Assembly: GCF_001646785.1 (NCBI RefSeq)
Contig: NZ_LRRH01000002.1
Location: 1 to 64,000, forward strand
Direction: 5' to 3'
Length of the DNA: 64,000 nt
DNA from: Rhodococcus phenolicus
Lineage (GTDB): Bacteria > Actinomycetota > Actinomycetes > Mycobacteriales > Mycobacteriaceae
The position numbers and the translations under genes were made by a program. Positions 1-64,000 of the stretch are shown here, in pieces; within the stretch, counting starts at the first letter, position 1, and each line of letters opens with the position of its first letter. Below the pieces are notes generated by a model that saw only the letters and a program-made list of their open reading frames with translations, was not told where the DNA came from and searched no databases.

Positions 1-878
1 AGATCGACGCGGTGTTCGACGTGTCCGGCTTCGTCTTCAGCGACGAATGGGAACACCTCGACCTGCGGCGGCGTGCCGACGACCTGATCCGATGGTCGGA
101 GCGAGGTGTCCCGGTCGTGCTGCTCCCGCAGGCGTTCGGTCCGTTCCGGAACGTGACCGCGCCGGTCTCGGACCTGCTGGACACCTGTGAGCTCGTCTAT
201 GCCCGCGACCCGGATTCCGCAACGTTCCTGAAGGGCATTGCCCGGTCGGCGGACGCATACGAGAAGATCTCGGTGGCAACGGACTTCACGACGATTCTGA
301 CACCGGAGGAACCGCACGGCACGGCGCACCTGCGCGGGATGGTCCCGATCGTCGCGAACTGGAACATCGCGAAACGCGCTGCGGTGCATGGCGGGTCGAA
401 GGACGCATACCTGCGGAATCTGGAGGAGGTGGTGCGGGTCGTGCGTGCACACGGCCACGAGGTGTACGGGCTGTGCCACGAAGGGGGTGGTGACGCCGAA
501 CTGCTCCGCGCACTCGCCGACCGGTGCGGCAGCCTGCAGGTGGTCGAGGGACTCGACGGCAGGCAGTCGAAGTGGCTTCTGGGGCAGGCACCGTTCATCG
601 TGTCCGGCCGCTTCCACGCGCTGGTGAGCGCACTGAGCCAGGGCGTGCCCGGGCTGGTGCACGGATGGAGCCACAAGTACCGGTGGCTCTCCGACGAATA
701 CGGCGTGTCGGATTTCGTGCTGGACCCCTACGAGAATCCCGGCACCGTGGAGGCGACCGTGGGCGCGCGGCTCGGGGAGATCGAGGCCGTCAGGAAGTCC
801 GTGGCCGAGCTCGCGACCGCGAAGAAGGCGGAGACCGAGCAGATGTGGTCCGACGTCGAGAAGCGCATCGAACTCTGA
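1..878 (+). CDS. Polysaccharide pyruvyl transferase family protein, 5'-truncated
   Basis: The frame is open from the first base and ends at a TGA at 876-878, so this is the C-terminal ~290 residues of a longer protein; the GTG at 12 is an internal Val, not the start. The sequence begins with a 'DAVFDVSGFVFSD' segment, then 'LPQAFGPF', and near the end 'SGRFHALVSALSQGVP' and 'HGWSHKYRWL'. This pattern is typical of the polysaccharide pyruvyl transferase (CsaB/WcaK-like) family, which adds ketal-linked pyruvate to surface sugars. The family call is from recognition of these blocks and the substrate is unknown. It converges on the DUF4012 gene across a 119-bp gap holding two hairpins. Together with DUF4012 and the downstream Wzz/tyrosine kinase it suggests a cell-surface polysaccharide locus. 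Confidence 0.8.
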   Translation, partial: IDAVFDVSGFVFSDEWEHLDLRRRADDLIRWSERGVPVVLLPQAFGPFRNVTAPVSDLLDTCELVYARDPDSATFLKGIARSADAYEKISVATDFTTILTPEEPHGTAHLRGMVPIVANWNIAKRAAVHGGSKDAYLRNLEEVVRVVRAHGHEVYGLCHEGGGDAELLRALADRCGSLQVVEGLDGRQSKWLLGQAPFIVSGRFHALVSALSQGVPGLVHGWSHKYRWLSDEYGVSDFVLDPYENPGTVEATVGARLGEIEAVRKSVAELATAKKAETEQMWSDVEKRIEL

Positions 879-913
879 GTGCGGCGGAGGGCAGCTCCTG
901 TCCGCGCTCTGCG

Positions 914-983
914 ACCGGCCGTTGCACACTCGGCCGGTGCGCCGAGCGTGCCCGGTCTCCTGGTGGAGCTCGGGCACGCTCGG
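914..983. terminator. Double hairpin between convergent genes (bidirectional terminator)
   Basis: Two perfect inverted repeats stand side by side in the gap between the pyruvyl transferase stop and the DUF4012 stop. The first has 7-bp arms, ACCGGCC (914-920) and GGCCGGT (932-938). The second has 13-bp arms, CCGAGCGTGCCCG (942-954) and CGGGCACGCTCGG (971-983), with a 16-nt loop that contains its own CTCC/GGAG stem. No T-tract follows on either strand, as is common in GC-rich actinobacteria. Position and stem strength support a terminator serving both genes. Confidence 0.7.
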
Positions 984-997
984 TCTGCTGGAAGGCT

Positions 998-2836
998 CTA
1001 CGCGCAGTCCGGTACGGACACGCTGACCATCGGATCGTCGATGAGCGGCTGCACCGGGACCCGCGCCGCGCCGGCGACGACCGGTTCGGTCAGCTCGTAC
1101 ACGATCTCGACCGTCGAACCCTGCGGAACGGGCAGTTGAACTCCGAAAACCGGATGGCCCAGTTCTTTTCCGGTGAGCGCGAACGCGGTCCGGCCGTCGA
1201 CGGTGACCTTGTCCAATCGCGCACCCTGTGTCGCGAGGAGCGAGACGTCGGTCAGGTTGGTGCCGACCGGCGCACCCATCGGGTTGTCGAACATCCCTGC
1301 CACATAGGCGGTGTGCTCTCCCGACGGCAGGTTGTTCGCGAGGCGGACGGTGACCGTCGACGTGCGGGTGTGTCCGTCGCAGGAACCGGCGGTGTAGTCG
1401 ATCTCGCGTTCGAGGAAGTAGTCGAGTTTGTTGCCGCCCAGGTTGTTCACCACGATTCCGGCGTACGGCGCCGGGTCTTCGGGAACGGAGTGTCCCAGCG
1501 CGGTCGTCGCGAGTACGTCCTGCTCGCCGGCGTGTGAACTCCACACTGCGAGTCTGCCTTCGCCGGCTGCGCGGCCGAGCGCCTCGAGCAGGGCCCGCGG
1601 ACGATCGATGTTGCCGGTGAGCTTCTGTACGACCTTCCTGGCGATCGTCTCCAGGTACTCCTTGCGTGCCTTCTGGTCGTCGCCGAACCGTGCGTAGGCC
1701 CTCGATCCGGTGAGCTCGACGACATTTTCGGCGGTGATCTTCTCGCCGTCGGGCATGGTCACCGCACCTACGACATCGAGGACGTAACTCAACGCGACCG
1801 GGTCGGTGGCGATCACACCGTCGACCGTTTCGCCGGATTCCTGCTGCCAGATCGACTGCCAGATCCGGGCTGCGTAGGGGAAATGCGAGCTCACGTTGCT
1901 GTTGCGGAAGTCCTGCGTCGGCCGGCTCGGTCCGTACAGACGAGCGAAATCCGGACCGAGGTCGACCGGTGCGTAGTCCAGGCGGAGCTCGCGGTTGCTT
2001 GCGACGTCGTCGACCCGCACGGCACCGTCCTCGGCTCGGACGACCGCGAATCCGCCCATCAGGCCGCCGGTCCCGCGTGCTTCCGCGTTGGTCTGGAATC
2101 CCATGAAGTAACTTCGGGGGCCGTCGCCGCCGAGCATCGCCGGTGCGATCCGTGCCGCGAGGGCGGTGTTCTCCAGGAGGCCGCTCAGTTCTGCGGTCTG
2201 CTCCTGCAGCTGGATGCGGGCGCGGTCGATCGCTCCGATGTAGGTGTGGTCGACTGCCTGTGCCTGTGCCTGCGCGTCGAGGTCGGTCATTGCGGCGGAT
2301 GTCGTCTCGAGTACCGGTGCGGCGTCTCCGAGTGCGCCGAAATCGATTCGCGCTCCGTCGAGAAGAAGCCGGCTGGGCGATAGGGCAGCTCCCGCGTCGA
2401 CGACGGGCTGCAACACGTCCGATGTGAGCCCTGTCACAATATCGGTCATCTGCGCGGTCGACTCGAACGGGGTTCCGAGCCACGGCACCGCGGCGGCGAT
2501 CCGCCAGGGCACCGAATGTGCGGCGGCCTGTGCGCGCTGGGCATGACGGTCTGCGTCCGCAGCCGCCCGTGTTGCCGCTTCCGGATCGCCGGACAGGAGA
2601 GCATCTTTCGACTGTGTCGCGAAGTCGCGTGCCTTCTCGAGGCTCGATTTCGCTTGCACACCCTCGTATCCCAGCCATCCGGCCGCTCCGACGGCAACGA
2701 GAACTGCTGCTCCACAGGAAAGTCGGGTCACATTCCGACGCCGACGGTCACGTGCGATCTCCTCGTCCGTGCGTTTGCGTCTCACCTTGCGTCGTCGCGG
2801 ATCGGGTGAATGTGACTCATCGGTAATATCGCTCAC
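998..2836 (-). CDS. DUF4012 domain-containing membrane protein
   Basis: A 612-aa protein of the DUF4012 family, whose biochemical function is not known; members often sit in exopolysaccharide/capsule loci. The N-terminus is basic (a run of Arg/Lys), followed by one transmembrane helix ('LSCGAAVLVAVGAAGWLGY'), then a long extracytoplasmic part. Features include 'FMGFQTNAEARGTGGLMGG', the most recognisable block of the family. I chose the GTG at 2836 because AAAGGGG lies 10 nt upstream; the frame stays open to an ATG at 2905, giving up to 635 aa, with another ATG at 2875, and neither has a comparable ribosome-binding site. It is divergent from NRPS1 with about 217 bp between them, so the two may share a control region. 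The family call is fairly sure and the role in polymer assembly is inferred from context. Confidence 0.82.
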   Translation of the reverse strand: MSDITDESHSPDPRRRKVRRKRTDEEIARDRRRRNVTRLSCGAAVLVAVGAAGWLGYEGVQAKSSLEKARDFATQSKDALLSGDPEAATRAAADADRHAQRAQAAAHSVPWRIAAAVPWLGTPFESTAQMTDIVTGLTSDVLQPVVDAGAALSPSRLLLDGARIDFGALGDAAPVLETTSAAMTDLDAQAQAQAVDHTYIGAIDRARIQLQEQTAELSGLLENTALAARIAPAMLGGDGPRSYFMGFQTNAEARGTGGLMGGFAVVRAEDGAVRVDDVASNRELRLDYAPVDLGPDFARLYGPSRPTQDFRNSNVSSHFPYAARIWQSIWQQESGETVDGVIATDPVALSYVLDVVGAVTMPDGEKITAENVVELTGSRAYARFGDDQKARKEYLETIARKVVQKLTGNIDRPRALLEALGRAAGEGRLAVWSSHAGEQDVLATTALGHSVPEDPAPYAGIVVNNLGGNKLDYFLEREIDYTAGSCDGHTRTSTVTVRLANNLPSGEHTAYVAGMFDNPMGAPVGTNLTDVSLLATQGARLDKVTVDGRTAFALTGKELGHPVFGVQLPVPQGSTVEIVYELTEPVVAGAARVPVQPLIDDPMVSVSVPDCA

Positions 2837-3053
2837 GCGTTCACAACCCCTTTCAGGATTTCCGTTCGAGACCATAACCGAATTTCGAATTGGCTGTTCG
2901 TTCAAGTGGTGTCGGAGGCCGACGGTCAGTACACTTGCGAACTATCGGTCGTCGACGTTGTTGGGAGGCTTCGTCGCGATCTCGGTTGGGGAGGTCTCTT
3001 CGTGGTTCTTCTCGTCCGTGGTGAGTTGTTGTCGGGCGATGTGAGGGAGGACA
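2837..3053. promoter_or_regulatory. Divergent intergenic region between DUF4012 and NRPS1
   Basis: This 217-bp stretch must carry the start signals of both flanking genes. It is visibly less GC-rich around 2868-2910, including a TTCGAA-centred patch. I could not place a convincing -35/-10 pair for either direction. The NRPS1 ribosome-binding site GAGGGAGG occupies 3043-3050. Confidence 0.4.
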
Positions 3054-6000
3054 GTGCGTCGTACTCCGCTGTCTTCGGTACAGCGCGGTCTCTGGTTCGC
3101 CCAGGAACTGCTTCCGGAGGTCCCGTTCACCATCGCCCAATATGTGGAACTGAGAGGCGATCTCGATACACCATTGATCCGCAAGGCCTGTGAGCAGGCC
3201 GCACGCGATGTGGAGTCGGGTTTCCTCTTCCTCGAGGACGTCGGAGGGCAGCCGTATCAGACGGTCCGGGTGGATGCCCCCGATTCCGTCGGTTTCGTCG
3301 ACCTTCGCGGATCCGAAGACCCGGAGGGCGATGCCCATCGGTGGATGGAGGCCAGGTACTCCCGGCGGCACGATCCGATGCGCGACAGGCTCATCGGCAC
3401 CACGGTGCTGCAGCTGGCCGACGACCGGTTCTTCCTGTCGAGCCACGTCCACCACATCGCACTCGACGGACACGGCGCCATGGTCATGCTCGAGCGCAGC
3501 GCAGAGCTGTACACCGCCTGGGCCTGCGGTGACGAACCGCCACCTGTGCGCAGTCTGCCGGTCGATCGTCTGACCGAACTCGACGCCGCCTACCGGACTT
3601 CGGAGCGGAGGCTACGCGACCGGGAGCACTGGGCGCCGCGACTCGCCGATCTGCCCACCCCGGTCTCCCTCGCCGACGGGTCGGCGCCGCCCCGGGTGCC
3701 GTGCCGGCACACCGGCGCGTCACTCGAACCGTCGGTGGCCGAGGCGGTCGCCGCACTCGCGTCCGAGGCGAACTCGACGGATGTGCCGGTGGTCGTCGCG
3801 GCGTTCGCCGCCTTCCTGGCGAGAACGACCGGGACATCCGATGTGGTGCTGAGCCTTCCCGTCTCCGCCAGGACCACCGCGGCGCTGCGCCGGTCCGGTG
3901 GGGCGCTGTCCAATGTCGTTCCGCTTCGACTGTTCGTGCACCCCGCGTGCACACCCACCGAACTGATCCGCCAGGTTCAGCTGGAACTGACGGGTGCGCT
4001 GCGCCACCAGCGGTACCGGTACGAGGACATGCTGGCGGATCTCCGCGAACTCGGACGGGAGCACCGCGAGGTCCGCAGCGCGTTCGGGCCGGTCGTCAAT
4101 CTCATGATGTTCCATCCGCAGATCAGCTTCGGTGACATCGTCGGTGACTTCCACGTGCAGTCCACAGGGCCGATCGACGATCTGTCGGTCAACGTCTATC
4201 CGGGAATCGCGGGCCGCACCGTCCGGGTCGATTTCGAAGCCAATCCCGCTCTGTACAGCGAGGACTCGCTCGTCCGGCATCACCGCAGGTTCGTCGATCA
4301 CCTGGCCTGTTTCGTCACGGAGCCGAACTGCGCGGTGGGGGATCTTCCGTTCACGGATGCGGCGGACCCCGCCGGTCCGGTTCCCACCGACGGTTCCGGC
4401 GCGGCCGAACCGGCATTGCTGCCGGAACTGCTCACTGCGCACGCCGGCAGCGACGCCGTGGCGGTGCGCGACGGGACGTCGTCCCTCACCTACCGAGAAC
4501 TCGATGTCCGTTCGGACGAGCTGGCGTGCCGGCTCATCGCGGCCGGCGCAGGACCCGAGGACCGGGTCGCGGTCCTCCTCCACCGGTCGATCGATTCGGT
4601 GGTCGCGTTGTGGGCGGTCGCCAAGACCGGCGCGGCCTACACCCCGATCGATCCGGATCTGCCAGCCACACGCCTGAGCGAAGTGCTGCGTTCGGTCACG
4701 GTCGCGATCGCGGGGGAGGACACCGACCTGCCCGGGCACGTCGCGGTCGTGTCGCCGTCGATCGGGCCTACCGGCGATGCCGCTGCGGCCGTCGAACCCC
4801 CGCGCGCCCTGCACGTCGACCATCCTGCGTGGGTGATCCACACCTCGGGGTCGACCGGCGTCCCGAAGGCGGTCGCGGTGACCCACCGCGGCGTGGCGTC
4901 CCTCGTCGCGACCCTGCGCGAGAAGTACCGGGCCGATCGCGAGTCCCGCGTGCTGCATCTCGCCGCGCCCACGTTCGATGCGTCCCTGCAGGAACTGCTG
5001 CTCGCCTTCGACGTCGGCGCGACCGCGGTGATCTGCCCTTCCGATGCGGTGGCCGGTCCCCCGCTGGCGGATCTGCTCCGCCGCGAGGCGATCACGCACG
5101 CGATCACGGCACCCGCGATCCTGTCCGTCACGCCGGAGACGGGTCTGCCCGGCCTCCGGGTCGTCGACTCGGGTGGGGAGGCACTGCCTCAGGCCGTCGC
5201 CGATCGCTGGTCCGTCGGCAGAGTGCTGCTCAACGCGTACGGGCCCACCGAGACGACCGTGCTCGCAACGCTGAGCGAGCCGCTGCAGCCGGGTGCCGGT
5301 GTGCCGATCGGCCGGCCGATCCACGGGACGGCAGCCCACGTCCTCGACTCCAGGCTCCACCCGGTGCCGGCCGGTGTCGTGGGCGAGCTGTACCTCGCGG
5401 GACCGTCGGTCGCCCGTGGCTATCTCGACGCGCCGGCGCTCACCGCCGAGCGGTTCGTGGCGGGACCGGGCGGGGAGCGGATATACCGGACGGGCGATCG
5501 GGTGCGCTGGACCAGCGAGCCCGGCACGGCCGAGTTCCGCCTCGAATTCCTCGGTCGCGCAGACCGTCAGGTGCAGATCCGTGGCAGGCGGATCGAACCG
5601 GGCGAAATCGAAACGGTCCTCGCCTCGTTCGCGGACATCGCGGCGGCGGTGGTCGTCGTGCGCGGCGATCGTCTCGACGCCTACGTGGTGGGCGAGGAAG
5701 CGGCGGCCGTCGACGTGGCCGACGTGACGGCGCGGCTGGCTCAGCGCCTGCCCGTACATCTCAGGCCGGCGACGACGACGGTTCTGGGCACGCTGCCGTT
5801 GACTCCCGGCGGCAAGGTCGATCGGCGGGCGTTACCTGTTCCCGCCGTCGAACCCGATGCAGGAAACCGGCTGCCGACGGGACCGGACGAAGTGCTGGTG
5901 GCCCGACTGTTCACCGAGCGCACCGGCGCGGTGGACGTGGGAGCGGACACCGACTTCTTCGCCGTCGGCGGACATTCGCTCACCGCAACGCAACTCGCGT

Positions 6001-9000
6001 CGGACCTGACCGCCGCTCTCGGCCGTGACATCCGGCTGCGAGACGTGTTCGAACATCCGACCGTGTCCCGGTTGGCCGCCGCCGCAACCGGACGACCCGT
6101 CGTGGTCCCGGCCGAGCGCCGGAGCGCCGAAGCGGACGATGCGCATCCCGATCCGGGGCCGCTGGCGCCCGCACAGTACCGGCTGTGGCTGCAGGCGCGG
6201 GCCCAGCGTGACACCAGCGCGTACCACCTGCCGTTCGCGTTGCAGCTCGACGGCGACCTCGATGTGCCGGCGCTCCGGATCGCGCTGGGCGACGTGGTGA
6301 TTCGACACCGTGTGCTGCGCACCGTCTTCCCGGCGTCACCGCTCGGCCCGGTGCAACGGGTTCTGCCCGTGATCGAAGCGCTGACCGCCTTCGACATCGT
6401 CCCGGTCCCGGCCGCACCGGACGATGTGGAGGCGATGATCCGGCAGTGGACCGCCCTGCCGTTCGATCTCGCCGTCGACGTGCCGGTGCGGATCCGGTTG
6501 CTGCAGACGGGTCCGGACCGTCACGTGCTCGTCGTCGTCGCGCACCACATCGCGCTCGACGGGGCGTCGTTCGTCCCGCTGACCGCGGACCTCGCCGCCG
6601 CCTACGTCGCCCGGTGCCACGGCGATGCCCCGCGCTGGGAGCCCTTGCCCCTGCACTACCTCGACCACGCCCGCGCCCACCGGGAGCTTCTCGGCGACCC
6701 TGCCGATCCGGCCGGTCTCGCGTACCGGGAACTCGAGTACTGGACCGGTGCCCTGGCCGGACTCGAATCCGCACCCGCGGTGCCCACCGACCACCCGCGC
6801 ACGGGGGAGCCCGGGCCCGCCGCCGCCGTCCCGTTCAGCGTTCCCGCTTCGCACGTCGCCGCGTTGCGCGGCGTCGCGGCCCGCCACGACGCGACGACGT
6901 TCATGGCCGTCCACGCCGCTGTCGCCGTGTGGCTGTCCGCGTGGACGGGCGAACGCGACGTCGTGATCGGCACCGGCGTCGCCGGCCGCGACCATCCGGA
7001 CCTCGCCGGCCTCGTCGGCATGTTCGTCGGAACCGTGGCGTTGCGGGTGACCGTCGATCCCGAAGCCGCGTTCGCCGCACTCCTCGCCGACGTCCGGACC
7101 GCCGACATCGACGGATTCGCGCACGCGAGTGTGCCGTTCGATCAGGTCGTCGAGAAACTCGGATTCGGTCCGTTCGCGGTGATGCTGAGTTACGACAACA
7201 TTCCGCCGACCACTCCGGTTCTCCCCGGACTCGACGTGCAGGTGCGGGAATTCGATTCGGTGCGTGCCCGTTTCGACCTCGAACTCCAGATCCGGGAAAC
7301 CGGCGACGGGTCGCTCACCGGACGGCTCGTCTACGACAGCTCCCTGTTCGAACCGGCGACCGCCGCGCGGTGGGTGGAGCGGCTGGGCACCGTGATCGCG
7401 TCGGTGGCCGGCGACCGTACGACCGCCGTCGGTGACATCGACCTCGGTGCCGTACCCGTTGTGCTCGCGCCCTCCGGCCCGGTCGCGACGCTGGCGCACC
7501 TGCTCGGCGGCAGCCCGGCGCGGGTGGCGGCGCCCGGACACGACCCCGTCGAGATCCACTCCGCGGCACGCCCGATGGCGTGGGAGCTGCTGCACCGCGG
7601 GATCGGGCCGGAAGACCGGGTCGCGGTGCTGCTGCCACGGTCGGTGCAGTCGGTGCTCGCGACCGCCGCGGTCGCGCTGACCGGAGCCGTGTTCGTACCC
7701 GTCGACGTCCACCAGCCCGCCGCCCGGATCGCGCAATTGCTCACCGCCGCCGGGGTCGGGCACGTGATCGCCGAGCCGGGCACTCCGGTTCCCGCAGGGA
7801 TCGAGACGATTTCCTTCGTCACGGACGGTTGCGTGCGCGAGATCACTGACGCCGACCGGACACGTCCGCTGCATCCCGATCAGGCCGCCTATCTCGTGTA
7901 CACCTCGGGTTCGACCGGACGCCCCAAGGGCGTCGTGGTCACCCACCGGGGGCTCGCGCCGCTGGCGCGGTCGCTGGTCGGGCGTTTCCGCCTGGCCCCG
8001 GACGCGCGGGTGCTCCATTTCGCGGCGCCCGCGTTCGACGCGTCCGTGCTCGAGTACCTGCTCGCGCTCGCGTCCGGCGGAACGCTCGTCGTCGCACCCG
8101 CCGACGTGTTCGGCGGCGATGAACTCCTGGAACTTCTTCGCGCCGAACGGATCACGCACTGGTTCTCGACCCCGTCGGTGCCGGCGCGGCTCGACCCGGA
8201 CGGTCTCGACGATCTGCGTGTCCTCGCCGTCGGGGGCGAGGCATGGCAGCCCGAGACCGCGGCCCGCTGGGCGCCGGGCCGCACCATGCTCAACGTCTAC
8301 GGACCCACGGAGACCACCGTCCTGGCGACCGCCGGCTCACCGCTGGCCCCGGGTGAGCCGCTGAACCTCGGAACCGGGCTCGAAGGGGTCACCCCGATCG
8401 TGCTGGACCGGCGTCTGCGCCCCGTCCCGGTCGGCGTCACCGGCGAGCTGTACCTGATCGGAGCCGGGCTCGCCCGCGGTTATCTGGATGCCCCCGTCCA
8501 GACCGCGGAACGCTTCCCGGCCGCGCCCTTCGGCGGCGGGCGCATGTACCGCACGGGTGACCTCGTCCGCTGGACTCTTCCGCCGGCCGCCGAAAACCCG
8601 GACCCTGTACTCGAATTCGTCGGGCGCGCGGACCATCAGGTCAAGATCCGGGGCTTCCGCATCGAACCGGGGGAGATCGATGCCGTCCTCACCACGCATC
8701 CCGCGGTCACCACAGCCGTCACCGTCGCGCACGACGGGAAACTGGCAGCGTTCGTGTACGGTTCCGGCGATCGTCTCGACGCGACGGCGATCCGGCAGTA
8801 CGCCGCGACGCGGCTGCCGCGACACATGGTGCCGACGACCGTCACCGTGCTCGACGAGGTGCCGCTGACCGCGACCGGCAAGATCGACCGGGCCGCTCTC
8901 CCGGTGGCGGATGCCGCGGCAACACCGGCCGGCGACGGATACCGCACCGTCACCGAGCATCTCGTCGCGACGGTCGTCGCCGACGTGCTCGGCCTGGCCG

Positions 9001-12000
9001 CCGTCGCCCCGTCCGACGACTTCTTCGCTCTCGGCGGCAACTCCCTGCTCGCCACCCAGCTGGCCGCTCGGCTCGCGGGCATCGTCGACCGCCGTGTCGG
9101 CGTACGGGAAATCCTCGAGAACCCGGTCGTCGCCGACCTCGCCGACGCGATCACGCACACCGAAGCGGAGCGGCGCATCCCGCTGACGCACGAGGTCGCC
9201 GACGGCCCGCAACCGCTCGCCCCCGCGCAGCAGCGCATGTGGCTGGTCAACCGCTTCGACCTCGCCACCGGCATCGGCGGCGACCACATCGCGTTCGTCG
9301 CCGAACTCGACGAGAGCGTCGACCTCGACGCACTGACCGCGGCCACCGCCGACGTCGTCGGGCGGCACGCCACGCTGCGGACCGTTCATCCGGACGGACC
9401 GGACGGCCCGTACCGGCGCGAACTCCCGGCGATCACGCTCGACCTCACCCCGGTCGGCGCGCCCGCCGACCTCGACGACGAGATCGCCGACTTCGCCCGG
9501 TGCCCGTTCGACCTCACCGTCGCACCGCCGGTCCGCACCCGCCTCTACCGCAACGGCAACCGGTACACCCTGGCCGTGGTGCTGCATCACATCGCCGCCG
9601 ACGGGCTGTCCCTGCTGCCCCTCGGGCGCGACGCCGTCACCGCCTACACCGCCCGCCGTGAGGGGACCATCCCGACTTGGCCGGCACTCCCGGTCACCTA
9701 TTCGGACTACGCGCGCTGGCAGCACCGGATGCTCGGCGCCCCCACCGACCCCGACGGTCTGGGCGCACGGCAGCTCGCGTACTGGAAGCGCACCCTCGAC
9801 GGTGCGTCCCCGCTGCTTCCGCTGCCCACCGACCGTCCCCGGACCGCGGGGGACATCCACGCGGACCGGATCACATTCGCTGTCCCCGCCGACGTGCACG
9901 CCGCTGTCGACGAACTCGCCCGCGCGCACGACGTCACGCCGTTCATGGTCGTGCACGCCGCCCTGGCGGTCCTGCTCGCGGCGCTCGCCGCGAGCGACGA
10001 CGTGATCGTCGGTACTCCGGTCTCCGGACGCACGGACGCGGCGCTCGACGACGTCGTCGGCATGTTCGTCGGTACCGTCCCGTTGCGGCTGAGGATCGAT
10101 CCGCGCGGCACGTTCGCCGAGTTGCTGGCCGAGACGCGCCGCGTCGATCTCGATGCGTTCGCCCACGCCGAAGTCCCGTTCGACCGCATCGTCGACGCGG
10201 TGGGAGTGTCTGCGGCCGAGCATCATCCGTTGTTCCGGGTCATTCTCGCGTACGAGTCCTTCGACACCGGTGCCCGAGCGATTCCGGGCCTGGCGACGGT
10301 GCGGGAGCTCGCGTCGGACACCGCGCGGGTGGACGTGGAGATCACCCTGCGCGAGACGTTCTCCGACGCCGGGGCAGCGGCGGGACTGGATGGGACGCTG
10401 ACCTATGCGAGCGGCCTGTTCGACAGCGGAACCGTCACGACGTGGGTGTCGTGGCTGCGGCGCATCCTCGACATGGTGACCTCGGACCCGGAGACGACCG
10501 TCGGTGCCGTCGATCCGGTCGGCCCCACCCCGGCATCGGAACCGGTATCGGAACCCGTCCCGCACGCGGACGCCCGGTCGCTGTCCGAGCTGTTCGTCCG
10601 CCGCGCCGCCGCGGCGCCGGACGCGGTCGCCGTCGCCGACGGCGACACCGCCCTGACCTACGCCCAGCTGCGGGCGCGATCGGGTGCGCTGGCGGCACGG
10701 CTCGCCGAGCGGGGGATCGGACCCGAGGACGTGGTCGCGGTCGCATTGCCCCGCAGCGTCGACCTGATCGTCGCGATCGTCGCGGTCGCCCGGTGTGGTG
10801 CGGTGTACCTGCCGGTCGACATCACCCATCCCGAGGCCCGGCTGCGGTCGCTGTTCGACGACGCTGAACCCGTTTCGGTGCTGTGCCGGAGCGATTTCCG
10901 TGCCGCCGGGGACATTCCCGCTCTCGACCCCGCAACCGTCCCGGTGCAGGACCGGGCGGCCGCGGACGACGACCACGACGTGCCGGCCGACCCGGATCGG
11001 GGCGCCTACCTCATCTACACCTCGGGCTCCACCGGAACTCCCAAGGGAGTGCTCGTCAGCCACCGCAGCGCGCTGAGCGTCTTCGCCGCGACCACATCGC
11101 GCTTCGGATTCGACGAATCGGACGTGTGGACGATGTTCCACTCTCCGGCCTTCGACTTCTCCGTGTGGGAGATGTGGGGTGCCCTCGTCACCGGCGGGCG
11201 GCTCGTCGTCGTCGACCATGCGACGGTCCGGGATCCGGCCGGGTTCGCCGCGCTGCTCGGTGAGCACGGGGTCACCGTGCTCAACCAGACGCCGACCGCG
11301 TTCCACCAGCTGAGTGCCACCGCGGCGCTGCCCGACTCGGTGCGGCTCGTGATCTTCGGCGGGGAGCCGCTCGATGCCGAGCGTGTCCGCTCGTGGCAGT
11401 GGAAGCAGCCGCAGATCGAGACGGTGAACATGTACGGCATCACCGAGACCGCCGTGCACGCCACGTGCGGTCCGGCTGCCGTCCCGGGTGTGGGCGAGCC
11501 GCTCCCCGGCATCGGGATGCAACTGCTCGACCGGTACCTGCGCCCGGTACTTCCCGGCAGCACCGGCGAGATCTACGTCACCGGAAAGCAACTCGCCCGC
11601 GGCTATCGGGGGCGTCCGGGTCTGACGGCCACTCGGTTCGTCGCCGCGCCGGGCGGTGCACGCCGTTACCGGAGCGGAGATCTGGGCCGCAGAGCCGGGA
11701 ACACCGTGCATCATCTCGGGCGCGCCGATCAGCAGATCGTCCTGCGGGGCTACCGCATCGAACCCGGGGAGATCGAAGCGGCGCTGCTGCGCTGCCCGGG
11801 CGTCACCGACGCCGCGGTGATCCTGCGCGACGACCGGCTCGTCGCCTATCTCGTAGGCGGATCCGCCGCCGATGCGCTGCACGAGGTTCGTCGAACGCTG
11901 CCCGACCATCTGGTCCCGTCCGCCGCCGTCGTGCTCGATGCACTGCCGCTCACCGGAAACGGAAAGCTCGATCGTGCGTCGCTGCCGGAGCCGGTGGTCG

Positions 12001-15000
12001 TCTCGGCCGGGGGGCGTGCGCCGCACGGGCCCATCGAGGAAGTGGTCGCGGACACATTCGGGGAGTTGCTGCGCGACAACGGTTCCGAAGTCGCTCTGGG
12101 CGCCGACGACAACTTCTTCCACCTCGGCGGCAACTCGCTGCTGGCGAATCGCCTGGCCGGGCGGCTCGTCGGCATCGTCGATGCCGACATCACGGTGCGC
12201 GACATCTTCGAGGCTCCCACCGTCGCGGCCCTCGCCGAGCGGATCGCCGAGCGTGCCGGACGGCCGATCGCTCGGATACCGCTGACCGCGGCCGACGGGG
12301 ACAACGCCCCGCTCTCGCCCGCGCAGCGGAGACTGTGGTTCGTCAACCGGTTCGATCCGCAGTCGGCGGCCTACAACCTTCCGTTCGTGCTGTCCCTCGA
12401 CGGGCGACTCGACGCCGACGCGCTGGCCGCGGCGGTCGCCGACGTCCTCGAACGGCACCGCACGCTGCGCACGATCTACCCGGACGCCACCCGCCAGGAG
12501 ATCTCGCCGGTTCCGCATCCCGTCCTCGAGGCGATCGCCGTCGCGGAGTCGGAATGTGCACACGAGATCCGCGAATTCTGCTCCGCCGGTTTCGATCTCA
12601 CCGTCGAACGGCCGGTGCGGATCCGTCTGCTGCGACTCGCGCCGGAACGTCACCTGCTCGTCGTCGTCGCCCATCACATCGCAGCCGACGAATGGTCCCT
12701 CGCCCCGCTGCTGCGCGACCTCGCCGCCGCCTACACCGCGCGGGTCGGCGGGCAGCGACCGCAGTTCCCGCCGCTGCCGGTGCAGTACACCGATTTCGCG
12801 CGGTGGCAGCACGCGATCGCCGACGATCAGATCGAGCACTGGCTGCGCGTGCTGGCGGATCTGCCCGACGAGGCGACGCTGCCCGGAGACCGTCCGCATC
12901 CCGTCCGTCCGAGCGGACGCGCCGCGGTCCGTCGTCTGCGCCTGGACCGGGACCTGAGCGATCGGCTCGTCCGGCTCGGGCGCGACCGCCACGCCACCGT
13001 GTTCATGGTCGTGCACGCCGCGCTCGCCGCCCTGATCGCCCGTCACGGCGCCGGCCGGGACATCCCGATCGGCACCGTCGTCGCGGGACGCGGCGACCCG
13101 CGACTCGACGATGTCGTCGGCATGTTCGCGGGGACCCTCGTGCTGCGCACCCGGGTGGAACCCGGGATGCGGTTCGCGGAACTGCTCGCCCACGTCCGCG
13201 CCGTCGACCTCGATGCCTACACCCATCCCGACGCACCGTTCGAGACGCTCGTCGAACGGCTCGATCCACCGCGGATCCCGGGCCGGCACCCGCTGTTCCA
13301 GGTCGCGCTGTCGCATCGCCGCAGCACCGTCGGTGACGTCTGCCTGCCCGGTCTCACCGCGACGGTCACGCCGGCACCGGACGAGCACGCCAAGTTCGAC
13401 GTGCAGGTCACCGTCACCGAGGACGCGGCCGAGCTCGAACTGGAATTCGCCTGTGCCGCAGACCTGTACGACGACGAGACCGTGTCGGCGTTCGCCGCCC
13501 GGCTCGAGGCGATCCTTCACGCCGCCGCGGGGGATCCGGATGTGCAGATCGACGACATCGACCTGTTCTCCGTCGGGGAAGGTGCTGCGCCCGCACGAGC
13601 GGTGGGGCCCGCGGCACCGCGGCCGCAGTCGCTGTGGCGGCTGTTCGTGGCCGGTGCCGCCCGCGCGGGCGACGCGGTCGCCGTGCGCGACGGGTCCCGG
13701 GAACTGACGTACCCCCGGCTGATCGAGCGCGCCGAGGACATCGCCGCACGGCTGTGGGCCGCCGGAGCACGGACCGGCGACGTCGTCGCATGCGCGTTGC
13801 CCCGCTCGCTCGACGCGGTCGTCGCCGCCTGGGGTATCGCGAGACTCGGTGCCGCGCCGATGTTCGTCGACCCGGCACAGCCGCCCGCGAGGCTCGCCGG
13901 GATGCTGGACGCTGTGGCACACGGTGTTGCCGGACAGCAGGATTCGCTTCCCGCGACAGTGCGGTGGATCGGTGTTCCCGCGGCCGGTGCCGACACCACC
14001 GGACTCGCCGGGTTGCCGGAGCCGCACCCGGACTCCCCGGCCTACCTCGTGTTCACCTCGGGAACCACCGGGAACCCCAAGGGAGTCGCGGTCGGTCACC
14101 GGGCGGTGACGGCACTCGCCGCCGACCTCGCCGACCGTTTCGCGGCCGGCCCGGGAGATCGCGTGCTGCACGTCGCCGCGCCGAGCTTCGATGCCGCAGT
14201 CCTCGAACTGCTCGTCGCGGGTGCGTCGGGAGCGACGCTGGTGGTCGCAGGCCCGGACAGCTACGGCGGAGCGGATCTCGGGGAGCTGCTCGCCCGCGAG
14301 CGCATCACCCACGCGTGCCTGACCCCGTCCGCGCTGGCGAGCGTGCCCGCCCGTGCCCTGCCCGATCTCCGGGTCCTCATGCTCGGCGGCGAGACCGTCG
14401 CCGGCGACCTGGTCGACCGCTGGGGGGCCGGACGCGACCTCTACAACGGATACGGTCCCGCGGAGGCCACGGTCTTCGCGACCTGCTCGGCGGCCCTGAT
14501 TCCCGGGGACGTGCCCGTGATCGGCAACCCGGTGCGCGGCGTGGCCGTCGCAGTCCTCGACGATCGGCTGCAGCCGGTACCCGTCGGAGTCGTGGGCGAG
14601 CTGTACCTGTCGGGGGAACGGCTCGCAGTCGGTTATCGCGGAGCGCCTGCCCGCACCGCGCAGCGGTTCGTCGCGACCGACCACGGCCGGATGTACCGCA
14701 CGGGTGACCGTGCCCGGTGGCGCCGCGACGGCACCCTCGAATACCGCGGCCGCAGTGACAGCCAGGTCAAGCTGCGCGGTGTCCGCATCGAGCCCGGCGA
14801 GGTGGACGCGGCACTCCGTCGCGTCGCGGGCGTCGAACAGGCCGCGACCGTGGTCCGCGACGGCTCGCTCGTCTCGTACGTCGTGCCGGCCGATCTGGAC
14901 ACCGGACGGGTCCGATCGCAGTTGTCCGGCACGTTGCCCGGCCATCTGATCCCGGCCGTCGTGGTCGCGCTCGCCGCGCTGCCGGTCACCCCGCACGGCA

Positions 15001-18000
15001 AGCTGGACGCGGCGGCACTGCCCGCGCCCGTCCGGCGCGGTGACGCCCCACGGACCGAGACGGAGATGCTCGTGGCCCGGGTCTGCGCCGACGTGCTCGG
15101 CGGGGCCGGGCCGGTCGGGCGATCCGACGACTTCTTCACGATCGGCGGAAACTCCCTCCTGGCAACCGTTCTGGTGGGACGGTTGCGGGAGGAGACCGGC
15201 ATCGCCGTCCCGCTGCGCGCCGTCTTCGACCACCCCACCGTCCACGACCTCGCCGCTGTCCTCGACGCCGGGGGGTTCGACGTCGACGCCGGGCCGGTCG
15301 CGGTGATGCCCCGGCCCTCGCGCATTCCGCTGAGTCGCGCACAGCGTCGCCTCTGGGGACTCGACCAGCTGAACCCGGGCGCGTACCGGTTGCGCGCCGA
15401 GGTCCGGCTCGGCGGCCGGCTCGACCCCGAGACGCTCGACGCCGCGATCGGAGACGTGGTGGACCGGCACGAGATCCTCCGTACCCGGTACGTCCCGACC
15501 GGCACGGATATCCATCAGGAGGCATCCGCCCGCCGCCCGGACACGACCCGGCTGCTCGAGTCCGGTCGTGTGCCGGCGCCCACCGCCGAATCCGCCGGGC
15601 CGATCCGGGTGGAACTCGAACGGCTCGAGGAGAACCTGCACGTACTGCACCTCGACGTCGACCACTCCCTCGCGGACGGCGCGTCGCTGCGACCGCTGCT
15701 CGCCGACCTCGCCGACGCCTACCTCGCCCGCGCGGCCGGGCACGCGCCGCGCTGGCTGCCGCTGCCGCTGCAGTACGCCGACTACGCGATCTGGGAGCAC
15801 GCACGGGGAATTCCCGCCGCCGACATCGACCACTGGAAGCAGGCACTCGACGGTCTCACCGTCACAGAACTCCCCGTCGACCGCACCGGTGAGGATGCGG
15901 TGGCCGGCACGATCGAATTCGCCGTCCCGGGCACCGTCCGGGAGGCGGTCGCGTCGCTCGCCCGCGCACACGGTGCCACCGAGTTCATGGTCGTGCACGC
16001 CGCGCTGTCGGTGCTGCTGGCACGGGTCGGCGACCAGCACGATGTCGCGATCGCGGCCGTCGTGTCCACCCGACGCTGGGCGCAACTCGACGACCTCGTC
16101 GGGCCGTTCGTCGAGACCCTGGTGCTGCGTGCCGCGGTGGCTCCCGATCGGTCCTTCACCGAACTGCTCGCAACCGTCCGCGCTTTCGACGTGGCAGCCC
16201 TCGATCACGCAACCGTGCCCTACGAGCAGATCACCGGGATGCTCTCGGGGCCGCGGCCTCAGGTCGCCCTGGCGATGCAGGACTTCGACCCGGGCCGCGT
16301 GCAATTCGGTGACATCAGCATCGAAGCACGCGAAATACCGGACGACACCCCGAAATTCGACCTCCAGTTCACCCTCGCCCCGGGCGTCGACGGCTACCGC
16401 GCGACCCTCCGGTTCGACCGGTCCCGGTTCGCGGACGACACCGCCCAGGCGCTGGTCCGGCGGTTCACCGCGGCGCTCACCGGCCTGGTCGCCGCGCCGG
16501 CGGACCCGGTCGGGGATGTCCGGCTCGACGCCCCCGCGGCGCCCCTGACCGGCGACGTGCCGGCGGCACCGCACACTCTCTCCGACCTCCTGCGCGCGGC
16601 GGCAGCAGCCCACCCCGATCGTGAGGCCCTGCGCGGAGACGGAATCTCGCTCACCTACCGGGAACTGGACGCCGCATCCGACGCCCTCGCCGCCGAGTGG
16701 CGCGCGGCGGGCATCGGACCCGGCACGGTCGTCCGCCTCGGCGACACCCGCAGCGCCGGCCGCATCCGCGATCTGTGGGCCGCGACGAAGACCGGTGCCG
16801 CGTTCACGGGATCCACCGGCATCGCCGCGACGTGCCCGGCGAACGTCGCCTACGTCGTGGCGACGTCGGGCTCGACCGGCACGCCCAAGCAGGTCGCGGT
16901 CACCCACACCGGACTCGCGCCGCTGGCGGCCGAGGCCGCGACGCGCTACCGCGTCGGCCCCGGCGACCGGGTGCTGCAGGGATACCACCCGGCGTTCGAC
17001 GCGGCCCTGCTCGAGGTGCTGCTCGCACACACGACCGGCGCGACCCTCGTCGTGGCGCCGCCGGACGTGTACGCCGGGCCCGAACTCCACCGTTTGCTGC
17101 GCGAGGAACGCATCACCCACTACCTGTCGACTCCGACGGTGCTCGGCACCCTCGAACCGGCGGGCCTGCACGACCTGCGCGTCGTCGCGTCCGGCGGCGA
17201 AACCCTGCCTGCCGGGATCGCCGAACGCTGGGTGGCGGACCGGCTGCTGCTCGACGCGTACGGGCCGACCGAGTCGACGATCGTCGCGACCCTCACCGAG
17301 TTCGAGGGTGGTCACGGCGCGGACCGGACCGAGGGCGGAATCGGCCGGCCCGTCCCCGGCACGACCGCCCACGTTCTCGACACTCGCCTGCAGCCGGTCC
17401 CGGTGGGTGCCGTCGGCGAGTTGTATCTGATGGGTGCGGGGCTCGCACTCGGATATCTCGACGCTGCGCCCCTCACCGCGGAGCGGTTCGTCGCGGCCCC
17501 CGGCGGGCAGCGGATGTACCGCACGGGCGACCGGGTGCAGCAGCGCACCGACGGCACCCTCGCCTACCTCGGCCGCACCGACCGGCAACTGAAGATCCGC
17601 GGCGTCCGTATCGAACCGGGCGAACTCGAGACGGCACTGCTCGCCGCACCCGGGGTCCGGCAGGCCGCCGTGGCCGCGATCGACGGCGCGCTCGTCGCGT
17701 TCGCCGCGGCCACCGGCACCACCGTCGACGACCTCACCGCGACCGTCGCGGCGACCGTTCCGTCGCACCGTATGCCGGCACGGATCCGGGTGGTCGACCA
17801 GCTTCCCGTCACGGCCAACGGCAAACTCGACCTCGCCGCGCTGACCGAACTGGACTCTGCCGCAGTCGCGTTCGACGACCGCGCGCTCACGCCCGGCGAG
17901 AAACTGGTGGTCACGATCGCCGAGGACGTGCTCGGTGCACGCCCGGCCGCGCACCTCGGATTCATCGCCGCCGGTGGTGACTCGCTCGGAGCCGTCGTCC

Positions 18001-21000
18001 TCGCCGCGCGTCTGTCCGAAGCGTTCGCGACGGATGTGCCCACCCGCGCCGTACTGGAAGCGCCGAGCCTGATCGCACTCGCGGGGTCCGTCACCGACGG
18101 TCCGGCGCCGCGGCCACCGCTGCGTCGCGCCGACACGACCGGACCGGTGCCGATCGCGCCGGCGCAGCGACGACTGTGGCTGCTGTCGCGCACCGAACCC
18201 GACGCGCGCTACATCGTTCCGGTGGTCCTGCGCCTGACCGGTGCTCTCGACGCCGATGCCCTGGATGCGGCGGTCCGTGACCTGTGCGATCGTCACGAGA
18301 TCCTGCGCACCGCATATCCGGACGGTGAGTACGCCTTGGTCGAACCGGCTGTGCTGGAGAGGATCTCGTGTGCCGACCCCGATCCTGCGGTCACGGAGAC
18401 GCTCTCCGCTCCGTTCGACCTCGGCTGCGAACCTCCGCTGCGTGTCCGGCTGCTCGACATCGCTCCGGGGGAGAGCATCCTCGTCGCCGCGGTCCACCAC
18501 ATCGCGTTCGACGGAGGGTCGGTCGCCCCGTTGCTGTCCGACCTGCAGGCCGCCTACGTGGCGCGCGCCGGCGGCACGGCTCCGGCGTTTGAGCCGCTGC
18601 CGGTGACCTACCGCGACTACGCCCGCTGGCAGCACACCTTCCTCGGAGACCCCACGGACCCGGACTCGCCGGCGCACCGCCAGCTCGATTACTGGGCGGC
18701 GGCACTGGCAGGGGCGCCCGGCACCCCGCTGCCCCTGCCCACCGACCGGCCCAGGCCGTCCCGCCCGAGCTACCGCGGCGGAACGACCGCCGTACACCTC
18801 GACGCGCAGTTCCACACCCGGTTGCGCACGGTCGCCCGGGCCCACGACGTCACCATCTTCATGCTGCTCCATGCGATCCTCGCGGCGCTGCTCGCCCGTC
18901 GCAGCGGCCGATCGGACATCGTCGTCGGCACGGCGGTCGCGGGACGCGACGATCCGCGTCTGTCCGCGCTCGTCGGCATGTTCGTCGGTACCGTCGCGCT
19001 GCGCACCCCCGTCGATCCGTCCACCGCCGTCGCGGATCTGCTGCGCGACGTGCGGGCCGCGGACCTCGGGGCGCTCGCCCACGCCGATGTCCCCTTCGAG
19101 CAGGTCGTCGAGCGGCTCGCCCCGAACCGCGACGGTGCACACCATCCGCTGTTCCAGGTGATGCTGACCCACCGCCCCGGCGGGGCCGGCGATCCGCTGC
19201 TCCAGCTGCCGGGGGTCGACATCGGCGACACCGAAATGGGTTCCTTCCCTGCGCTGTTCGATCTCTCCTGGGAAATCGTCGAGCACACCACCGGGGACGG
19301 TGGCGCCGGCCTCGACGTGCGGGTGGTGTACGCCACCGACCTCTTCGACGCAGCCACCGTCGACGGTCTGCTCGCGGAGTATGTGAGGTTGCTGGACGCG
19401 GCCCTGGCCACGCCCGGACGGCCCGTCGGCGACCTCGCGGTTCCCGACGCCCGACCGCTCGGCACGGCCGAGGTGACGCCGCGAACGCTCCGGGACCTGC
19501 TGGCCGGGACGGTGGCCGCGCATCCTCACCGGATCGCGGTGCAGGCCGGACCGGTCGCGTGGACCTATGCCGAACTCGACGCGCGTGCCACCCGGATCGC
19601 ATCGGAACTCGCGGGCCGCGGAGTGGGCCGGGGCGACCTCGTCGCCGTCGCGGTACCGCGCAGCGAGTACTGGCCCCTCGCCCTCTGGGCGGTCACGAAG
19701 GCCGGCGCAGCCTGGGTGTCCTTGGACGTGAGCCAGCCCCGCGCGCGGATCGAGACGATCCTGGCGGACTGCGGCGCGACCTTCGGTCTCACCGTGCCGC
19801 ACGGGCTCGACGACGACGAATACGGTCGCGGGACCGTCGAGTGGATCGACCTGACCGGTTCGCACTCCCGCTCCGGGCGACCGGAACCGGAGCAGTCGGT
19901 GGATGAGCTGGCGTACGTGATCTACACCTCCGGGACGACCGGCACCCCGAAAGGTGTCGCCGTCCCGCATCGCGGACTCACCGCACTCGTCGACGTGCAG
20001 GCCCGGCGGCTCGGACTTCGCCCCGGAACCCGTGTACTGCAGGCGATCTCGACCACGTTCGACGCCGCGATCCTCACCGTGCTCGGTGCCCACGCCCACG
20101 GCGGCACACTGGTGATCGCCGACGACGACACCATCGCCGGCCCGGCCCTGCAGAACCTCCTGGTCGAGTCGCGCATCGACCACCTCGATCTCACCCCGAC
20201 GGTCCTCGCCACCCTCGACCCCGATGCGCTCCGGCCGGTCACAGTGGTCGCCGGCGGCGAGACCCTGCATCCGGCGCTCCTCCGGCGTTGGTCGCGGCAC
20301 CGGATCTTCAACGGTTACGGACCGACCGAGTTCACCGTCATGGTCTCGTGTGCCGGACCACTGACCGATACCACGGCGAAACCGGCTGTCGGCCTCCCCG
20401 TCGCGGGCGCGACCGCCTACGTCCTCGACGCGAGACTGCACCCGGTGTCGCCCGGAACGGTGGGGGAGCTGTACATCACCGGCGCCGGGCTCGCGCGCGG
20501 GTACCATCGCCGGACCGGTCTCACCGCAACACGTTTCGTGGCCGATCCGTTCGGAAAGCCCGGAAGTCGGCTGTATCGCACCGGAGATCTGGTGCGTGTC
20601 ACGGCAACCGGGGAACTCGACCACCTCGGACGGGACGACGACCAGGTGCAGATCCGCGGCATCCGCACCGAGCCCGCCGAGGTCGACGCGGTGCTGCTCA
20701 CCGCCGACGGCGTCGATGCGGCGGTCACCGTTGCGATCCCCGGTGCCGACGGAACCCTCTGCCTCGCTTCCTATGTCCAGGGTCGTCCCGACCTGCCGGG
20801 GCTGCGCCGACAGCTCGCCTCGCAGCTTCCGCGCCACCTGCGCCCGGCCACCGTCACCGTCGTCGACGCGCTGCCGATGCTGCCGTCGGGCAAGGTCGAT
20901 CGGGCGGCGCTGCCCGCCCCGGACACGGCAGGGTCCACGGAAGCGTACGTACCGCCGAGCGGACCGACCGGGCAACTCGTCGCGGCCGTCTACGCCCGGC

Positions 21001-21977
21001 ACCTCGACATCCCGGTCACCGCGGTCTCGGCCGATCACGGATTCTTCGACCTCGGGGGAAGCTCGCTCGGTGCCGTCACGGTCGCGGGGGAGCTGTCCGA
21101 GGCACTCGGACGCCGGGTGCCGGTCGGCTGGCTGGTCGACGCCCGGACCGTCGACGACCTGGCCCGGCGGATCGATTCCGGCGTGGACCCGGACGGCGTC
21201 GCGGCTCCGGCCACCGATCCCCTCGCGGTGCTGGTTCCCCTCGGCACCGGTGATCCGGAGGCGCGGCCCCTGTTCTGTGTGCATCCGATCAGCGGATTGG
21301 CGTGGTGCTACAGCGGTCTGGCGGCACATCTGGACGGCGCATCCGTGTACGGTTTGCAGGCGGTCGGGCTCGACCCGATTCCCGGCTCGATCCCCGAACT
21401 CGCCGCGCGGTACGTCGACCGGATCCGGGCCGTCCAGCCGGACGGCCCGTACCACCTGCTCGGATGGTCCGCCGGTGGCACGATCGCGCACGAGATGGCG
21501 GTCCAGCTGCGTGAAGCCGGACAGCGTGTCGCGTTGCTCGCGCTGCTCGACACGTTCACGCCGGAAACGATGCCGGACGTGACCGAACCCGCGTACGGCG
21601 AGGTCGAGATCGACACCGGCGGCCTCCCGGACGATCTCGTCGCCCGTGTCCGCAGACGCGCCGACACCGCCGCGGTGACCGTCGAAACCGGGTTGCGCCA
21701 TCACACACCCCGCGTCCACGACGGCGCGGTCCATCTCTTCGTGGCCGAGTCCGAACGGCGGGATTCCGCCGCACTCGTCGCCGCGTGGAGCCGGTACACG
21801 ACCGGCGATGTGGTCGATCATCCACTGCCGTTCGCACATTCGGATCTGACGGTGCCGGAAGCACTCCGCCGGATCGGACCCGTGCTGGTGCAGCACGGGG
21901 AATTTCGCAGCAACTACCACCAATTCGCGCCCACCGGGCGTAGCAGCAGTGTCATCGGAACGAGGGAGACGCCCTGA
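3054..21977 (+). CDS. Six-module nonribosomal peptide synthetase with terminal thioesterase (NRPS1)
   Basis: A 6,307-aa NRPS organised as six C-A-T modules plus a type I thioesterase. The GTG start at 3054 follows GAGGGAGG (3043-3050). Phosphopantetheine Ser residues are near 975, 1997, 3028, 4034, 4977 and 6004. The C active-site motifs are HHIALDG (133), HHIALDG (~1164), HHIAADG (~2179), HHIAADE (3207), DHSLADG (4203) and HHIAFDG (~5148). The TE nucleophile lies in GWSAGG (Ser ~6139). The enzyme starts with a C domain, so the first residue is probably N-acylated, as in lipopeptides (inference). There is no epimerisation domain. Pocket residues read by eye are DFWNIGMVHK for A3, a threonine-type code; the other A domains (A1 DAQTDGAVLK, A2 DALSAGVVLK, A4 DALLMGGVFK, A5 DALSAGAIVK, A6 DALLVGGVMK) are unassigned. 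A2 has a degenerate A1 motif and A5 lacks the normal A2 motif and has PKQ in place of PKG. The stop overlaps the start of the Wzz/kinase gene, implying coupled translation. Confidence 0.95.
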   Translation: MRRTPLSSVQRGLWFAQELLPEVPFTIAQYVELRGDLDTPLIRKACEQAARDVESGFLFLEDVGGQPYQTVRVDAPDSVGFVDLRGSEDPEGDAHRWMEARYSRRHDPMRDRLIGTTVLQLADDRFFLSSHVHHIALDGHGAMVMLERSAELYTAWACGDEPPPVRSLPVDRLTELDAAYRTSERRLRDREHWAPRLADLPTPVSLADGSAPPRVPCRHTGASLEPSVAEAVAALASEANSTDVPVVVAAFAAFLARTTGTSDVVLSLPVSARTTAALRRSGGALSNVVPLRLFVHPACTPTELIRQVQLELTGALRHQRYRYEDMLADLRELGREHREVRSAFGPVVNLMMFHPQISFGDIVGDFHVQSTGPIDDLSVNVYPGIAGRTVRVDFEANPALYSEDSLVRHHRRFVDHLACFVTEPNCAVGDLPFTDAADPAGPVPTDGSGAAEPALLPELLTAHAGSDAVAVRDGTSSLTYRELDVRSDELACRLIAAGAGPEDRVAVLLHRSIDSVVALWAVAKTGAAYTPIDPDLPATRLSEVLRSVTVAIAGEDTDLPGHVAVVSPSIGPTGDAAAAVEPPRALHVDHPAWVIHTSGSTGVPKAVAVTHRGVASLVATLREKYRADRESRVLHLAAPTFDASLQELLLAFDVGATAVICPSDAVAGPPLADLLRREAITHAITAPAILSVTPETGLPGLRVVDSGGEALPQAVADRWSVGRVLLNAYGPTETTVLATLSEPLQPGAGVPIGRPIHGTAAHVLDSRLHPVPAGVVGELYLAGPSVARGYLDAPALTAERFVAGPGGERIYRTGDRVRWTSEPGTAEFRLEFLGRADRQVQIRGRRIEPGEIETVLASFADIAAAVVVVRGDRLDAYVVGEEAAAVDVADVTARLAQRLPVHLRPATTTVLGTLPLTPGGKVDRRALPVPAVEPDAGNRLPTGPDEVLVARLFTERTGAVDVGADTDFFAVGGHSLTATQLASDLTAALGRDIRLRDVFEHPTVSRLAAAATGRPVVVPAERRSAEADDAHPDPGPLAPAQYRLWLQARAQRDTSAYHLPFALQLDGDLDVPALRIALGDVVIRHRVLRTVFPASPLGPVQRVLPVIEALTAFDIVPVPAAPDDVEAMIRQWTALPFDLAVDVPVRIRLLQTGPDRHVLVVVAHHIALDGASFVPLTADLAAAYVARCHGDAPRWEPLPLHYLDHARAHRELLGDPADPAGLAYRELEYWTGALAGLESAPAVPTDHPRTGEPGPAAAVPFSVPASHVAALRGVAARHDATTFMAVHAAVAVWLSAWTGERDVVIGTGVAGRDHPDLAGLVGMFVGTVALRVTVDPEAAFAALLADVRTADIDGFAHASVPFDQVVEKLGFGPFAVMLSYDNIPPTTPVLPGLDVQVREFDSVRARFDLELQIRETGDGSLTGRLVYDSSLFEPATAARWVERLGTVIASVAGDRTTAVGDIDLGAVPVVLAPSGPVATLAHLLGGSPARVAAPGHDPVEIHSAARPMAWELLHRGIGPEDRVAVLLPRSVQSVLATAAVALTGAVFVPVDVHQPAARIAQLLTAAGVGHVIAEPGTPVPAGIETISFVTDGCVREITDADRTRPLHPDQAAYLVYTSGSTGRPKGVVVTHRGLAPLARSLVGRFRLAPDARVLHFAAPAFDASVLEYLLALASGGTLVVAPADVFGGDELLELLRAERITHWFSTPSVPARLDPDGLDDLRVLAVGGEAWQPETAARWAPGRTMLNVYGPTETTVLATAGSPLAPGEPLNLGTGLEGVTPIVLDRRLRPVPVGVTGELYLIGAGLARGYLDAPVQTAERFPAAPFGGGRMYRTGDLVRWTLPPAAENPDPVLEFVGRADHQVKIRGFRIEPGEIDAVLTTHPAVTTAVTVAHDGKLAAFVYGSGDRLDATAIRQYAATRLPRHMVPTTVTVLDEVPLTATGKIDRAALPVADAAATPAGDGYRTVTEHLVATVVADVLGLAAVAPSDDFFALGGNSLLATQLAARLAGIVDRRVGVREILENPVVADLADAITHTEAERRIPLTHEVADGPQPLAPAQQRMWLVNRFDLATGIGGDHIAFVAELDESVDLDALTAATADVVGRHATLRTVHPDGPDGPYRRELPAITLDLTPVGAPADLDDEIADFARCPFDLTVAPPVRTRLYRNGNRYTLAVVLHHIAADGLSLLPLGRDAVTAYTARREGTIPTWPALPVTYSDYARWQHRMLGAPTDPDGLGARQLAYWKRTLDGASPLLPLPTDRPRTAGDIHADRITFAVPADVHAAVDELARAHDVTPFMVVHAALAVLLAALAASDDVIVGTPVSGRTDAALDDVVGMFVGTVPLRLRIDPRGTFAELLAETRRVDLDAFAHAEVPFDRIVDAVGVSAAEHHPLFRVILAYESFDTGARAIPGLATVRELASDTARVDVEITLRETFSDAGAAAGLDGTLTYASGLFDSGTVTTWVSWLRRILDMVTSDPETTVGAVDPVGPTPASEPVSEPVPHADARSLSELFVRRAAAAPDAVAVADGDTALTYAQLRARSGALAARLAERGIGPEDVVAVALPRSVDLIVAIVAVARCGAVYLPVDITHPEARLRSLFDDAEPVSVLCRSDFRAAGDIPALDPATVPVQDRAAADDDHDVPADPDRGAYLIYTSGSTGTPKGVLVSHRSALSVFAATTSRFGFDESDVWTMFHSPAFDFSVWEMWGALVTGGRLVVVDHATVRDPAGFAALLGEHGVTVLNQTPTAFHQLSATAALPDSVRLVIFGGEPLDAERVRSWQWKQPQIETVNMYGITETAVHATCGPAAVPGVGEPLPGIGMQLLDRYLRPVLPGSTGEIYVTGKQLARGYRGRPGLTATRFVAAPGGARRYRSGDLGRRAGNTVHHLGRADQQIVLRGYRIEPGEIEAALLRCPGVTDAAVILRDDRLVAYLVGGSAADALHEVRRTLPDHLVPSAAVVLDALPLTGNGKLDRASLPEPVVVSAGGRAPHGPIEEVVADTFGELLRDNGSEVALGADDNFFHLGGNSLLANRLAGRLVGIVDADITVRDIFEAPTVAALAERIAERAGRPIARIPLTAADGDNAPLSPAQRRLWFVNRFDPQSAAYNLPFVLSLDGRLDADALAAAVADVLERHRTLRTIYPDATRQEISPVPHPVLEAIAVAESECAHEIREFCSAGFDLTVERPVRIRLLRLAPERHLLVVVAHHIAADEWSLAPLLRDLAAAYTARVGGQRPQFPPLPVQYTDFARWQHAIADDQIEHWLRVLADLPDEATLPGDRPHPVRPSGRAAVRRLRLDRDLSDRLVRLGRDRHATVFMVVHAALAALIARHGAGRDIPIGTVVAGRGDPRLDDVVGMFAGTLVLRTRVEPGMRFAELLAHVRAVDLDAYTHPDAPFETLVERLDPPRIPGRHPLFQVALSHRRSTVGDVCLPGLTATVTPAPDEHAKFDVQVTVTEDAAELELEFACAADLYDDETVSAFAARLEAILHAAAGDPDVQIDDIDLFSVGEGAAPARAVGPAAPRPQSLWRLFVAGAARAGDAVAVRDGSRELTYPRLIERAEDIAARLWAAGARTGDVVACALPRSLDAVVAAWGIARLGAAPMFVDPAQPPARLAGMLDAVAHGVAGQQDSLPATVRWIGVPAAGADTTGLAGLPEPHPDSPAYLVFTSGTTGNPKGVAVGHRAVTALAADLADRFAAGPGDRVLHVAAPSFDAAVLELLVAGASGATLVVAGPDSYGGADLGELLARERITHACLTPSALASVPARALPDLRVLMLGGETVAGDLVDRWGAGRDLYNGYGPAEATVFATCSAALIPGDVPVIGNPVRGVAVAVLDDRLQPVPVGVVGELYLSGERLAVGYRGAPARTAQRFVATDHGRMYRTGDRARWRRDGTLEYRGRSDSQVKLRGVRIEPGEVDAALRRVAGVEQAATVVRDGSLVSYVVPADLDTGRVRSQLSGTLPGHLIPAVVVALAALPVTPHGKLDAAALPAPVRRGDAPRTETEMLVARVCADVLGGAGPVGRSDDFFTIGGNSLLATVLVGRLREETGIAVPLRAVFDHPTVHDLAAVLDAGGFDVDAGPVAVMPRPSRIPLSRAQRRLWGLDQLNPGAYRLRAEVRLGGRLDPETLDAAIGDVVDRHEILRTRYVPTGTDIHQEASARRPDTTRLLESGRVPAPTAESAGPIRVELERLEENLHVLHLDVDHSLADGASLRPLLADLADAYLARAAGHAPRWLPLPLQYADYAIWEHARGIPAADIDHWKQALDGLTVTELPVDRTGEDAVAGTIEFAVPGTVREAVASLARAHGATEFMVVHAALSVLLARVGDQHDVAIAAVVSTRRWAQLDDLVGPFVETLVLRAAVAPDRSFTELLATVRAFDVAALDHATVPYEQITGMLSGPRPQVALAMQDFDPGRVQFGDISIEAREIPDDTPKFDLQFTLAPGVDGYRATLRFDRSRFADDTAQALVRRFTAALTGLVAAPADPVGDVRLDAPAAPLTGDVPAAPHTLSDLLRAAAAAHPDREALRGDGISLTYRELDAASDALAAEWRAAGIGPGTVVRLGDTRSAGRIRDLWAATKTGAAFTGSTGIAATCPANVAYVVATSGSTGTPKQVAVTHTGLAPLAAEAATRYRVGPGDRVLQGYHPAFDAALLEVLLAHTTGATLVVAPPDVYAGPELHRLLREERITHYLSTPTVLGTLEPAGLHDLRVVASGGETLPAGIAERWVADRLLLDAYGPTESTIVATLTEFEGGHGADRTEGGIGRPVPGTTAHVLDTRLQPVPVGAVGELYLMGAGLALGYLDAAPLTAERFVAAPGGQRMYRTGDRVQQRTDGTLAYLGRTDRQLKIRGVRIEPGELETALLAAPGVRQAAVAAIDGALVAFAAATGTTVDDLTATVAATVPSHRMPARIRVVDQLPVTANGKLDLAALTELDSAAVAFDDRALTPGEKLVVTIAEDVLGARPAAHLGFIAAGGDSLGAVVLAARLSEAFATDVPTRAVLEAPSLIALAGSVTDGPAPRPPLRRADTTGPVPIAPAQRRLWLLSRTEPDARYIVPVVLRLTGALDADALDAAVRDLCDRHEILRTAYPDGEYALVEPAVLERISCADPDPAVTETLSAPFDLGCEPPLRVRLLDIAPGESILVAAVHHIAFDGGSVAPLLSDLQAAYVARAGGTAPAFEPLPVTYRDYARWQHTFLGDPTDPDSPAHRQLDYWAAALAGAPGTPLPLPTDRPRPSRPSYRGGTTAVHLDAQFHTRLRTVARAHDVTIFMLLHAILAALLARRSGRSDIVVGTAVAGRDDPRLSALVGMFVGTVALRTPVDPSTAVADLLRDVRAADLGALAHADVPFEQVVERLAPNRDGAHHPLFQVMLTHRPGGAGDPLLQLPGVDIGDTEMGSFPALFDLSWEIVEHTTGDGGAGLDVRVVYATDLFDAATVDGLLAEYVRLLDAALATPGRPVGDLAVPDARPLGTAEVTPRTLRDLLAGTVAAHPHRIAVQAGPVAWTYAELDARATRIASELAGRGVGRGDLVAVAVPRSEYWPLALWAVTKAGAAWVSLDVSQPRARIETILADCGATFGLTVPHGLDDDEYGRGTVEWIDLTGSHSRSGRPEPEQSVDELAYVIYTSGTTGTPKGVAVPHRGLTALVDVQARRLGLRPGTRVLQAISTTFDAAILTVLGAHAHGGTLVIADDDTIAGPALQNLLVESRIDHLDLTPTVLATLDPDALRPVTVVAGGETLHPALLRRWSRHRIFNGYGPTEFTVMVSCAGPLTDTTAKPAVGLPVAGATAYVLDARLHPVSPGTVGELYITGAGLARGYHRRTGLTATRFVADPFGKPGSRLYRTGDLVRVTATGELDHLGRDDDQVQIRGIRTEPAEVDAVLLTADGVDAAVTVAIPGADGTLCLASYVQGRPDLPGLRRQLASQLPRHLRPATVTVVDALPMLPSGKVDRAALPAPDTAGSTEAYVPPSGPTGQLVAAVYARHLDIPVTAVSADHGFFDLGGSSLGAVTVAGELSEALGRRVPVGWLVDARTVDDLARRIDSGVDPDGVAAPATDPLAVLVPLGTGDPEARPLFCVHPISGLAWCYSGLAAHLDGASVYGLQAVGLDPIPGSIPELAARYVDRIRAVQPDGPYHLLGWSAGGTIAHEMAVQLREAGQRVALLALLDTFTPETMPDVTEPAYGEVEIDTGGLPDDLVARVRRRADTAAVTVETGLRHHTPRVHDGAVHLFVAESERRDSAALVAAWSRYTTGDVVDHPLPFAHSDLTVPEALRRIGPVLVQHGEFRSNYHQFAPTGRSSSVIGTRETP

Positions 21978-23542
21978 TGGAAGTACACGACTATCTGCGA
22001 ATTCTGCAGACACGATGGAAGATCGTGGCTGTGACGTCCGCGGTGGTGCTGCTCGGAGCGCTCGGCGCTTCGCTGCTGGCCACCCCGCAGTACCAGGCAT
22101 CGACGAGGCTGTTCGTGTCGACATCGTCCGGCGCATCGGTCAGCGAGATCTACCAGGGCAATCGCTTCTCGCAGGAGCGCGTGGCCTCCTATACCAAATT
22201 GCTCACGGGCACCACACTCGCGCAGCGCACCCTCGACAGCCTCGGGATCACCGATGTGACCCCGGCCGAGCTCGCGGGGAAGGTGAAGGCGTCGTCGGCG
22301 CCGGACACGGTGCTCATCGATGCCACGGTCACGGACACGTCGCCGGAACGCGCCCGCGATCTGGCGAACGTGCTGTCCGACGAGTTCGTGGCCATGGCAC
22401 GCGAACTGGAGACCCCCGAGAACGGAGGGTCCCCCGCCGCGCGCGTCGTGGTCGAGCAGCACGCCACCACGCCGTCGACGGCGGTGTCGCCGAACACGAA
22501 ACGCAATGCGGCGTTGGGTCTTCTGGTCGGCCTGCTGCTCGGGATCGGCGCGGCGGTCCTGCGTGACCGTCTCGACAACACGGTCAAGGACCGCAAGACC
22601 GCCGAGGACATCGCGGGTGCCGGCCTGGTCGGAACGATCCCGCTCGACAAGGCACGCCAGGAGACAGCGGCGATCGTGTTCCGCGACGCGAACTCCGGCA
22701 GTGCCGAGGCATATCGTGAGATGCGGACCAATCTGCAGTTCCTCGACGTGGACAACCCGCCGCGGGTCCTGGTTCTCACCAGCGCGTTGCCGTCCGAAGG
22801 CAAGACCACCACGGCCATCAACACCGCCCTCGTGCTGGCCGAGGCCGGACACTCGGTGGTGCTGGTCGAGGGCGACCTGCGTCGGCCGCGGGTCTCGAAG
22901 TACCTCGGTGTGATCGGCGACGCCGGGTTCAGCACGGTGCTGGCCGGCCGGGCCGGGCTCGACGACGTGCTGCAGCCGACCCGCTTCGAGAATCTGACCG
23001 TGCTCGCGGCCGGGGCACTGCCGCCCAATCCGAGCGAGCTTCTCGGCTCCGCCACCGCCAAGCATGTCGTCGAGGATCTCCGTGCGCGATTCGACTACGT
23101 GATCATCGACGCGTCGCCGCTGCTGCCGGTGACCGACGCGGTCGTGCTCAGCGCCGCCGCCGACGGCGCGCTCGTCATCGCCCGGCACGGCAAGACCACA
23201 CGCGATCAGATGGTCCGTGCCGTCGGCAATCTCGACAACGCGGGCGTGCGGGTGCTCGGCACCATCATCACCATGGCGCCGTCGAAGGGACCCGGTGCCT
23301 ACGAGTACCGGTACTACTACGAGTCCGACGATGCCGCGACGAAGTCCGTGCCGGCCGCCGTGAACGTCGCGCCTCCGGAACCCGCACCGGTTCCGGCGCA
23401 CAACGGTGCCCACAGCCGCCCGGTCCCGGCGTACTCGGTCGCGCCGAGTTATCCGGAGGTGGTGACTCCTCGCCCGGGTGAGCGGCCGCGCGTGCAGGCA
23501 CGGCTGCGGCCGCCGAGCGAGAACTCAGACGTGGAGTCGTGA
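21977..23542 (+). CDS. Wzz/BY-type tyrosine autokinase (polysaccharide chain-length regulator fused to tyrosine kinase)
   Basis: A 521-aa membrane protein combining a Wzz-type chain-length domain with a cytoplasmic bacterial tyrosine kinase. Two transmembrane helices lie near residues 16-36 and 177-195 and bracket an extracytoplasmic Wzz loop. The kinase has a Walker A motif, SALPSEGKTTT (Lys276), a Walker A' block 'VVLVEGDLRRP' at about 300 and a Walker B 'VIIDASP' at about 376. The C-terminal region has a tyrosine cluster at 442-448 (five Tyr in seven residues), the usual autophosphorylation site, then a Pro-rich tail. BY-kinases control polymerisation and export of capsule or exopolysaccharide together with a cognate phosphatase, which is present just downstream on the other strand. 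The ATG at 21977 overlaps the NRPS1 stop (TGATG), with AGGGAGA at 21963-21969 inside the NRPS end. An NRPS partner is unexpected for this family. Confidence 0.92.
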   Translation: MEVHDYLRILQTRWKIVAVTSAVVLLGALGASLLATPQYQASTRLFVSTSSGASVSEIYQGNRFSQERVASYTKLLTGTTLAQRTLDSLGITDVTPAELAGKVKASSAPDTVLIDATVTDTSPERARDLANVLSDEFVAMARELETPENGGSPAARVVVEQHATTPSTAVSPNTKRNAALGLLVGLLLGIGAAVLRDRLDNTVKDRKTAEDIAGAGLVGTIPLDKARQETAAIVFRDANSGSAEAYREMRTNLQFLDVDNPPRVLVLTSALPSEGKTTTAINTALVLAEAGHSVVLVEGDLRRPRVSKYLGVIGDAGFSTVLAGRAGLDDVLQPTRFENLTVLAAGALPPNPSELLGSATAKHVVEDLRARFDYVIIDASPLLPVTDAVVLSAAADGALVIARHGKTTRDQMVRAVGNLDNAGVRVLGTIITMAPSKGPGAYEYRYYYESDDAATKSVPAAVNVAPPEPAPVPAHNGAHSRPVPAYSVAPSYPEVVTPRPGERPRVQARLRPPSENSDVES

Positions 23543-24040
23543 CAGGAGCGGAAACAGAAGGTCCGCGATCTCGGTTCCGACCGTCGCGAAGGTCTCTTCG
23601 TCCCGTCCCATCGGATCGGTGATGTCGTCCGGCCCGGGTGCAGTGTTCTGCACCCGGGCCGCCGTCAGTTCTGCGACGGTCGAGGCGCCACTGGCCTGCT
23701 GGACCCGAGCGGCCTCTCGAAGTGTGAACGTCACCCGCATCATTCGCGGCGCCGCGGTGATCACCGCGGACCGGTGCCGGCGGGACATGGTGAGGACGAG
23801 ATCGGCGTCCTCCGCGATGTTCGGCGTCAGCCGGCGGGCGGCGAACCCCACCGGGTCGCCACCGAGCTGCTGCAGCACCTCCGCGGCCGTCGGCTCCATC
23901 CCGTGACCGACCAGTGCCCGCGTTCCGGCACTGTGGGCCGTGAGATCCGCTCGACCGGACTCCGCCGCGTACGCCGCCGTCAGTAGTTCGGCCGTGGGTG
24001 ACCGGCAGATGTTTCCCGTGCACACGAAGAGGACGCGCAT
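23525..24040 (-). CDS. Low-molecular-weight protein tyrosine phosphatase
   Basis: A 171-aa cytoplasmic phosphatase of the LMW-PTP (Wzb/PtpA) family. The catalytic loop VCTGNICRSP is right at the N-terminus (C-x5-R-S), and the general-acid Asp lies in 'DDITDPMGRDEETF' near the C-terminus. These enzymes dephosphorylate BY-kinases, and the convergent kinase gene is the obvious substrate. Its 3' end overlaps the 3' end of the kinase gene by 18 bp. The ATG at 24040 is preferred over the in-frame TTG at 24043 because it puts the catalytic loop at the usual distance from the start. Confidence 0.92.
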   Translation of the reverse strand: MRVLFVCTGNICRSPTAELLTAAYAAESGRADLTAHSAGTRALVGHGMEPTAAEVLQQLGGDPVGFAARRLTPNIAEDADLVLTMSRRHRSAVITAAPRMMRVTFTLREAARVQQASGASTVAELTAARVQNTAPGPDDITDPMGRDEETFATVGTEIADLLFPLLSRLHV

Positions 24041-24110
24041 CAACCGATCCTATGCGCCGCGGCCCCGGACGCCGACCCGTGCAGAACGACCGTCCGGAAT
24101 CACCTGGTTG

Positions 24111-24138
24111 CCCGATGGGACCGTTGGGTAACATCGGG
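24111..24138. promoter_or_regulatory. Inverted repeat in divergent promoter region (possible operator)
   Basis: CCCGATG (24111-24117) and CATCGGG (24132-24138) form 7-bp perfect arms 14 nt apart. They lie in the 159-bp gap between the divergent phosphatase and Hsp70-like genes. The spacing suits a dimeric DNA-binding protein as well as a weak hairpin. No core promoter could be assigned. Confidence 0.3.
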
Positions 24139-24199
24139 TCCGTCTCGAAGCGCCGGGGGTGAGCACTGCAGCGGCGCCGGAAACTGTAGAAGGCGGCTG

Positions 24200-25642
24200 A
24201 TGAGTTCGGTACTCGGGGTGACCGTGGGGGAGAGCGCCGTCCGGATCGTGCGTCCGATCGACCGGACCGCGCCGTCGGCGGGATATCAGTTCCAGGTGGT
24301 GGACACGGGCCGCGACGACCCCGCTCGTCTCGCCGCCCAGACGTTGGGAGTGCTGTTCCAGACCGGCGTGGCCGGCGAGCCGATCGACACCGTCGGCGTG
24401 GTGTACCGCGACACGACGCAGGCCGACCGGATCCGCGCGGCGATGGCAGAACAGGGTCTCGACAGGTTCGGCCTGGTTTCCGAGTCCGAGGCGGCGCTCG
24501 CCTATCTGCGTGCCACCGGTGAGCTGTGCACCGACACCGCGGTGTTCTACGACCTGGGCGATTCCGGACTCACGGTGACGGTCGTCGACCTGCCGTCCGG
24601 GCAGGTGCTGGCCGGACGCACCGACACCGTCGGCGGGCGGGTGTTCGACGCCGCGATCCGCGCGCACCAGCTCGGCACCAACGGTGTGTGGCTGCCCGAC
24701 GACCCGGCGACCTCCACCGAGTTCGATGCACAGTGCCGCGAGGCGAAGGAGCAGCTCTCCGCCAGTGACGCGGTCGCGGTACCGGGAGCTGCCGGGCTCA
24801 TTCTCATGTCCAGGGACACGTTCGACCCGTTGATCGCGCAGTGCGTCGAATCGTCGGCGCGGTTCGTCCGTGACATCGTCGAACGTGCCGGCCGGGACCC
24901 GGAGGCGATCGTGCTGCTCGGCGGTGGCGCGCACATTCCGCTCGTGCAGGAGGTCCTGCGGTCCTGGCTGAAGCTGCCGCTGGTGGTGCCGCACGAGCCG
25001 GAACTGGTCCTCGCGAAGGGCGGCGCACTCCTGGCCGGTCAGCCGAAGGACCGGTTCCCGGCCGTCACCGCCCGGATCGTTCCGCCGTCGGCGACCGAGC
25101 GCATCGCGCGGCCGGCCCAGGCGCCGGCCGGGGTCGGGGGATTCGCCTCGACGGACCAGCGCACCGACCGGATCGCCCGTTCGAAGGACCGGCCGGGGGA
25201 CGCCGATGACTCCGACGGGTCGCGGTCCTGGCTGGGGATGATCACCGCCCGCGGACCGCGGGTCAGCGGCAAGCAGATCAGCGGCGCGGGTCTGGCGGGA
25301 ACGGCCCTGATGGTCGTCGCACTGATCGGTGTCGCGCTCGGCGCGGGCAACACGGTCTTCGGGTCGACACCGTCCGACGAGTCCGCCCCCGCGGAAACCG
25401 TGGTGACGACACCGCCGTCGTCGAAGCCGCAGCCGAAGCCCGCGGTCGCACCCGCACCGGTCACCACGACCACCACGGTCGAACCGGACCCGGTGACGAC
25501 GACGCAGCGGCAGGTGCCGCCTGCTCCCGAGCCGCCTCCGCCCCCGGCGATGATCCCGGGCCTGAACATCCCGGTCCCCGTGCTTCCGACGGTGGAGTTG
25601 CCGCGGTTCGAGCTGCCCCGGCTGGAGTTGCCCGGGCCGTGA
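24200..25642 (+). CDS. Hsp70-like (actin-fold ATPase) membrane protein with Thr/Pro-rich tail
   Basis: A 480-aa protein. Residues 1-~300 look like an Hsp70/actin-type nucleotide-binding fold: 'VLGVTVGESAVRIV' at the N-terminus, 'FYDLGDSGLTVTVVDL' as phosphate-2-like block, and 'VLLGGGAHIPLVQEVL' as adenosine-like block. There is no Hsp70 substrate-binding domain. Instead there is a linker, one transmembrane helix at about 362-384, and an external Thr/Pro-rich tail. Similar architectures occur in actinobacteria and are often annotated simply as Hsp70 family proteins. The ATG at 24200 has AGAAGGCGG just upstream. It is convergent with the YibE/F gene, only 14 nt away. The physiological role is unknown; a partial protein of similar design lies at the right edge of the window. 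Confidence 0.75.
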   Translation: MSSVLGVTVGESAVRIVRPIDRTAPSAGYQFQVVDTGRDDPARLAAQTLGVLFQTGVAGEPIDTVGVVYRDTTQADRIRAAMAEQGLDRFGLVSESEAALAYLRATGELCTDTAVFYDLGDSGLTVTVVDLPSGQVLAGRTDTVGGRVFDAAIRAHQLGTNGVWLPDDPATSTEFDAQCREAKEQLSASDAVAVPGAAGLILMSRDTFDPLIAQCVESSARFVRDIVERAGRDPEAIVLLGGGAHIPLVQEVLRSWLKLPLVVPHEPELVLAKGGALLAGQPKDRFPAVTARIVPPSATERIARPAQAPAGVGGFASTDQRTDRIARSKDRPGDADDSDGSRSWLGMITARGPRVSGKQISGAGLAGTALMVVALIGVALGAGNTVFGSTPSDESAPAETVVTTPPSSKPQPKPAVAPAPVTTTTTVEPDPVTTTQRQVPPAPEPPPPPAMIPGLNIPVPVLPTVELPRFELPRLELPGP

Positions 25643-25656
25643 TCGCCGGTCGCTGA

Positions 25657-26943
25657 TCAGCGGGCGTGACGCCCGCGGGGTTGATCGGTGCCGGCGGCGC
25701 TTCGCGCACCCGATCCGACCGGCCGCGCGAGCAGCGCCGCGATGGCGGTGGTCAGCGGCACCGACAGGGCCAGTGCGATGCCGCCCACGCAGGCACGCAC
25801 GACTTCGATCGCCACGGCGTCGCCCGTGACGACGTCCGAGATCGATCGTCCGGCGATGCTGAAGAACAGCAGGAGCGGCAGCGCACCGCCCGCGTAGGCC
25901 AGCACGAGTGTGTACACGGTGCTGGCGATGTGATCGCGGCCGACCCGCATCGCGGAGGTGTACACCTCGCGCCGGCTCGCGGACGGGTCGAGGGCCGCGA
26001 GTTCGAACGCCGACGACGCCTGGGTGATCGTGACGTCGTTGAGGACACCGAGCGATCCGATGATGAATCCGGCGAGCAGCAGGCCCGTGATGCTCACGTG
26101 CTCGAGGTACAACTGCACGTCGGTGTTCTGCTCCTCCGACAGTCCCGTCAGGTGGGTCAACCGGATCGCCAGATAGGACAGCAGTGCCGCCAGGCCCATC
26201 GACGCGAGGGTCCCCAGCAGTGCCGAGCTGGTACGGAGGTTCACGCCGTGCGCGAGATACAACACGGCGTACAGGATGAGTGAGCCGCCGACCAGTGCGA
26301 CCGGCACGGCCGGTTTCCCGTCGAGCAGCGCCGGCAGCATGAAGCCGACGAGGACGGCGAACGCGACGAACAGGCCGATCAGTGCCCGCAGCCCGCGCCA
26401 TCGCGCGACCGCGATGATCACTGCGGCGAACGCCACGATGATCAGGGCGATGGGCAGGCCGCGCGCGTAGTCGTAGAAGGAGTACTGGGTCGCACCGGAC
26501 AGATCCGTCTGCCTGACCAGCCGGATCCTCTCGCCGGCGCGCAGATCCGGTTGCCCGGGACCCGGTGCGATCTCGAGCAGGGTGCGCGTGCCCTCGTTGG
26601 GACCGGAATCGATGGAGATCACGTTGCGGGAACATTCGTAGGCGTTCAGCGTCGGCGGCACCGGCTCGCCGGTGAACACGCGGCCCGACGAGGTGCTTCC
26701 GCACGGTCCGACGTCCTGGGCGACAACGGTGCCGGCCTCTGTGACGACGGCACCGCCGCCGGATGTCTGGAACGGCGCGGGGATGTCGATGGATCTGCTG
26801 CTGGGCCACAGTGCGACCGTGCCCAGCAGGACGGCGATGCCGATGGCCGTCAGCAATCCGACGACCACCCGGGCCGCGGTGGGGCCCAGCGGAACCGGGC
26901 CGTCGTGGCCGTGCCCGTGCCCGTGTCCGTGTCCGTGACTCAC
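25657..26943 (-). CDS. YibE/F family membrane protein with His/Gly-rich N-terminus
   Basis: A 428-aa integral membrane protein of the YibE/F family. An N-terminal helix (about 24-46) is followed by an extracytoplasmic segment of ~120 residues and then seven or so further hydrophobic helices, including 'LGVLNDVTITQASSAFEL', a highly conserved family block. The first residues alternate His and Gly (five HG units and a final HD), a likely metal-binding tag. Function of the family is unclear; transport has been proposed. The stop codon is next to a GCGGGCG-TGA-CGCCCGC hairpin. No partner gene shares its orientation nearby. Confidence 0.85.
   Translation of the reverse strand: MSHGHGHGHGHGHDGPVPLGPTAARVVVGLLTAIGIAVLLGTVALWPSSRSIDIPAPFQTSGGGAVVTEAGTVVAQDVGPCGSTSSGRVFTGEPVPPTLNAYECSRNVISIDSGPNEGTRTLLEIAPGPGQPDLRAGERIRLVRQTDLSGATQYSFYDYARGLPIALIIVAFAAVIIAVARWRGLRALIGLFVAFAVLVGFMLPALLDGKPAVPVALVGGSLILYAVLYLAHGVNLRTSSALLGTLASMGLAALLSYLAIRLTHLTGLSEEQNTDVQLYLEHVSITGLLLAGFIIGSLGVLNDVTITQASSAFELAALDPSASRREVYTSAMRVGRDHIASTVYTLVLAYAGGALPLLLFFSIAGRSISDVVTGDAVAIEVVRACVGGIALALSVPLTTAIAALLARPVGSGARSAAGTDQPRGRHAR
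25660..25676. terminator. Short hairpin between convergent genes
   Basis: GCGGGCG (25660-25666) and CGCCCGC (25670-25676) form a tight 7-bp GC stem with a 3-nt loop. It overlaps the last codons of the YibE/F gene and lies 18 nt past the Hsp70-like stop. It may end transcription of the plus-strand gene, but no T-tract is present. Confidence 0.4.
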
Positions 26944-27585
26944 CGCAACAGGCTAGCCACCTGCGGCCACGTGCCCGGATCGGGGCGCGTTCACACCGGT
27001 CGCGTATGTGCGCGGGGAACAAGCGGGGAGGGCGGGGTGGTGCCTCCCGCACGAAAAATGCGGCCCGGCGCACCCCGATCGTGTGGATTACCCGGAAATT
27101 CTGTGGTTCAATCGTGACCGCGAGTGGGTTTCCCGTCGAGATCCACAGCCCGATGACGGATCACGGCCTGCACACCGCTGAGGCGGCGATGAGTGCAGAA
27201 GGGCCGAGGTGAGAGTTGGGCTGGTGGTGGCGGGGAGCAGGGGGGGTGTCCCCGCCACCTTCACCTGACCTCGCACAGGGGGGATGGCGTCGGTCAGGGA
27301 GCCCGGCACGATCGAGCCGTGCCATGGACAAACCTACTTGTTGTGTCCGCATTCGGGGAAGTGTTCCGCGGTGTGTTGCCGCTCACGGATTGGTAAAATT
27401 GTCTGATTCGGGACCTTTTAGGGACCTTCTACCTGGGAAAATACGGCCTTTGGCATGCAGATATAAATTCCGTATCTATGGGCGTGTCGCGACTCTCGGG
27501 CGTGTCACGGCAGGCCCCGGAGTCCGGAGATCCGGAGCCGAAGCCTGCCGCCGGGAGGAGTTCGAGCCGCTGACGGGCACGAACG
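26944..27585. other. 642-bp intergenic stretch without a recognisable gene
   Basis: No open frame here looks coding. The region lies upstream of YibE/F and downstream of the aminotransferase (both on the minus strand), so it must hold the YibE/F promoter. From about 27395 to 27480 the composition turns clearly A/T-rich, with a near-direct repeat GGGACCTTTTA / GGGACCTTCTA. The right end holds the aminotransferase hairpin. Confidence 0.5.
27508..27550 (-). terminator. Hairpin downstream of the aminotransferase gene
   Basis: CGGCAGGC (27508-27515) pairs with GCCTGCCG (27543-27550). The 27-nt interior contains three TCCGGAG-like repeats able to form further short stems. It sits about 35 nt beyond the aminotransferase stop on the minus strand, a fitting position for a terminator. 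Confidence 0.45.
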
Positions 27586-28851
27586 CTACTGCTTGTAGCT
27601 CGAGAGGAAATTGCCGAATCGTTCGATCGCCACGGCGAGATCGCGGGCCCACGGCAGCGTGACGATCCGCAGGTGGTCGTGGTCGGGCCAGTTGAAGCCC
27701 GTGCCCTGGACCATGAGGATCTTCTCCTGCAACAGCAGGTCCTGCACCAGCTTCTCGTCGTCGTGGATCTCGTACACGTTCGGATCCAGGCGCGGGAAGG
27801 CGTACAGCGCGCCGCGCGGTTTCACACAGCTCACACCGGGGATCGCGTTGAGCCGCTCCCACGCGACGTCGCGCTGCTCGAGCAACCTGCCGCCGGGCAG
27901 GATCAGATCCTCGATGCTCTGGTAGCCGCCGAGCGCGACCTGGATCGCGTGCTGAGCCGGGACGTTCGGGCACAGACGCGTCGACGCGAGCAGGTCGACC
28001 CCCTCGAGGAAGCCGGCAGCATGCTCCTTCGGACCCGTGATGGTCATCCAGCCCGAGCGGTAGCCGGCGACCCGGTACGCCTTCGACAGGCCGTTGTAGG
28101 TCAGGCACAGCAGATCGGGTGCCAGCGTCGCGAGCGAGATGTGCTTCGCGTCGTCGTAGAGGATCTTGTCGTAGATCTCGTCGGAGAGCAGCAGCAGCTG
28201 GTGCTTGCGGGCCAGCTCGACGAGCTGGCTCAGCACCTCCAGGGAGTACACCGCGCCCGTCGGATTGTTCGGGTTGATGACGAGCAGAGCCTTCGTGCGG
28301 TCGGTGATCTTCGACTCGATGTCGGCGATGTCCGGATTCCAGTCGTTGGACTCGTCGCAGAGGTAGTGCACCGGAGTGCCCCCGGCGAGGGACGTCATCG
28401 CGGTCCACAGCGGATAGTCCGGTGCGGGGATCAGGACCTCGTCGCCGTCGTCGAGCAGAGCCTGCATCGTCATCGTGATGAGTTCGGAGACACCGTTGCC
28501 CAGGTAGATGTCGTTGATGTCGAGCTTGGGGAATCCCGGCACGAGTTCGTAACGGGTGACGATCGCACGGCGGGCCGACGCGATGCCCTTCGATTCGGAG
28601 TAACCCTGCGCGTGAGGAAGCGCGGCGATCATGTCCTGCACGATCGTCTCGGGTGCCTCGAAGCCGAACGGGGCGGGGTTGCCGATGTTCAGCTTCAGGA
28701 TGCGGTGACCTTCCGCCTCCAGCCGCGCGGCATGGGCGTGCACCGGCCCGCGGATCTCGTACAGCACGTTCTGCAGCTTCGACGACTGCTCGAGCGGGCG
28801 GGTGATGCGGTGGTGAAGGTGGCCTTGCTCTCCGATAGTCACGGCGTCCAT
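27586..28851 (-). CDS. aspC: PLP-dependent class I aminotransferase (AspC/AlaA-type)
   Basis: A 421-aa fold-type I aminotransferase. Visible hallmarks are 'LNIGNPAPFGF' near the N-terminus, 'YLGNGVSELI', 'PDYPLWTA', 'NPNNPTGAVYS', 'LLSDEIYDKI' (PLP-contacting Asp/Tyr), and the Schiff-base lysine in 'NGLSKAYRVAGYRSGW'. It is the apparent orthologue of M. tuberculosis AspC (Rv0337c), and close to E. coli AlaA, so glutamate-dependent alanine or aspartate transamination is the likely reaction. The frame is open upstream to 29091, but family length supports the ATG at 28851; an in-frame ATG at 28875 is an alternative. In M. tuberculosis this gene neighbours Rv0338c; here the Rv0338c homologue is 26 kb away. 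Confidence 0.88.
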   Translation of the reverse strand: MDAVTIGEQGHLHHRITRPLEQSSKLQNVLYEIRGPVHAHAARLEAEGHRILKLNIGNPAPFGFEAPETIVQDMIAALPHAQGYSESKGIASARRAIVTRYELVPGFPKLDINDIYLGNGVSELITMTMQALLDDGDEVLIPAPDYPLWTAMTSLAGGTPVHYLCDESNDWNPDIADIESKITDRTKALLVINPNNPTGAVYSLEVLSQLVELARKHQLLLLSDEIYDKILYDDAKHISLATLAPDLLCLTYNGLSKAYRVAGYRSGWMTITGPKEHAAGFLEGVDLLASTRLCPNVPAQHAIQVALGGYQSIEDLILPGGRLLEQRDVAWERLNAIPGVSCVKPRGALYAFPRLDPNVYEIHDDEKLVQDLLLQEKILMVQGTGFNWPDHDHLRIVTLPWARDLAVAIERFGNFLSSYKQ

Positions 28852-29001
28852 GGTGCCACCGTCGCGCAACCGCATTTCAACCGGATTTTCCGAAACCTCG
28901 CCGCGTCTGCCGCGACGATCCGCGGAAACAGTGCGATGATGGCGACTTGTGACCGCGGCGTCGGGGTGACGTGCGGATGTTGATGTAGGGAGTCGGCGGA
29001 A

Positions 29002-29205
29002 ATGGCGCAGGGAACTGTGAAGTGGTTCAACGCGGAGAAGGGGTTCGGATTCATCGAACAGGACGGTGGGGGACCGGACGTGTTCGTCCACTACTCCGAG
29101 ATCCAGGGCAGCGGGTTCAAGACCCTCGATGAGGGTGCCCGCGTCGAGTTCGAGATCGGTCAGGGCCAGAAGGGCCCGCAGGCGCAGGGCGTCCGCGCGA
29201 TCTGA
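29002..29205 (+). CDS. cspA: Cold-shock protein (CspA family)
   Basis: A 67-aa single cold-shock domain. The RNP1 motif KGFGFIEQ and RNP2 motif DVFVHYSEI are intact, after the standard '[11 protein letters not shown]' opening. These proteins bind single-stranded RNA/DNA and loosen mRNA structure. The ATG is preceded by a GGGAG-type site about 13 nt upstream. It is divergent from aspC and ends shortly before a strong hairpin, so it is probably monocistronic. Confidence 0.95.
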
Positions 29206-29221
29206 TCTCGCGTTTCCCCGT

Positions 29222-29266
29222 CACAACGGTGGTGCCGCAACTTTGTTGCCCGGCATCACCGTTGTG
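29222..29266 (+). terminator. Long stem-loop terminator after the cold-shock gene
   Basis: Arms of 15 nt (29222-29236 and 29252-29266) match in 14 positions, the exception being a possible G-U pair. Inside them is a second stem, GCAAC-TTT-GTTGC (237-249). A short T/G-rich run follows. It begins 17 nt past the cspA stop, making this a convincing intrinsic terminator. Confidence 0.75.
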
Positions 29267-29422
29267 TTGTCTGTGGGTTCCGTCACTGGCCACAGAAGCG
29301 TCCACCCCCGTGCATTACTCTTCGAGACCGATGGGGCTGTGTTCGGGGGCGAAGGCAGTCGGCGTTGCAACCGGGAGGGGCCTGCTGTCGTGCAGGTCGC
29401 GTGGCAGTACGGCTGGAAGTAA

Positions 29423-30619
29423 GTGGTGGAATTGGTTGTGTCCGGGGGGTCGGCGTTGGCTGCGTACGACGGGGTCGGGTCGCGGTGGAAGGATCCCAAA
29501 CGGCATCTCTGGCTCTACGGGCTGGCGGTGCCGCTGAGCCCGTTCGTCGCGTGGATCCTCGTGCACTACCTCCGCCTCGGAGTGTTCTGGGCCGCCGGGG
29601 CCATCGTCATCGCCGTGATCGCTCCGCTCGTGGATCGGTTCGTCGACCAGGACCGGCGAAATCCTCCCGACGAGATCGTGAAGTCCCTCGAAAACGACAA
29701 GTACTACCGCCGGTGCACCTATCTGTATCTGCCGCTGCAGTACGCGGGTCTGGTCTTCGGCTGCTGGACCTGGGTGAACAGCCCGATGGGACCGTTCGAG
29801 AAGTTCGCGATGGCCGCCACGCTCGGCGTCGTCGGCGGCGTCGGCATCAACGCGGCCCACGAACTCGGTCACAAGCGGACCAAACTCGAACGCCGACTCG
29901 CCAAGATTGCGCTCGCCCAGTCCTTCTACGGGCACTTCTACGTCGAGCACAATCACGGGCACCACCTGCGCGTGGCGACGCCCGAGGACCCGGCGACCGC
30001 TCGATTCGGGGAGGGTTACTGGCGTTTCCTGCCGCGGACGGTGTTCGGGAGCCTGCGGTCGGCCTGGGAGTACGAGAGCGCGCGGCTGCGCCGCCGCGGC
30101 CGATCGCCGTGGAATCCGCTTCGCAACAACATCCTCAACGCCTGGGCGCTGAGCGTGGCGCTGTTCGGTGCCCTCCTCGCGGCGTTCGGCTGGCAGATCG
30201 CGCCGTGGCTCGTCGCACAGGCCGTGATGGCCGTGATGTTCCTCGAAGCCGTGAACTACCTCGAACACTACGGTCTGCTGCGGGAGAAGCGGCCCGACGG
30301 CCGCTACGTGCGGGTGGCCGCGCCCCACAGTTGGAACAGCGACCACGTGTGCAGCAATCTGTTCCTCTACAACCTGCAGCGGCACAGCGACCACCACGCC
30401 AATCCGATGCGCCGCTACCAGACCCTGCGCAGCATGCCGGAAGCCCCGCAGCTGCCTGCCGGCTACGCGGTGCTGGTCGTCATCTCGCTCGTCCCGCCGC
30501 TGTGGCGCCGCGTCATGGATCGACGAGTGCTCGAGCACTACGACCACGACCTGTCGCGCATCAACATCGACCCACGAAAAGAGGCCGAAATTCTTGCGCG
30601 TTACCCCGCTGTGACGTAA
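29423..30619 (+). CDS. alkB: AlkB-type alkane 1-monooxygenase
   Basis: A 398-aa integral-membrane diiron hydroxylase of the AlkB family. All histidine boxes are present: HELGHK, EHNHGHH and LQRHSDHH, plus the NYLEHYG signature. Several hydrophobic helices precede each box. The family oxidises the terminal carbon of n-alkanes or fatty acyl chains using electrons from rubredoxin. Rhodococcal alkB genes are commonly followed by rubredoxin genes; none is seen here. Instead an antigen-85-type esterase follows after about 55 bp in the same direction, and then NRPS2. This invites the idea that AlkB modifies the acyl chain of the NRPS product (inference); it could equally be a catabolic enzyme. The GTG at 29423 is used, with GGAAG upstream; a second GTG follows directly. 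Confidence 0.92.
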   Translation: MVELVVSGGSALAAYDGVGSRWKDPKRHLWLYGLAVPLSPFVAWILVHYLRLGVFWAAGAIVIAVIAPLVDRFVDQDRRNPPDEIVKSLENDKYYRRCTYLYLPLQYAGLVFGCWTWVNSPMGPFEKFAMAATLGVVGGVGINAAHELGHKRTKLERRLAKIALAQSFYGHFYVEHNHGHHLRVATPEDPATARFGEGYWRFLPRTVFGSLRSAWEYESARLRRRGRSPWNPLRNNILNAWALSVALFGALLAAFGWQIAPWLVAQAVMAVMFLEAVNYLEHYGLLREKRPDGRYVRVAAPHSWNSDHVCSNLFLYNLQRHSDHHANPMRRYQTLRSMPEAPQLPAGYAVLVVISLVPPLWRRVMDRRVLEHYDHDLSRINIDPRKEAEILARYPAVT

Positions 30620-30674
30620 TCCTGGTCACACGGATGCGCAGCGTCCGTCTCGGGGTGGACGGCGGGGGTTGGAT

Positions 30675-31733
30675 GTGGGAGCTCTGCGGAACGGTGGTGT
30701 CGGCGGCGCGTTGCCGTCCTGGGTGCGGCTCGCCGGCGCCGTGATCGGCGGAGCCGTGCTCGCGGCGGCGTCTCAGGCCCTCGCCTGGGCGGTGCCGGGA
30801 CGGGCCCCCGAACCGGACGGCGGGCCGGCGGTCGTGGAGCGGATCGACGTCGTGGGGGACCGGCGCTGGGACGTGTTCGTGTACTCCCCGGCGATGGGCC
30901 GCACCATCACCCTCAACGTGATCCGTCCCGCCGATCCGACGGTGCCGCGGCCGACGCTGTACCTGTTCAACGGGGCCGGGGGCGGCGAGGATTCGATGAA
31001 CTGGCTCAACCAGACGGACATTCTCGCCTTCACCGCGGACAAGAACGTCAACGTCGTCATCCCCGCCGAGGGGATGATCAGCTACTACACCGACTGGTTG
31101 CACGAGGACCCGGCGTCCGGGCGGAACAAATGGGGCACGTTCCTCACGAAGGAGTTGCCTCCCGTCCTGGACCGGGCGCTGGGAGCGTCGGGAGTCAACG
31201 CGCTCGCCGGTCTGTCCATGGCGGCCACCTCCGTGCTCGATCTGGCGATCCAGGCACCGGGGTTGTACCGCGCGGTCGCGTCGTACAGCGGGTGCGCGCA
31301 GACGAGCGACCCGCTCGGTCAGGCGTACGTGCGCTCCGTCGTCGAAGTGGCCGGCGCCAAGGACGCGACGAACATGTGGGGCCCGTACGACGGCCCGGGA
31401 TGGGAGGCACACGACCCGTACCTCAACGCAGAGAAGCTGCGGGGGCTGTCGCTGTACGTCTCGAACGGCAGTGGTTTGCCCGGTCCGTACGAGAATCCGG
31501 CGCTGCCGCGGTCCCCGCAGGCGCCGATGTTGGTCGAACAAATCGTGTGGGGAGGTCTCATCGAAGCAGCCACCAACGTGTGTACGCACCGGCTGGCCGA
31601 CCGTCTCCGGGAACTGCAGATCCCCGCCACGTTCCGGTTCCGCGCGGACGGGACACACTCGTGGGGGTACTGGCAGGACGAGTTGTACGCGTCGTGGCCG
31701 CAACTGGCTGCGGCGATGGGTTCCGATCGATAG
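30675..31733 (+). CDS. Antigen-85/mycolyltransferase-type esterase 1
   Basis: A 352-aa secreted or membrane-anchored alpha/beta hydrolase of the esterase PF00756/antigen 85 type. A hydrophobic signal/anchor segment is followed by the mature domain. The nucleophile elbow is 'GLSMAATSVL' and the catalytic His lies in '[12 protein letters not shown]', a motif shared with mycolyltransferases; 'ATNMWGP' and 'LYVSNGSG' are also typical. In mycolata these enzymes move mycolic or other acyl groups onto trehalose, arabinogalactan or proteins. The GTG at 30675 is chosen because GGCGGGGG precedes it by 6 nt; a TTG at 30669 is also in frame. It is a close paralogue of the esterase at 52991, and the two flank NRPS2. 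Confidence 0.87.
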   Translation: MGALRNGGVGGALPSWVRLAGAVIGGAVLAAASQALAWAVPGRAPEPDGGPAVVERIDVVGDRRWDVFVYSPAMGRTITLNVIRPADPTVPRPTLYLFNGAGGGEDSMNWLNQTDILAFTADKNVNVVIPAEGMISYYTDWLHEDPASGRNKWGTFLTKELPPVLDRALGASGVNALAGLSMAATSVLDLAIQAPGLYRAVASYSGCAQTSDPLGQAYVRSVVEVAGAKDATNMWGPYDGPGWEAHDPYLNAEKLRGLSLYVSNGSGLPGPYENPALPRSPQAPMLVEQIVWGGLIEAATNVCTHRLADRLRELQIPATFRFRADGTHSWGYWQDELYASWPQLAAAMGSDR

Positions 31734-31923
31734 CGCAGCACCTTTCGGGTGTGATGTCTCCCAGCGGCCACCCGGGGCGTTCGTGAAGTGCGCCTCTTCG
31801 CCCCGCGGTGGTCGTGGCAGGTTACGCTGATCTGCGTGTCGTCGGCCGGGGAGGGCTGAGGGCGACACCGGAAGGGCGACGCGTGCGGGCGCCGCCGGTG
31901 GGTGTGGACATCTCGTCGATACC

Positions 31924-32058
31924 GTGGTGAACTTCCCCATTTCGACTGCTCGACAAGGAATTTGGCTGATGACGTGTATGCCTGGCGACGGGCGGATTTC
32001 TCCGAATGCGGGGCACTCGCTCATTGTGCGCGGGATCATGCGCACAACTAGGCTGTAG
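31924..32058 (+). pseudogene. Relic of an NRPS starter C-domain N-terminus
   Basis: A 44-codon frame in the esterase-NRPS2 gap. Its start, 'VNFPISTARQGIWLM', matches the beginning of the NRPS2 C domain, '[15 protein letters not shown]' (shared F-P-x-S-x-A and GIW). The alignment continues with 'GD' and ends with 'LIVRG' against 'LDVRG', so resemblance runs over about 38 residues. It is in a different frame from NRPS2 and stops at the TAG at 32056. GTG codons at 31924/31927 have no visible ribosome-binding site. Codons differ mostly at third positions, which suggests an old duplication. Most likely it is a leftover 5' end of an NRPS gene; a translated leader peptide or chance similarity are alternatives. 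Confidence 0.5.
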
Positions 32059-32060
32059 AA

Positions 32061-32100
32061 AGGCGCAAATTCAATTGTTTTCTTTAGTAACTATGCGCCT
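32061..32100. promoter_or_regulatory. Inverted repeat around AT-rich segment upstream of NRPS2
   Basis: AGGCGCA (32061-32067) and TGCGCCT (32094-32100) are perfect 7-bp arms enclosing 26 nt that are strikingly A/T-rich. It ends 33 bp before the NRPS2 start. It could be an operator over a promoter, or a leader hairpin; no clean -35/-10 pair was assigned. Confidence 0.4.
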
Positions 32101-32132
32101 GTCGCTGGTGCGGGACGCACGGAAGGAGGAGC

Positions 32133-35100
32133 GTGTCACCGAGGTTGCGACCCGATGCGACGACCGGAACACACGCCCTCACTGAGGGTTTCCCACTGTC
32201 TGCCGCTCAGCGCGGCATCTGGTTCGCCCAGCATCTTCTCGGCGATGTGCCCCTGACCATCGCGCAATACCTCGACGTTCGCGGCCGTTTCGACGCCGAC
32301 GTGTTCGCCGACGCGGCCGCGGACGCCGCGCGGGAACTGGGCACCGGAATGCTCCGTCTCTACGAGGACGGCGGCACCCCCTACCAGGTCGTCGACGACA
32401 CGCTCGAGGACCGGATGACGATCGTCGACCTGCGCGGCGAGGCCGACCCCGAAGCCGCGGCGATCGCGTGGATGCGGGCGGAATGGGGAGCACCGCTCGA
32501 CATGCTCCGCGATCGGCTCATCGTGTGCGCGGTGCTGCGCGTCGCGGACGAACGCCACCTGGTCTACACCCGGATCCACCACATCGCCCTCGACGGCTAC
32601 GGGGCGATGACCTTCGCGAACCGTGCGGCCGAGCGGTACACGGCGGCGGTCGAGCATCGCGCCCCCGCGACATTCGCCGTCAACGCGCTCCCCGAGATCA
32701 TCGAGGACGAGGCTCGCTACCGTTCGTCCACCCGCTTCGAGTCCGACCGCGCCTACTGGTCCGAACGGACTGCCAATCTGCCGCACCCGATCGGTCTCGC
32801 AGGGCGTGCTGCCCCGGTCGGACCACACCCGGTCCGGTGGAGCGAGCCGTTGCCCGATCACATATCCGGCGCCGTCGACCGGCTCCTCGCCGCCTCGCCC
32901 GGCACCACGTTCGCGACCGTCGTGGTTTCGGCGTTCGCCGCATTCCTGTCACGGGTCACCGGCGAGCGCGACGTCGTCCTGAGCCTGCCCGTGTCCGCAC
33001 GAACCACGGCGAAACTGCGCCGATCGGGCGGAATGGTGTCGAATGTCGTCCCGATCCGCGTCACGGTGGATCCCGACGACACAGCCGGCGATCTCATGCG
33101 ACGGGTTCAGCTCGAACTCACCGGCGCGTTGCGCCACCAGCGGTACCGGGCCGAGGACATGCGCCGCGACTCCGGATACGGCGGCGCCGCCCGTGGATTC
33201 TTCGGTCCGGCCGTGAACATCATGATGTTCCACGGCCGGGTGCGGCTCGGCGCCGCGACGGGACAGCTGCACGTGCTCAGTACGGGCCCGGCCGAGGACC
33301 TCTCGCTCAACATCTACCCCAGCGGCCCCGACGATCCGGCCGCCATCGATTTCGAGGCCAACCCCAACCTCTACACGCGCGCCGAACTCCGATCACACCG
33401 AGCCCGGTTCGTCGAGTTCCTCGCCGGGTTCGTCTCCGCCCCCGGAGCCCTCGGCGATCTCGATGTGCTGCACGACGACGAACGTGACGCGCTCGTGCCC
33501 TGCCGCGGCCCGCGGGCGCTTCCCGTGCGGCTTCTGCGGGACCTGCTCGCGGACGGTGTCGCGTGCAACCCGGACGGACCGGCGATCATCGACGGGACCC
33601 GCGTCCTGTCGTACCGCGAGCTGGACGCACGTTCCGACCGGCTCGCGGAGGTGCTGCGCGGCGAAGGCGCGGCACCGGAGGAATTCGTCGCGGTCGGCAT
33701 GGAGCGCAGCGCGGAGGCATTGATCGCGCTGTGGGCGATCGCGAAGACCGGGGCCGCATTCGTGCCGATCGACCCGGCGTTGCCACCTCGACGCATCGAA
33801 TACATGGTGCGCGACTGCGGTGCCCGCCTCGGCCTGACCGTGCCGGGCCGCGTCGGGTCGCTGCCTGCCGGCATCCGCTGGATTGCCGTGGACGAAAACG
33901 TGATCGGCGCGGATGCCGTGTCGTCGCGTGCTGCGGCCGTCGTGCCGCGACCGGAGAATCCGGCCTACATGATCTACACCTCCGGCTCGACCGGCACGCC
34001 GAAGGGCGTGGTGGTCACCCATTCCGGCCTGGCCACGTTCGGCGCCGCGGCACGGCCCGAACTCGGTCTCACGGCGCAGTCGCGGATGCTGCGTTTCTCG
34101 TCGGCGAGTTTCGACGCGTCGATCTTCGAGATGCTGCAGGCGTTCAGCGCGGGCGCGGCAATGGTGGTCGCACCTCCCGACACCCTCGGCGGCGACGACC
34201 TCGTCCGGCTGCTCCGCCGGCACCGGATCACACACATCGTCTCGGCGCCGACGGTGCTCACCACGGTCGATCCGGCCGGGCTCGGCGACCTCGAGGCGGT
34301 CGTCGTCGGCGGCGACGTGTGCACCCCGGACCTCGTCGAGAAATTCGGCAGCACGGCACGTTTCGTCAACAGCTACGGCCCCACGGAGACCACCATCGTG
34401 GTCACCGCCGGGGACCCGCTCGTCCCGGGCGACCCGATCACGATCGGCCGGCCTCTCGACGGGGTGACCGCGGTGGTGCTGGATCGGCGGCTGAACCCGG
34501 TGCCCGTCGGGTTCGTCGGGGAGCTCTACCTCGGCGGGCCGGGTCTCGCACGCGGCTACTGGCGCCGTCCCGGCCAGACCGCGAGCCGGTTCGTCGCCAA
34601 CCCGTTCGAGCCCGGAACCAGGCTGTACCGCACCGGCGACGAGGTGCGCTGGACGGACGATCATCAGCTGGATTTCGTCGGCAGGTCCGACTTCCAGGTC
34701 AAGATCCGCGGGTTCCGCATCGAACTCGGTGAGATCGACGCCGCCCTGAGCGAACTGGACGGCGTCGACTATGCGGCGACGATCGTGCACGACACGGGGC
34801 ATTCGGTCGTCCCCGTCTCCTACGTGCTGATGAAGGCGGGCAGTGCGTTCGACGCCGAAACGCTGCTCGCCGGTGTCGCGGGGATGCTCCCGTCGCACAT
34901 GGTGCCGGGCGCCGTCGTCGAACTCGACCGTGTGCCGGTCACGCCCGCCGGGAAGCTCGATCGCGCCGCGCTTCCGGCACCGCGGTTCGCGACAGCGGAA
35001 TTCCGTGCCCCCGTGAGCAGTTCGGAGCAGCTCCTCGTCGAGATCGCGTCGGGGTTGCTCGACGTCGACCGCATCGGCGCGGACGACTCGCTCTTCGCGC

Positions 35101-38100
35101 TCGGTGCCGACAGCATCATCGCGATGCAGTTCGCGGCCCGCGCGAAGGAGGCGGGCCTGCACCTGACAGCGAGGCAGATCTTCGAGCACAAGACGATCGC
35201 GACGCTCGCCCGGATCGCCACCGCGGTGCCCCGGGAGACCGTCCTCGCCGAACTCGACGGTGGCGGCGTCGGCACGGTTCCGCTTCCCCCGATCGCACAC
35301 GAGATGATGCGCCGCGGAGACTATTCCGGGTTCGCGCAGGCCGTGCTGGTGACCACCCCGGCCGGACTGACCGTCGAACACCTCGCTGCCGCGCTCGACG
35401 CGGTGGTCGCCCGCCACGACGTCCTGCGCTCGACGTTCGACGGCGTGACCTGGGAGGTCTTCGCCGAGGCTCCCCGCGGTACCGTGGAGATCGCCCGAAA
35501 GGCCGTTCCCCGCAGCGACATCGACGATCCCGACGTGATCCGGGCGGCAGCCGAGGTCGCCTGCGGCGAGGCCGCGCAGCGGCTGGACCCGTCAACCGGT
35601 GTCATGGTGCAGTGCGTCTGGTTCGATCCCGGCGCCGGCCACGGACGACTGCTGATCCTCGCGCACCACCTGGTCGTCGACGGCGTGTCCTGGCGCGTGC
35701 TGCTGCCCGATCTGGCCCAGGCGTGGATGCAGGTCGCGACCGCGGGCAGCGGCGTCGCCGAAACCGGCCTCGCCGACGTCGGTACGTCCTACCGCCGCTG
35801 GGCACATGCCCTGCACGACGCGGCGCGCGACCGCACCTACGCCGGCGAGACGGACTTCTGGCGGCGCGTCCTCGCGGACGGGCAGTCGCTGCCGGGGGTG
35901 GTGCCGCTCGATCCCGCGATCGACACCCTCGCCACCGTCGAGCGCGTCCGAGTCGATCTCGGTCCGGCCACCACGGAAGCGATCCTCACGCGCCTGCCCG
36001 CCCTGTTCCGCGCGGGCACCGCCGACGGCCTGATCACCGCCCTCGCGCTGGCGGTCGCCCCCTACGGCCGCTCGGTCCCGATCATGCTCGAGGGACACGG
36101 ACGCGACCTCGCCGGCGCCGACGTCGCACGCACCGTCGGATGGTTCACCGGCATCCACCCGGTACGCCCGGCACTGCCGGCCGACATCGACGTCGACGAC
36201 GCACTGGCCGGCGGTGCGAGCGCGGGTGCCGCCGTCAAAGCGGTCAAGGAGCACCTCGCCGAAGTTCCGAATCACGGTGTCGGCTACGGGATTCTGAGGT
36301 ACCTGGACGCCGAGGCCGGCCCGGTCCTGGCGGCGCCCGCCGCCCCGCAGATCTCGTTCAACTACCTCGGCCGGCTGACCTCCGGCCACGTCGCCGCGGA
36401 GGTCCGCGAGATCGGCTGGGTGCCCGATGCCGTCGACCTCGACGCCGGGCGCGGGTCGGCGCTCGCCGTCGCCGCGGCCGTCGACATCAACGCGATGGTG
36501 GTCGACGGACCGGACGGCCCTCACCTGACCGCGACGTTCGCGTACCCGCCCCGGGCCGTGCCGGCCGGGCTCGTCACCGATCTGGCCGAGCGGTGGACCC
36601 GTGCGCTCGACGCACTGGCCGTGCACGTCGGACGACCCGACGCCGGTGGCCTCACACCGTCCGACGTACCGCTCGTCCGCGTCGACCAGCGGCAGATCGA
36701 ACGATGGGAAGCCGAATACCCCGATGCGCGCGACATCTGGCCCCTGCCGCCGCTGCAGACCGGATTACTGTTCCACTCGCGGCTGGCCGCCGGCTCGCTC
36801 GACGTCTATGTCGCGCAACTGACCCTGAACCTCTCCGGTGCCGTCGACTCGGCGCGGTTGCGTGCCGCGGTCCACGCAGTGGTGGCCCGCCATCCGGGGC
36901 TGCGTACCGCCTTCGTCCACGACGACGCCGGAACACCGGTACAGCTCGTGCTCGACCACGCGGACCTGCCGTGGCGCGAGGTGGACGTGGACGCGGCCGG
37001 GCTCACTGCGCTGCTGGATGCCGAACGCGTCCTTCCGTTCGACCCGGCGCGTCCGCCGCTGCTGCGCGCCGTCCTGGCCCGGACCGCGCCCGATCGTGCG
37101 GTGCTCGTGCTGACCAACCACCACCTCGTCCTCGACGGCTGGTCGATGCCGCTTCTCGTTCGGGAAGTGCTGACGCACTATGTTTCTCGCGACGCCCTGC
37201 CCGAACCCGCGCGGTACCGGGACTACCTGCGGTGGTGGCGCGAGCAGGACCGGGACCGCTCGCTCGCGGCGTGGGACGAGGTGCTGGCCGGGATCACCGA
37301 ACCCACCCTGATCGCGCCGCACGCCGCCGCCGTCCTGTCCGAGAACCCGGATCCGGTGGAGGTCGCGCTGCCGGCCACGCTGCTCGACGCGCTCGCCGAG
37401 CGCCGTGACGCCGACGTCACCGTCAACACCCTCGTCCAGACGGCGTGGGCACTGCTGCTGTCGCGGCTGCTCGCCCGCCGCGACGTGGTGTTCGGCGCGA
37501 CCGTGTCGGGTCGCCCCGCCGATCTGCCCGGCGTCGAGAACATGCTGGGCCTGTTCATCAACACACTGCCGGTACGGGTGCGGTGGGAGCCCACCGACAC
37601 GGTCGCGGAGTTGCTGCGGCGCGTCCAAGACCAGCAGGTGCGGTTGCTCGACCACCACCACGTCGCGCTCGGCGAGATCCAGGACCGGACCGGTGCCGGC
37701 ACCTTGTTCGACACACTGACCGTGTTCGAGTCGTACCCGGTCGACCGCGCCGGATTCGACGAGACGACCGACCTCGCCGGCATGCGGGTGACCGGAATCG
37801 ACGCCCGCGACGCGACGCACTACCCGCTCACCGTGATGGCCCTCCTCGAACCGCGGCTGCGGCTGAGTGTGCGCTACCGCACCGACCTGTTCGCCCGGTC
37901 CGCGGTCGAGCGGATCGCGGCACGCCTGGTCGGGCTGCTCGAGACGTTCGTGACCCATCCGGACATGCACCTGCGCGACATCGACGTGTTCGTCGACGGG
38001 GAACGCGACCGGATCGCGGCGTTCGAGCGCGGCGCGGCCGTGCCGCTGCCGGAGGTCACGCTCGCCGGCCTCCTCGCGGAGCAGAACGTGAAGACCGCAG

Positions 38101-41100
38101 ACGCCACGGCGGTCGTCGTCGACGGTGGCGAAACCCTGACCTACGGACGGTTCGCGGAGCAGGTGAACCGGGTGGCGCGGTCGCTGATCGCCGACGGGAT
38201 CGGCCCCGGCGACCTGGTGGCCGTCGCGATGCCGCGGTCGCTGCCGCAACTCGTCGCGATCCACGCCGTCGTCACCGCGGGTGCCGCGTACGTGCCGATC
38301 GATCCCGATCAGCCGGACGGTCGCACCGCGCACATCCTCGACACGGCCCGCCCCGTGCGGGTGCTCGACGCGCTGCCCCCAGCCGACGAATATTCCGGCG
38401 CCGAGGTTCGCGACACGGATCGTCGTGCTCCGTTGCGACCCGACGACCTGGCGTACGTGCTGTTCACGTCCGGTTCCACGGGCCGACCGAAGGGTGTGGC
38501 GATCTCGCACCGCGGAATCGTCAACCGGCTGCTGTGGATGCAGGGACACCATCCGCTGGACGGGGACGACGTGGTCCTGCAGAAGACCCCCGCGACCTTC
38601 GACGTGTCGGTGTGGGAACTGTTCTGGCCGTTGCTCACCGGCGCCACCCTCGTGCTCGCCACCCCCGACGGGCACCGCGATCCGCGGTACCTGTCCCGGG
38701 TGATCGCCGAACACCGGGTCAGCACAGTACATTTCGTTCCGTCGATGCTGGACGTGTTCCTCATCGACGGGGATCCGGCGCGGTGCGCGAGCGTGCGACA
38801 GGTCTTCACCAGCGGTGAGGCGCTCACGACGGCGACAGTGGCCCGCTTCGCCGCGGTCCTGGACGCCCCGCTGTACAACCTGTACGGCCCCACCGAGGCC
38901 TCCGTCGACGTCACCGCCCACCGGACGGTCCCCGGCGAAACCCCGGTTCCGATCGGCACGCCCGTGTGGAACACGACGGTTCGTGTGCTCGACGAGCGCC
39001 TGCGTCCCGTCCCCGTGGGCATCGAAGGAGAGTTGTATCTCGGGGGAGTGCAACTCGCGCGCGGCTACCAGCGGGCGCCCGCGCAGACCGCCGGTCGATT
39101 CGTGGCCGATCCGCACGGGACCGGCCGGCTCTACCGCACAGGTGATCTGGTGCGGTGGCGCGACGACGGTGCACTCGAGTACGTCGGCCGCACCGACTTC
39201 CAGGTCAAGCTGCGTGGCCAGCGGATCGAGCTCGGTGAGATCGAAGCGGTGTTCCTCGAACACCCGTCGGTGACCCAGGCGGTCGTCGTGCTGCACCACG
39301 ATCCCGCGACCGGGGAGCACCTCGTCGCGTACCTCGTCGGTGACGCGGACGCCGCCCTGACGTATGCCGGATCCCGCCTGCCCCGGCACATGGTGCCCAC
39401 CGTCGCCGTCGGGCTCGCCGCGCTTCCGGTCACCCCGAACGGGAAGATCGACCGGAAGTCGCTGCCGGCACCGGAATTCGCGTCGGCCGAGCACGTCGAA
39501 CCGGCTACCGGCACCGAGCAGGTCGTGGCCGGAACCATCGCGGGACTACTGGACCGCGACCGCGTCGGAGCGACCGCGAACTTCTTCGATCTCGGCGGCA
39601 ATTCGCTCACCGCCACCCGGCTGCTCGCCCGGCTCGACGAGGCCTTCGGCACCCGGCTCCAGGTCCGTGACCTGTTCGACAACCCGACCGTGGCGGGGCT
39701 GGCGCGCGTCGTCGACCTGCAGCGCGGCGGGGCCCGGCGCCCGTCGTTGTCGGCCCGCCCGAGACCGCCGCGCGTACCGCTGTCGCCGGCACAGGCACGG
39801 ATGTGGTTCGTCAACCGCTTCGATCCCGCGTCCGGCGCCTACAACGTCGCGGTCGCGCTGCGGCTGACCGGCACGCTGGACACGGACGCGCTCGAGGCGG
39901 CGGTCGCCGACATCGTCGAGCGGCACGAGACGCTGCGCACCCGGTACCCGGATTCCGGGAACGGTCCCTACCAGGACGTTCTGCCCGTCGCGGAGGCCGG
40001 GCACATCCTCGCCGTCGGCTCGCTCGACGGCCCCCTGGAACAACGTCTGCGTGAGGTGATCGGCCGCGGGTTCGATGTCACCTCCGAACCCCCCGTCGCG
40101 CTGACGGTGCTGCGCGAAGGCGCCGACGCACACGTGCTGGTGCTGGTCGTGCACCACATCGCGATCGACGGGTGGTCGATGCAGGCGCTGGCCCGCGACC
40201 TCGTCACCGCCTACGCCGCCCGTGCGGAACGCACCGCCCCGTCCTGGGTACCACTGCCCGTACAGTATGCCGATTACGCTCTGTGGCAACAGGATCTGCT
40301 CGGCGACGCCACCGATCCGGATTCGGTGGCAGGCCGCCAGCTCACCTACTGGCGCGACGGTCTGGCGGACGCACCCGAGGTGTCGGACCTGCCCACCGAT
40401 CGACGACGGCCCGCCGTGCCGACATTCCGCGGCGGGACGGTCTCGGCGACCGTCGACGCGGAGCTGTATGCGCGACTCACCGAACTGGCCCGCACCCGGG
40501 ACGCGTCGCTGTTCATGGTGCTGCACGCCGCACTGGCGGTTCTGCTCGCCCGTATGGGCGGCGACGGCGACGTCACGATCGGCACGCCGGTCGCCGGTCG
40601 CGGTGAGGCGAACCTCGACGATGTCGTCGGTATGTTCGTCAATACGTTGCCCCTGCGCACGCGTGTGGCCGCGGAGGACTCGTTCGCCGCGGTGCTGGGA
40701 CAGGTCCGCGGTATCGATCTCGCCGCGTACGAGCACGCCGACCTGCCGTTCGAGCGGCTCGCCGAGGCACTCGCACCGTCGCGGGCCACCTCGCACCATC
40801 CGCTGTTCCAGACGGTGCTCGCGCTCGAGGTCCCGCGTCCGTCATCCGTGTCCCTGCCCGGGCTCGGAATCGAGCTGCTGCCGGTCGATTCCGGGATCGC
40901 AAAGTTCGATCTCGAATTCGCGGTGACCGAGCACGATCACCACGCCACCGTGGCGCTGACGTACGCGCGGGACCTGTTCGACGACGCCACCGCCGAGGTG
41001 CTGCTCGACCGGTACCTGCGGGTGCTGGACGGAGCGACGACCGATCCGTCTGCCGCCGTGGGTGATCTGGACCTGCTGTCGGCCGCCGAACACGCGATGC

Positions 41101-44100
41101 TGCTCCGCACCCCCGAGCCGGCGCCGTACCGCACACTGCCGGAACTGCTCGCCGATGCCGCCCGCGACCCCCACGCGGTCGCACTGATCTCGGACGACGA
41201 GTCCGTCACCTACGGCGAGCTGGATCGTCGCTCGAACATGCTCGCCCACACCCTGATCGACGCGGGCGCGGCGCCCGGCTCGGTGGTGGCGGCGGCGGTC
41301 GCGCGATCGGTGGACTCGGTCGTCGCGCTGTGGGCGATCGCGAAGACCGGAGCGGCGTTCCTGCCCGTCGACCCGGACTACCCGCGTGCCCGGATCGAGC
41401 ACATGCTCGGCGATTCGGGGGTCCGGATCGGCGTTGCGTCGGCGGGCCACACGCTGCCGGACACGGTCACCTGGGTGTCACCGCACGGTGCCGGTGATCC
41501 GGCGCCGCTCACCCGGGCGGTGCCGCACCTCGACGACGCCGCGTACCTGATCTACACCTCCGGCTCGACGGGGCTGCCCAAGGGGGTCGTCGTCACCCAT
41601 CGGGGCCTCGGCGCGTTCGTCGCCGAACAGCAACTGCGTTACCGGGTGCGGCCGGGGGATCGCATCGCGGCGTTCGCCTCACCGAGCTTCGACGCGTCGC
41701 TGCTCGAGATGTTCATGGCGTTCGGCGGGGGAGCGACGCTCGTGCTCATCCCCACCGACGTGTACGGCGGCACCGAACTCGCCGCCCACCTCGCGCCGGT
41801 CACCCACCTGTTCCTCACGCCCGCGGCGCTCGCCACCGTGGACCCGGCACGACTCGACCGCACCCGCGTCGTGATCGTCGGCGGCGAGGCGTGCGAGCCG
41901 GCGCTCGTGCAGCGCTGGGCGCCGGGCCGCGAGATGTTCAATGCGTACGGTCCGACCGAATCCACCATCATGGCGACCCATTTCGGTCCGATGGTGGCCG
42001 GAAACCGGGTCCGGATCGGCAGTCCGGTGCTGGGCACCGGCGCGGTGGTGCTCGATGCCCGGTTGCGTCCGGTACCGACCGGTGTGCCGGGAGAACTGTA
42101 CGTCCACGGCGCGGGACTCGCACGCGGTTACCACGACCGCCCCGCCCTCACGGCGGCACGATTCGTCGCCAATCCGTTCGCGCCCGGCCGCCTGTACCGC
42201 ACCGGCGACCTCGTGCGCTGGACCGGCGATCATCAGCTGGACTATCTGGGCCGCACCGACTTCCAGGTCAAGGTGCGCGGCCATCGCATCGAACTGCCGG
42301 AGATCGACGCGGTCCTCACCGGCCACCGGGATGTCGCCGCGGCGGTCACCGTGCCGCACCCGGCGACCGGGACAGTGGTGTCCTACGTCGTCCCGGCAGC
42401 GGACACCGCGCTCGGATCCGCCGAGCTGACGGAACACCTCGCACAGTCGCTGCCCGCCTACATGGTGCCGTCCGCGATCACGATCGTCCCGGAGTTCCCG
42501 CTGACCGGCGCCGGCAAGATCGACACCCGGGCGCTGCCCGAACCAGTCTTCGCGGCAGTCGAATTCGTTGCTCCCCGCGACGGCGCCGAACAGCGGGTGG
42601 CGGACGCCTTCGGAGAAGTCCTGGGTCTCGGGCGCGTCGGCGCGCACGACGATTTCTTCGCGCTCGGCGGCAACTCGCTGTCGGCGACCAGGGTCATCGC
42701 ACGGCTCGATCCGGCACTCGGGGTCCGGACGGTTTTCGAGAACCCCACGGTCGCGGCGCTCGCGGCAGCGGTCGGTACGGCGGCGCCGCACCGGCCGTCC
42801 CTGACCGCCGGGTCGCGGCCGGCCCGCATCCCGCTCTCGCCCGCGCAGCAGCGGATGTGGCTGATCAACCGGTTCGATCCCGGGTCCCCGGTCTACAACA
42901 TCCCCGTCGCGGTGCGGCTGGCGGGCCGGCTCGACACCGGCGCCCTCGCCGCTGCCGTCTCCGACGTCGTGGCACGGCACGAGAGTCTGCGCACGGTCTT
43001 CCCCGAGTCCGATGCCGGTCCGCACCAGGTCGTGCTGGACGACGCCCCGCTCGACCTCACCCCCCGCTCCGTCGAGTACGGGTCGGTGCGCGAGGAGATG
43101 CTTGCGGTGTTCGCGCGGGGATTCGACGTCACCTCCGAGGCGCCGATCCGCGGTGCGCTGCTCCGCGTCGACGACGACGAACACCTCCTCGTCGTGGTCG
43201 TGCACCACATCGCCGCCGACGGCGCCTCGACGGTGCCGCTGGCCCGTGACATCCTCGTCGCCTACACCGCGCGCCTGGCCGGCGCCGCCCCCGAGTGGGA
43301 GCCGCTCGCCGTGCAGTACGCGGACTTCGCGATGTGGCAACGTGCCGTCCTGGGAGATCCGGACGACCCGCAGTCGCTCGCGGCGCAGCAACTCGCGTTC
43401 TGGACGCGGACGCTCGCCGACGCACCCGCCGTCCTCGACCTGCCGACGGACCGACCGCGGCCGGCGGTCGCCTCGCAACGCGGCGCCCGCACGGACTTCC
43501 GCATCGATCCCGGTACGGTGCACGCCCTCGACGACCTCGCCCGCCGCCACGGCGCCACCCGGTTCATGGTGCTGCACGCCGCGCTCGCGGTACTGCTCGC
43601 CCGGCTGGGACCCACCGGCGACGTCAGCGTCGGAACACCCGTCGCCGGTCGCGGCGCCGCGGAACTCGACGACCTCGTCGGAATGTTCGTCGGCACCCTC
43701 GTGCTGCGCACCGACATCGACTCCGCCGCCGCGTTCGGGGAGGTGCTCGACCGGGTCCGCGACACCGACCTCGCCGCGTTCGGGCACGCCGACGTGCCGT
43801 TCGAGGACGTCGTCGACGCCGTCGACCCCGTTCGCTCCCGAGCCCACTCGCCGCTGTTCCAGGTGACGTTGTCGCTGCAGAACCAGGGCACCGGAGTCCT
43901 CGACCTGCCCGGCCTCTCGGTCGAACCAGTCGATCCCGGCATCGACGTCGCCAAGGTCGATCTCGAATTCACCGTGCGCGACGACCACGACGGCGGGCTC
44001 GCCGCGTCGCTGACCTACGCGACGGACCTGTACGACGCCGCGACGGCGGTGGTCCTGACCGAACGGTGGGCGCGACTGCTGCGGACCGTCGCTGCCGATC

Positions 44101-47100
44101 CGGACGTCGCGGTGGGTGACCTGCCAGTCCTCGACGAGTCCGACGCCGCCCGGGCACGCGCGCACGCCGTTCCCGCCGAGCTGCCGGCACTGCTGCTCCC
44201 CGACATCCTGGCCGCAGGCGTCGCGGCGAATCCGGACGGGACAGCCGCGACCGACGGAAATCGCAGCCTCACCTACACCGAACTCGATCTCGCGTCGAAC
44301 CGGCTCGCCCACAAGCTGATCGCGCACGGCGCGGCCCCGGAAACCACGGTGGCCCTGTCGTTCCCGCGGTCGATCGAAGCGATCGTCGCCGTCTGGGCGG
44401 TCGCCAAGACCGGTGCGGTGTTCGTGCCCGTCGACCCCGCGCTGCCCGCGACCCGCATCACCTACCTGCTCGCCGATTCGGGGGCACGCCTCGGGATCGG
44501 CGACGGTCCGGCCGAGATACCGTGGCTCACCGTCGACGCCGACGAGCACCCCGATACCCCGCTCGCCCCGGCGATCACGGCACGGTCGGCGGCGTACATG
44601 ATCTACACGTCCGGTTCCACCGGCACCCCGAAGGGCGTCGTCGTCACGCATCGCGGCCTCGCCGCGTTCACCGCTGCGCACCGCCCCGAACTGGAGCTGA
44701 CGACGGCATCGCGAATGCTGCGGTTCTCGTCGTCGAGCTTCGACGCGTCGGTGTTCGAGCAGATCGCCGCGTTCTCCGCCGGCGCCACCATGGTGGTCGC
44801 GTCCCCCGAGATCGTCGGCGGCGCCGAACTGGGCGCCCTGATCCGCCGTGAACGCATCACGCACATCCTCACCGCCCCCGCCGCGCTCGGCACCGTCACC
44901 GGTGGTCCCTTCCCGGACCTCGAGGCGGTCGTCGTGGGCGGCGACGTGTGCCCACCCGAACTCGTGGAACGATTCGGAACCCACAGCCGGTTCGTCAACA
45001 GCTACGGCCCGACCGAGACCACCATCATCATCACCGAAACCGCACCGCTGGCCCCGGGCGACGCCATCACCATCGGCGCACCCATCGCCGGGGCCGGTGC
45101 GGTCGTCCTCGACCGGAGACTGCGCCTCGTCGCCGACGGCGTGATCGGTGAACTGTACCTGTCGGGTGCGGGGGTCGCGCGGGGCTATCACCGGCGCCCG
45201 GCGCTCACCGCATCCCGGTTCGTCGCGAATCCGTTCACCGGCGGGATCATGTACCGCACAGGAGACCTCGTGCGCCGCACGGCGTCCGGAGAACTCGACT
45301 TCGTCGGGCGCGGCGACGCCCAGGTCCAGGTGCGAGGACTGCGCATCGAACTCGGGGAGATCGAGTCCGCCCTCACCCGCGGGGGCGACGTCGCGCAGGC
45401 CGTGGTCGTGCTCCACGCCGACGCCCACACCGGCGACCGGCTCATCGGCTACGCCGTCCCGGCGGACGGACACAGCGCCGACCCGCAGCGCCTGCGCGAC
45501 CGACTCGGCGACGAACTGCCCGGCTACATGGTGCCGGCGCAGATCGTTCTGCTCGACGCACTGCCGATCACCGCGAACGGCAAACTCGATCGGCGGGCGC
45601 TGCCGGTGCCCGCCTTCGAATCCCGGCCCTTCCGTGCCCCGCAAGGTCCCGTGGAGCAGACCGTCGCCGACGTGTACGCCGACCTGCTGGGCGCGGACCG
45701 CGTCGGCCTCGACGACGACTTCTTCGCGCTCGGCGGAAACTCGCTCAGCGCCACCCGGCTCGTCGCCCGGCTCGGGGTCGCGCTCGACACGACCGTTCCG
45801 GTCCGCGCGGTGTTCGAGACCCCGTCGGTCGCTGCGCTCGCCGCCGCGATCTCCGGGACCGCAGGCACGGGTGCGCGGCCGGCACTGACCGCAGGCGCCC
45901 GGCCGGAACACGTGCCGCTCTCGCCCGCGCAGCAGCGGATGTGGTTCCTGAACCGTTTCGATCCCGAAACGACGGCGTACAACCTGCCGATGGCGCTCCG
46001 GTTGTCCGGGGAGATCGACCTCGACCTGTTGCGCGCCGCCATCGTCGACGTGATCGACCGGCACGAGGCGTTGCGCACCGTGTACCCGGAGACATCCGAC
46101 GGCCCGGTCCAGGTCGTGCTGCCCACCTCGACCGTCACCACGCAGATCGACGTCGTCGATGCCGACGCCGTCGACCTCCCCGATCTCGTCACCGATTTCA
46201 CGACACGGCCTTTCGACGTCACCGCCTCCGTTCCGCTGAGGATGCGGCTGTTCCGGCTCGCGCCCGACGAGCACGTCTTCGCGATGGTCGTGCACCACGT
46301 GTCGGCCGACGGATTCTCGATCGCGCCCATGACCCGCGACCTGTTGACCGCCTACGTGGCGCATCGCGGGGGAGAGGCGCCGGCGTGGTCACCGCTGACC
46401 GTGCAGTACGCGGATTACGCGCTGTGGCACCGCAATCTGCTCGGCTCCGAAGACGATCCGGCGTCGTCGGTCTCGAAGCAGCTGGCGCACTGGCGGGACG
46501 CTCTCGCCGGGATTCCCGACCAGATGGATCTGCCCACCGACCGGCCACGCCCGGCCGTGCAGTCGTACGCCGGCGGGCGCATCGACTTCGACATCGATGC
46601 GGACCTGCACGCACAACTCGTCGACCTCACCCACCGGCGACGAGCCACCCTGTTCATGACGGTGCACGCGGCACTGGCCGTGTTGCTCGCGCGACTGTCC
46701 GGCAGCGACGACATCACCGTCGGTACACCCGTCGCCGGCCGCGGCGATCAGCAGCTCGACGACCTGATCGGAATGTTCGTCAACACCCTCGTGCTCCGCG
46801 CGCGGGTCGCAGACGACGCGACGTTCGACGAACTCCTGCAGACCGTGCGCGACGCGGATCTGAAAGCCTTCGGAAACGCCGACGTGCCGTTCGAGCGTCT
46901 GGTGGAGGTGCTCGATCCGCCGCGCTCCACCGCCCGGCATCCGCTGTTCCAGGTGGGCTTCTCCTTCCAGAACTTCGCGCAGGGAACACTCGAGCTCCCC
47001 GGCCTCGATGCGTCGCTCGTCGAACTCGCCCACCGCACATCCCAATTCGACCTGCACTGGATCGTCCAGGACCGGTACGACGACGCGGGCAGCCCCGACG

Positions 47101-50100
47101 GCATCACCGGTCACCTCACCTACGCCACTGCGCTGTTCGACGAGTCCACGGCGGTCGAGCTGGTGCACAGGTTCGTGCGGGTCCTGCGTGCCGTGGTCGC
47201 CGCGCCCGGGGCGCCCGTCGGCGACATCGAGATACTCGACGACGCCGAGCGTCACCGGATCGTCACCGAGTGGAACGACACCGGACGTTCCGTGCCCGCA
47301 ACCACTCTCGTGGCGATGTTCGACGCGCAGGTAGCCGCCGCACCGGACGCGGTCGCGGTGCAGTGCGGTGACACGGAACTCACCTACCGCGAGTTCGACT
47401 CCCGGATCAATCGCGTCGCCCGGCGCCTGATCGCTGCCGGAGTCGGACCGGAAACACGTGTCGCACTCGGTATGCGACGGTCCGTCGAGCTGCTCGTGGG
47501 GATGTACGCCGTGGCCAAGGCCGGCGGCGCCTACGTGCCCCTCGACCCGGCCCAGCCCGCAGAGCGGACCGACTACATCCTGAGCGTGGCGAATCCGCTC
47601 TGCGTGCTCACCAGCCGCGGGGACGTGATGGTCACCGGCCGGGCCACGATCGTGATCGACGACGGGGAATCCGACGCACTGGCCACCGGCCCCGTCGGTG
47701 ACGACGAGCGGCTCACCCCGCTGACGCCCGCCCACCTCGCGTACGTGATCTTCACGTCCGGTTCCACCGGGCGGCCCAAGGGTGTCGCCGTCAGCCACGA
47801 AGCTGCCGCCCACCAGATGATCTGGAAGACGGACCGCTTCGGACTCGGCCCCACGGATGCGGCGCTGCTCAAGACCGCCGCGACCTTCGACCTGTCGGTC
47901 TGGGAATTCTGGTCCGTGCTCGTCTCCGGTGGCCGGCTCGTCGTCGCCGACCCCGACGGTCACCGCGACCCGGCATACCTGGTCGACACCATCCGCCGGC
48001 GGGCGGTCACGACGTTGCACGTCGTGCCGTCGATGCTCGACGCGATCACCACCGCGGCGAACGGTCCGTCCGGTCCGGCACTGCGTCGGGTCCTCGCCAT
48101 CGGCGAAGCACTCACACCCGAGGTGGTGCGGCGCTTCCGCACCGCTGATCCGGACGCCGAACTGTTCAATCTCTACGGTCCGACCGAAGCGGCGGTGTCG
48201 GCGACCTGGCACAGGGTGGACGAGGACGATTCGCTCGACGTGCCGATCGGACGTCCCGCCTGGAACACCCGGGCCCTGGTTCTCGACGCGCGCTTGCGTC
48301 CGGTGCCGGTGGGCGTTCCCGGTGAGCTCTATCTCGCGGGTGTACAGCTTGCGCGCGGATATCTCGGACGCCCCGACCTCACCGCCGAACGGTTCGTCGC
48401 CGATCCGTTCGCTCCGGATGGTGGCGCGGGAAGGCTCTATCGCACAGGCGATCTCGTCGTATGGAATGCCGACGGGACCCTTTCCTACCGCGGCCGCACC
48501 GATTTCCAGGTCAAGATCCGCGGCTTCCGTATCGAGCTCGGTGAGATCGAGTCGGCTCTCCGCGGTCTCGACACCGTCGCGAACGCGGTCGTGGTGGCCC
48601 ACCACGACGCGCTGACCGGTGATCGGCTGGTGGCCTACGTCGTTCCCGACGGTGAGGGCTTCGACGCGGCAACGGTACGGGACGCGCTGGCGCAACGGCT
48701 CCCGAGTTACATGGTGCCGGCCACCTACATCCCGCTCGACGTGCTGCCCCTCAACGCGAACGGCAAACTGGACCGACGGGCGCTGCCCGCGCCCGTCGTC
48801 GGGACCACCGAGTTCAGGGCGCCGGCGACACCCGTGGAGGAGATCGTCGCCGCCGTCTACTCGGATCTGCTCGGCGTCGAGAGGGTCGGAGCGGACGACG
48901 ACTTCTTCGCACTCGGCGGCAACTCGCTCGTCGCCACCCAGGTGGTTGCCCGGCTCTCGGCCGCTCTCGACGCGAGTGTTCCGTTGAGGCTCGTCTTCGA
49001 GGCTCCGACCGTCGCGGCACTCGCGGTGCGCGCGGAGCAGCACTCCGGGACCGGGGGCCGTCCGGCGCTGGTGTCCGGTCCACGGCCCGAACGGATCCCG
49101 CTGTCGCCCGCGCAGCAGCGGATGTGGTTCCTGAACCGTTTCGATCCGGAATCGGCCACCTACAACATCCCGGCCGCGGTCCGGCTGACCGGCGATCCGA
49201 ACGTCGGTGCACTATGCGCGGCGGTGGGTGACCTGCTGGCGCGGCACGAAATCCTCCGGACCGTGTATCCGGAGGTGGACGGTTCCGGAGTGCAGCTCGT
49301 GCTGCCCGCATCGGAGGTGCCGCTCGACCTGTCACCCGTCGACATCGACCCGGACGAGATCGTCACCGCCGTCACCGGTGTGATCCGGGCGGGGTTCGAC
49401 GTCACCGCGCACGTGCCGTTGCGTGCCGGGCTGTTCCGGATCACCGACCGGGAGTTCGTCCTCGTCGTGGTGGTGCACCACATCGCAGCGGACGGATTCT
49501 CGACGGGACCGCTGCTGCGCGACCTGATGATCGCGTACACGGCACGCTCGATGGGCGAGGCCCCCGCACAGGCTCCGCTGTCCGTCCAGTACGCCGACTA
49601 CAGCCTGTGGCAGCGCCGGGTTCTCGGGTCCGAGGACGATCCGGGGAGTCCGGCCGCACGTCAGATCTCGTACTGGCGCGACACCCTCGCAGGGGCACCC
49701 GACGCGTTGGAGTTGCCGACGGACCGGCCGCGTCCTGCGGTCGCATCCCGCCGTGGCGCCGAGCACCGGATGACGATCGACGCGCGGACCCATCGAGGGC
49801 TGCTGGATCTGGCACGCGCCCGGCAGGCGACGCTGTTCATGGTGTTGCACACGGTGCTCGTCGTCGAACTCTCCCGGTTGAGTGGCAGTGACGACATCTC
49901 CGTGGGCACACCCGTCGCGGGTCGTGGCGAGCAGGAACTCGACGGAATGATCGGGATGTTCGTCAACACGCTCGTCCTCCGGACCGAAGTGGTTCCGGCG
50001 GAGCCGTTCACGGAGTTGCTCGCTCGTGCACGCGAGGTCGCGCTGGGGGCATTCGCGCATGCGGACGTGCCGTTCGAGCGGTTGGTCGACGTCCTCGCCC

Positions 50101-52994
50101 CGGCGCGCACGCAGGCCCGCAATCCGCTGTTCCAGGTGATGCTGACGTTGCAGAACATGGAGCGGACACAGTTCGAACTGCCCGGTGTCCGGATCTCGGC
50201 GATCGAGGCGGACATCCGCGAGGCGATGGTCGATCTGCAGGTGACTGTCCGCGAGGCGTTCGACGACTCCGGAGCACCCGCCGGAATCGACGTGGGCTGG
50301 ACGTACGCGACCGATCTGTTCGACGCCGCGACCGTGACGTCGTTCGCGCGGCGGTTCGAGCGACTGCTGACCGCGGTCGTCGAGGAACCCGGAACAATCG
50401 TGGCCCGGCTACCGATGCTCGATGCCGGCGAACGCGAACAGGTGCTGGCCCTCGGCGACGCGGTCTCGCACACCGTTCCCCGAACTGTTGTGCCGGAATC
50501 GTTCGTGGAACAGGTCGATCGGACCCCGGACGCGGTTGCGGTGCAGTATCAGGGTGGCTCGCTGACCTACCGCGAGTTCGCGACGCGGGTACATCACCTG
50601 GCGGCCCGGTTGATCGAACGCGGAGTGGGTCCCGAAGCGCGGGTGGCGGTGTGCCTGCCCCGGAGCGTCGATCTGCTGGTGGCGATCCATGCCGTGCTGC
50701 AGTCCGGTGGCGCCTATGTCCCGCTGGACCCGGAGCATCCCGCCGAACGCATCGCCCACATCGTCGGCGTGGCGCGGCCGGTCGTGGCGATCACCGCCGG
50801 TACTGCGCGCGACCGCCTGCCGGCGGGTCCCGCGATCGTGGATCTCGGCGGCGAGGAATGGCCCGAGACCGCACCGGTGATCACCGATGCGGAACGGCTC
50901 ACCCCGTTGCACGGGGATTCGACCGCGTACGTGCTGTTCACGTCGGGTTCGACCGGGGTGCCGAAGGGTGTCGCGGTGCCGCATCGAGCGTTGGTGAATC
51001 AGCTCGAGTGGATGCGCAGCGAGACGGGTCCGACATCGGACGACGTGTTCCTCTGGAAGACACCGGTCACCTTCGACGCGTCGGTGTGGGAGGTGTTGCT
51101 GCCGCTCCGGATCGGCGCGCGGATGGTCGTGGCCGATCCCGGCGGGCACACCGATCCCGCGTATCTGGTGAAGGTGATCGCCGACGAGGGCATCACGGTC
51201 GCGCAGTTCGTGCCGTCGGTCCTCGAACCGATGCTCGATCAGGCTGCGACGGCGGGGCCGTTGCGGCACGTGTTCTCCGGCGGTGAAGCGCTCGCGACCG
51301 TGACGGCCGCACGCGTCGCCGAGACGTTCGGCGCGCACGTCCACAACGTCTACGGGCCGACGGAAACGACCGTGCAGATCACCCATCGGATCGGAGGCGA
51401 CTCGGGTTCCGGCGTGGTGCCGATCGGTGTGCCGGTGTGGAACACCGCGGTGTACGTCCTCGATCCGTTCCTGCAGCCGGTACCGGTGGGTGTTCCGGGG
51501 GAGCTGTACGTCGCGGGACCGCAGGTGGCCCGAGGCTACGAGAACCGTCCCGGTGCGACGGCGGAACGGTTCGTCGCCGACCCCTTCACCTCCGGTGACC
51601 GGCTCTACCGCACCGGCGACCGGGTACGGTGGACATCCGCCGACGAGCTGGAGTTCCTGGGGCGCAACGACTTCCAGGTCAAGGTCCGTGGTCTGCGGAT
51701 CGAACTCGGCGAGATCGAAACCGTGCTGCGTGGCCTCGACGAGGTGGCGGCGGGTGCGGTCGCGGTGCACTCCGGCCGTCTGGTCGGTTATATCGTACCG
51801 GCAGGTGACGGGGCACCTTCCGACCTGCGCGCCGCGATGGGTGACGTGCTGCCGTCGTACATGGTTCCGGACGCGATCGTGATGCTGGATGCGTTGCCGC
51901 TCAACACGTCCGGCAAGCTGGATCGGAAAGCGTTGCCCGAACCGGTGCCGGAGAGCCGGGAGTTCCGGGCGCCCGAGGGCGCGGTCGAGCGTACGGTTGC
52001 TGCGGTGTTCGCCGATGTGCTGGACGTCGAGCGGGTCGGGCTCGACGACGACTTCTTCGCGCTCGGCGGAAACTCGCTCCTGGCCACGCAGGTGACGGCA
52101 AGGCTACGTGCGCAACTGAGTTGCGAAGTGCCACTGCAGTTGTTGTTCCGGGATTCGACCGTCGAGGGCTTGGCGGGCCTCATTGCGGACGTTGCCGGGC
52201 CGGACGCGGTGGACACGCTCGGGCCGGTGTTTCCGTTGCGCGAGAACGGGACGGGTACCCCGCTGATCTGCGTGCATCCGATCGTCGGGCTCGCCTGGTG
52301 CTTCACGGGACTTGCCCGTCGGCTGGATACCGGTGTGCCGGTGTACGGACTGCAGACCCCGGCGGTCTCGGACGAATCGTTCACCCCGGATTCCCTGGAG
52401 GAACTGGCCGGGCGGTACATCGACGAGATTCGAAAGGTACAACCGGAAGGACCGTACCGCTTGCTCGGATGGTCGCTCGGAGGCGTGATCGCGCACGCGA
52501 TGGCGGTGCAAATGCAGCGGTCCGGGGCGCGGGTCGAGTTGCTGGTGATGCTCGACAGTTTCACCGGCGCGGACGCGGCCACCGGCGAGGCGGCCGAGGT
52601 TCCGATGCGCGAGGTGCTCGCCGGTTTCGGATTCGACCCGGAGACAGTCGGCGACGACGCGTCGGGCATCGTCGATTCCCTGGCGGCGCTGAACGGCATT
52701 TCAACGGAGCAGGCGGAACAGGTGGTGGCGCGGCTGCTCGCTGCGGCCGAACGGAACGCCGGACTGACGACACGGTACGAACCCGAGCGTTTCGACGGTG
52801 ACCTCGTCTACTTCACCGCTGCGGACGACGCTCCGGCGCGGGCACACGGTGCCGCAGGATGGCGCGATGCGGTCACCGGCGTGGTGCGGGACCACCCGGT
52901 TCCGTCGACGCACTGGGGGATGACCTCGCCGGAAGCCCTCGAGACGATCGTGCCCGTCCTGAACAAGATCTTGACGGACGGCGGGTTCCCGTGA
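32133..52994 (+). CDS. Six-module nonribosomal peptide synthetase with one epimerisation domain and thioesterase (NRPS2)
   Basis: A 6,953-aa NRPS read as C-A-T-E, then five C-A-T modules, then TE. The GTG at 32133 follows AAGGAGGA (32123-32130). Carrier Ser residues are near 994, 2491, 3515, 4537, 5598 and 6649. T1 has the LGADSI form typical of carriers that feed an E domain. The E domain (about 1049-1500) shows HHLVVDG at 1178 and NYLGRL near 1410. C2 has the '[12 protein letters not shown]' opening and NHHLVLDG (~1663) expected after an E domain; C1, C3, C4, C5 and C6 carry HHIALDG, HHIAIDG, HHIAADG, HHVSADG and HHIAADG. The TE nucleophile is in GWSLGG (Ser ~6781). Pockets read by eye: A2 DVWHFSLVDK (classic serine code), A1 DAFSVGSIVK, A3 DALLIGAIMK, A4 DAFTVGSIIK, A5 DLWHLILVSK, A6 DAWQFGVVQK, the last five unassigned. 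A leading C domain suggests an N-acylated product with a D-residue first and Ser second (inference). The stop overlaps the second esterase gene. Confidence 0.95.
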
Positions 52995-54097
52995 CCAAAT
53001 CGGCAGGAACGTTCGGTACCCTCCGGACGATCGGTGTGAGCGTAAAGGCGGAATTCTCGGCAATGTACAGCGAATTGCTACGCCGTACCGGACTGTGCGC
53101 GGGCATCGTCCTCGCGTTCGGTATGACCCCGCTCGGGGTGGCGACTGCAACTCCCGTGACGGAGCACAGCACGTCCACGACGGCTTCCGTGGATCGCATC
53201 GAGCGGATCGACGAGCGCAGGTGGGATGTGTTCGTCTACTCGCCGTCCATGGAACGTGTCATTCCACTGCAGGTGATTCGTCCCGCCGACACGAGCAGTC
53301 CCCGTCCGACGCTGTACCTGCTCAACGGGGCGGGCGGCGGTGAGGACGGCGCGAACTGGCTGAACCAGACGGACATCCTCGACTTCATGGGTGACAAGAA
53401 CGCCAACGTGGTGATCCCCGCGGAGGGAATGTTCACCTACTACACCGACTGGCAACAGGACGACCCGAAACTCGGCCGGCAGAAATGGCAGACCTTCCTC
53501 ACCCGCGAACTGCCCCCGGTGGTCGACGAGGTGCTCGGGGCGAACGGCATCAACGCGATCGCGGGACTGTCGATGTCGGCGACCTCCGCCCTCGATCTGG
53601 CCATCCAGGCGCCGGGCCTGTACCGGGCCGCCGCGTCCTACAGCGGATGCGCCCAGACCGGAACCCCGCTCGGGCAGGCCTATATTCGCTCCGTCGTGGA
53701 AGTGATGGGGGAGATCGACGCCACGAACATGTGGGGTCCGTTCGACGGGCCGGGATGGAAGGACCACGACCCCACGCTGAACGCGGAGCGACTGCGTGGA
53801 CTGTCGCTGTACATCTCGAACGGCACCGGACTGCCCGGCCCGTACGAGAACCCGGCGTTGCCGCGCACCCCGCAGTCGCCTCCGCTCGCCGATCAGATCG
53901 TCGTCGGCGGCACCATCGAAGCGGCCACCAACGTGTGCACTCGTGCGCTGGCCGGACGGCTGAACGATCTCGGTATTCCGGCGACCTTCCATTTCCGGAA
54001 CGAGGGCACCCATTCGTGGGGGTATTGGCAGGACGAACTGAGGCTTTCGTGGCCGCAATTGTCCACCGCGCTCGAACTCGAATCCACAGGCGGGTAA
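52991..54097 (+). CDS. Antigen-85/mycolyltransferase-type esterase 2
   Basis: A 368-aa paralogue of the esterase upstream of NRPS2, with the same blocks almost throughout: '[12 protein letters not shown]', '[20 protein letters not shown]', nucleophile elbow '[10 protein letters not shown]', '[13 protein letters not shown]' and catalytic '[12 protein letters not shown]'. The GTG at 52991 overlaps the NRPS2 TGA in a GTGA, so the gene is probably translated with the NRPS. An ATG at 53063 begins a better-looking signal peptide (positive residues, hydrophobic core, Ala-rich end) and may be the true start. Family role is acyl (mycolyl) transfer outside the membrane. Coupling to an NRPS suggests it acts on the peptide product or its attachment to the envelope, but this is inference. 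Confidence 0.87.
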
Positions 54098-54170
54098 TTC
54101 ATCCACAGATCCGCCCCGTGCGGGCGTTCGGGGGAGATCGTCACCGGGTCCGTGCGTGACGCTGGTCGTC

Positions 54171-55145
54171 ATGGGGGAATCGGAGAACATCATCCGGCGT
54201 CGCGACGCGCATGCGCGCGGCGTCACCGACATCGAGATCCGACGGCTGTGCCGATCGGGAATCTGGACCCGGCTGAGCCGCGGTGTCTATGTCCCGACCC
54301 GGGTGTACGCGGACGCGGACGAACGGGGCAGGCACCTGTATCGCGCTCTCGCGGCGGCGCAGATCGCCCGCCCGGGCACGGTGCTGGGGCACGTGTCCGC
54401 TGCAATCGCGCACGGTCTGGAGTTGTGGCGAACACCGCTCGACGACGTGCACCTGACCTGTGGTCGCAGCGGGGGAAACGGACGCAGTCGCGGCCGGATA
54501 CTGCATGCCGAACACTTCGAGGCCGACGAAGTGGTCGACATCGATGGTGTGGCGGTGATGTCGGTGGCCAGGACGGTCGCCGATCTGGCCCGCACGCTGC
54601 CGTTCGAGCAGGCGGTGGTCGCCGGTGACCACGCGATGAGGACAGCAGGAGTCGCCGGTGCCGAGGTCTCTGCGATTCTTGCCCGGAATCCGTCGCATCC
54701 GGGCAACGCGAAGGCAGTTCGGGCTGTGCGATTCATGTGCGGGCACAGCGACAGCGTCGGCGAATCGCGTAGCCGGGTGTTGTTCGTCCGCTCGGGTCTG
54801 CCGATTCCGTATACCCAGGCGGAGGTGTATGCGGGTGGCGGGCAGTGGCTGGCGCGTGTCGATTTCCTGCTTCCCGAACACGGTGTGATCGGGGAGTTCG
54901 ACGGGCGCGTCAAATACCGCCGCGACGGTGTCGCGGATGCCGCCGCGGAAGAGGTGGTGTTCCGGGAGAAGCAGCGTGAGGATCGCCTGCGCGAGGCCGG
55001 GTGGGTCGTCGTGCGATGGGTGTGGGCGGACCTGGAGAGACCGGAGATCGTCGTCGCCCGTGTGCGGGAGGCGATCGCGCGGGCGGCGCGCGGCCCGCGA
55101 CCGAGTGGGCACGTCGTCACGCCACAGGGCTTACACCTCCGGTAG
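54171..55145 (+). CDS. AbiEi-type winged-helix / DUF559-like nuclease-fold protein
   Basis: A 324-aa protein. The N-terminus ('IIRRRDAHARGVTDIEIRRL', then 'GIWTRLSRGVYVP') resembles the AbiEi antitoxin winged-helix domain. The C-terminal part, 'RVDFLLPEHGVIGEFDGRVKY' followed by 'FREKQREDRLREAGW' and 'VVRWVW', is typical of DUF559/Vsr-like PD-(D/E)XK folds. Such proteins are common single genes in Rhodococcus and mycobacteria; no AbiEii-type toxin gene lies next to it. The ATG at 54171 is used; a GTG at 54156 is in frame, and neither has a clear ribosome-binding site. It ends at the edge of a large palindrome. Confidence 0.75.
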   Translation: MGESENIIRRRDAHARGVTDIEIRRLCRSGIWTRLSRGVYVPTRVYADADERGRHLYRALAAAQIARPGTVLGHVSAAIAHGLELWRTPLDDVHLTCGRSGGNGRSRGRILHAEHFEADEVVDIDGVAVMSVARTVADLARTLPFEQAVVAGDHAMRTAGVAGAEVSAILARNPSHPGNAKAVRAVRFMCGHSDSVGESRSRVLFVRSGLPIPYTQAEVYAGGGQWLARVDFLLPEHGVIGEFDGRVKYRRDGVADAAAEEVVFREKQREDRLREAGWVVVRWVWADLERPEIVVARVREAIARAARGPRPSGHVVTPQGLHLR

Positions 55146-55208
55146 AACGCGTACACCCCCTCCGGGCTGCCGGAGGGGGTGTACGCGTTACGGAAGCGGT
55201 GTAAGCCC
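55127..55208. terminator. Large nested palindrome between convergent genes
   Basis: Inner perfect 20-bp arms (55146-55165 and 55170-55189) close on a 4-nt loop GCTG. Outer 11-bp arms, GGGCTTACACC (55127-55137) and GGTGTAAGCCC (55198-55208), enclose them. The outer left arm lies in the last codons of the AbiEi-like gene, and the right arm ends 7 bp before the EtfD stop. It is probably a bidirectional terminator, unusually long and symmetrical. Confidence 0.75.
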
Positions 55209-55215
55209 GGAGGGA

Positions 55216-58200
55216 TTACTTGCGTCCGGGCGGCTTGATGCCACCCTTCATGGCGAGTCCGCCCGGCTTCGCCTTCGGCGGCGCCGGGGTCTCCTCGACC
55301 GCGGGAGCCTCCGGCTCGGCGGGCTCGGGCTCGGTGGGCTCGGCAGCGGGTGCCTCCGCAGCAGGTGCGGGAGCAGCCGGAGCCTTCTTGGCGCCCGGTG
55401 CCTTGAAGCCGCTCTTCATCTGCAGTCCGCCCGGCTTCGCCTTCGGCGGTTCCGTTGCTGTGGGCGCCTCGGCAGCGGGCGCCTCGGCAGCGGGAGCCGC
55501 CGGTACCTCGGCAGCCGGAGCCGCGGGGGCAGCTGCCGGAGCAGCGGCCTTCTTGGCGTCCGGGGCCTTGAGTCCGCCCTTCATGGCCAGCCCGCCGGGC
55601 TTGGCCTTCGGTGCGGCCGGCGCGGCGGGAGCCTCGGCGGCCGGCGCTTCGGCAACGGGTGCCGCGGCGGCCGCAGGTGCGGCCTTCTTGGCACCGGGGG
55701 CCTTGAGGCCGCCCTTCATGGCCAGCCCGCCGGGCTTCGCTGTCGGGGCCGCCGGAGCCGCGGGTGCCTCGGCTGCCGGCGCGGCAGCCGCCGGTGCCGC
55801 CGCCTTCTTGGCGCCCGGAGCCTTGAGGCCGCCCTTCATGGCCAGCCCGCCGGGCTTGGCAGCAGGTGCGGCGGGAGCCTCGGATCCCTCGGCCGCCGGA
55901 GCCGCAGCGGGTGCGTCGGCCTTCGCGCCGGGGGCCTTGAGACCGCCCTTCATCTGCAGGCCACCGGGCTTACCGCCGGGAGCCTTCAGACCACCCTTCA
56001 TCTGCAGGCCGCCGGCCTTCGGAGCGGCCGCGGGCGCGGCGGTAGCGGCAGCCTCTTCGACCTCGGCGACGCGCTCGGCCTCGAGTTCCTCGGCCTCGGC
56101 CTCGGCGGTGACGGGGGTCTGCGGCTTCTCGGCCTGCACGACCTTGGTGTTCGCGCTGAGCTGGTCGGCTTCGAGCCGAGAAATCGACGACAGCATCAGC
56201 TGCGCGACGTCGACGACCTCGACACCTTCACCCTGGCCCTGTTCCTGACGGGCGGTGACACCGTCGGTGAGCATGACGCGGCAGAACGGGCAGCCGGTCG
56301 CGATCTTCGACGGCGCAGTCGTCAGCGCCTCGTCGACGCGGTCGATGTTTATGCGCTTACCGATGCGCTCTTCCATCCACATGCGGGCACCACCGGCGCC
56401 ACAGCACATCGAGCGTTCACCGTGACGCGGCATCTCCTTCAGCGTCGCGCCGGAGGCTTCCATCAACTCACGCGGCGCGTTGTACACCTTGTTGTGGCGG
56501 CCGAGGAAGCACGGGTCGTGGTAGGTGACGTCCTCGCCCAGGCGTGCGACCGGCACCAGCTTCTTCTGCCGCACCAGGCGGTTGAGCAGCTGGGTGTGGT
56601 GCACGACCTCGTAGTGGCCGCCGACCTCCGGGTACTCGTTGTTCAGCGCGTTGAAGCAGTGCGCACACGTGACGACGATCTTGCGCTTGGAGCGCTCGGT
56701 GCCCTCGAACACCGAATCGATCACCGCGATGTTCTGCTGTGCCAGCTGCTGGAACAGGAACTCGTTGCCGGCGCGACGTGCCGAGTCGCCGGTGCAGGTC
56801 TCCTCCGCACCGAGCACCATGAACTTCGTGCCCGCCGTGGCGAGGAGTTCGGCGACGGCCTTGGTGGTCTTCTTCGCCCGGTCCTCGTAGGCACCGGCGC
56901 AACCGACCCAGAACAGGTACTCGTAGCCGTCGAAGCTGTCCGCGTCCTGACCGAACACCGGGATCTCGAAGTCCATTTCGGAGATCCAGTTCAGGCGGTC
57001 CTTGGAGTTCTGGCCCCACGGGTTGCCCTTGTTCTCGAGGTTCTTGAACAGACCCGCGAGCTCGGACGGGAAGTCCGATTCGATGAGGACCTGGTAGCGG
57101 CGCATGTCGACGATGTGGTCGACGTGCTCGATGTCGACCGGGCACTGCTCGACACACGCACCACAGTTCGTGCACGACCACAGCGTTTCGGCATCGATGA
57201 CCGGGGCGGGCTCACCGGCCTCGACCAGCTCGGCGGTCTCGCCGACGAGCTTGCGGTCGGCTTCGGCGCGAGCGGCCTCGGGAATCTTCGCCAGCGCGGC
57301 CTCGTCGACGTTGCCTTCGCCGTCGACCAGACCGATCTCGTCGCCGCCGAGGTCCTTGCGGCCCCCGGCCAGCAGGTAGGGGGCCTTCGCGTACCCGTGG
57401 TCGCGCAGCGACATCACCAGCAGCTTGGGGGAGAGCGGCTTACCGGTGTTCCAGGCCGGGCACTGGGACTGGCAGCGACCGCACTCGGTGCAGGTCGTGA
57501 AGTCCAGCCAGCCCTTCCACGAGAAGTCCTCGATCCGGCCGGCACCGAAGGTGTCCTTGTCCGGGTCGGCGTCTTCCATGTCGACGGGCTTGCCGCCCGA
57601 CATCATCGGCTTGACCGCGCCGAGTGCGACATCGCCGTCGTCCTCGCGCTTGAAGTAGATGTTGAAGAACGCGGCGAACCGGTGCCAGGCCACACCCCAC
57701 GTGATGTTCCGGCCGACGATGTAGAGCCAGATCATGCCGGACATCAGCTTGACGAACGCGAAGATCGACACCATCACGGCGCTCGCGGGCAGCAGCTTCG
57801 CGAGGTTCATCGTGAAGAAGTCGGTCCACGGGTTCGCGTGGCCGTAGGTGGCGATCTTGCCGGCCTTCACGAAGATCATGCCGAGGCCCTCGATGAGGAC
57901 GACGGTCTCGACGAAGTAGGCGGCCTTGAAATCCGAGCCGCCGAAGCGCGACAACCGGCCCGGCTGACGCGGGTGGTTGAGCTGACGGATGATGATCAGC
58001 GTGAGGATGCCGATCACCGTGCCGAGGCCGAGGATCTCGTCGATGAAGTGGTAGACCGCGGTGCCACCGATGAGAGGCCAGTGGAACTCGGGGTTGAAGG
58101 TCTGTCCGTATGCCTCGAACCAGACGATGGCGCCGAGCAGGAAGCCGACCATCACCAGCCAGTGGGCCCACCCGACGGTACGGAACTTGTTCATTCGCGT

Positions 58201-58383
58201 GTGTGCGAGGAACTCGACGATCATCTGCTTGAAGCGCGGGAAGAACGGGCGCCACCGATCCGGGGCCGGTTGGCCGATCCGGACGGTGTTGACCATCTTC
58301 AACGCGCCGCCGATGAACGAGTACCAACACACGAGGCTCAGCAGCACGCCGATCGTGCCCAACGTTATCGTCAGGGCATTCAT
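55216..58383 (-). CDS. etfD: EtfD-type membrane Fe-S oxidoreductase (Rv0338c homologue) with repeat tail
   Basis: A 1,055-aa membrane oxidoreductase. Residues 1-~245 form a multi-helix nitrate-reductase-gamma/HdrE-like membrane domain. Two ferredoxin-type 4Fe-4S sites follow: Cys298/301/304/308 and Cys404/407/410/414. Heterodisulfide-reductase-type cysteine-rich domains come next, including 'HDPCFLGRHN' and 'CCGAGG' (Cys660-661). In M. tuberculosis the homologue Rv0338c (EtfD) takes electrons from the electron-transfer flavoprotein in fatty-acid beta-oxidation and passes them to the quinone pool. The last ~270 residues are an Ala/Pro-rich tail with seven copies of a GGLxMKGGLKAPG unit, making it longer than the mycobacterial protein (about 880 aa). 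The ATG at 58383 gives a membrane-spanning N-terminus. Two near-identical 16-bp palindromes about 70-110 bp upstream suggest repressor control. Confidence 0.9.
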   Translation of the reverse strand: MNALTITLGTIGVLLSLVCWYSFIGGALKMVNTVRIGQPAPDRWRPFFPRFKQMIVEFLAHTRMNKFRTVGWAHWLVMVGFLLGAIVWFEAYGQTFNPEFHWPLIGGTAVYHFIDEILGLGTVIGILTLIIIRQLNHPRQPGRLSRFGGSDFKAAYFVETVVLIEGLGMIFVKAGKIATYGHANPWTDFFTMNLAKLLPASAVMVSIFAFVKLMSGMIWLYIVGRNITWGVAWHRFAAFFNIYFKREDDGDVALGAVKPMMSGGKPVDMEDADPDKDTFGAGRIEDFSWKGWLDFTTCTECGRCQSQCPAWNTGKPLSPKLLVMSLRDHGYAKAPYLLAGGRKDLGGDEIGLVDGEGNVDEAALAKIPEAARAEADRKLVGETAELVEAGEPAPVIDAETLWSCTNCGACVEQCPVDIEHVDHIVDMRRYQVLIESDFPSELAGLFKNLENKGNPWGQNSKDRLNWISEMDFEIPVFGQDADSFDGYEYLFWVGCAGAYEDRAKKTTKAVAELLATAGTKFMVLGAEETCTGDSARRAGNEFLFQQLAQQNIAVIDSVFEGTERSKRKIVVTCAHCFNALNNEYPEVGGHYEVVHHTQLLNRLVRQKKLVPVARLGEDVTYHDPCFLGRHNKVYNAPRELMEASGATLKEMPRHGERSMCCGAGGARMWMEERIGKRINIDRVDEALTTAPSKIATGCPFCRVMLTDGVTARQEQGQGEGVEVVDVAQLMLSSISRLEADQLSANTKVVQAEKPQTPVTAEAEAEELEAERVAEVEEAAATAAPAAAPKAGGLQMKGGLKAPGGKPGGLQMKGGLKAPGAKADAPAAAPAAEGSEAPAAPAAKPGGLAMKGGLKAPGAKKAAAPAAAAPAAEAPAAPAAPTAKPGGLAMKGGLKAPGAKKAAPAAAAAPVAEAPAAEAPAAPAAPKAKPGGLAMKGGLKAPDAKKAAAPAAAPAAPAAEVPAAPAAEAPAAEAPTATEPPKAKPGGLQMKSGFKAPGAKKAPAAPAPAAEAPAAEPTEPEPAEPEAPAVEETPAPPKAKPGGLAMKGGIKPPGRK
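55219..56020 (-). repeat. Seven-copy GGLxMKGGLKAPG repeat in the EtfD tail
   Basis: The C-terminal tail encodes seven units of the form GGL(Q/A)MKGGLKAPG(A/G), the last two diverged (MKSGFKAPG and MKGGIKPPG). Ala/Pro/Glu-rich spacers of variable length separate most of them. The final unit is the very C-terminus. Similar DNA blocks such as CCGCCCTTCATGGCCAGCCC recur, so copy number may vary by slippage or recombination. Confidence 0.85.
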
Positions 58384-58453
58384 ACGCGGCCTTTCGTGTC
58401 GGGGGCGGCTCCGGGCCGCCTGGTATAAGCCTCAGCATCCTAACGCTTCATAA

Positions 58454-58494
58454 GTTACCCGTCGGTAACTATAGCAATGTTACTCGTGGGTAAC
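58454..58494. promoter_or_regulatory. Two tandem palindromic operators upstream of etfD
   Basis: Two 16-bp sites share the pattern GTTACYCGTSGGTAAC: one at 58454-58469 and one at 58479-58494, 25 bp apart start to start. A minus-strand TATAGT (58473-58468), a plausible -10 for etfD, lies between them, so bound protein would cover the promoter. The form fits a TetR-type repressor dimer; which regulator is unknown. Confidence 0.6.
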
Positions 58495-58674
58495 TCGCGC
58501 TGGAGTGCTGATGGTTCTCCTGCGCACAAGGTAAACGCCGCCTCCGGTGCCCCGACTGCTCAGGATGGCCTAAGTCCCGAACACGCGGTCGGGGTCACGA
58601 ATGGACGACGCTCGCACGGCTTTTCGCCGACGAATGTGGCTCGACCCGGTAACGAAGTTGTCTGTGATTTCGGA

Positions 58675-58680
58675 TATGAT
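58675..58680 (+). promoter_or_regulatory. Candidate -10 box for the secreted protein gene
   Basis: TATGAT at 58675-58680 is close to the sigma-70 -10 consensus in an otherwise GC-rich gap and would give a leader of about 115 nt before the ATG at 58803. A -35 element is not obvious: TTGTCT at 58658 is too close. The rest of the gap 58384-58802 shows no gene. Confidence 0.3.
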
Positions 58681-58802
58681 CTCGAACAGCCTTGCACGCT
58701 GGGGTTTTCGCGCGATGGGGAGCGGATTTGCCGGTGCAGAGCTGTTGAATCCAGGGGGGCGTCCGTCGGGGGCGTGCGCCACATGTCACAGAACGGGAAC
58801 AA

Positions 58803-59489
58803 ATGAAGCTCAGGAAGCTTGCGGCGGTTGCCACCATGACCATCGCCGCGATGGGGATCACTGCGGGCACGTCGTACGCGGCGCCTGCCGAGGCGGCGCA
58901 GGACGAGATCAACTACGAGGTCAAGGCGGAGGGCAACTCCGTCGTGACCGTCATCGACGCCGGCGCGTTCCAGGTTTCGGGCGACGGCAAGAGCGTCGAG
59001 CTCCAGGATGCCGACGGCAACGCCGTTGTCAGCCTGCCGCTCGCCGTCCAGCTCGGCGACCTCCAGCTGCCGTTCGAGCGGGAGATCAGCGAGGACGGCA
59101 AGACCCTCACGCTGACCCCGGTCACGGATCCGTCGAAGGCCACCCCGGTCGCACCGGAGGATAGGGTCGCCCGCGGCCTCACGCCCGTCAGCCTCAAGCT
59201 GGCGGATGTCGCCTCGCCGGAGGAGAATCTCAAGGCGCAGCAGAACTTCAGCTCGCAGCTTGGTATCGCGACCGCAGTGGGTGGATTGTCGGGCACCATT
59301 ATTGGCGCACTCGTGGGCGGTCTCGGATTCCTCGGTGGTCCGGTCGGTTTGGCTTCCGTTCCGCTCGGCGCCGGAATCGGCGGTGTCATCGGCACCATCG
59401 TTGTCGGTGGTCCCACCCTGGTCATCGCCGGTATCGGCCTGATCCAGACCCTCACCGCGCCTCCGGGAACGACCCAGTACGCGAACTAG
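58803..59489 (+). CDS. Small secreted protein of unknown function
   Basis: A 228-aa protein with a clear signal peptide ('KLRKLAAVATMTIAAMGITA', cleavage near 'SYAAPA'). The mature part begins with an acidic beta-rich region, 'NSVVTVIDAGAFQVSGDGKS', and ends with a long Gly/Val/Ile-rich hydrophobic stretch from about 155 to 220. That stretch could form membrane-inserting hairpins. I do not recognise a named family, though similar exported proteins are common in Rhodococcus and Nocardia. It is followed at once by a strong terminator and so is probably a single-gene unit. The ATG at 58803 has only a weak CGGGA site upstream. Confidence 0.8.
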   Translation: MKLRKLAAVATMTIAAMGITAGTSYAAPAEAAQDEINYEVKAEGNSVVTVIDAGAFQVSGDGKSVELQDADGNAVVSLPLAVQLGDLQLPFEREISEDGKTLTLTPVTDPSKATPVAPEDRVARGLTPVSLKLADVASPEENLKAQQNFSSQLGIATAVGGLSGTIIGALVGGLGFLGGPVGLASVPLGAGIGGVIGTIVVGGPTLVIAGIGLIQTLTAPPGTTQYAN

Positions 59490-59497
59490 CGCGCGCA

Positions 59498-59537
59498 GAC
59501 AGCGGCCCCGCCACCTTCGGATGGCGGGGCCGCTGTC
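59498..59537 (+). terminator. Strong stem-loop after the secreted protein gene
   Basis: A perfect 16-bp inverted repeat: arms at 59498-59513 (GACAGCGGCCCCGCCA) and 59522-59537, loop of 8 nt, followed by GTTTC. It starts 9 nt past the stop codon. It also lies just beyond the stop of the small minus-strand ORF and may serve both. Confidence 0.8.
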
Positions 59538-59547
59538 GTTTCGGGAC

Positions 59548-59646
59548 TCAGAAGAGGTTCTGCAGGATCAGCTTCGTCACGTTGATGACGATCTCGCCCG
59601 AGTACACGAACAGATCCGCGCCGACCAGAATCAGGTCACTCGACAC
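59548..59646 (-). CDS. Small hydrophobic peptide ORF (32 aa)
   Basis: A GTG-started frame of 32 codons. The ribosome-binding site is good for such a short ORF: AAAGGTGG about 4 nt before the GTG at 59646. The peptide opens 'SSDLILVGADLFVYSGE', then 'IVINVTKLILQNLF', alternating hydrophobic and acidic residues with an amphipathic look. It has no signal sequence and no Cys. Its stop faces the terminator of the secreted-protein gene. I do not recognise it. Short acidic amphipathic peptides of this kind include mycolated channel peptides of Corynebacterium, but sequence similarity is not evident. Coding status rests on the ribosome-binding site, the clean frame and the placement. Confidence 0.45.
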   Translation of the reverse strand: MSSDLILVGADLFVYSGEIVINVTKLILQNLF

Positions 59647-59812
59647 AGCCCCACCTTTCGTCCGACCGCACGCCCCCTGTGGACGCCGGTGACACATGAC
59701 GGTCCGGCTCGGACGACGCCGGGCCGGACCATCTTGTTGCCGAATCGTAACCTATTCGGTGTGTAGCACACGTAACTGTCCCGGGCGCGTGTTGCCGACG
59801 GTCACAACGCAA

Positions 59813-59849
59813 CAGGGCCCGTCTCCTCGGGGGGAGGAGACGGGCCCTG
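59813..59849 (-). terminator. Stem-loop terminator downstream of serine protease 1
   Basis: Arms of 16 bp, CAGGGCCCGTCTCCTC (59813-59828) and its complement (59834-59849), are perfect around a GGGGG loop. It lies 27 nt past the protease stop on the minus strand. The gap between it and the small ORF (59647-59812) shows nothing coding; it must contain the promoter of the small ORF. Confidence 0.8.
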
Positions 59850-59876
59850 CTGCGTGGATCTGTCCTTACCGGCGGA

Positions 59877-61169
59877 TCACCAGGTGCGGACCTTCAGGCC
59901 CGGGTTCTCGGCGAGGATCGCGGAGATCGGCGTGGCGTAGAGCTCGGGGCTCTCACCCAGGATGCCGCTGACGACGCCGGCGATCTCGCACATCTGGTAC
60001 TGGCCGACGTTCGACGCGCTGGAGATGCCCAGGGCGAGGGTGCCGCTGACCAGGGTGCCACCGCTGTCGCCCTGCAGGGCGCACAGGTTGGTGGAGAACC
60101 CGGAATCGAGCACACGATGGCCGATCTCGACGGACTGGTTGGCCCCTGTCACGACGCCGCAGCTGTACCCGGTGCGGACACCGGACTTGCACACGGGTGC
60201 GCCGACGACCGGCTCGGCGACCCCGGTCACGGGAAGCGGTGCCGCGTAGGGAACGCGCACGCCGTTGTTCTCGAACCGGCCGCGAGCCTCGGCGGTCGGG
60301 CGGATCAGCGCGTAGTCGCGGCGGTCGAGGATGGTCTTCTCGAAGGTGCCGACCCGCTGGCCGAGACCGTCACCGATGACCTGGAAGACCTCGGACGCGT
60401 ACTGCGTGCCGGCCTGGGCGCGGTTCGGGTCGCAGTGACCGGCGGTGATGTTCACCGGCCGGTTGGAGCCGTCGACGCCGTTGAATCCGAGCGAGCAGCG
60501 CAATCCGGTGCCGGCACCGAACGCGGCGTAGGCGTCGCCACCGAACAGCGAATCCGGCGAGGCCAGCCCGGCGATGGGCTCGAGCTTCAGCAGTTCCGGC
60601 TCCAGCGTCGCCGGGGCGAGCAGCACCCGCGCGCCCTGCAGGGCGTCGGGGAGCTGGAGGCCGGCGACATCGGCGGCGCGCACCACGACGTCGTTGTTGA
60701 CGACGTCGATCGCGATACCGCGCACCAGATCGGCGATCGCCGGCGGCTGCGTGTCGAGCCAGTCGTTCAGTTGCTTCGACAGGCCCTCGAGTTCGCCTTC
60801 GCTGCGCTCGGCCGGCCGGACGGTGAACCCTTCGTCCTCGGCGGCGTCACGAGCGGCGTCGTGGCCCTCGCCCTCGGTCAGGCCGACGGTCGGGGTGCCC
60901 TGCTCGTCGAGCCAGACACCGGCGAACACGTCCGAGAACTTCTCGCGCGCAGTCGCCGCGAACTGCGCGAGCTCCTGGCTGCGGTCGGCATCGGTGACGA
61001 AACGCTCGGGGCTGATGCCGAGGTCGCGCGCAAGCGCATCGACCAGCTCGGTGGGCAGGTCGACGGGCTTGTCGGCCGGTTCGGCCTGCGCCAGGGCGAC
61101 GGCGGGTCCGAGCAGCAACAGAGCTGCCGACCCGATCACCGCTGCCCGACGTGCGAAGGAGCGTCGCAT
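59877..61169 (-). CDS. Secreted S1-family serine protease 1 with N-terminal propeptide
   Basis: A 430-aa exported protease of the chymotrypsin/alpha-lytic type. A signal peptide ('AAVIGSAALLLLGPAVALAQ') is followed by a ~170-residue propeptide-like region, then the catalytic domain. Triad motifs are TAGHCD (His), 'RRDYALI' (Asp) and GDSGG (Ser). Cys pairs around 'APVCKSG' and 'YSCGVV' would form disulfides. The ATG at 61169 is preferred over the in-frame ATG at 61184 because GAGGAAGG lies 5 nt before it. It is the downstream member of a tandem pair of paralogues on the minus strand. The substrate is unknown. Confidence 0.88.
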   Translation of the reverse strand: MRRSFARRAAVIGSAALLLLGPAVALAQAEPADKPVDLPTELVDALARDLGISPERFVTDADRSQELAQFAATAREKFSDVFAGVWLDEQGTPTVGLTEGEGHDAARDAAEDEGFTVRPAERSEGELEGLSKQLNDWLDTQPPAIADLVRGIAIDVVNNDVVVRAADVAGLQLPDALQGARVLLAPATLEPELLKLEPIAGLASPDSLFGGDAYAAFGAGTGLRCSLGFNGVDGSNRPVNITAGHCDPNRAQAGTQYASEVFQVIGDGLGQRVGTFEKTILDRRDYALIRPTAEARGRFENNGVRVPYAAPLPVTGVAEPVVGAPVCKSGVRTGYSCGVVTGANQSVEIGHRVLDSGFSTNLCALQGDSGGTLVSGTLALGISSASNVGQYQMCEIAGVVSGILGESPELYATPISAILAENPGLKVRTW

Positions 61170-61332
61170 GGATGCCTTCCTCATAGGTCCTGCTCAGTGC
61201 GCAGGTTTGGCGGACTACACAGATCTTGCTGATTACACGGTCTGGCTGGTCACGCAAAGACGCCGTCCCGATACCGGGGCGGCAGTCGTTGCGTCAGATC
61301 ATATGGGGTGAAGCGGCGTGGATCACGTCGGG

Positions 61333-62649
61333 TCAGGCAGGATCGGTGGCGGTCCGGACCCGGGTGCCCGTTACGTTCTGGATGTCGCGAATCGGGATTC
61401 CGAGGCTGGAAGTGCCCCCGTTCGGGGCGAGAACCAGGTTCGCCTCCACACAGTCGGGGGCTCCGGCACTGTTCGATCCGCTGATGACACCGAGCGCGAG
61501 TGTTCCGGTGACGATCGCGCCGCCGCTGTCGCCGGACAGCGTGCACGCGGTGGTCGCGAAGCCGCGGATCGTCGTGCTGGCACCGTCGGGGTAGACGAGC
61601 TGGGTCTCGATACGGTCGGCGGCGACCACACCGCACGTGAAGTACGACGACTGGCCGGACTTGCACACCGGGGCGCCGACGACCGGGACCGCGGTGCCGG
61701 TGATCGTCAGGGTCGAGCCGTTGCCGCCCCGCACCACCGGCCGGTCCAGCCCGGCGTCCACACCGGCCTCGTCGAATTTGATGACGCCGTAGTCGAGTGG
61801 GCTGTCGGTGCCGACCGACGAACTGGTGAACGCGCCGATCCGGGTGCTCTCGTCGATGTTCTCGCGGTTCGGCAGGTACACCGAGGAACCACCGTCGGCG
61901 CGGGCCACCGCATCGCAGTGACCGGCGGTGACGTTCACCGCGTCACCGTTCGCGTCGACCGAGTTGAACCCGAACGAGCAGATACCGATGCGGTCGAGCG
62001 GCGTGGAACGCACGTCACCGTCGGCGGTGATGTAGGTGTCGCCACCGAGCGGCGCCGGATCGTTCGCCGGCAGGCCCGGCGTCAACTGCACCTGCACGTT
62101 CGCGATGAGCGACGGCAGATTCAGTGCACGACCGATCGGGGTGTTCACGATGTCGACCACGAGCTGGTTGTTCAGTACGTCGATCGACGTCGACTGAACG
62201 GCACCGGCCACGTCGCGCGGCAGTGCGGCAACCCAGCGGTTCAACTCCGCCAGCGCGAGCTCGAGACCGTCCGCGGACACCGGCGCCACCGTCGCGGTGT
62301 AGCCGTCGCTCTCGGCCTGCCGGGCCGCATCGGTGTTCGTGACCGCGACGACCGGCTCGCCGTTCCCGTTGATCCAGGCGCCCGCGAAGTCCGCGGGACG
62401 CTCGGAACGGAAGCCGCGGGCGTACTCCCCGAGTTCCTGCGCCCGCGCCGAACGCTCGAGGTACTCGTCGGCAGACATGTGCAGATCGCGCTGGACAGCC
62501 TCGACCAACTCGGCGGGAAGGTCGTCCACCGGATCCGCCTGAGCGGTCGCGGTGAACGGGCCGATCAGCATCAGCGCCGACGCGGCAGCGACAGCAAGCC
62601 GGCGGGCGGTGGTACGAGCAGCGGCGCGCGACGCCGACGAGTGACGCAT
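61333..62649 (-). CDS. Secreted S1-family serine protease 2 (tandem paralogue)
   Basis: A 438-aa paralogue of the adjacent protease with the same layout: Ala-rich signal peptide ending 'TATAQADP', propeptide-like region with 'LPAELVEAVQRDL', and an S1 domain. Catalytic motifs are TAGHCD, 'LDYGVI' for the Asp and GDSGG. The 'VVGAPVCKSG' block is shared with the neighbour. The ATG at 62649 has GAAGGGC four nt upstream. The 163-bp gap to protease 1 lacks a clear terminator, so the two may be co-transcribed, although the downstream gene has its own good ribosome-binding site. Confidence 0.88.
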   Translation of the reverse strand: MRHSSASRAAARTTARRLAVAAASALMLIGPFTATAQADPVDDLPAELVEAVQRDLHMSADEYLERSARAQELGEYARGFRSERPADFAGAWINGNGEPVVAVTNTDAARQAESDGYTATVAPVSADGLELALAELNRWVAALPRDVAGAVQSTSIDVLNNQLVVDIVNTPIGRALNLPSLIANVQVQLTPGLPANDPAPLGGDTYITADGDVRSTPLDRIGICSFGFNSVDANGDAVNVTAGHCDAVARADGGSSVYLPNRENIDESTRIGAFTSSSVGTDSPLDYGVIKFDEAGVDAGLDRPVVRGGNGSTLTITGTAVPVVGAPVCKSGQSSYFTCGVVAADRIETQLVYPDGASTTIRGFATTACTLSGDSGGAIVTGTLALGVISGSNSAGAPDCVEANLVLAPNGGTSSLGIPIRDIQNVTGTRVRTATDPA

Positions 62650-62715
62650 GAAAGCCCTTCGTTGTGAGCGGGTGTGAGTTGCGACGATCGAAAACAGCCT
62701 ACGGGAGGGGTGCTG

Positions 62716-64000
62716 CTACCCAGCGGCCCCGGTGGAGTCGTCCGGATCCTCCGGACCCGGGCCGCCCGGATCGGTCTCGCTCGGCTCCGTGGTCGTCGTC
62801 TGCGTCGGCGGCGTGGTCGTCCGATCCCGGTCGCGATCCCGCGTGGGCTTCGGGTCGGACGTCTGCCAGCCCGGGACCGGCCGGGTCGTCGTGGTCTGCG
62901 GCACCGTGTTGCCGGACGTCGTCCGATCCGACTGCTGTGACGTGGCAGGAGACTCCGCCGTCTCGGCTGCGGCCGTCGAATCGTCGACCGAGGCCACTTC
63001 GGTATCGGACCATGCCGGTGTCGTGGTCTCCGCGGCGGATGTCGTCGTCACCGCGGTCGTGGTGGTGGTCGTCGGCTTCGCCGGTGTGGGGCTCGGCGAA
63101 CGCAGTTCCGGAATGGTCGCGACGACGGGCTGGTCGGCCACCGGCGCGGTGGTTTCCGCAGCCGAGCCGCGCTGGGTCAGCACGAGCACGCCCACCACGG
63201 CGAGCAGCACCACCGCTGCGGCGGAGATGGCCAGCAGGATCGGCGAGGGCCGCCGCGTGGGTTCGGTATCGGGCGCGGCCACCGCCGCGTCGCCCGCCCG
63301 GACGGTCGCAACGGGAGCCGGTCCCACCGATGCCTTCGGGGCCTGCGCGCTCGCCGGCTTCGCGCTGTGCGGTTCGCGGGCGGGGATCTTCGGGATCGTC
63401 GTGGTGGCGTCGGGATCGACGAGCCGCGGCGGCGTGCCGTCACCCTGCGGCGTCTGCTTGCGCGGCAGATTCACGCGGGCGGTGGGGATGATCTGCGTCG
63501 AGCCGAGGAATTCGACGGAACCGGCAGCGGCGGCCAGCGCGGCGCCGCGCACCATGGTCTGGTGCGGATCCGGCGCGAGCGCACAGCGGGTGCCCATCCC
63601 GGCCTTGACGGACTGGGCGACGATCTGCGCTGCCGCGGTGTCCACGTCCTCGTCGGCGGTGACGACGACGGCGTCGAGGTTGGTCACCTGCCAGCCGTAC
63701 CCGGACAGGGCCGTCGACAACTGCTTCGTGACGGGCGGTGCGTCGGTGAGCCCGAACCGCACGGGCTTGCCCGCAGCGATTCCGGCACGGACCAGCGTGA
63801 CCGTCGAACCCTGGCCGTCGATGTGGTAGACCGCGACGAGGCGGCCGGTCTGACGCGACACCTGGGACTCGAACCAGGCTGCGGCGGCTTCGGCGTCGGA
63901 CACGAGCGACACGTGCCGCAACCCGACGTAGTCGAGGGCGTTGCGCAGGACCGCGACGGTCGCAGGTGCCCACTCCGTCGGGTGGGTCGCGACGACGGTG
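62716..64000 (-). CDS. Hsp70-like / type VII secretion-associated-type membrane protein, 5'-truncated
   Basis: The minus-strand frame is open to the window edge, so the N-terminus is missing; the TTG at 63921 is internal. The first visible residues, 'HPTEWAPATVAVLRNAL' and then 'VSDAEAAAAWF', match the region of Hsp70/actin-fold proteins where VTVP...EPxAAA occurs; 'GAALAAAAGS' resembles the end of the fold. Next come a basic/Pro linker, one transmembrane helix ('LLAISAAAVVLLAVVGVLVL') and a long external Thr/Pro-rich tail ending near 'PGGPGPEDPDDS'. The plan parallels the gene at 24200. It may belong to the Rv3446c-like group linked to type VII secretion, but this is uncertain. Confidence 0.65.
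   Translation of the reverse strand, partial: TVVATHPTEWAPATVAVLRNALDYVGLRHVSLVSDAEAAAAWFESQVSRQTGRLVAVYHIDGQGSTVTLVRAGIAAGKPVRFGLTDAPPVTKQLSTALSGYGWQVTNLDAVVVTADEDVDTAAAQIVAQSVKAGMGTRCALAPDPHQTMVRGAALAAAAGSVEFLGSTQIIPTARVNLPRKQTPQGDGTPPRLVDPDATTTIPKIPAREPHSAKPASAQAPKASVGPAPVATVRAGDAAVAAPDTEPTRRPSPILLAISAAAVVLLAVVGVLVLTQRGSAAETTAPVADQPVVATIPELRSPSPTPAKPTTTTTTAVTTTSAAETTTPAWSDTEVASVDDSTAAAETAESPATSQQSDRTTSGNTVPQTTTTRPVPGWQTSDPKPTRDRDRDRTTTPPTQTTTTEPSETDPGGPGPEDPDDSTGAAG

Follow-up and report, generated by a model that had tools for sequence, protein, structure and literature searches.

A predicted N-acylated-peptide synthetase gene overlapping a Wzz/BY-kinase gene in a polysaccharide-type locus of Rhodococcus

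A 64,000-nucleotide stretch of Rhodococcus phenolicus DNA (hereafter the window, taken from the beginning of an 89-kb contig) was found to carry a six-module nonribosomal peptide synthetase gene, NRPS1, whose stop codon overlaps the start codon of a fused Wzz/BY-kinase gene, and the same overlap was present at every kinase gene detected in the genus. On balance, we lean slightly toward reading the region as a polysaccharide locus with a built-in synthetase for an N-acylated peptide, in which the lipopeptide would be a co-made envelope partner of the polymer. That the kinase serves something besides the NRPS is best supported by two same-genus genomes in which the NRPS has been lost and the kinase kept.

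Gene layout and the NRPS–kinase junction

The features of the window on which the analysis draws are as follows.

1..878, + strand: polysaccharide pyruvyl transferase (PF04230, E 2.4e-12), truncated at the 5' end, where contig C85 begins
998..2905, - strand: DUF4012 protein (PF13196, E 8.5e-47), divergent from NRPS1; TTG start uncertain
2906..3053, no strand: divergent leader with genus-conserved blocks; GGGAGG before GTG3054
3054..21977, + strand: NRPS1, 6307 aa, from GTG3054 to TGA 21975–21977; six C-A-PCP modules and a terminal TE
21960..21979, + strand: junction, TGATG preceded by GAGGGAG in the final codons of the NRPS
21977..23542, + strand: fused Wzz/BY-kinase (PF02706, PF13614, TIGR01007)
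23525..24043, - strand: LMW protein tyrosine phosphatase (PF01451, E 6e-23) with CTGNICRS

The coordinates bore out the TGATG overlap described in an earlier note on this DNA: the kinase ATG begins at 21977, the A of the NRPS1 TGA, so that the two genes share one base. The phosphatase, DUF4012 and pyruvyl transferase genes said there to surround the NRPS–kinase pair were likewise all located, but the phosphatase, though adjacent, is convergent with the kinase, tail to tail with an 18 bp overlap, and lies outside the predicted operon. A spurious kinase start was rejected, as the Wzz match runs from residue 4 and the first codons are conserved. A promoter and terminator scan found nothing with the consensus used, which does not cover other promoter types.

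The kinase combines its Wzz and BY-kinase domains in a single polypeptide, in which PF02706, PF13614 and TIGR01007 each scored above cut-off; for TIGR01007, entitled 'polysaccharide biosynthesis tyrosine autokinase', the score was 156.7 bits against a cut-off of 108. Together with the Wzz domain, it has the Walker A, A' and B motifs (ALPSEGKT, VVLVEGDLRRP and VIIDASP) and the C-terminal Tyr cluster (442–448; Tyr 442, 444, 446, 447 and 448) that define Wzz-domain BY-kinases. The phosphatase carries the LMW-type signatures CTGNICRS (CX5RS type) at 8 and DPM at 143.

Of 18 same-genus genomes, 17 have the kinase at E 1e-60 or better; the exception, G016, has neither a kinase at this threshold nor a DUF4012 match. 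All 17 kinases begin with a one-base overlap, TGATG or TAATG, a recurrence beyond chance, and the final NRPS codons contain GAGGGAG in 16 of them and AAGGGAG in the other, G007. A strain-specific junction was thus rejected, and the junction held up as a conserved feature, its uniqueness to one strain having been named in advance as grounds for abandoning it. Upstream of the 17 kinases stand 13 intact NRPS frames, two interrupted ones and two scars of 0.5–0.65 kb. When the last 399 residues of NRPS1 were used as the query, the TE region was detected in 14 of the 18 genomes (E 1e-70 or better), each time directly upstream of the kinase, and was never found apart from it in these genomes at that threshold. 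Thirteen of the 14 TE regions belong to frames of 6216–6359 aa; in G001 error or decay has broken the NRPS frame, which is 792 aa long, and in G009 (75% complete; locus L030 represents the same contig) the upstream NRPS1 pieces do not join into a single frame.

In the family as a whole, the kinase was detected in 133 of 301 genomes (E 1e-80 or better), a subset of which was examined, namely 16 of the 24 kinase-bearing genomes in g24, 7 of 12 in g10 and a smaller part of g6 and g29. Gene calls were made with our own caller, which was trained on the window and misses genes in low-GC islands. An NRPS ends 51–129 bp before the kinase in 22 of the 23 genomes from g24 and g10 (15/16 in g24, at 91–129 bp; 7/7 in g10, at 51–77 bp), and given these spacers outside the genus, the one-base overlap is genus-specific. 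An NRPS by the kinase was also observed in one of five g6 genomes (G268, a 3194-aa frame) and in none of three from g29, where DUF4012 is directly upstream. No kinase-adjacent NRPS was seen in g2, g4, g18, g21, g27 and g28 (one genome each, with two kinases in g2); the g4 genome has NRPS-like sequence 4.2 kb upstream of its kinase. In g24, the R. erythropolis-type genome G110 has two kinases and no NRPS beside a kinase, and all four R. erythropolis-type loci (L033–L036, one of them on a G110 contig) lacked an NRPS match within 10 kb.

A second gene order, kinase–NRPS–DUF4012 on one strand, was found in G027 (g11) and G119 (g19), whose NRPSs have a C domain first and PCP-TE last; in G119 the NRPS and DUF4012 genes as called overlap, stop on start, and an ABC exporter follows the pair. 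In g9, DUF4012 lies by coordinates between kinase and NRPS in G150, and NRPS sequence follows the kinase in G281. No NRPS was seen in the 38–40 kb read from G235 and G131. Among named actinobacterial loci, taken from 80 of 147 kinase loci, 22 (L039–L060, including three Corynebacterium and one Mycolicibacterium) had no NRPS match within 5 kb of the kinase, and C. lubricantis showed a weak adenylation match at 6.5 kb. Kinase and DUF4012 genes are neighbours without an NRPS in g29 and in the Microbacterium and Mycolicibacterium loci L046, L052 and L049.

Natural loss of the NRPS and the polysaccharide islands

The two scars lie in G012 and G002. The position aligned with the DUF4012 start lies 643 and 503 bp from the kinase, respectively, versus 19,072 bp in the window. 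Both gaps retain sequence aligning with the NRPS start and with the NRPS tail codons, that of G012 also contains a TE piece (tblastn E 2e-6), and in both all three forward frames are broken by stop codons. Meanwhile, the kinase (75% identity) has no internal stop, DUF4012 (about 70% identity) is an open frame of 614 aa, the phosphatase aligns over its full length (78–79% identity), and a sugar transferase also persists. Both genomes keep the leader blocks, defined by an alignment of 13 genomes including 11 of the same genus, and the ribosome site in front of the kinase. From the retained leader and the remnants of the NRPS start and tail, it follows that these loci once had the NRPS and later lost it while the kinase stayed, and that the NRPS is dispensable. 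Retention of the leader after NRPS loss also argues for NRPS and kinase as a single predicted transcription unit; the apparent common leader and the kinase ribosome site inside the last NRPS codons suggest that the two proteins would be made together.

The contig starts inside the pyruvyl transferase gene, and the nature of the locus was consequently deduced from relatives; this fragment at 1–878 is the only PF04230 match in the whole assembly, and its R. zopfii orthologue (90% identity over the shared part) is full-length at 382 aa. In R. zopfii, a near relative of the source organism, DUF4012 is preceded by genes for a nucleotidyl transferase, an initiating sugar transferase, UDP-glucose dehydrogenase, a beta-helix protein, a 525-aa protein, WecG, a GT2, a Wzx-like flippase, a nitroreductase-family protein and the full pyruvyl transferase, with PF02397, PF01943, PF03808, PF00535 and UDP-glucose dehydrogenase among the families recognised. 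All ten proteins have relatives at 79–93% in G014. An initiating sugar transferase and a Wzx-like flippase thus stand beside the kinase in R. zopfii, as in a Wzx/Wzy locus. In the search for a Wzy polymerase, the 525-aa protein gave no Pfam or NCBIfam match at E 0.001, and a Wzy_C match in G119 scored 28.8, below the cut-off of 31.7. Different islands, with GC down to 51–53%, occupy the same place in G013 (dehydrogenase, epimerases, glycosyltransferases and flippase) and G005 (initiating transferase, dehydrogenase and glycosyltransferases). When 25 island proteins were used as baits, at least one match was obtained in each of 13 regions of about 37–100 kb, the matches being weak or few in G268, G008, G007, G012 and G002 and not every one being near the kinase. 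The idea of a polysaccharide-type locus, which the earlier note would have given up had no polysaccharide genes lain upstream, was accordingly upheld by the islands of relatives, while upstream of position 1 the R. phenolicus sequence itself is unreadable.

The predicted peptide and the DUF4012 core

NRPS1 contains six A domains, six C motifs and a terminal PCP-TE (TE, PF00975, E 1.9e-27); five PCPs match the search motif and the first reads VGGHSL by eye. The best structure matches of its first C domain, C1, were 7c1k, 5du9/4jn3, 6n8e and 5ja1 (E 7e-56 to 4e-46), the next being at 6e-20. The control domain C2 matched 5u89 best (3e-68), with 7c1k, 4jn3 and 5du9 at 5e-11 to 2e-8 and no match to 6n8e or 5ja1 listed at 1e-5. 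The C domains matched best by C1, those of 7c1k, CDA, ObiF1 and EntF, are ones that we take to be starter C domains. C1 is thus of the starter type, which predicts an N-acylated peptide product, its acyl group being either fatty or aromatic, and lends weight to the peptide or lipopeptide proposed in the earlier note. The first C domain of the G119 NRPS matched like C1, there with no control domain.

The nine-residue code of module 3, a threonine code, reads DFWNIGMVH in eight of the nine same-genus NRPS1 sequences read and DFWNVGMVH in the other. DFWNIGMVH recurs in G161 (module 3) and in G230 (module 5), so that three genera keep the code; in G268 it is missing from all three modules read. 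The module 5 code was DALLAGAIV in all nine same-genus sequences and DALLAGAVV in G161, G230 and G268. This code set omits one G015 module, several of G027, G119 and G150 and some NRPS2 sequences. Residue identities other than Thr are uncertain predictions. In a TE tree, the synthetases of g1, g10 and g24 grouped weakly (87/69), with G268, G104, G027 and G119 outside; the tree lacks four of the five other TE regions of the source genome, in which the motif was not found, and contains duplicates (L173 = G268, L142 = G230, L166 = G161). Of the neighbouring window proteins that were scanned, none matched an exporter or acyl-ligase family.

For the DUF4012 protein, PF13196 was the only family reported, with no match listed to PF03816, and no sequence relative was found in the PDB at E 1. 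Its core (residues about 255–475) was modelled by AlphaFold2 from five sequences with a mean pLDDT of 72. In a VIA comparison the best 26 rows gave Z 10.5–6.8 with rmsd 4.0–5.6 over 148–183 residues, the next row falling to Z 3.4. By title or by recall, we take these 26 rows to be LCP-family entries; they include Cps2A, TagT/U/V and LcpA, some with lipid-linked ligands. Foldseek returned a single match below 0.001 (E 2.4e-4). Only the isolated core gave so clean a list: the whole-protein model (pLDDT 66.6) yielded mixed VIA rows, LCP entries among them, and no Foldseek match at 0.001, the best rows being aminopeptidases. At the sequence level, LCP and DUF4012 aligned near background (hhalign probability 14%, E 0.0019; 0.7% in a second run), and R406, a candidate for the catalytic Arg/Asp set of LCP proteins, sits in a conserved column of the sequence alignment. 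We read the modelled core as a remote LCP-like fold with putative activity. DUF4012 has been placed in capsule or exopolysaccharide loci (PMC5412050, PMC6744442), and 'LytR' does not occur in PMC6744442. The LCP-like fold thus offers a working hypothesis for DUF4012, a Pfam family of unknown function found in capsule-type loci.

Proposed role, alternatives and known systems

Taken as a whole, the slightly favoured reading is that a Wzx-type surface-polysaccharide locus of Mycobacteriales gained an N-acylated-peptide synthetase beside its Wzz/BY-kinase and DUF4012 genes. NRPS1 would load an acyl group via its starter C domain and join six residues, Thr being third, and the TE would release the product, while the polysaccharide would be produced from the upstream island. 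The kinase and phosphatase would set polymer chain length and export, as in Wzc/Wzb, the LCP-like DUF4012 protein would probably handle or ligate the undecaprenyl-linked polymer, and the lipopeptide would be a dispensable envelope or matrix partner of that polymer.

The earlier note had suggested that the tyrosine kinase controls peptide assembly or export, and such direct control of the NRPS or of export is the least supported of the readings and, in our judgement, very improbable. Adjacency and overlap are all that speak for it; against it, G012 and G002 keep kinase, phosphatase and DUF4012 with the NRPS gone, NRPS-free kinase/DUF4012 neighbours occur elsewhere (g29, L046, L052 and L049, and the B. 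longum locus as listed in PMC5412050), and the kinase matches polysaccharide autokinases. A kinase dedicated to the NRPS was rejected on the evidence of the NRPS-deleted genomes, and these genomes together with the NRPS-free kinase–DUF4012 loci indicate that the kinase most likely serves the polysaccharide. The dispensability of the NRPS would also suit an independent secreted lipopeptide (antibiotic, surfactant or siderophore) having only its genomic address in common with the polysaccharide genes, as would the ABC exporter after the NRPS–DUF4012 pair of G119 and the many putative lipopeptide synthetases in Rhodococcus genomes (PMC5550956). We consider this unlikely, since at E 1e-70 no NRPS1 TE region was detected away from the kinase in the 18 genomes of the genus, the overlap is invariant in the genus (17/17), a second gene order exists in other genera, and the leader is retained after NRPS loss.

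A closer bond between the two products is conceivable, though also unlikely: the polysaccharide may have the NRPS1 product as its acceptor or anchor in the mycolic-acid envelope, attached through the Thr hydroxyl or by the TE with DUF4012 as ligase, to give a glycopeptidolipid-like macromolecule. In its favour are the two gene orders that keep NRPS, kinase and DUF4012 together, the LCP-like model of the DUF4012 core, the Thr code shared by three genera, and the finding that kinase loci from other orders (among 80 of 147) have no NRPS match at 5 kb or less. On the other side, kinase, phosphatase, DUF4012 and sugar transferase outlive the NRPS in G012 and G002, and the three G268 modules read have no Thr code; furthermore, we know of no linkage chemistry for a polymer of this kind. 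Rather doubtful, too, is the specific version in which DUF4012 would ligate the polysaccharide to an acyl-peptide acceptor, at Thr or the C-terminus, with the Wzz/BY-kinase setting its length. If true, lipopeptide anchoring would be a new way of holding a capsule in the outer mycomembrane. To our knowledge, there is no settled account of how capsules or exopolysaccharides are retained on, or pass through, a mycolic-acid outer membrane. A lipopeptide synthetase that several genera keep next to the kinase of a polysaccharide locus and an LCP-like protein is a testable candidate, with the natural deletion genomes as controls.

No earlier description of an NRPS beside a polysaccharide tyrosine kinase was found in the titles and abstract openings of the open-licence PMC papers listed. 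The putative lipopeptide clusters of Rhodococcus (Ceniceros et al., 2017, PMC5550956) have starter-C NRPSs like NRPS1, which may be among their 79 families; 'polysaccharide' and 'tyrosine' do not occur in the main text of that paper, nor do 'polysaccharide' and 'kinase' in that of PMC11433410. In the capsular polysaccharide locus of Bifidobacterium longum 105-A, a DUF4012 gene adjoins wzz, as here, but no NRPS is listed in the available part of that account (PMC5412050). The DUF4012 core resembles LCP ligases in predicted fold rather than in sequence.

Mycobacterial glycopeptidolipids, N-acylated NRPS peptides with Thr from the envelope of related organisms, are released by a terminal reductase as an amino alcohol. 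A synthetase of that type was rejected for NRPS1, which has a TE and no terminal reductase. The predicted N-acylated Thr peptide and its envelope context are shared with these lipids; here, in contrast, release would be by the TE, the polysaccharide island and kinase are adjacent, and peptide and polysaccharide alike are known from genes alone. As in Wzc/Wzb and CapAB-type systems, a fused Wzz + BY-kinase with a Tyr cluster is accompanied by an LMW phosphatase and, in the relatives, by a nearby initiating sugar transferase, flippase and glycosyltransferases; unlike those systems, a 19-kb NRPS gene here overlaps the kinase start and the phosphatase gene is convergent.

NRPS2 and its flanking mycolyltransferase-like genes

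The region of the window at 30669-54097 was found to carry NRPS2 with a mycolyltransferase-like gene on either side.

32133-52994, NRPS2, the second NRPS
30669-31733, paralogue of the Cmt1-like gene, located before NRPS2 (75% identical)

The Cmt1-like mycolyltransferase gene itself lies after NRPS2 and matches PDB 4h18 (E 7e-86). Provided that it starts at 52991, this gene and NRPS2 overlap by four bases; its reading frame is open from 52859. In the relative G230, an NRPS gene and an esterase gene form a pair, with 0.1 kb between them. An esterase match was absent among the matches listed for G013, a genome of the same genus, in which the sequence covered stops 0.5 kb past NRPS2.

Other Wzz-domain and kinase genes

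Another Wzz-domain gene, with 28% identity to the window's Wzz/BY-kinase, was observed in the same genome (contig C134, 18825-19082). In R. erythropolis (G110, locus L161), one polysaccharide region contains two kinases approximately 15 kb apart, neither of which adjoins an NRPS; DUF4012 was absent among the matches listed for the 38 kb covered.

Genes accompanying DUF4012 in relatives

In G119, which belongs to another genus, genes for an ABC transporter ATPase and an ABC-2 permease (L204:1779-3535) shortly follow the NRPS-DUF4012 pair and represent a candidate exporter. The polysaccharide island of G005 includes an IS4-type transposase gene near DUF4012 (L109:2792-4042). In R. zopfii, the run of polysaccharide genes that makes up the island includes one (L193:11367-12869) whose product is a right-handed beta-helix protein similar to NosD and pectate-lyase-like epimerases.
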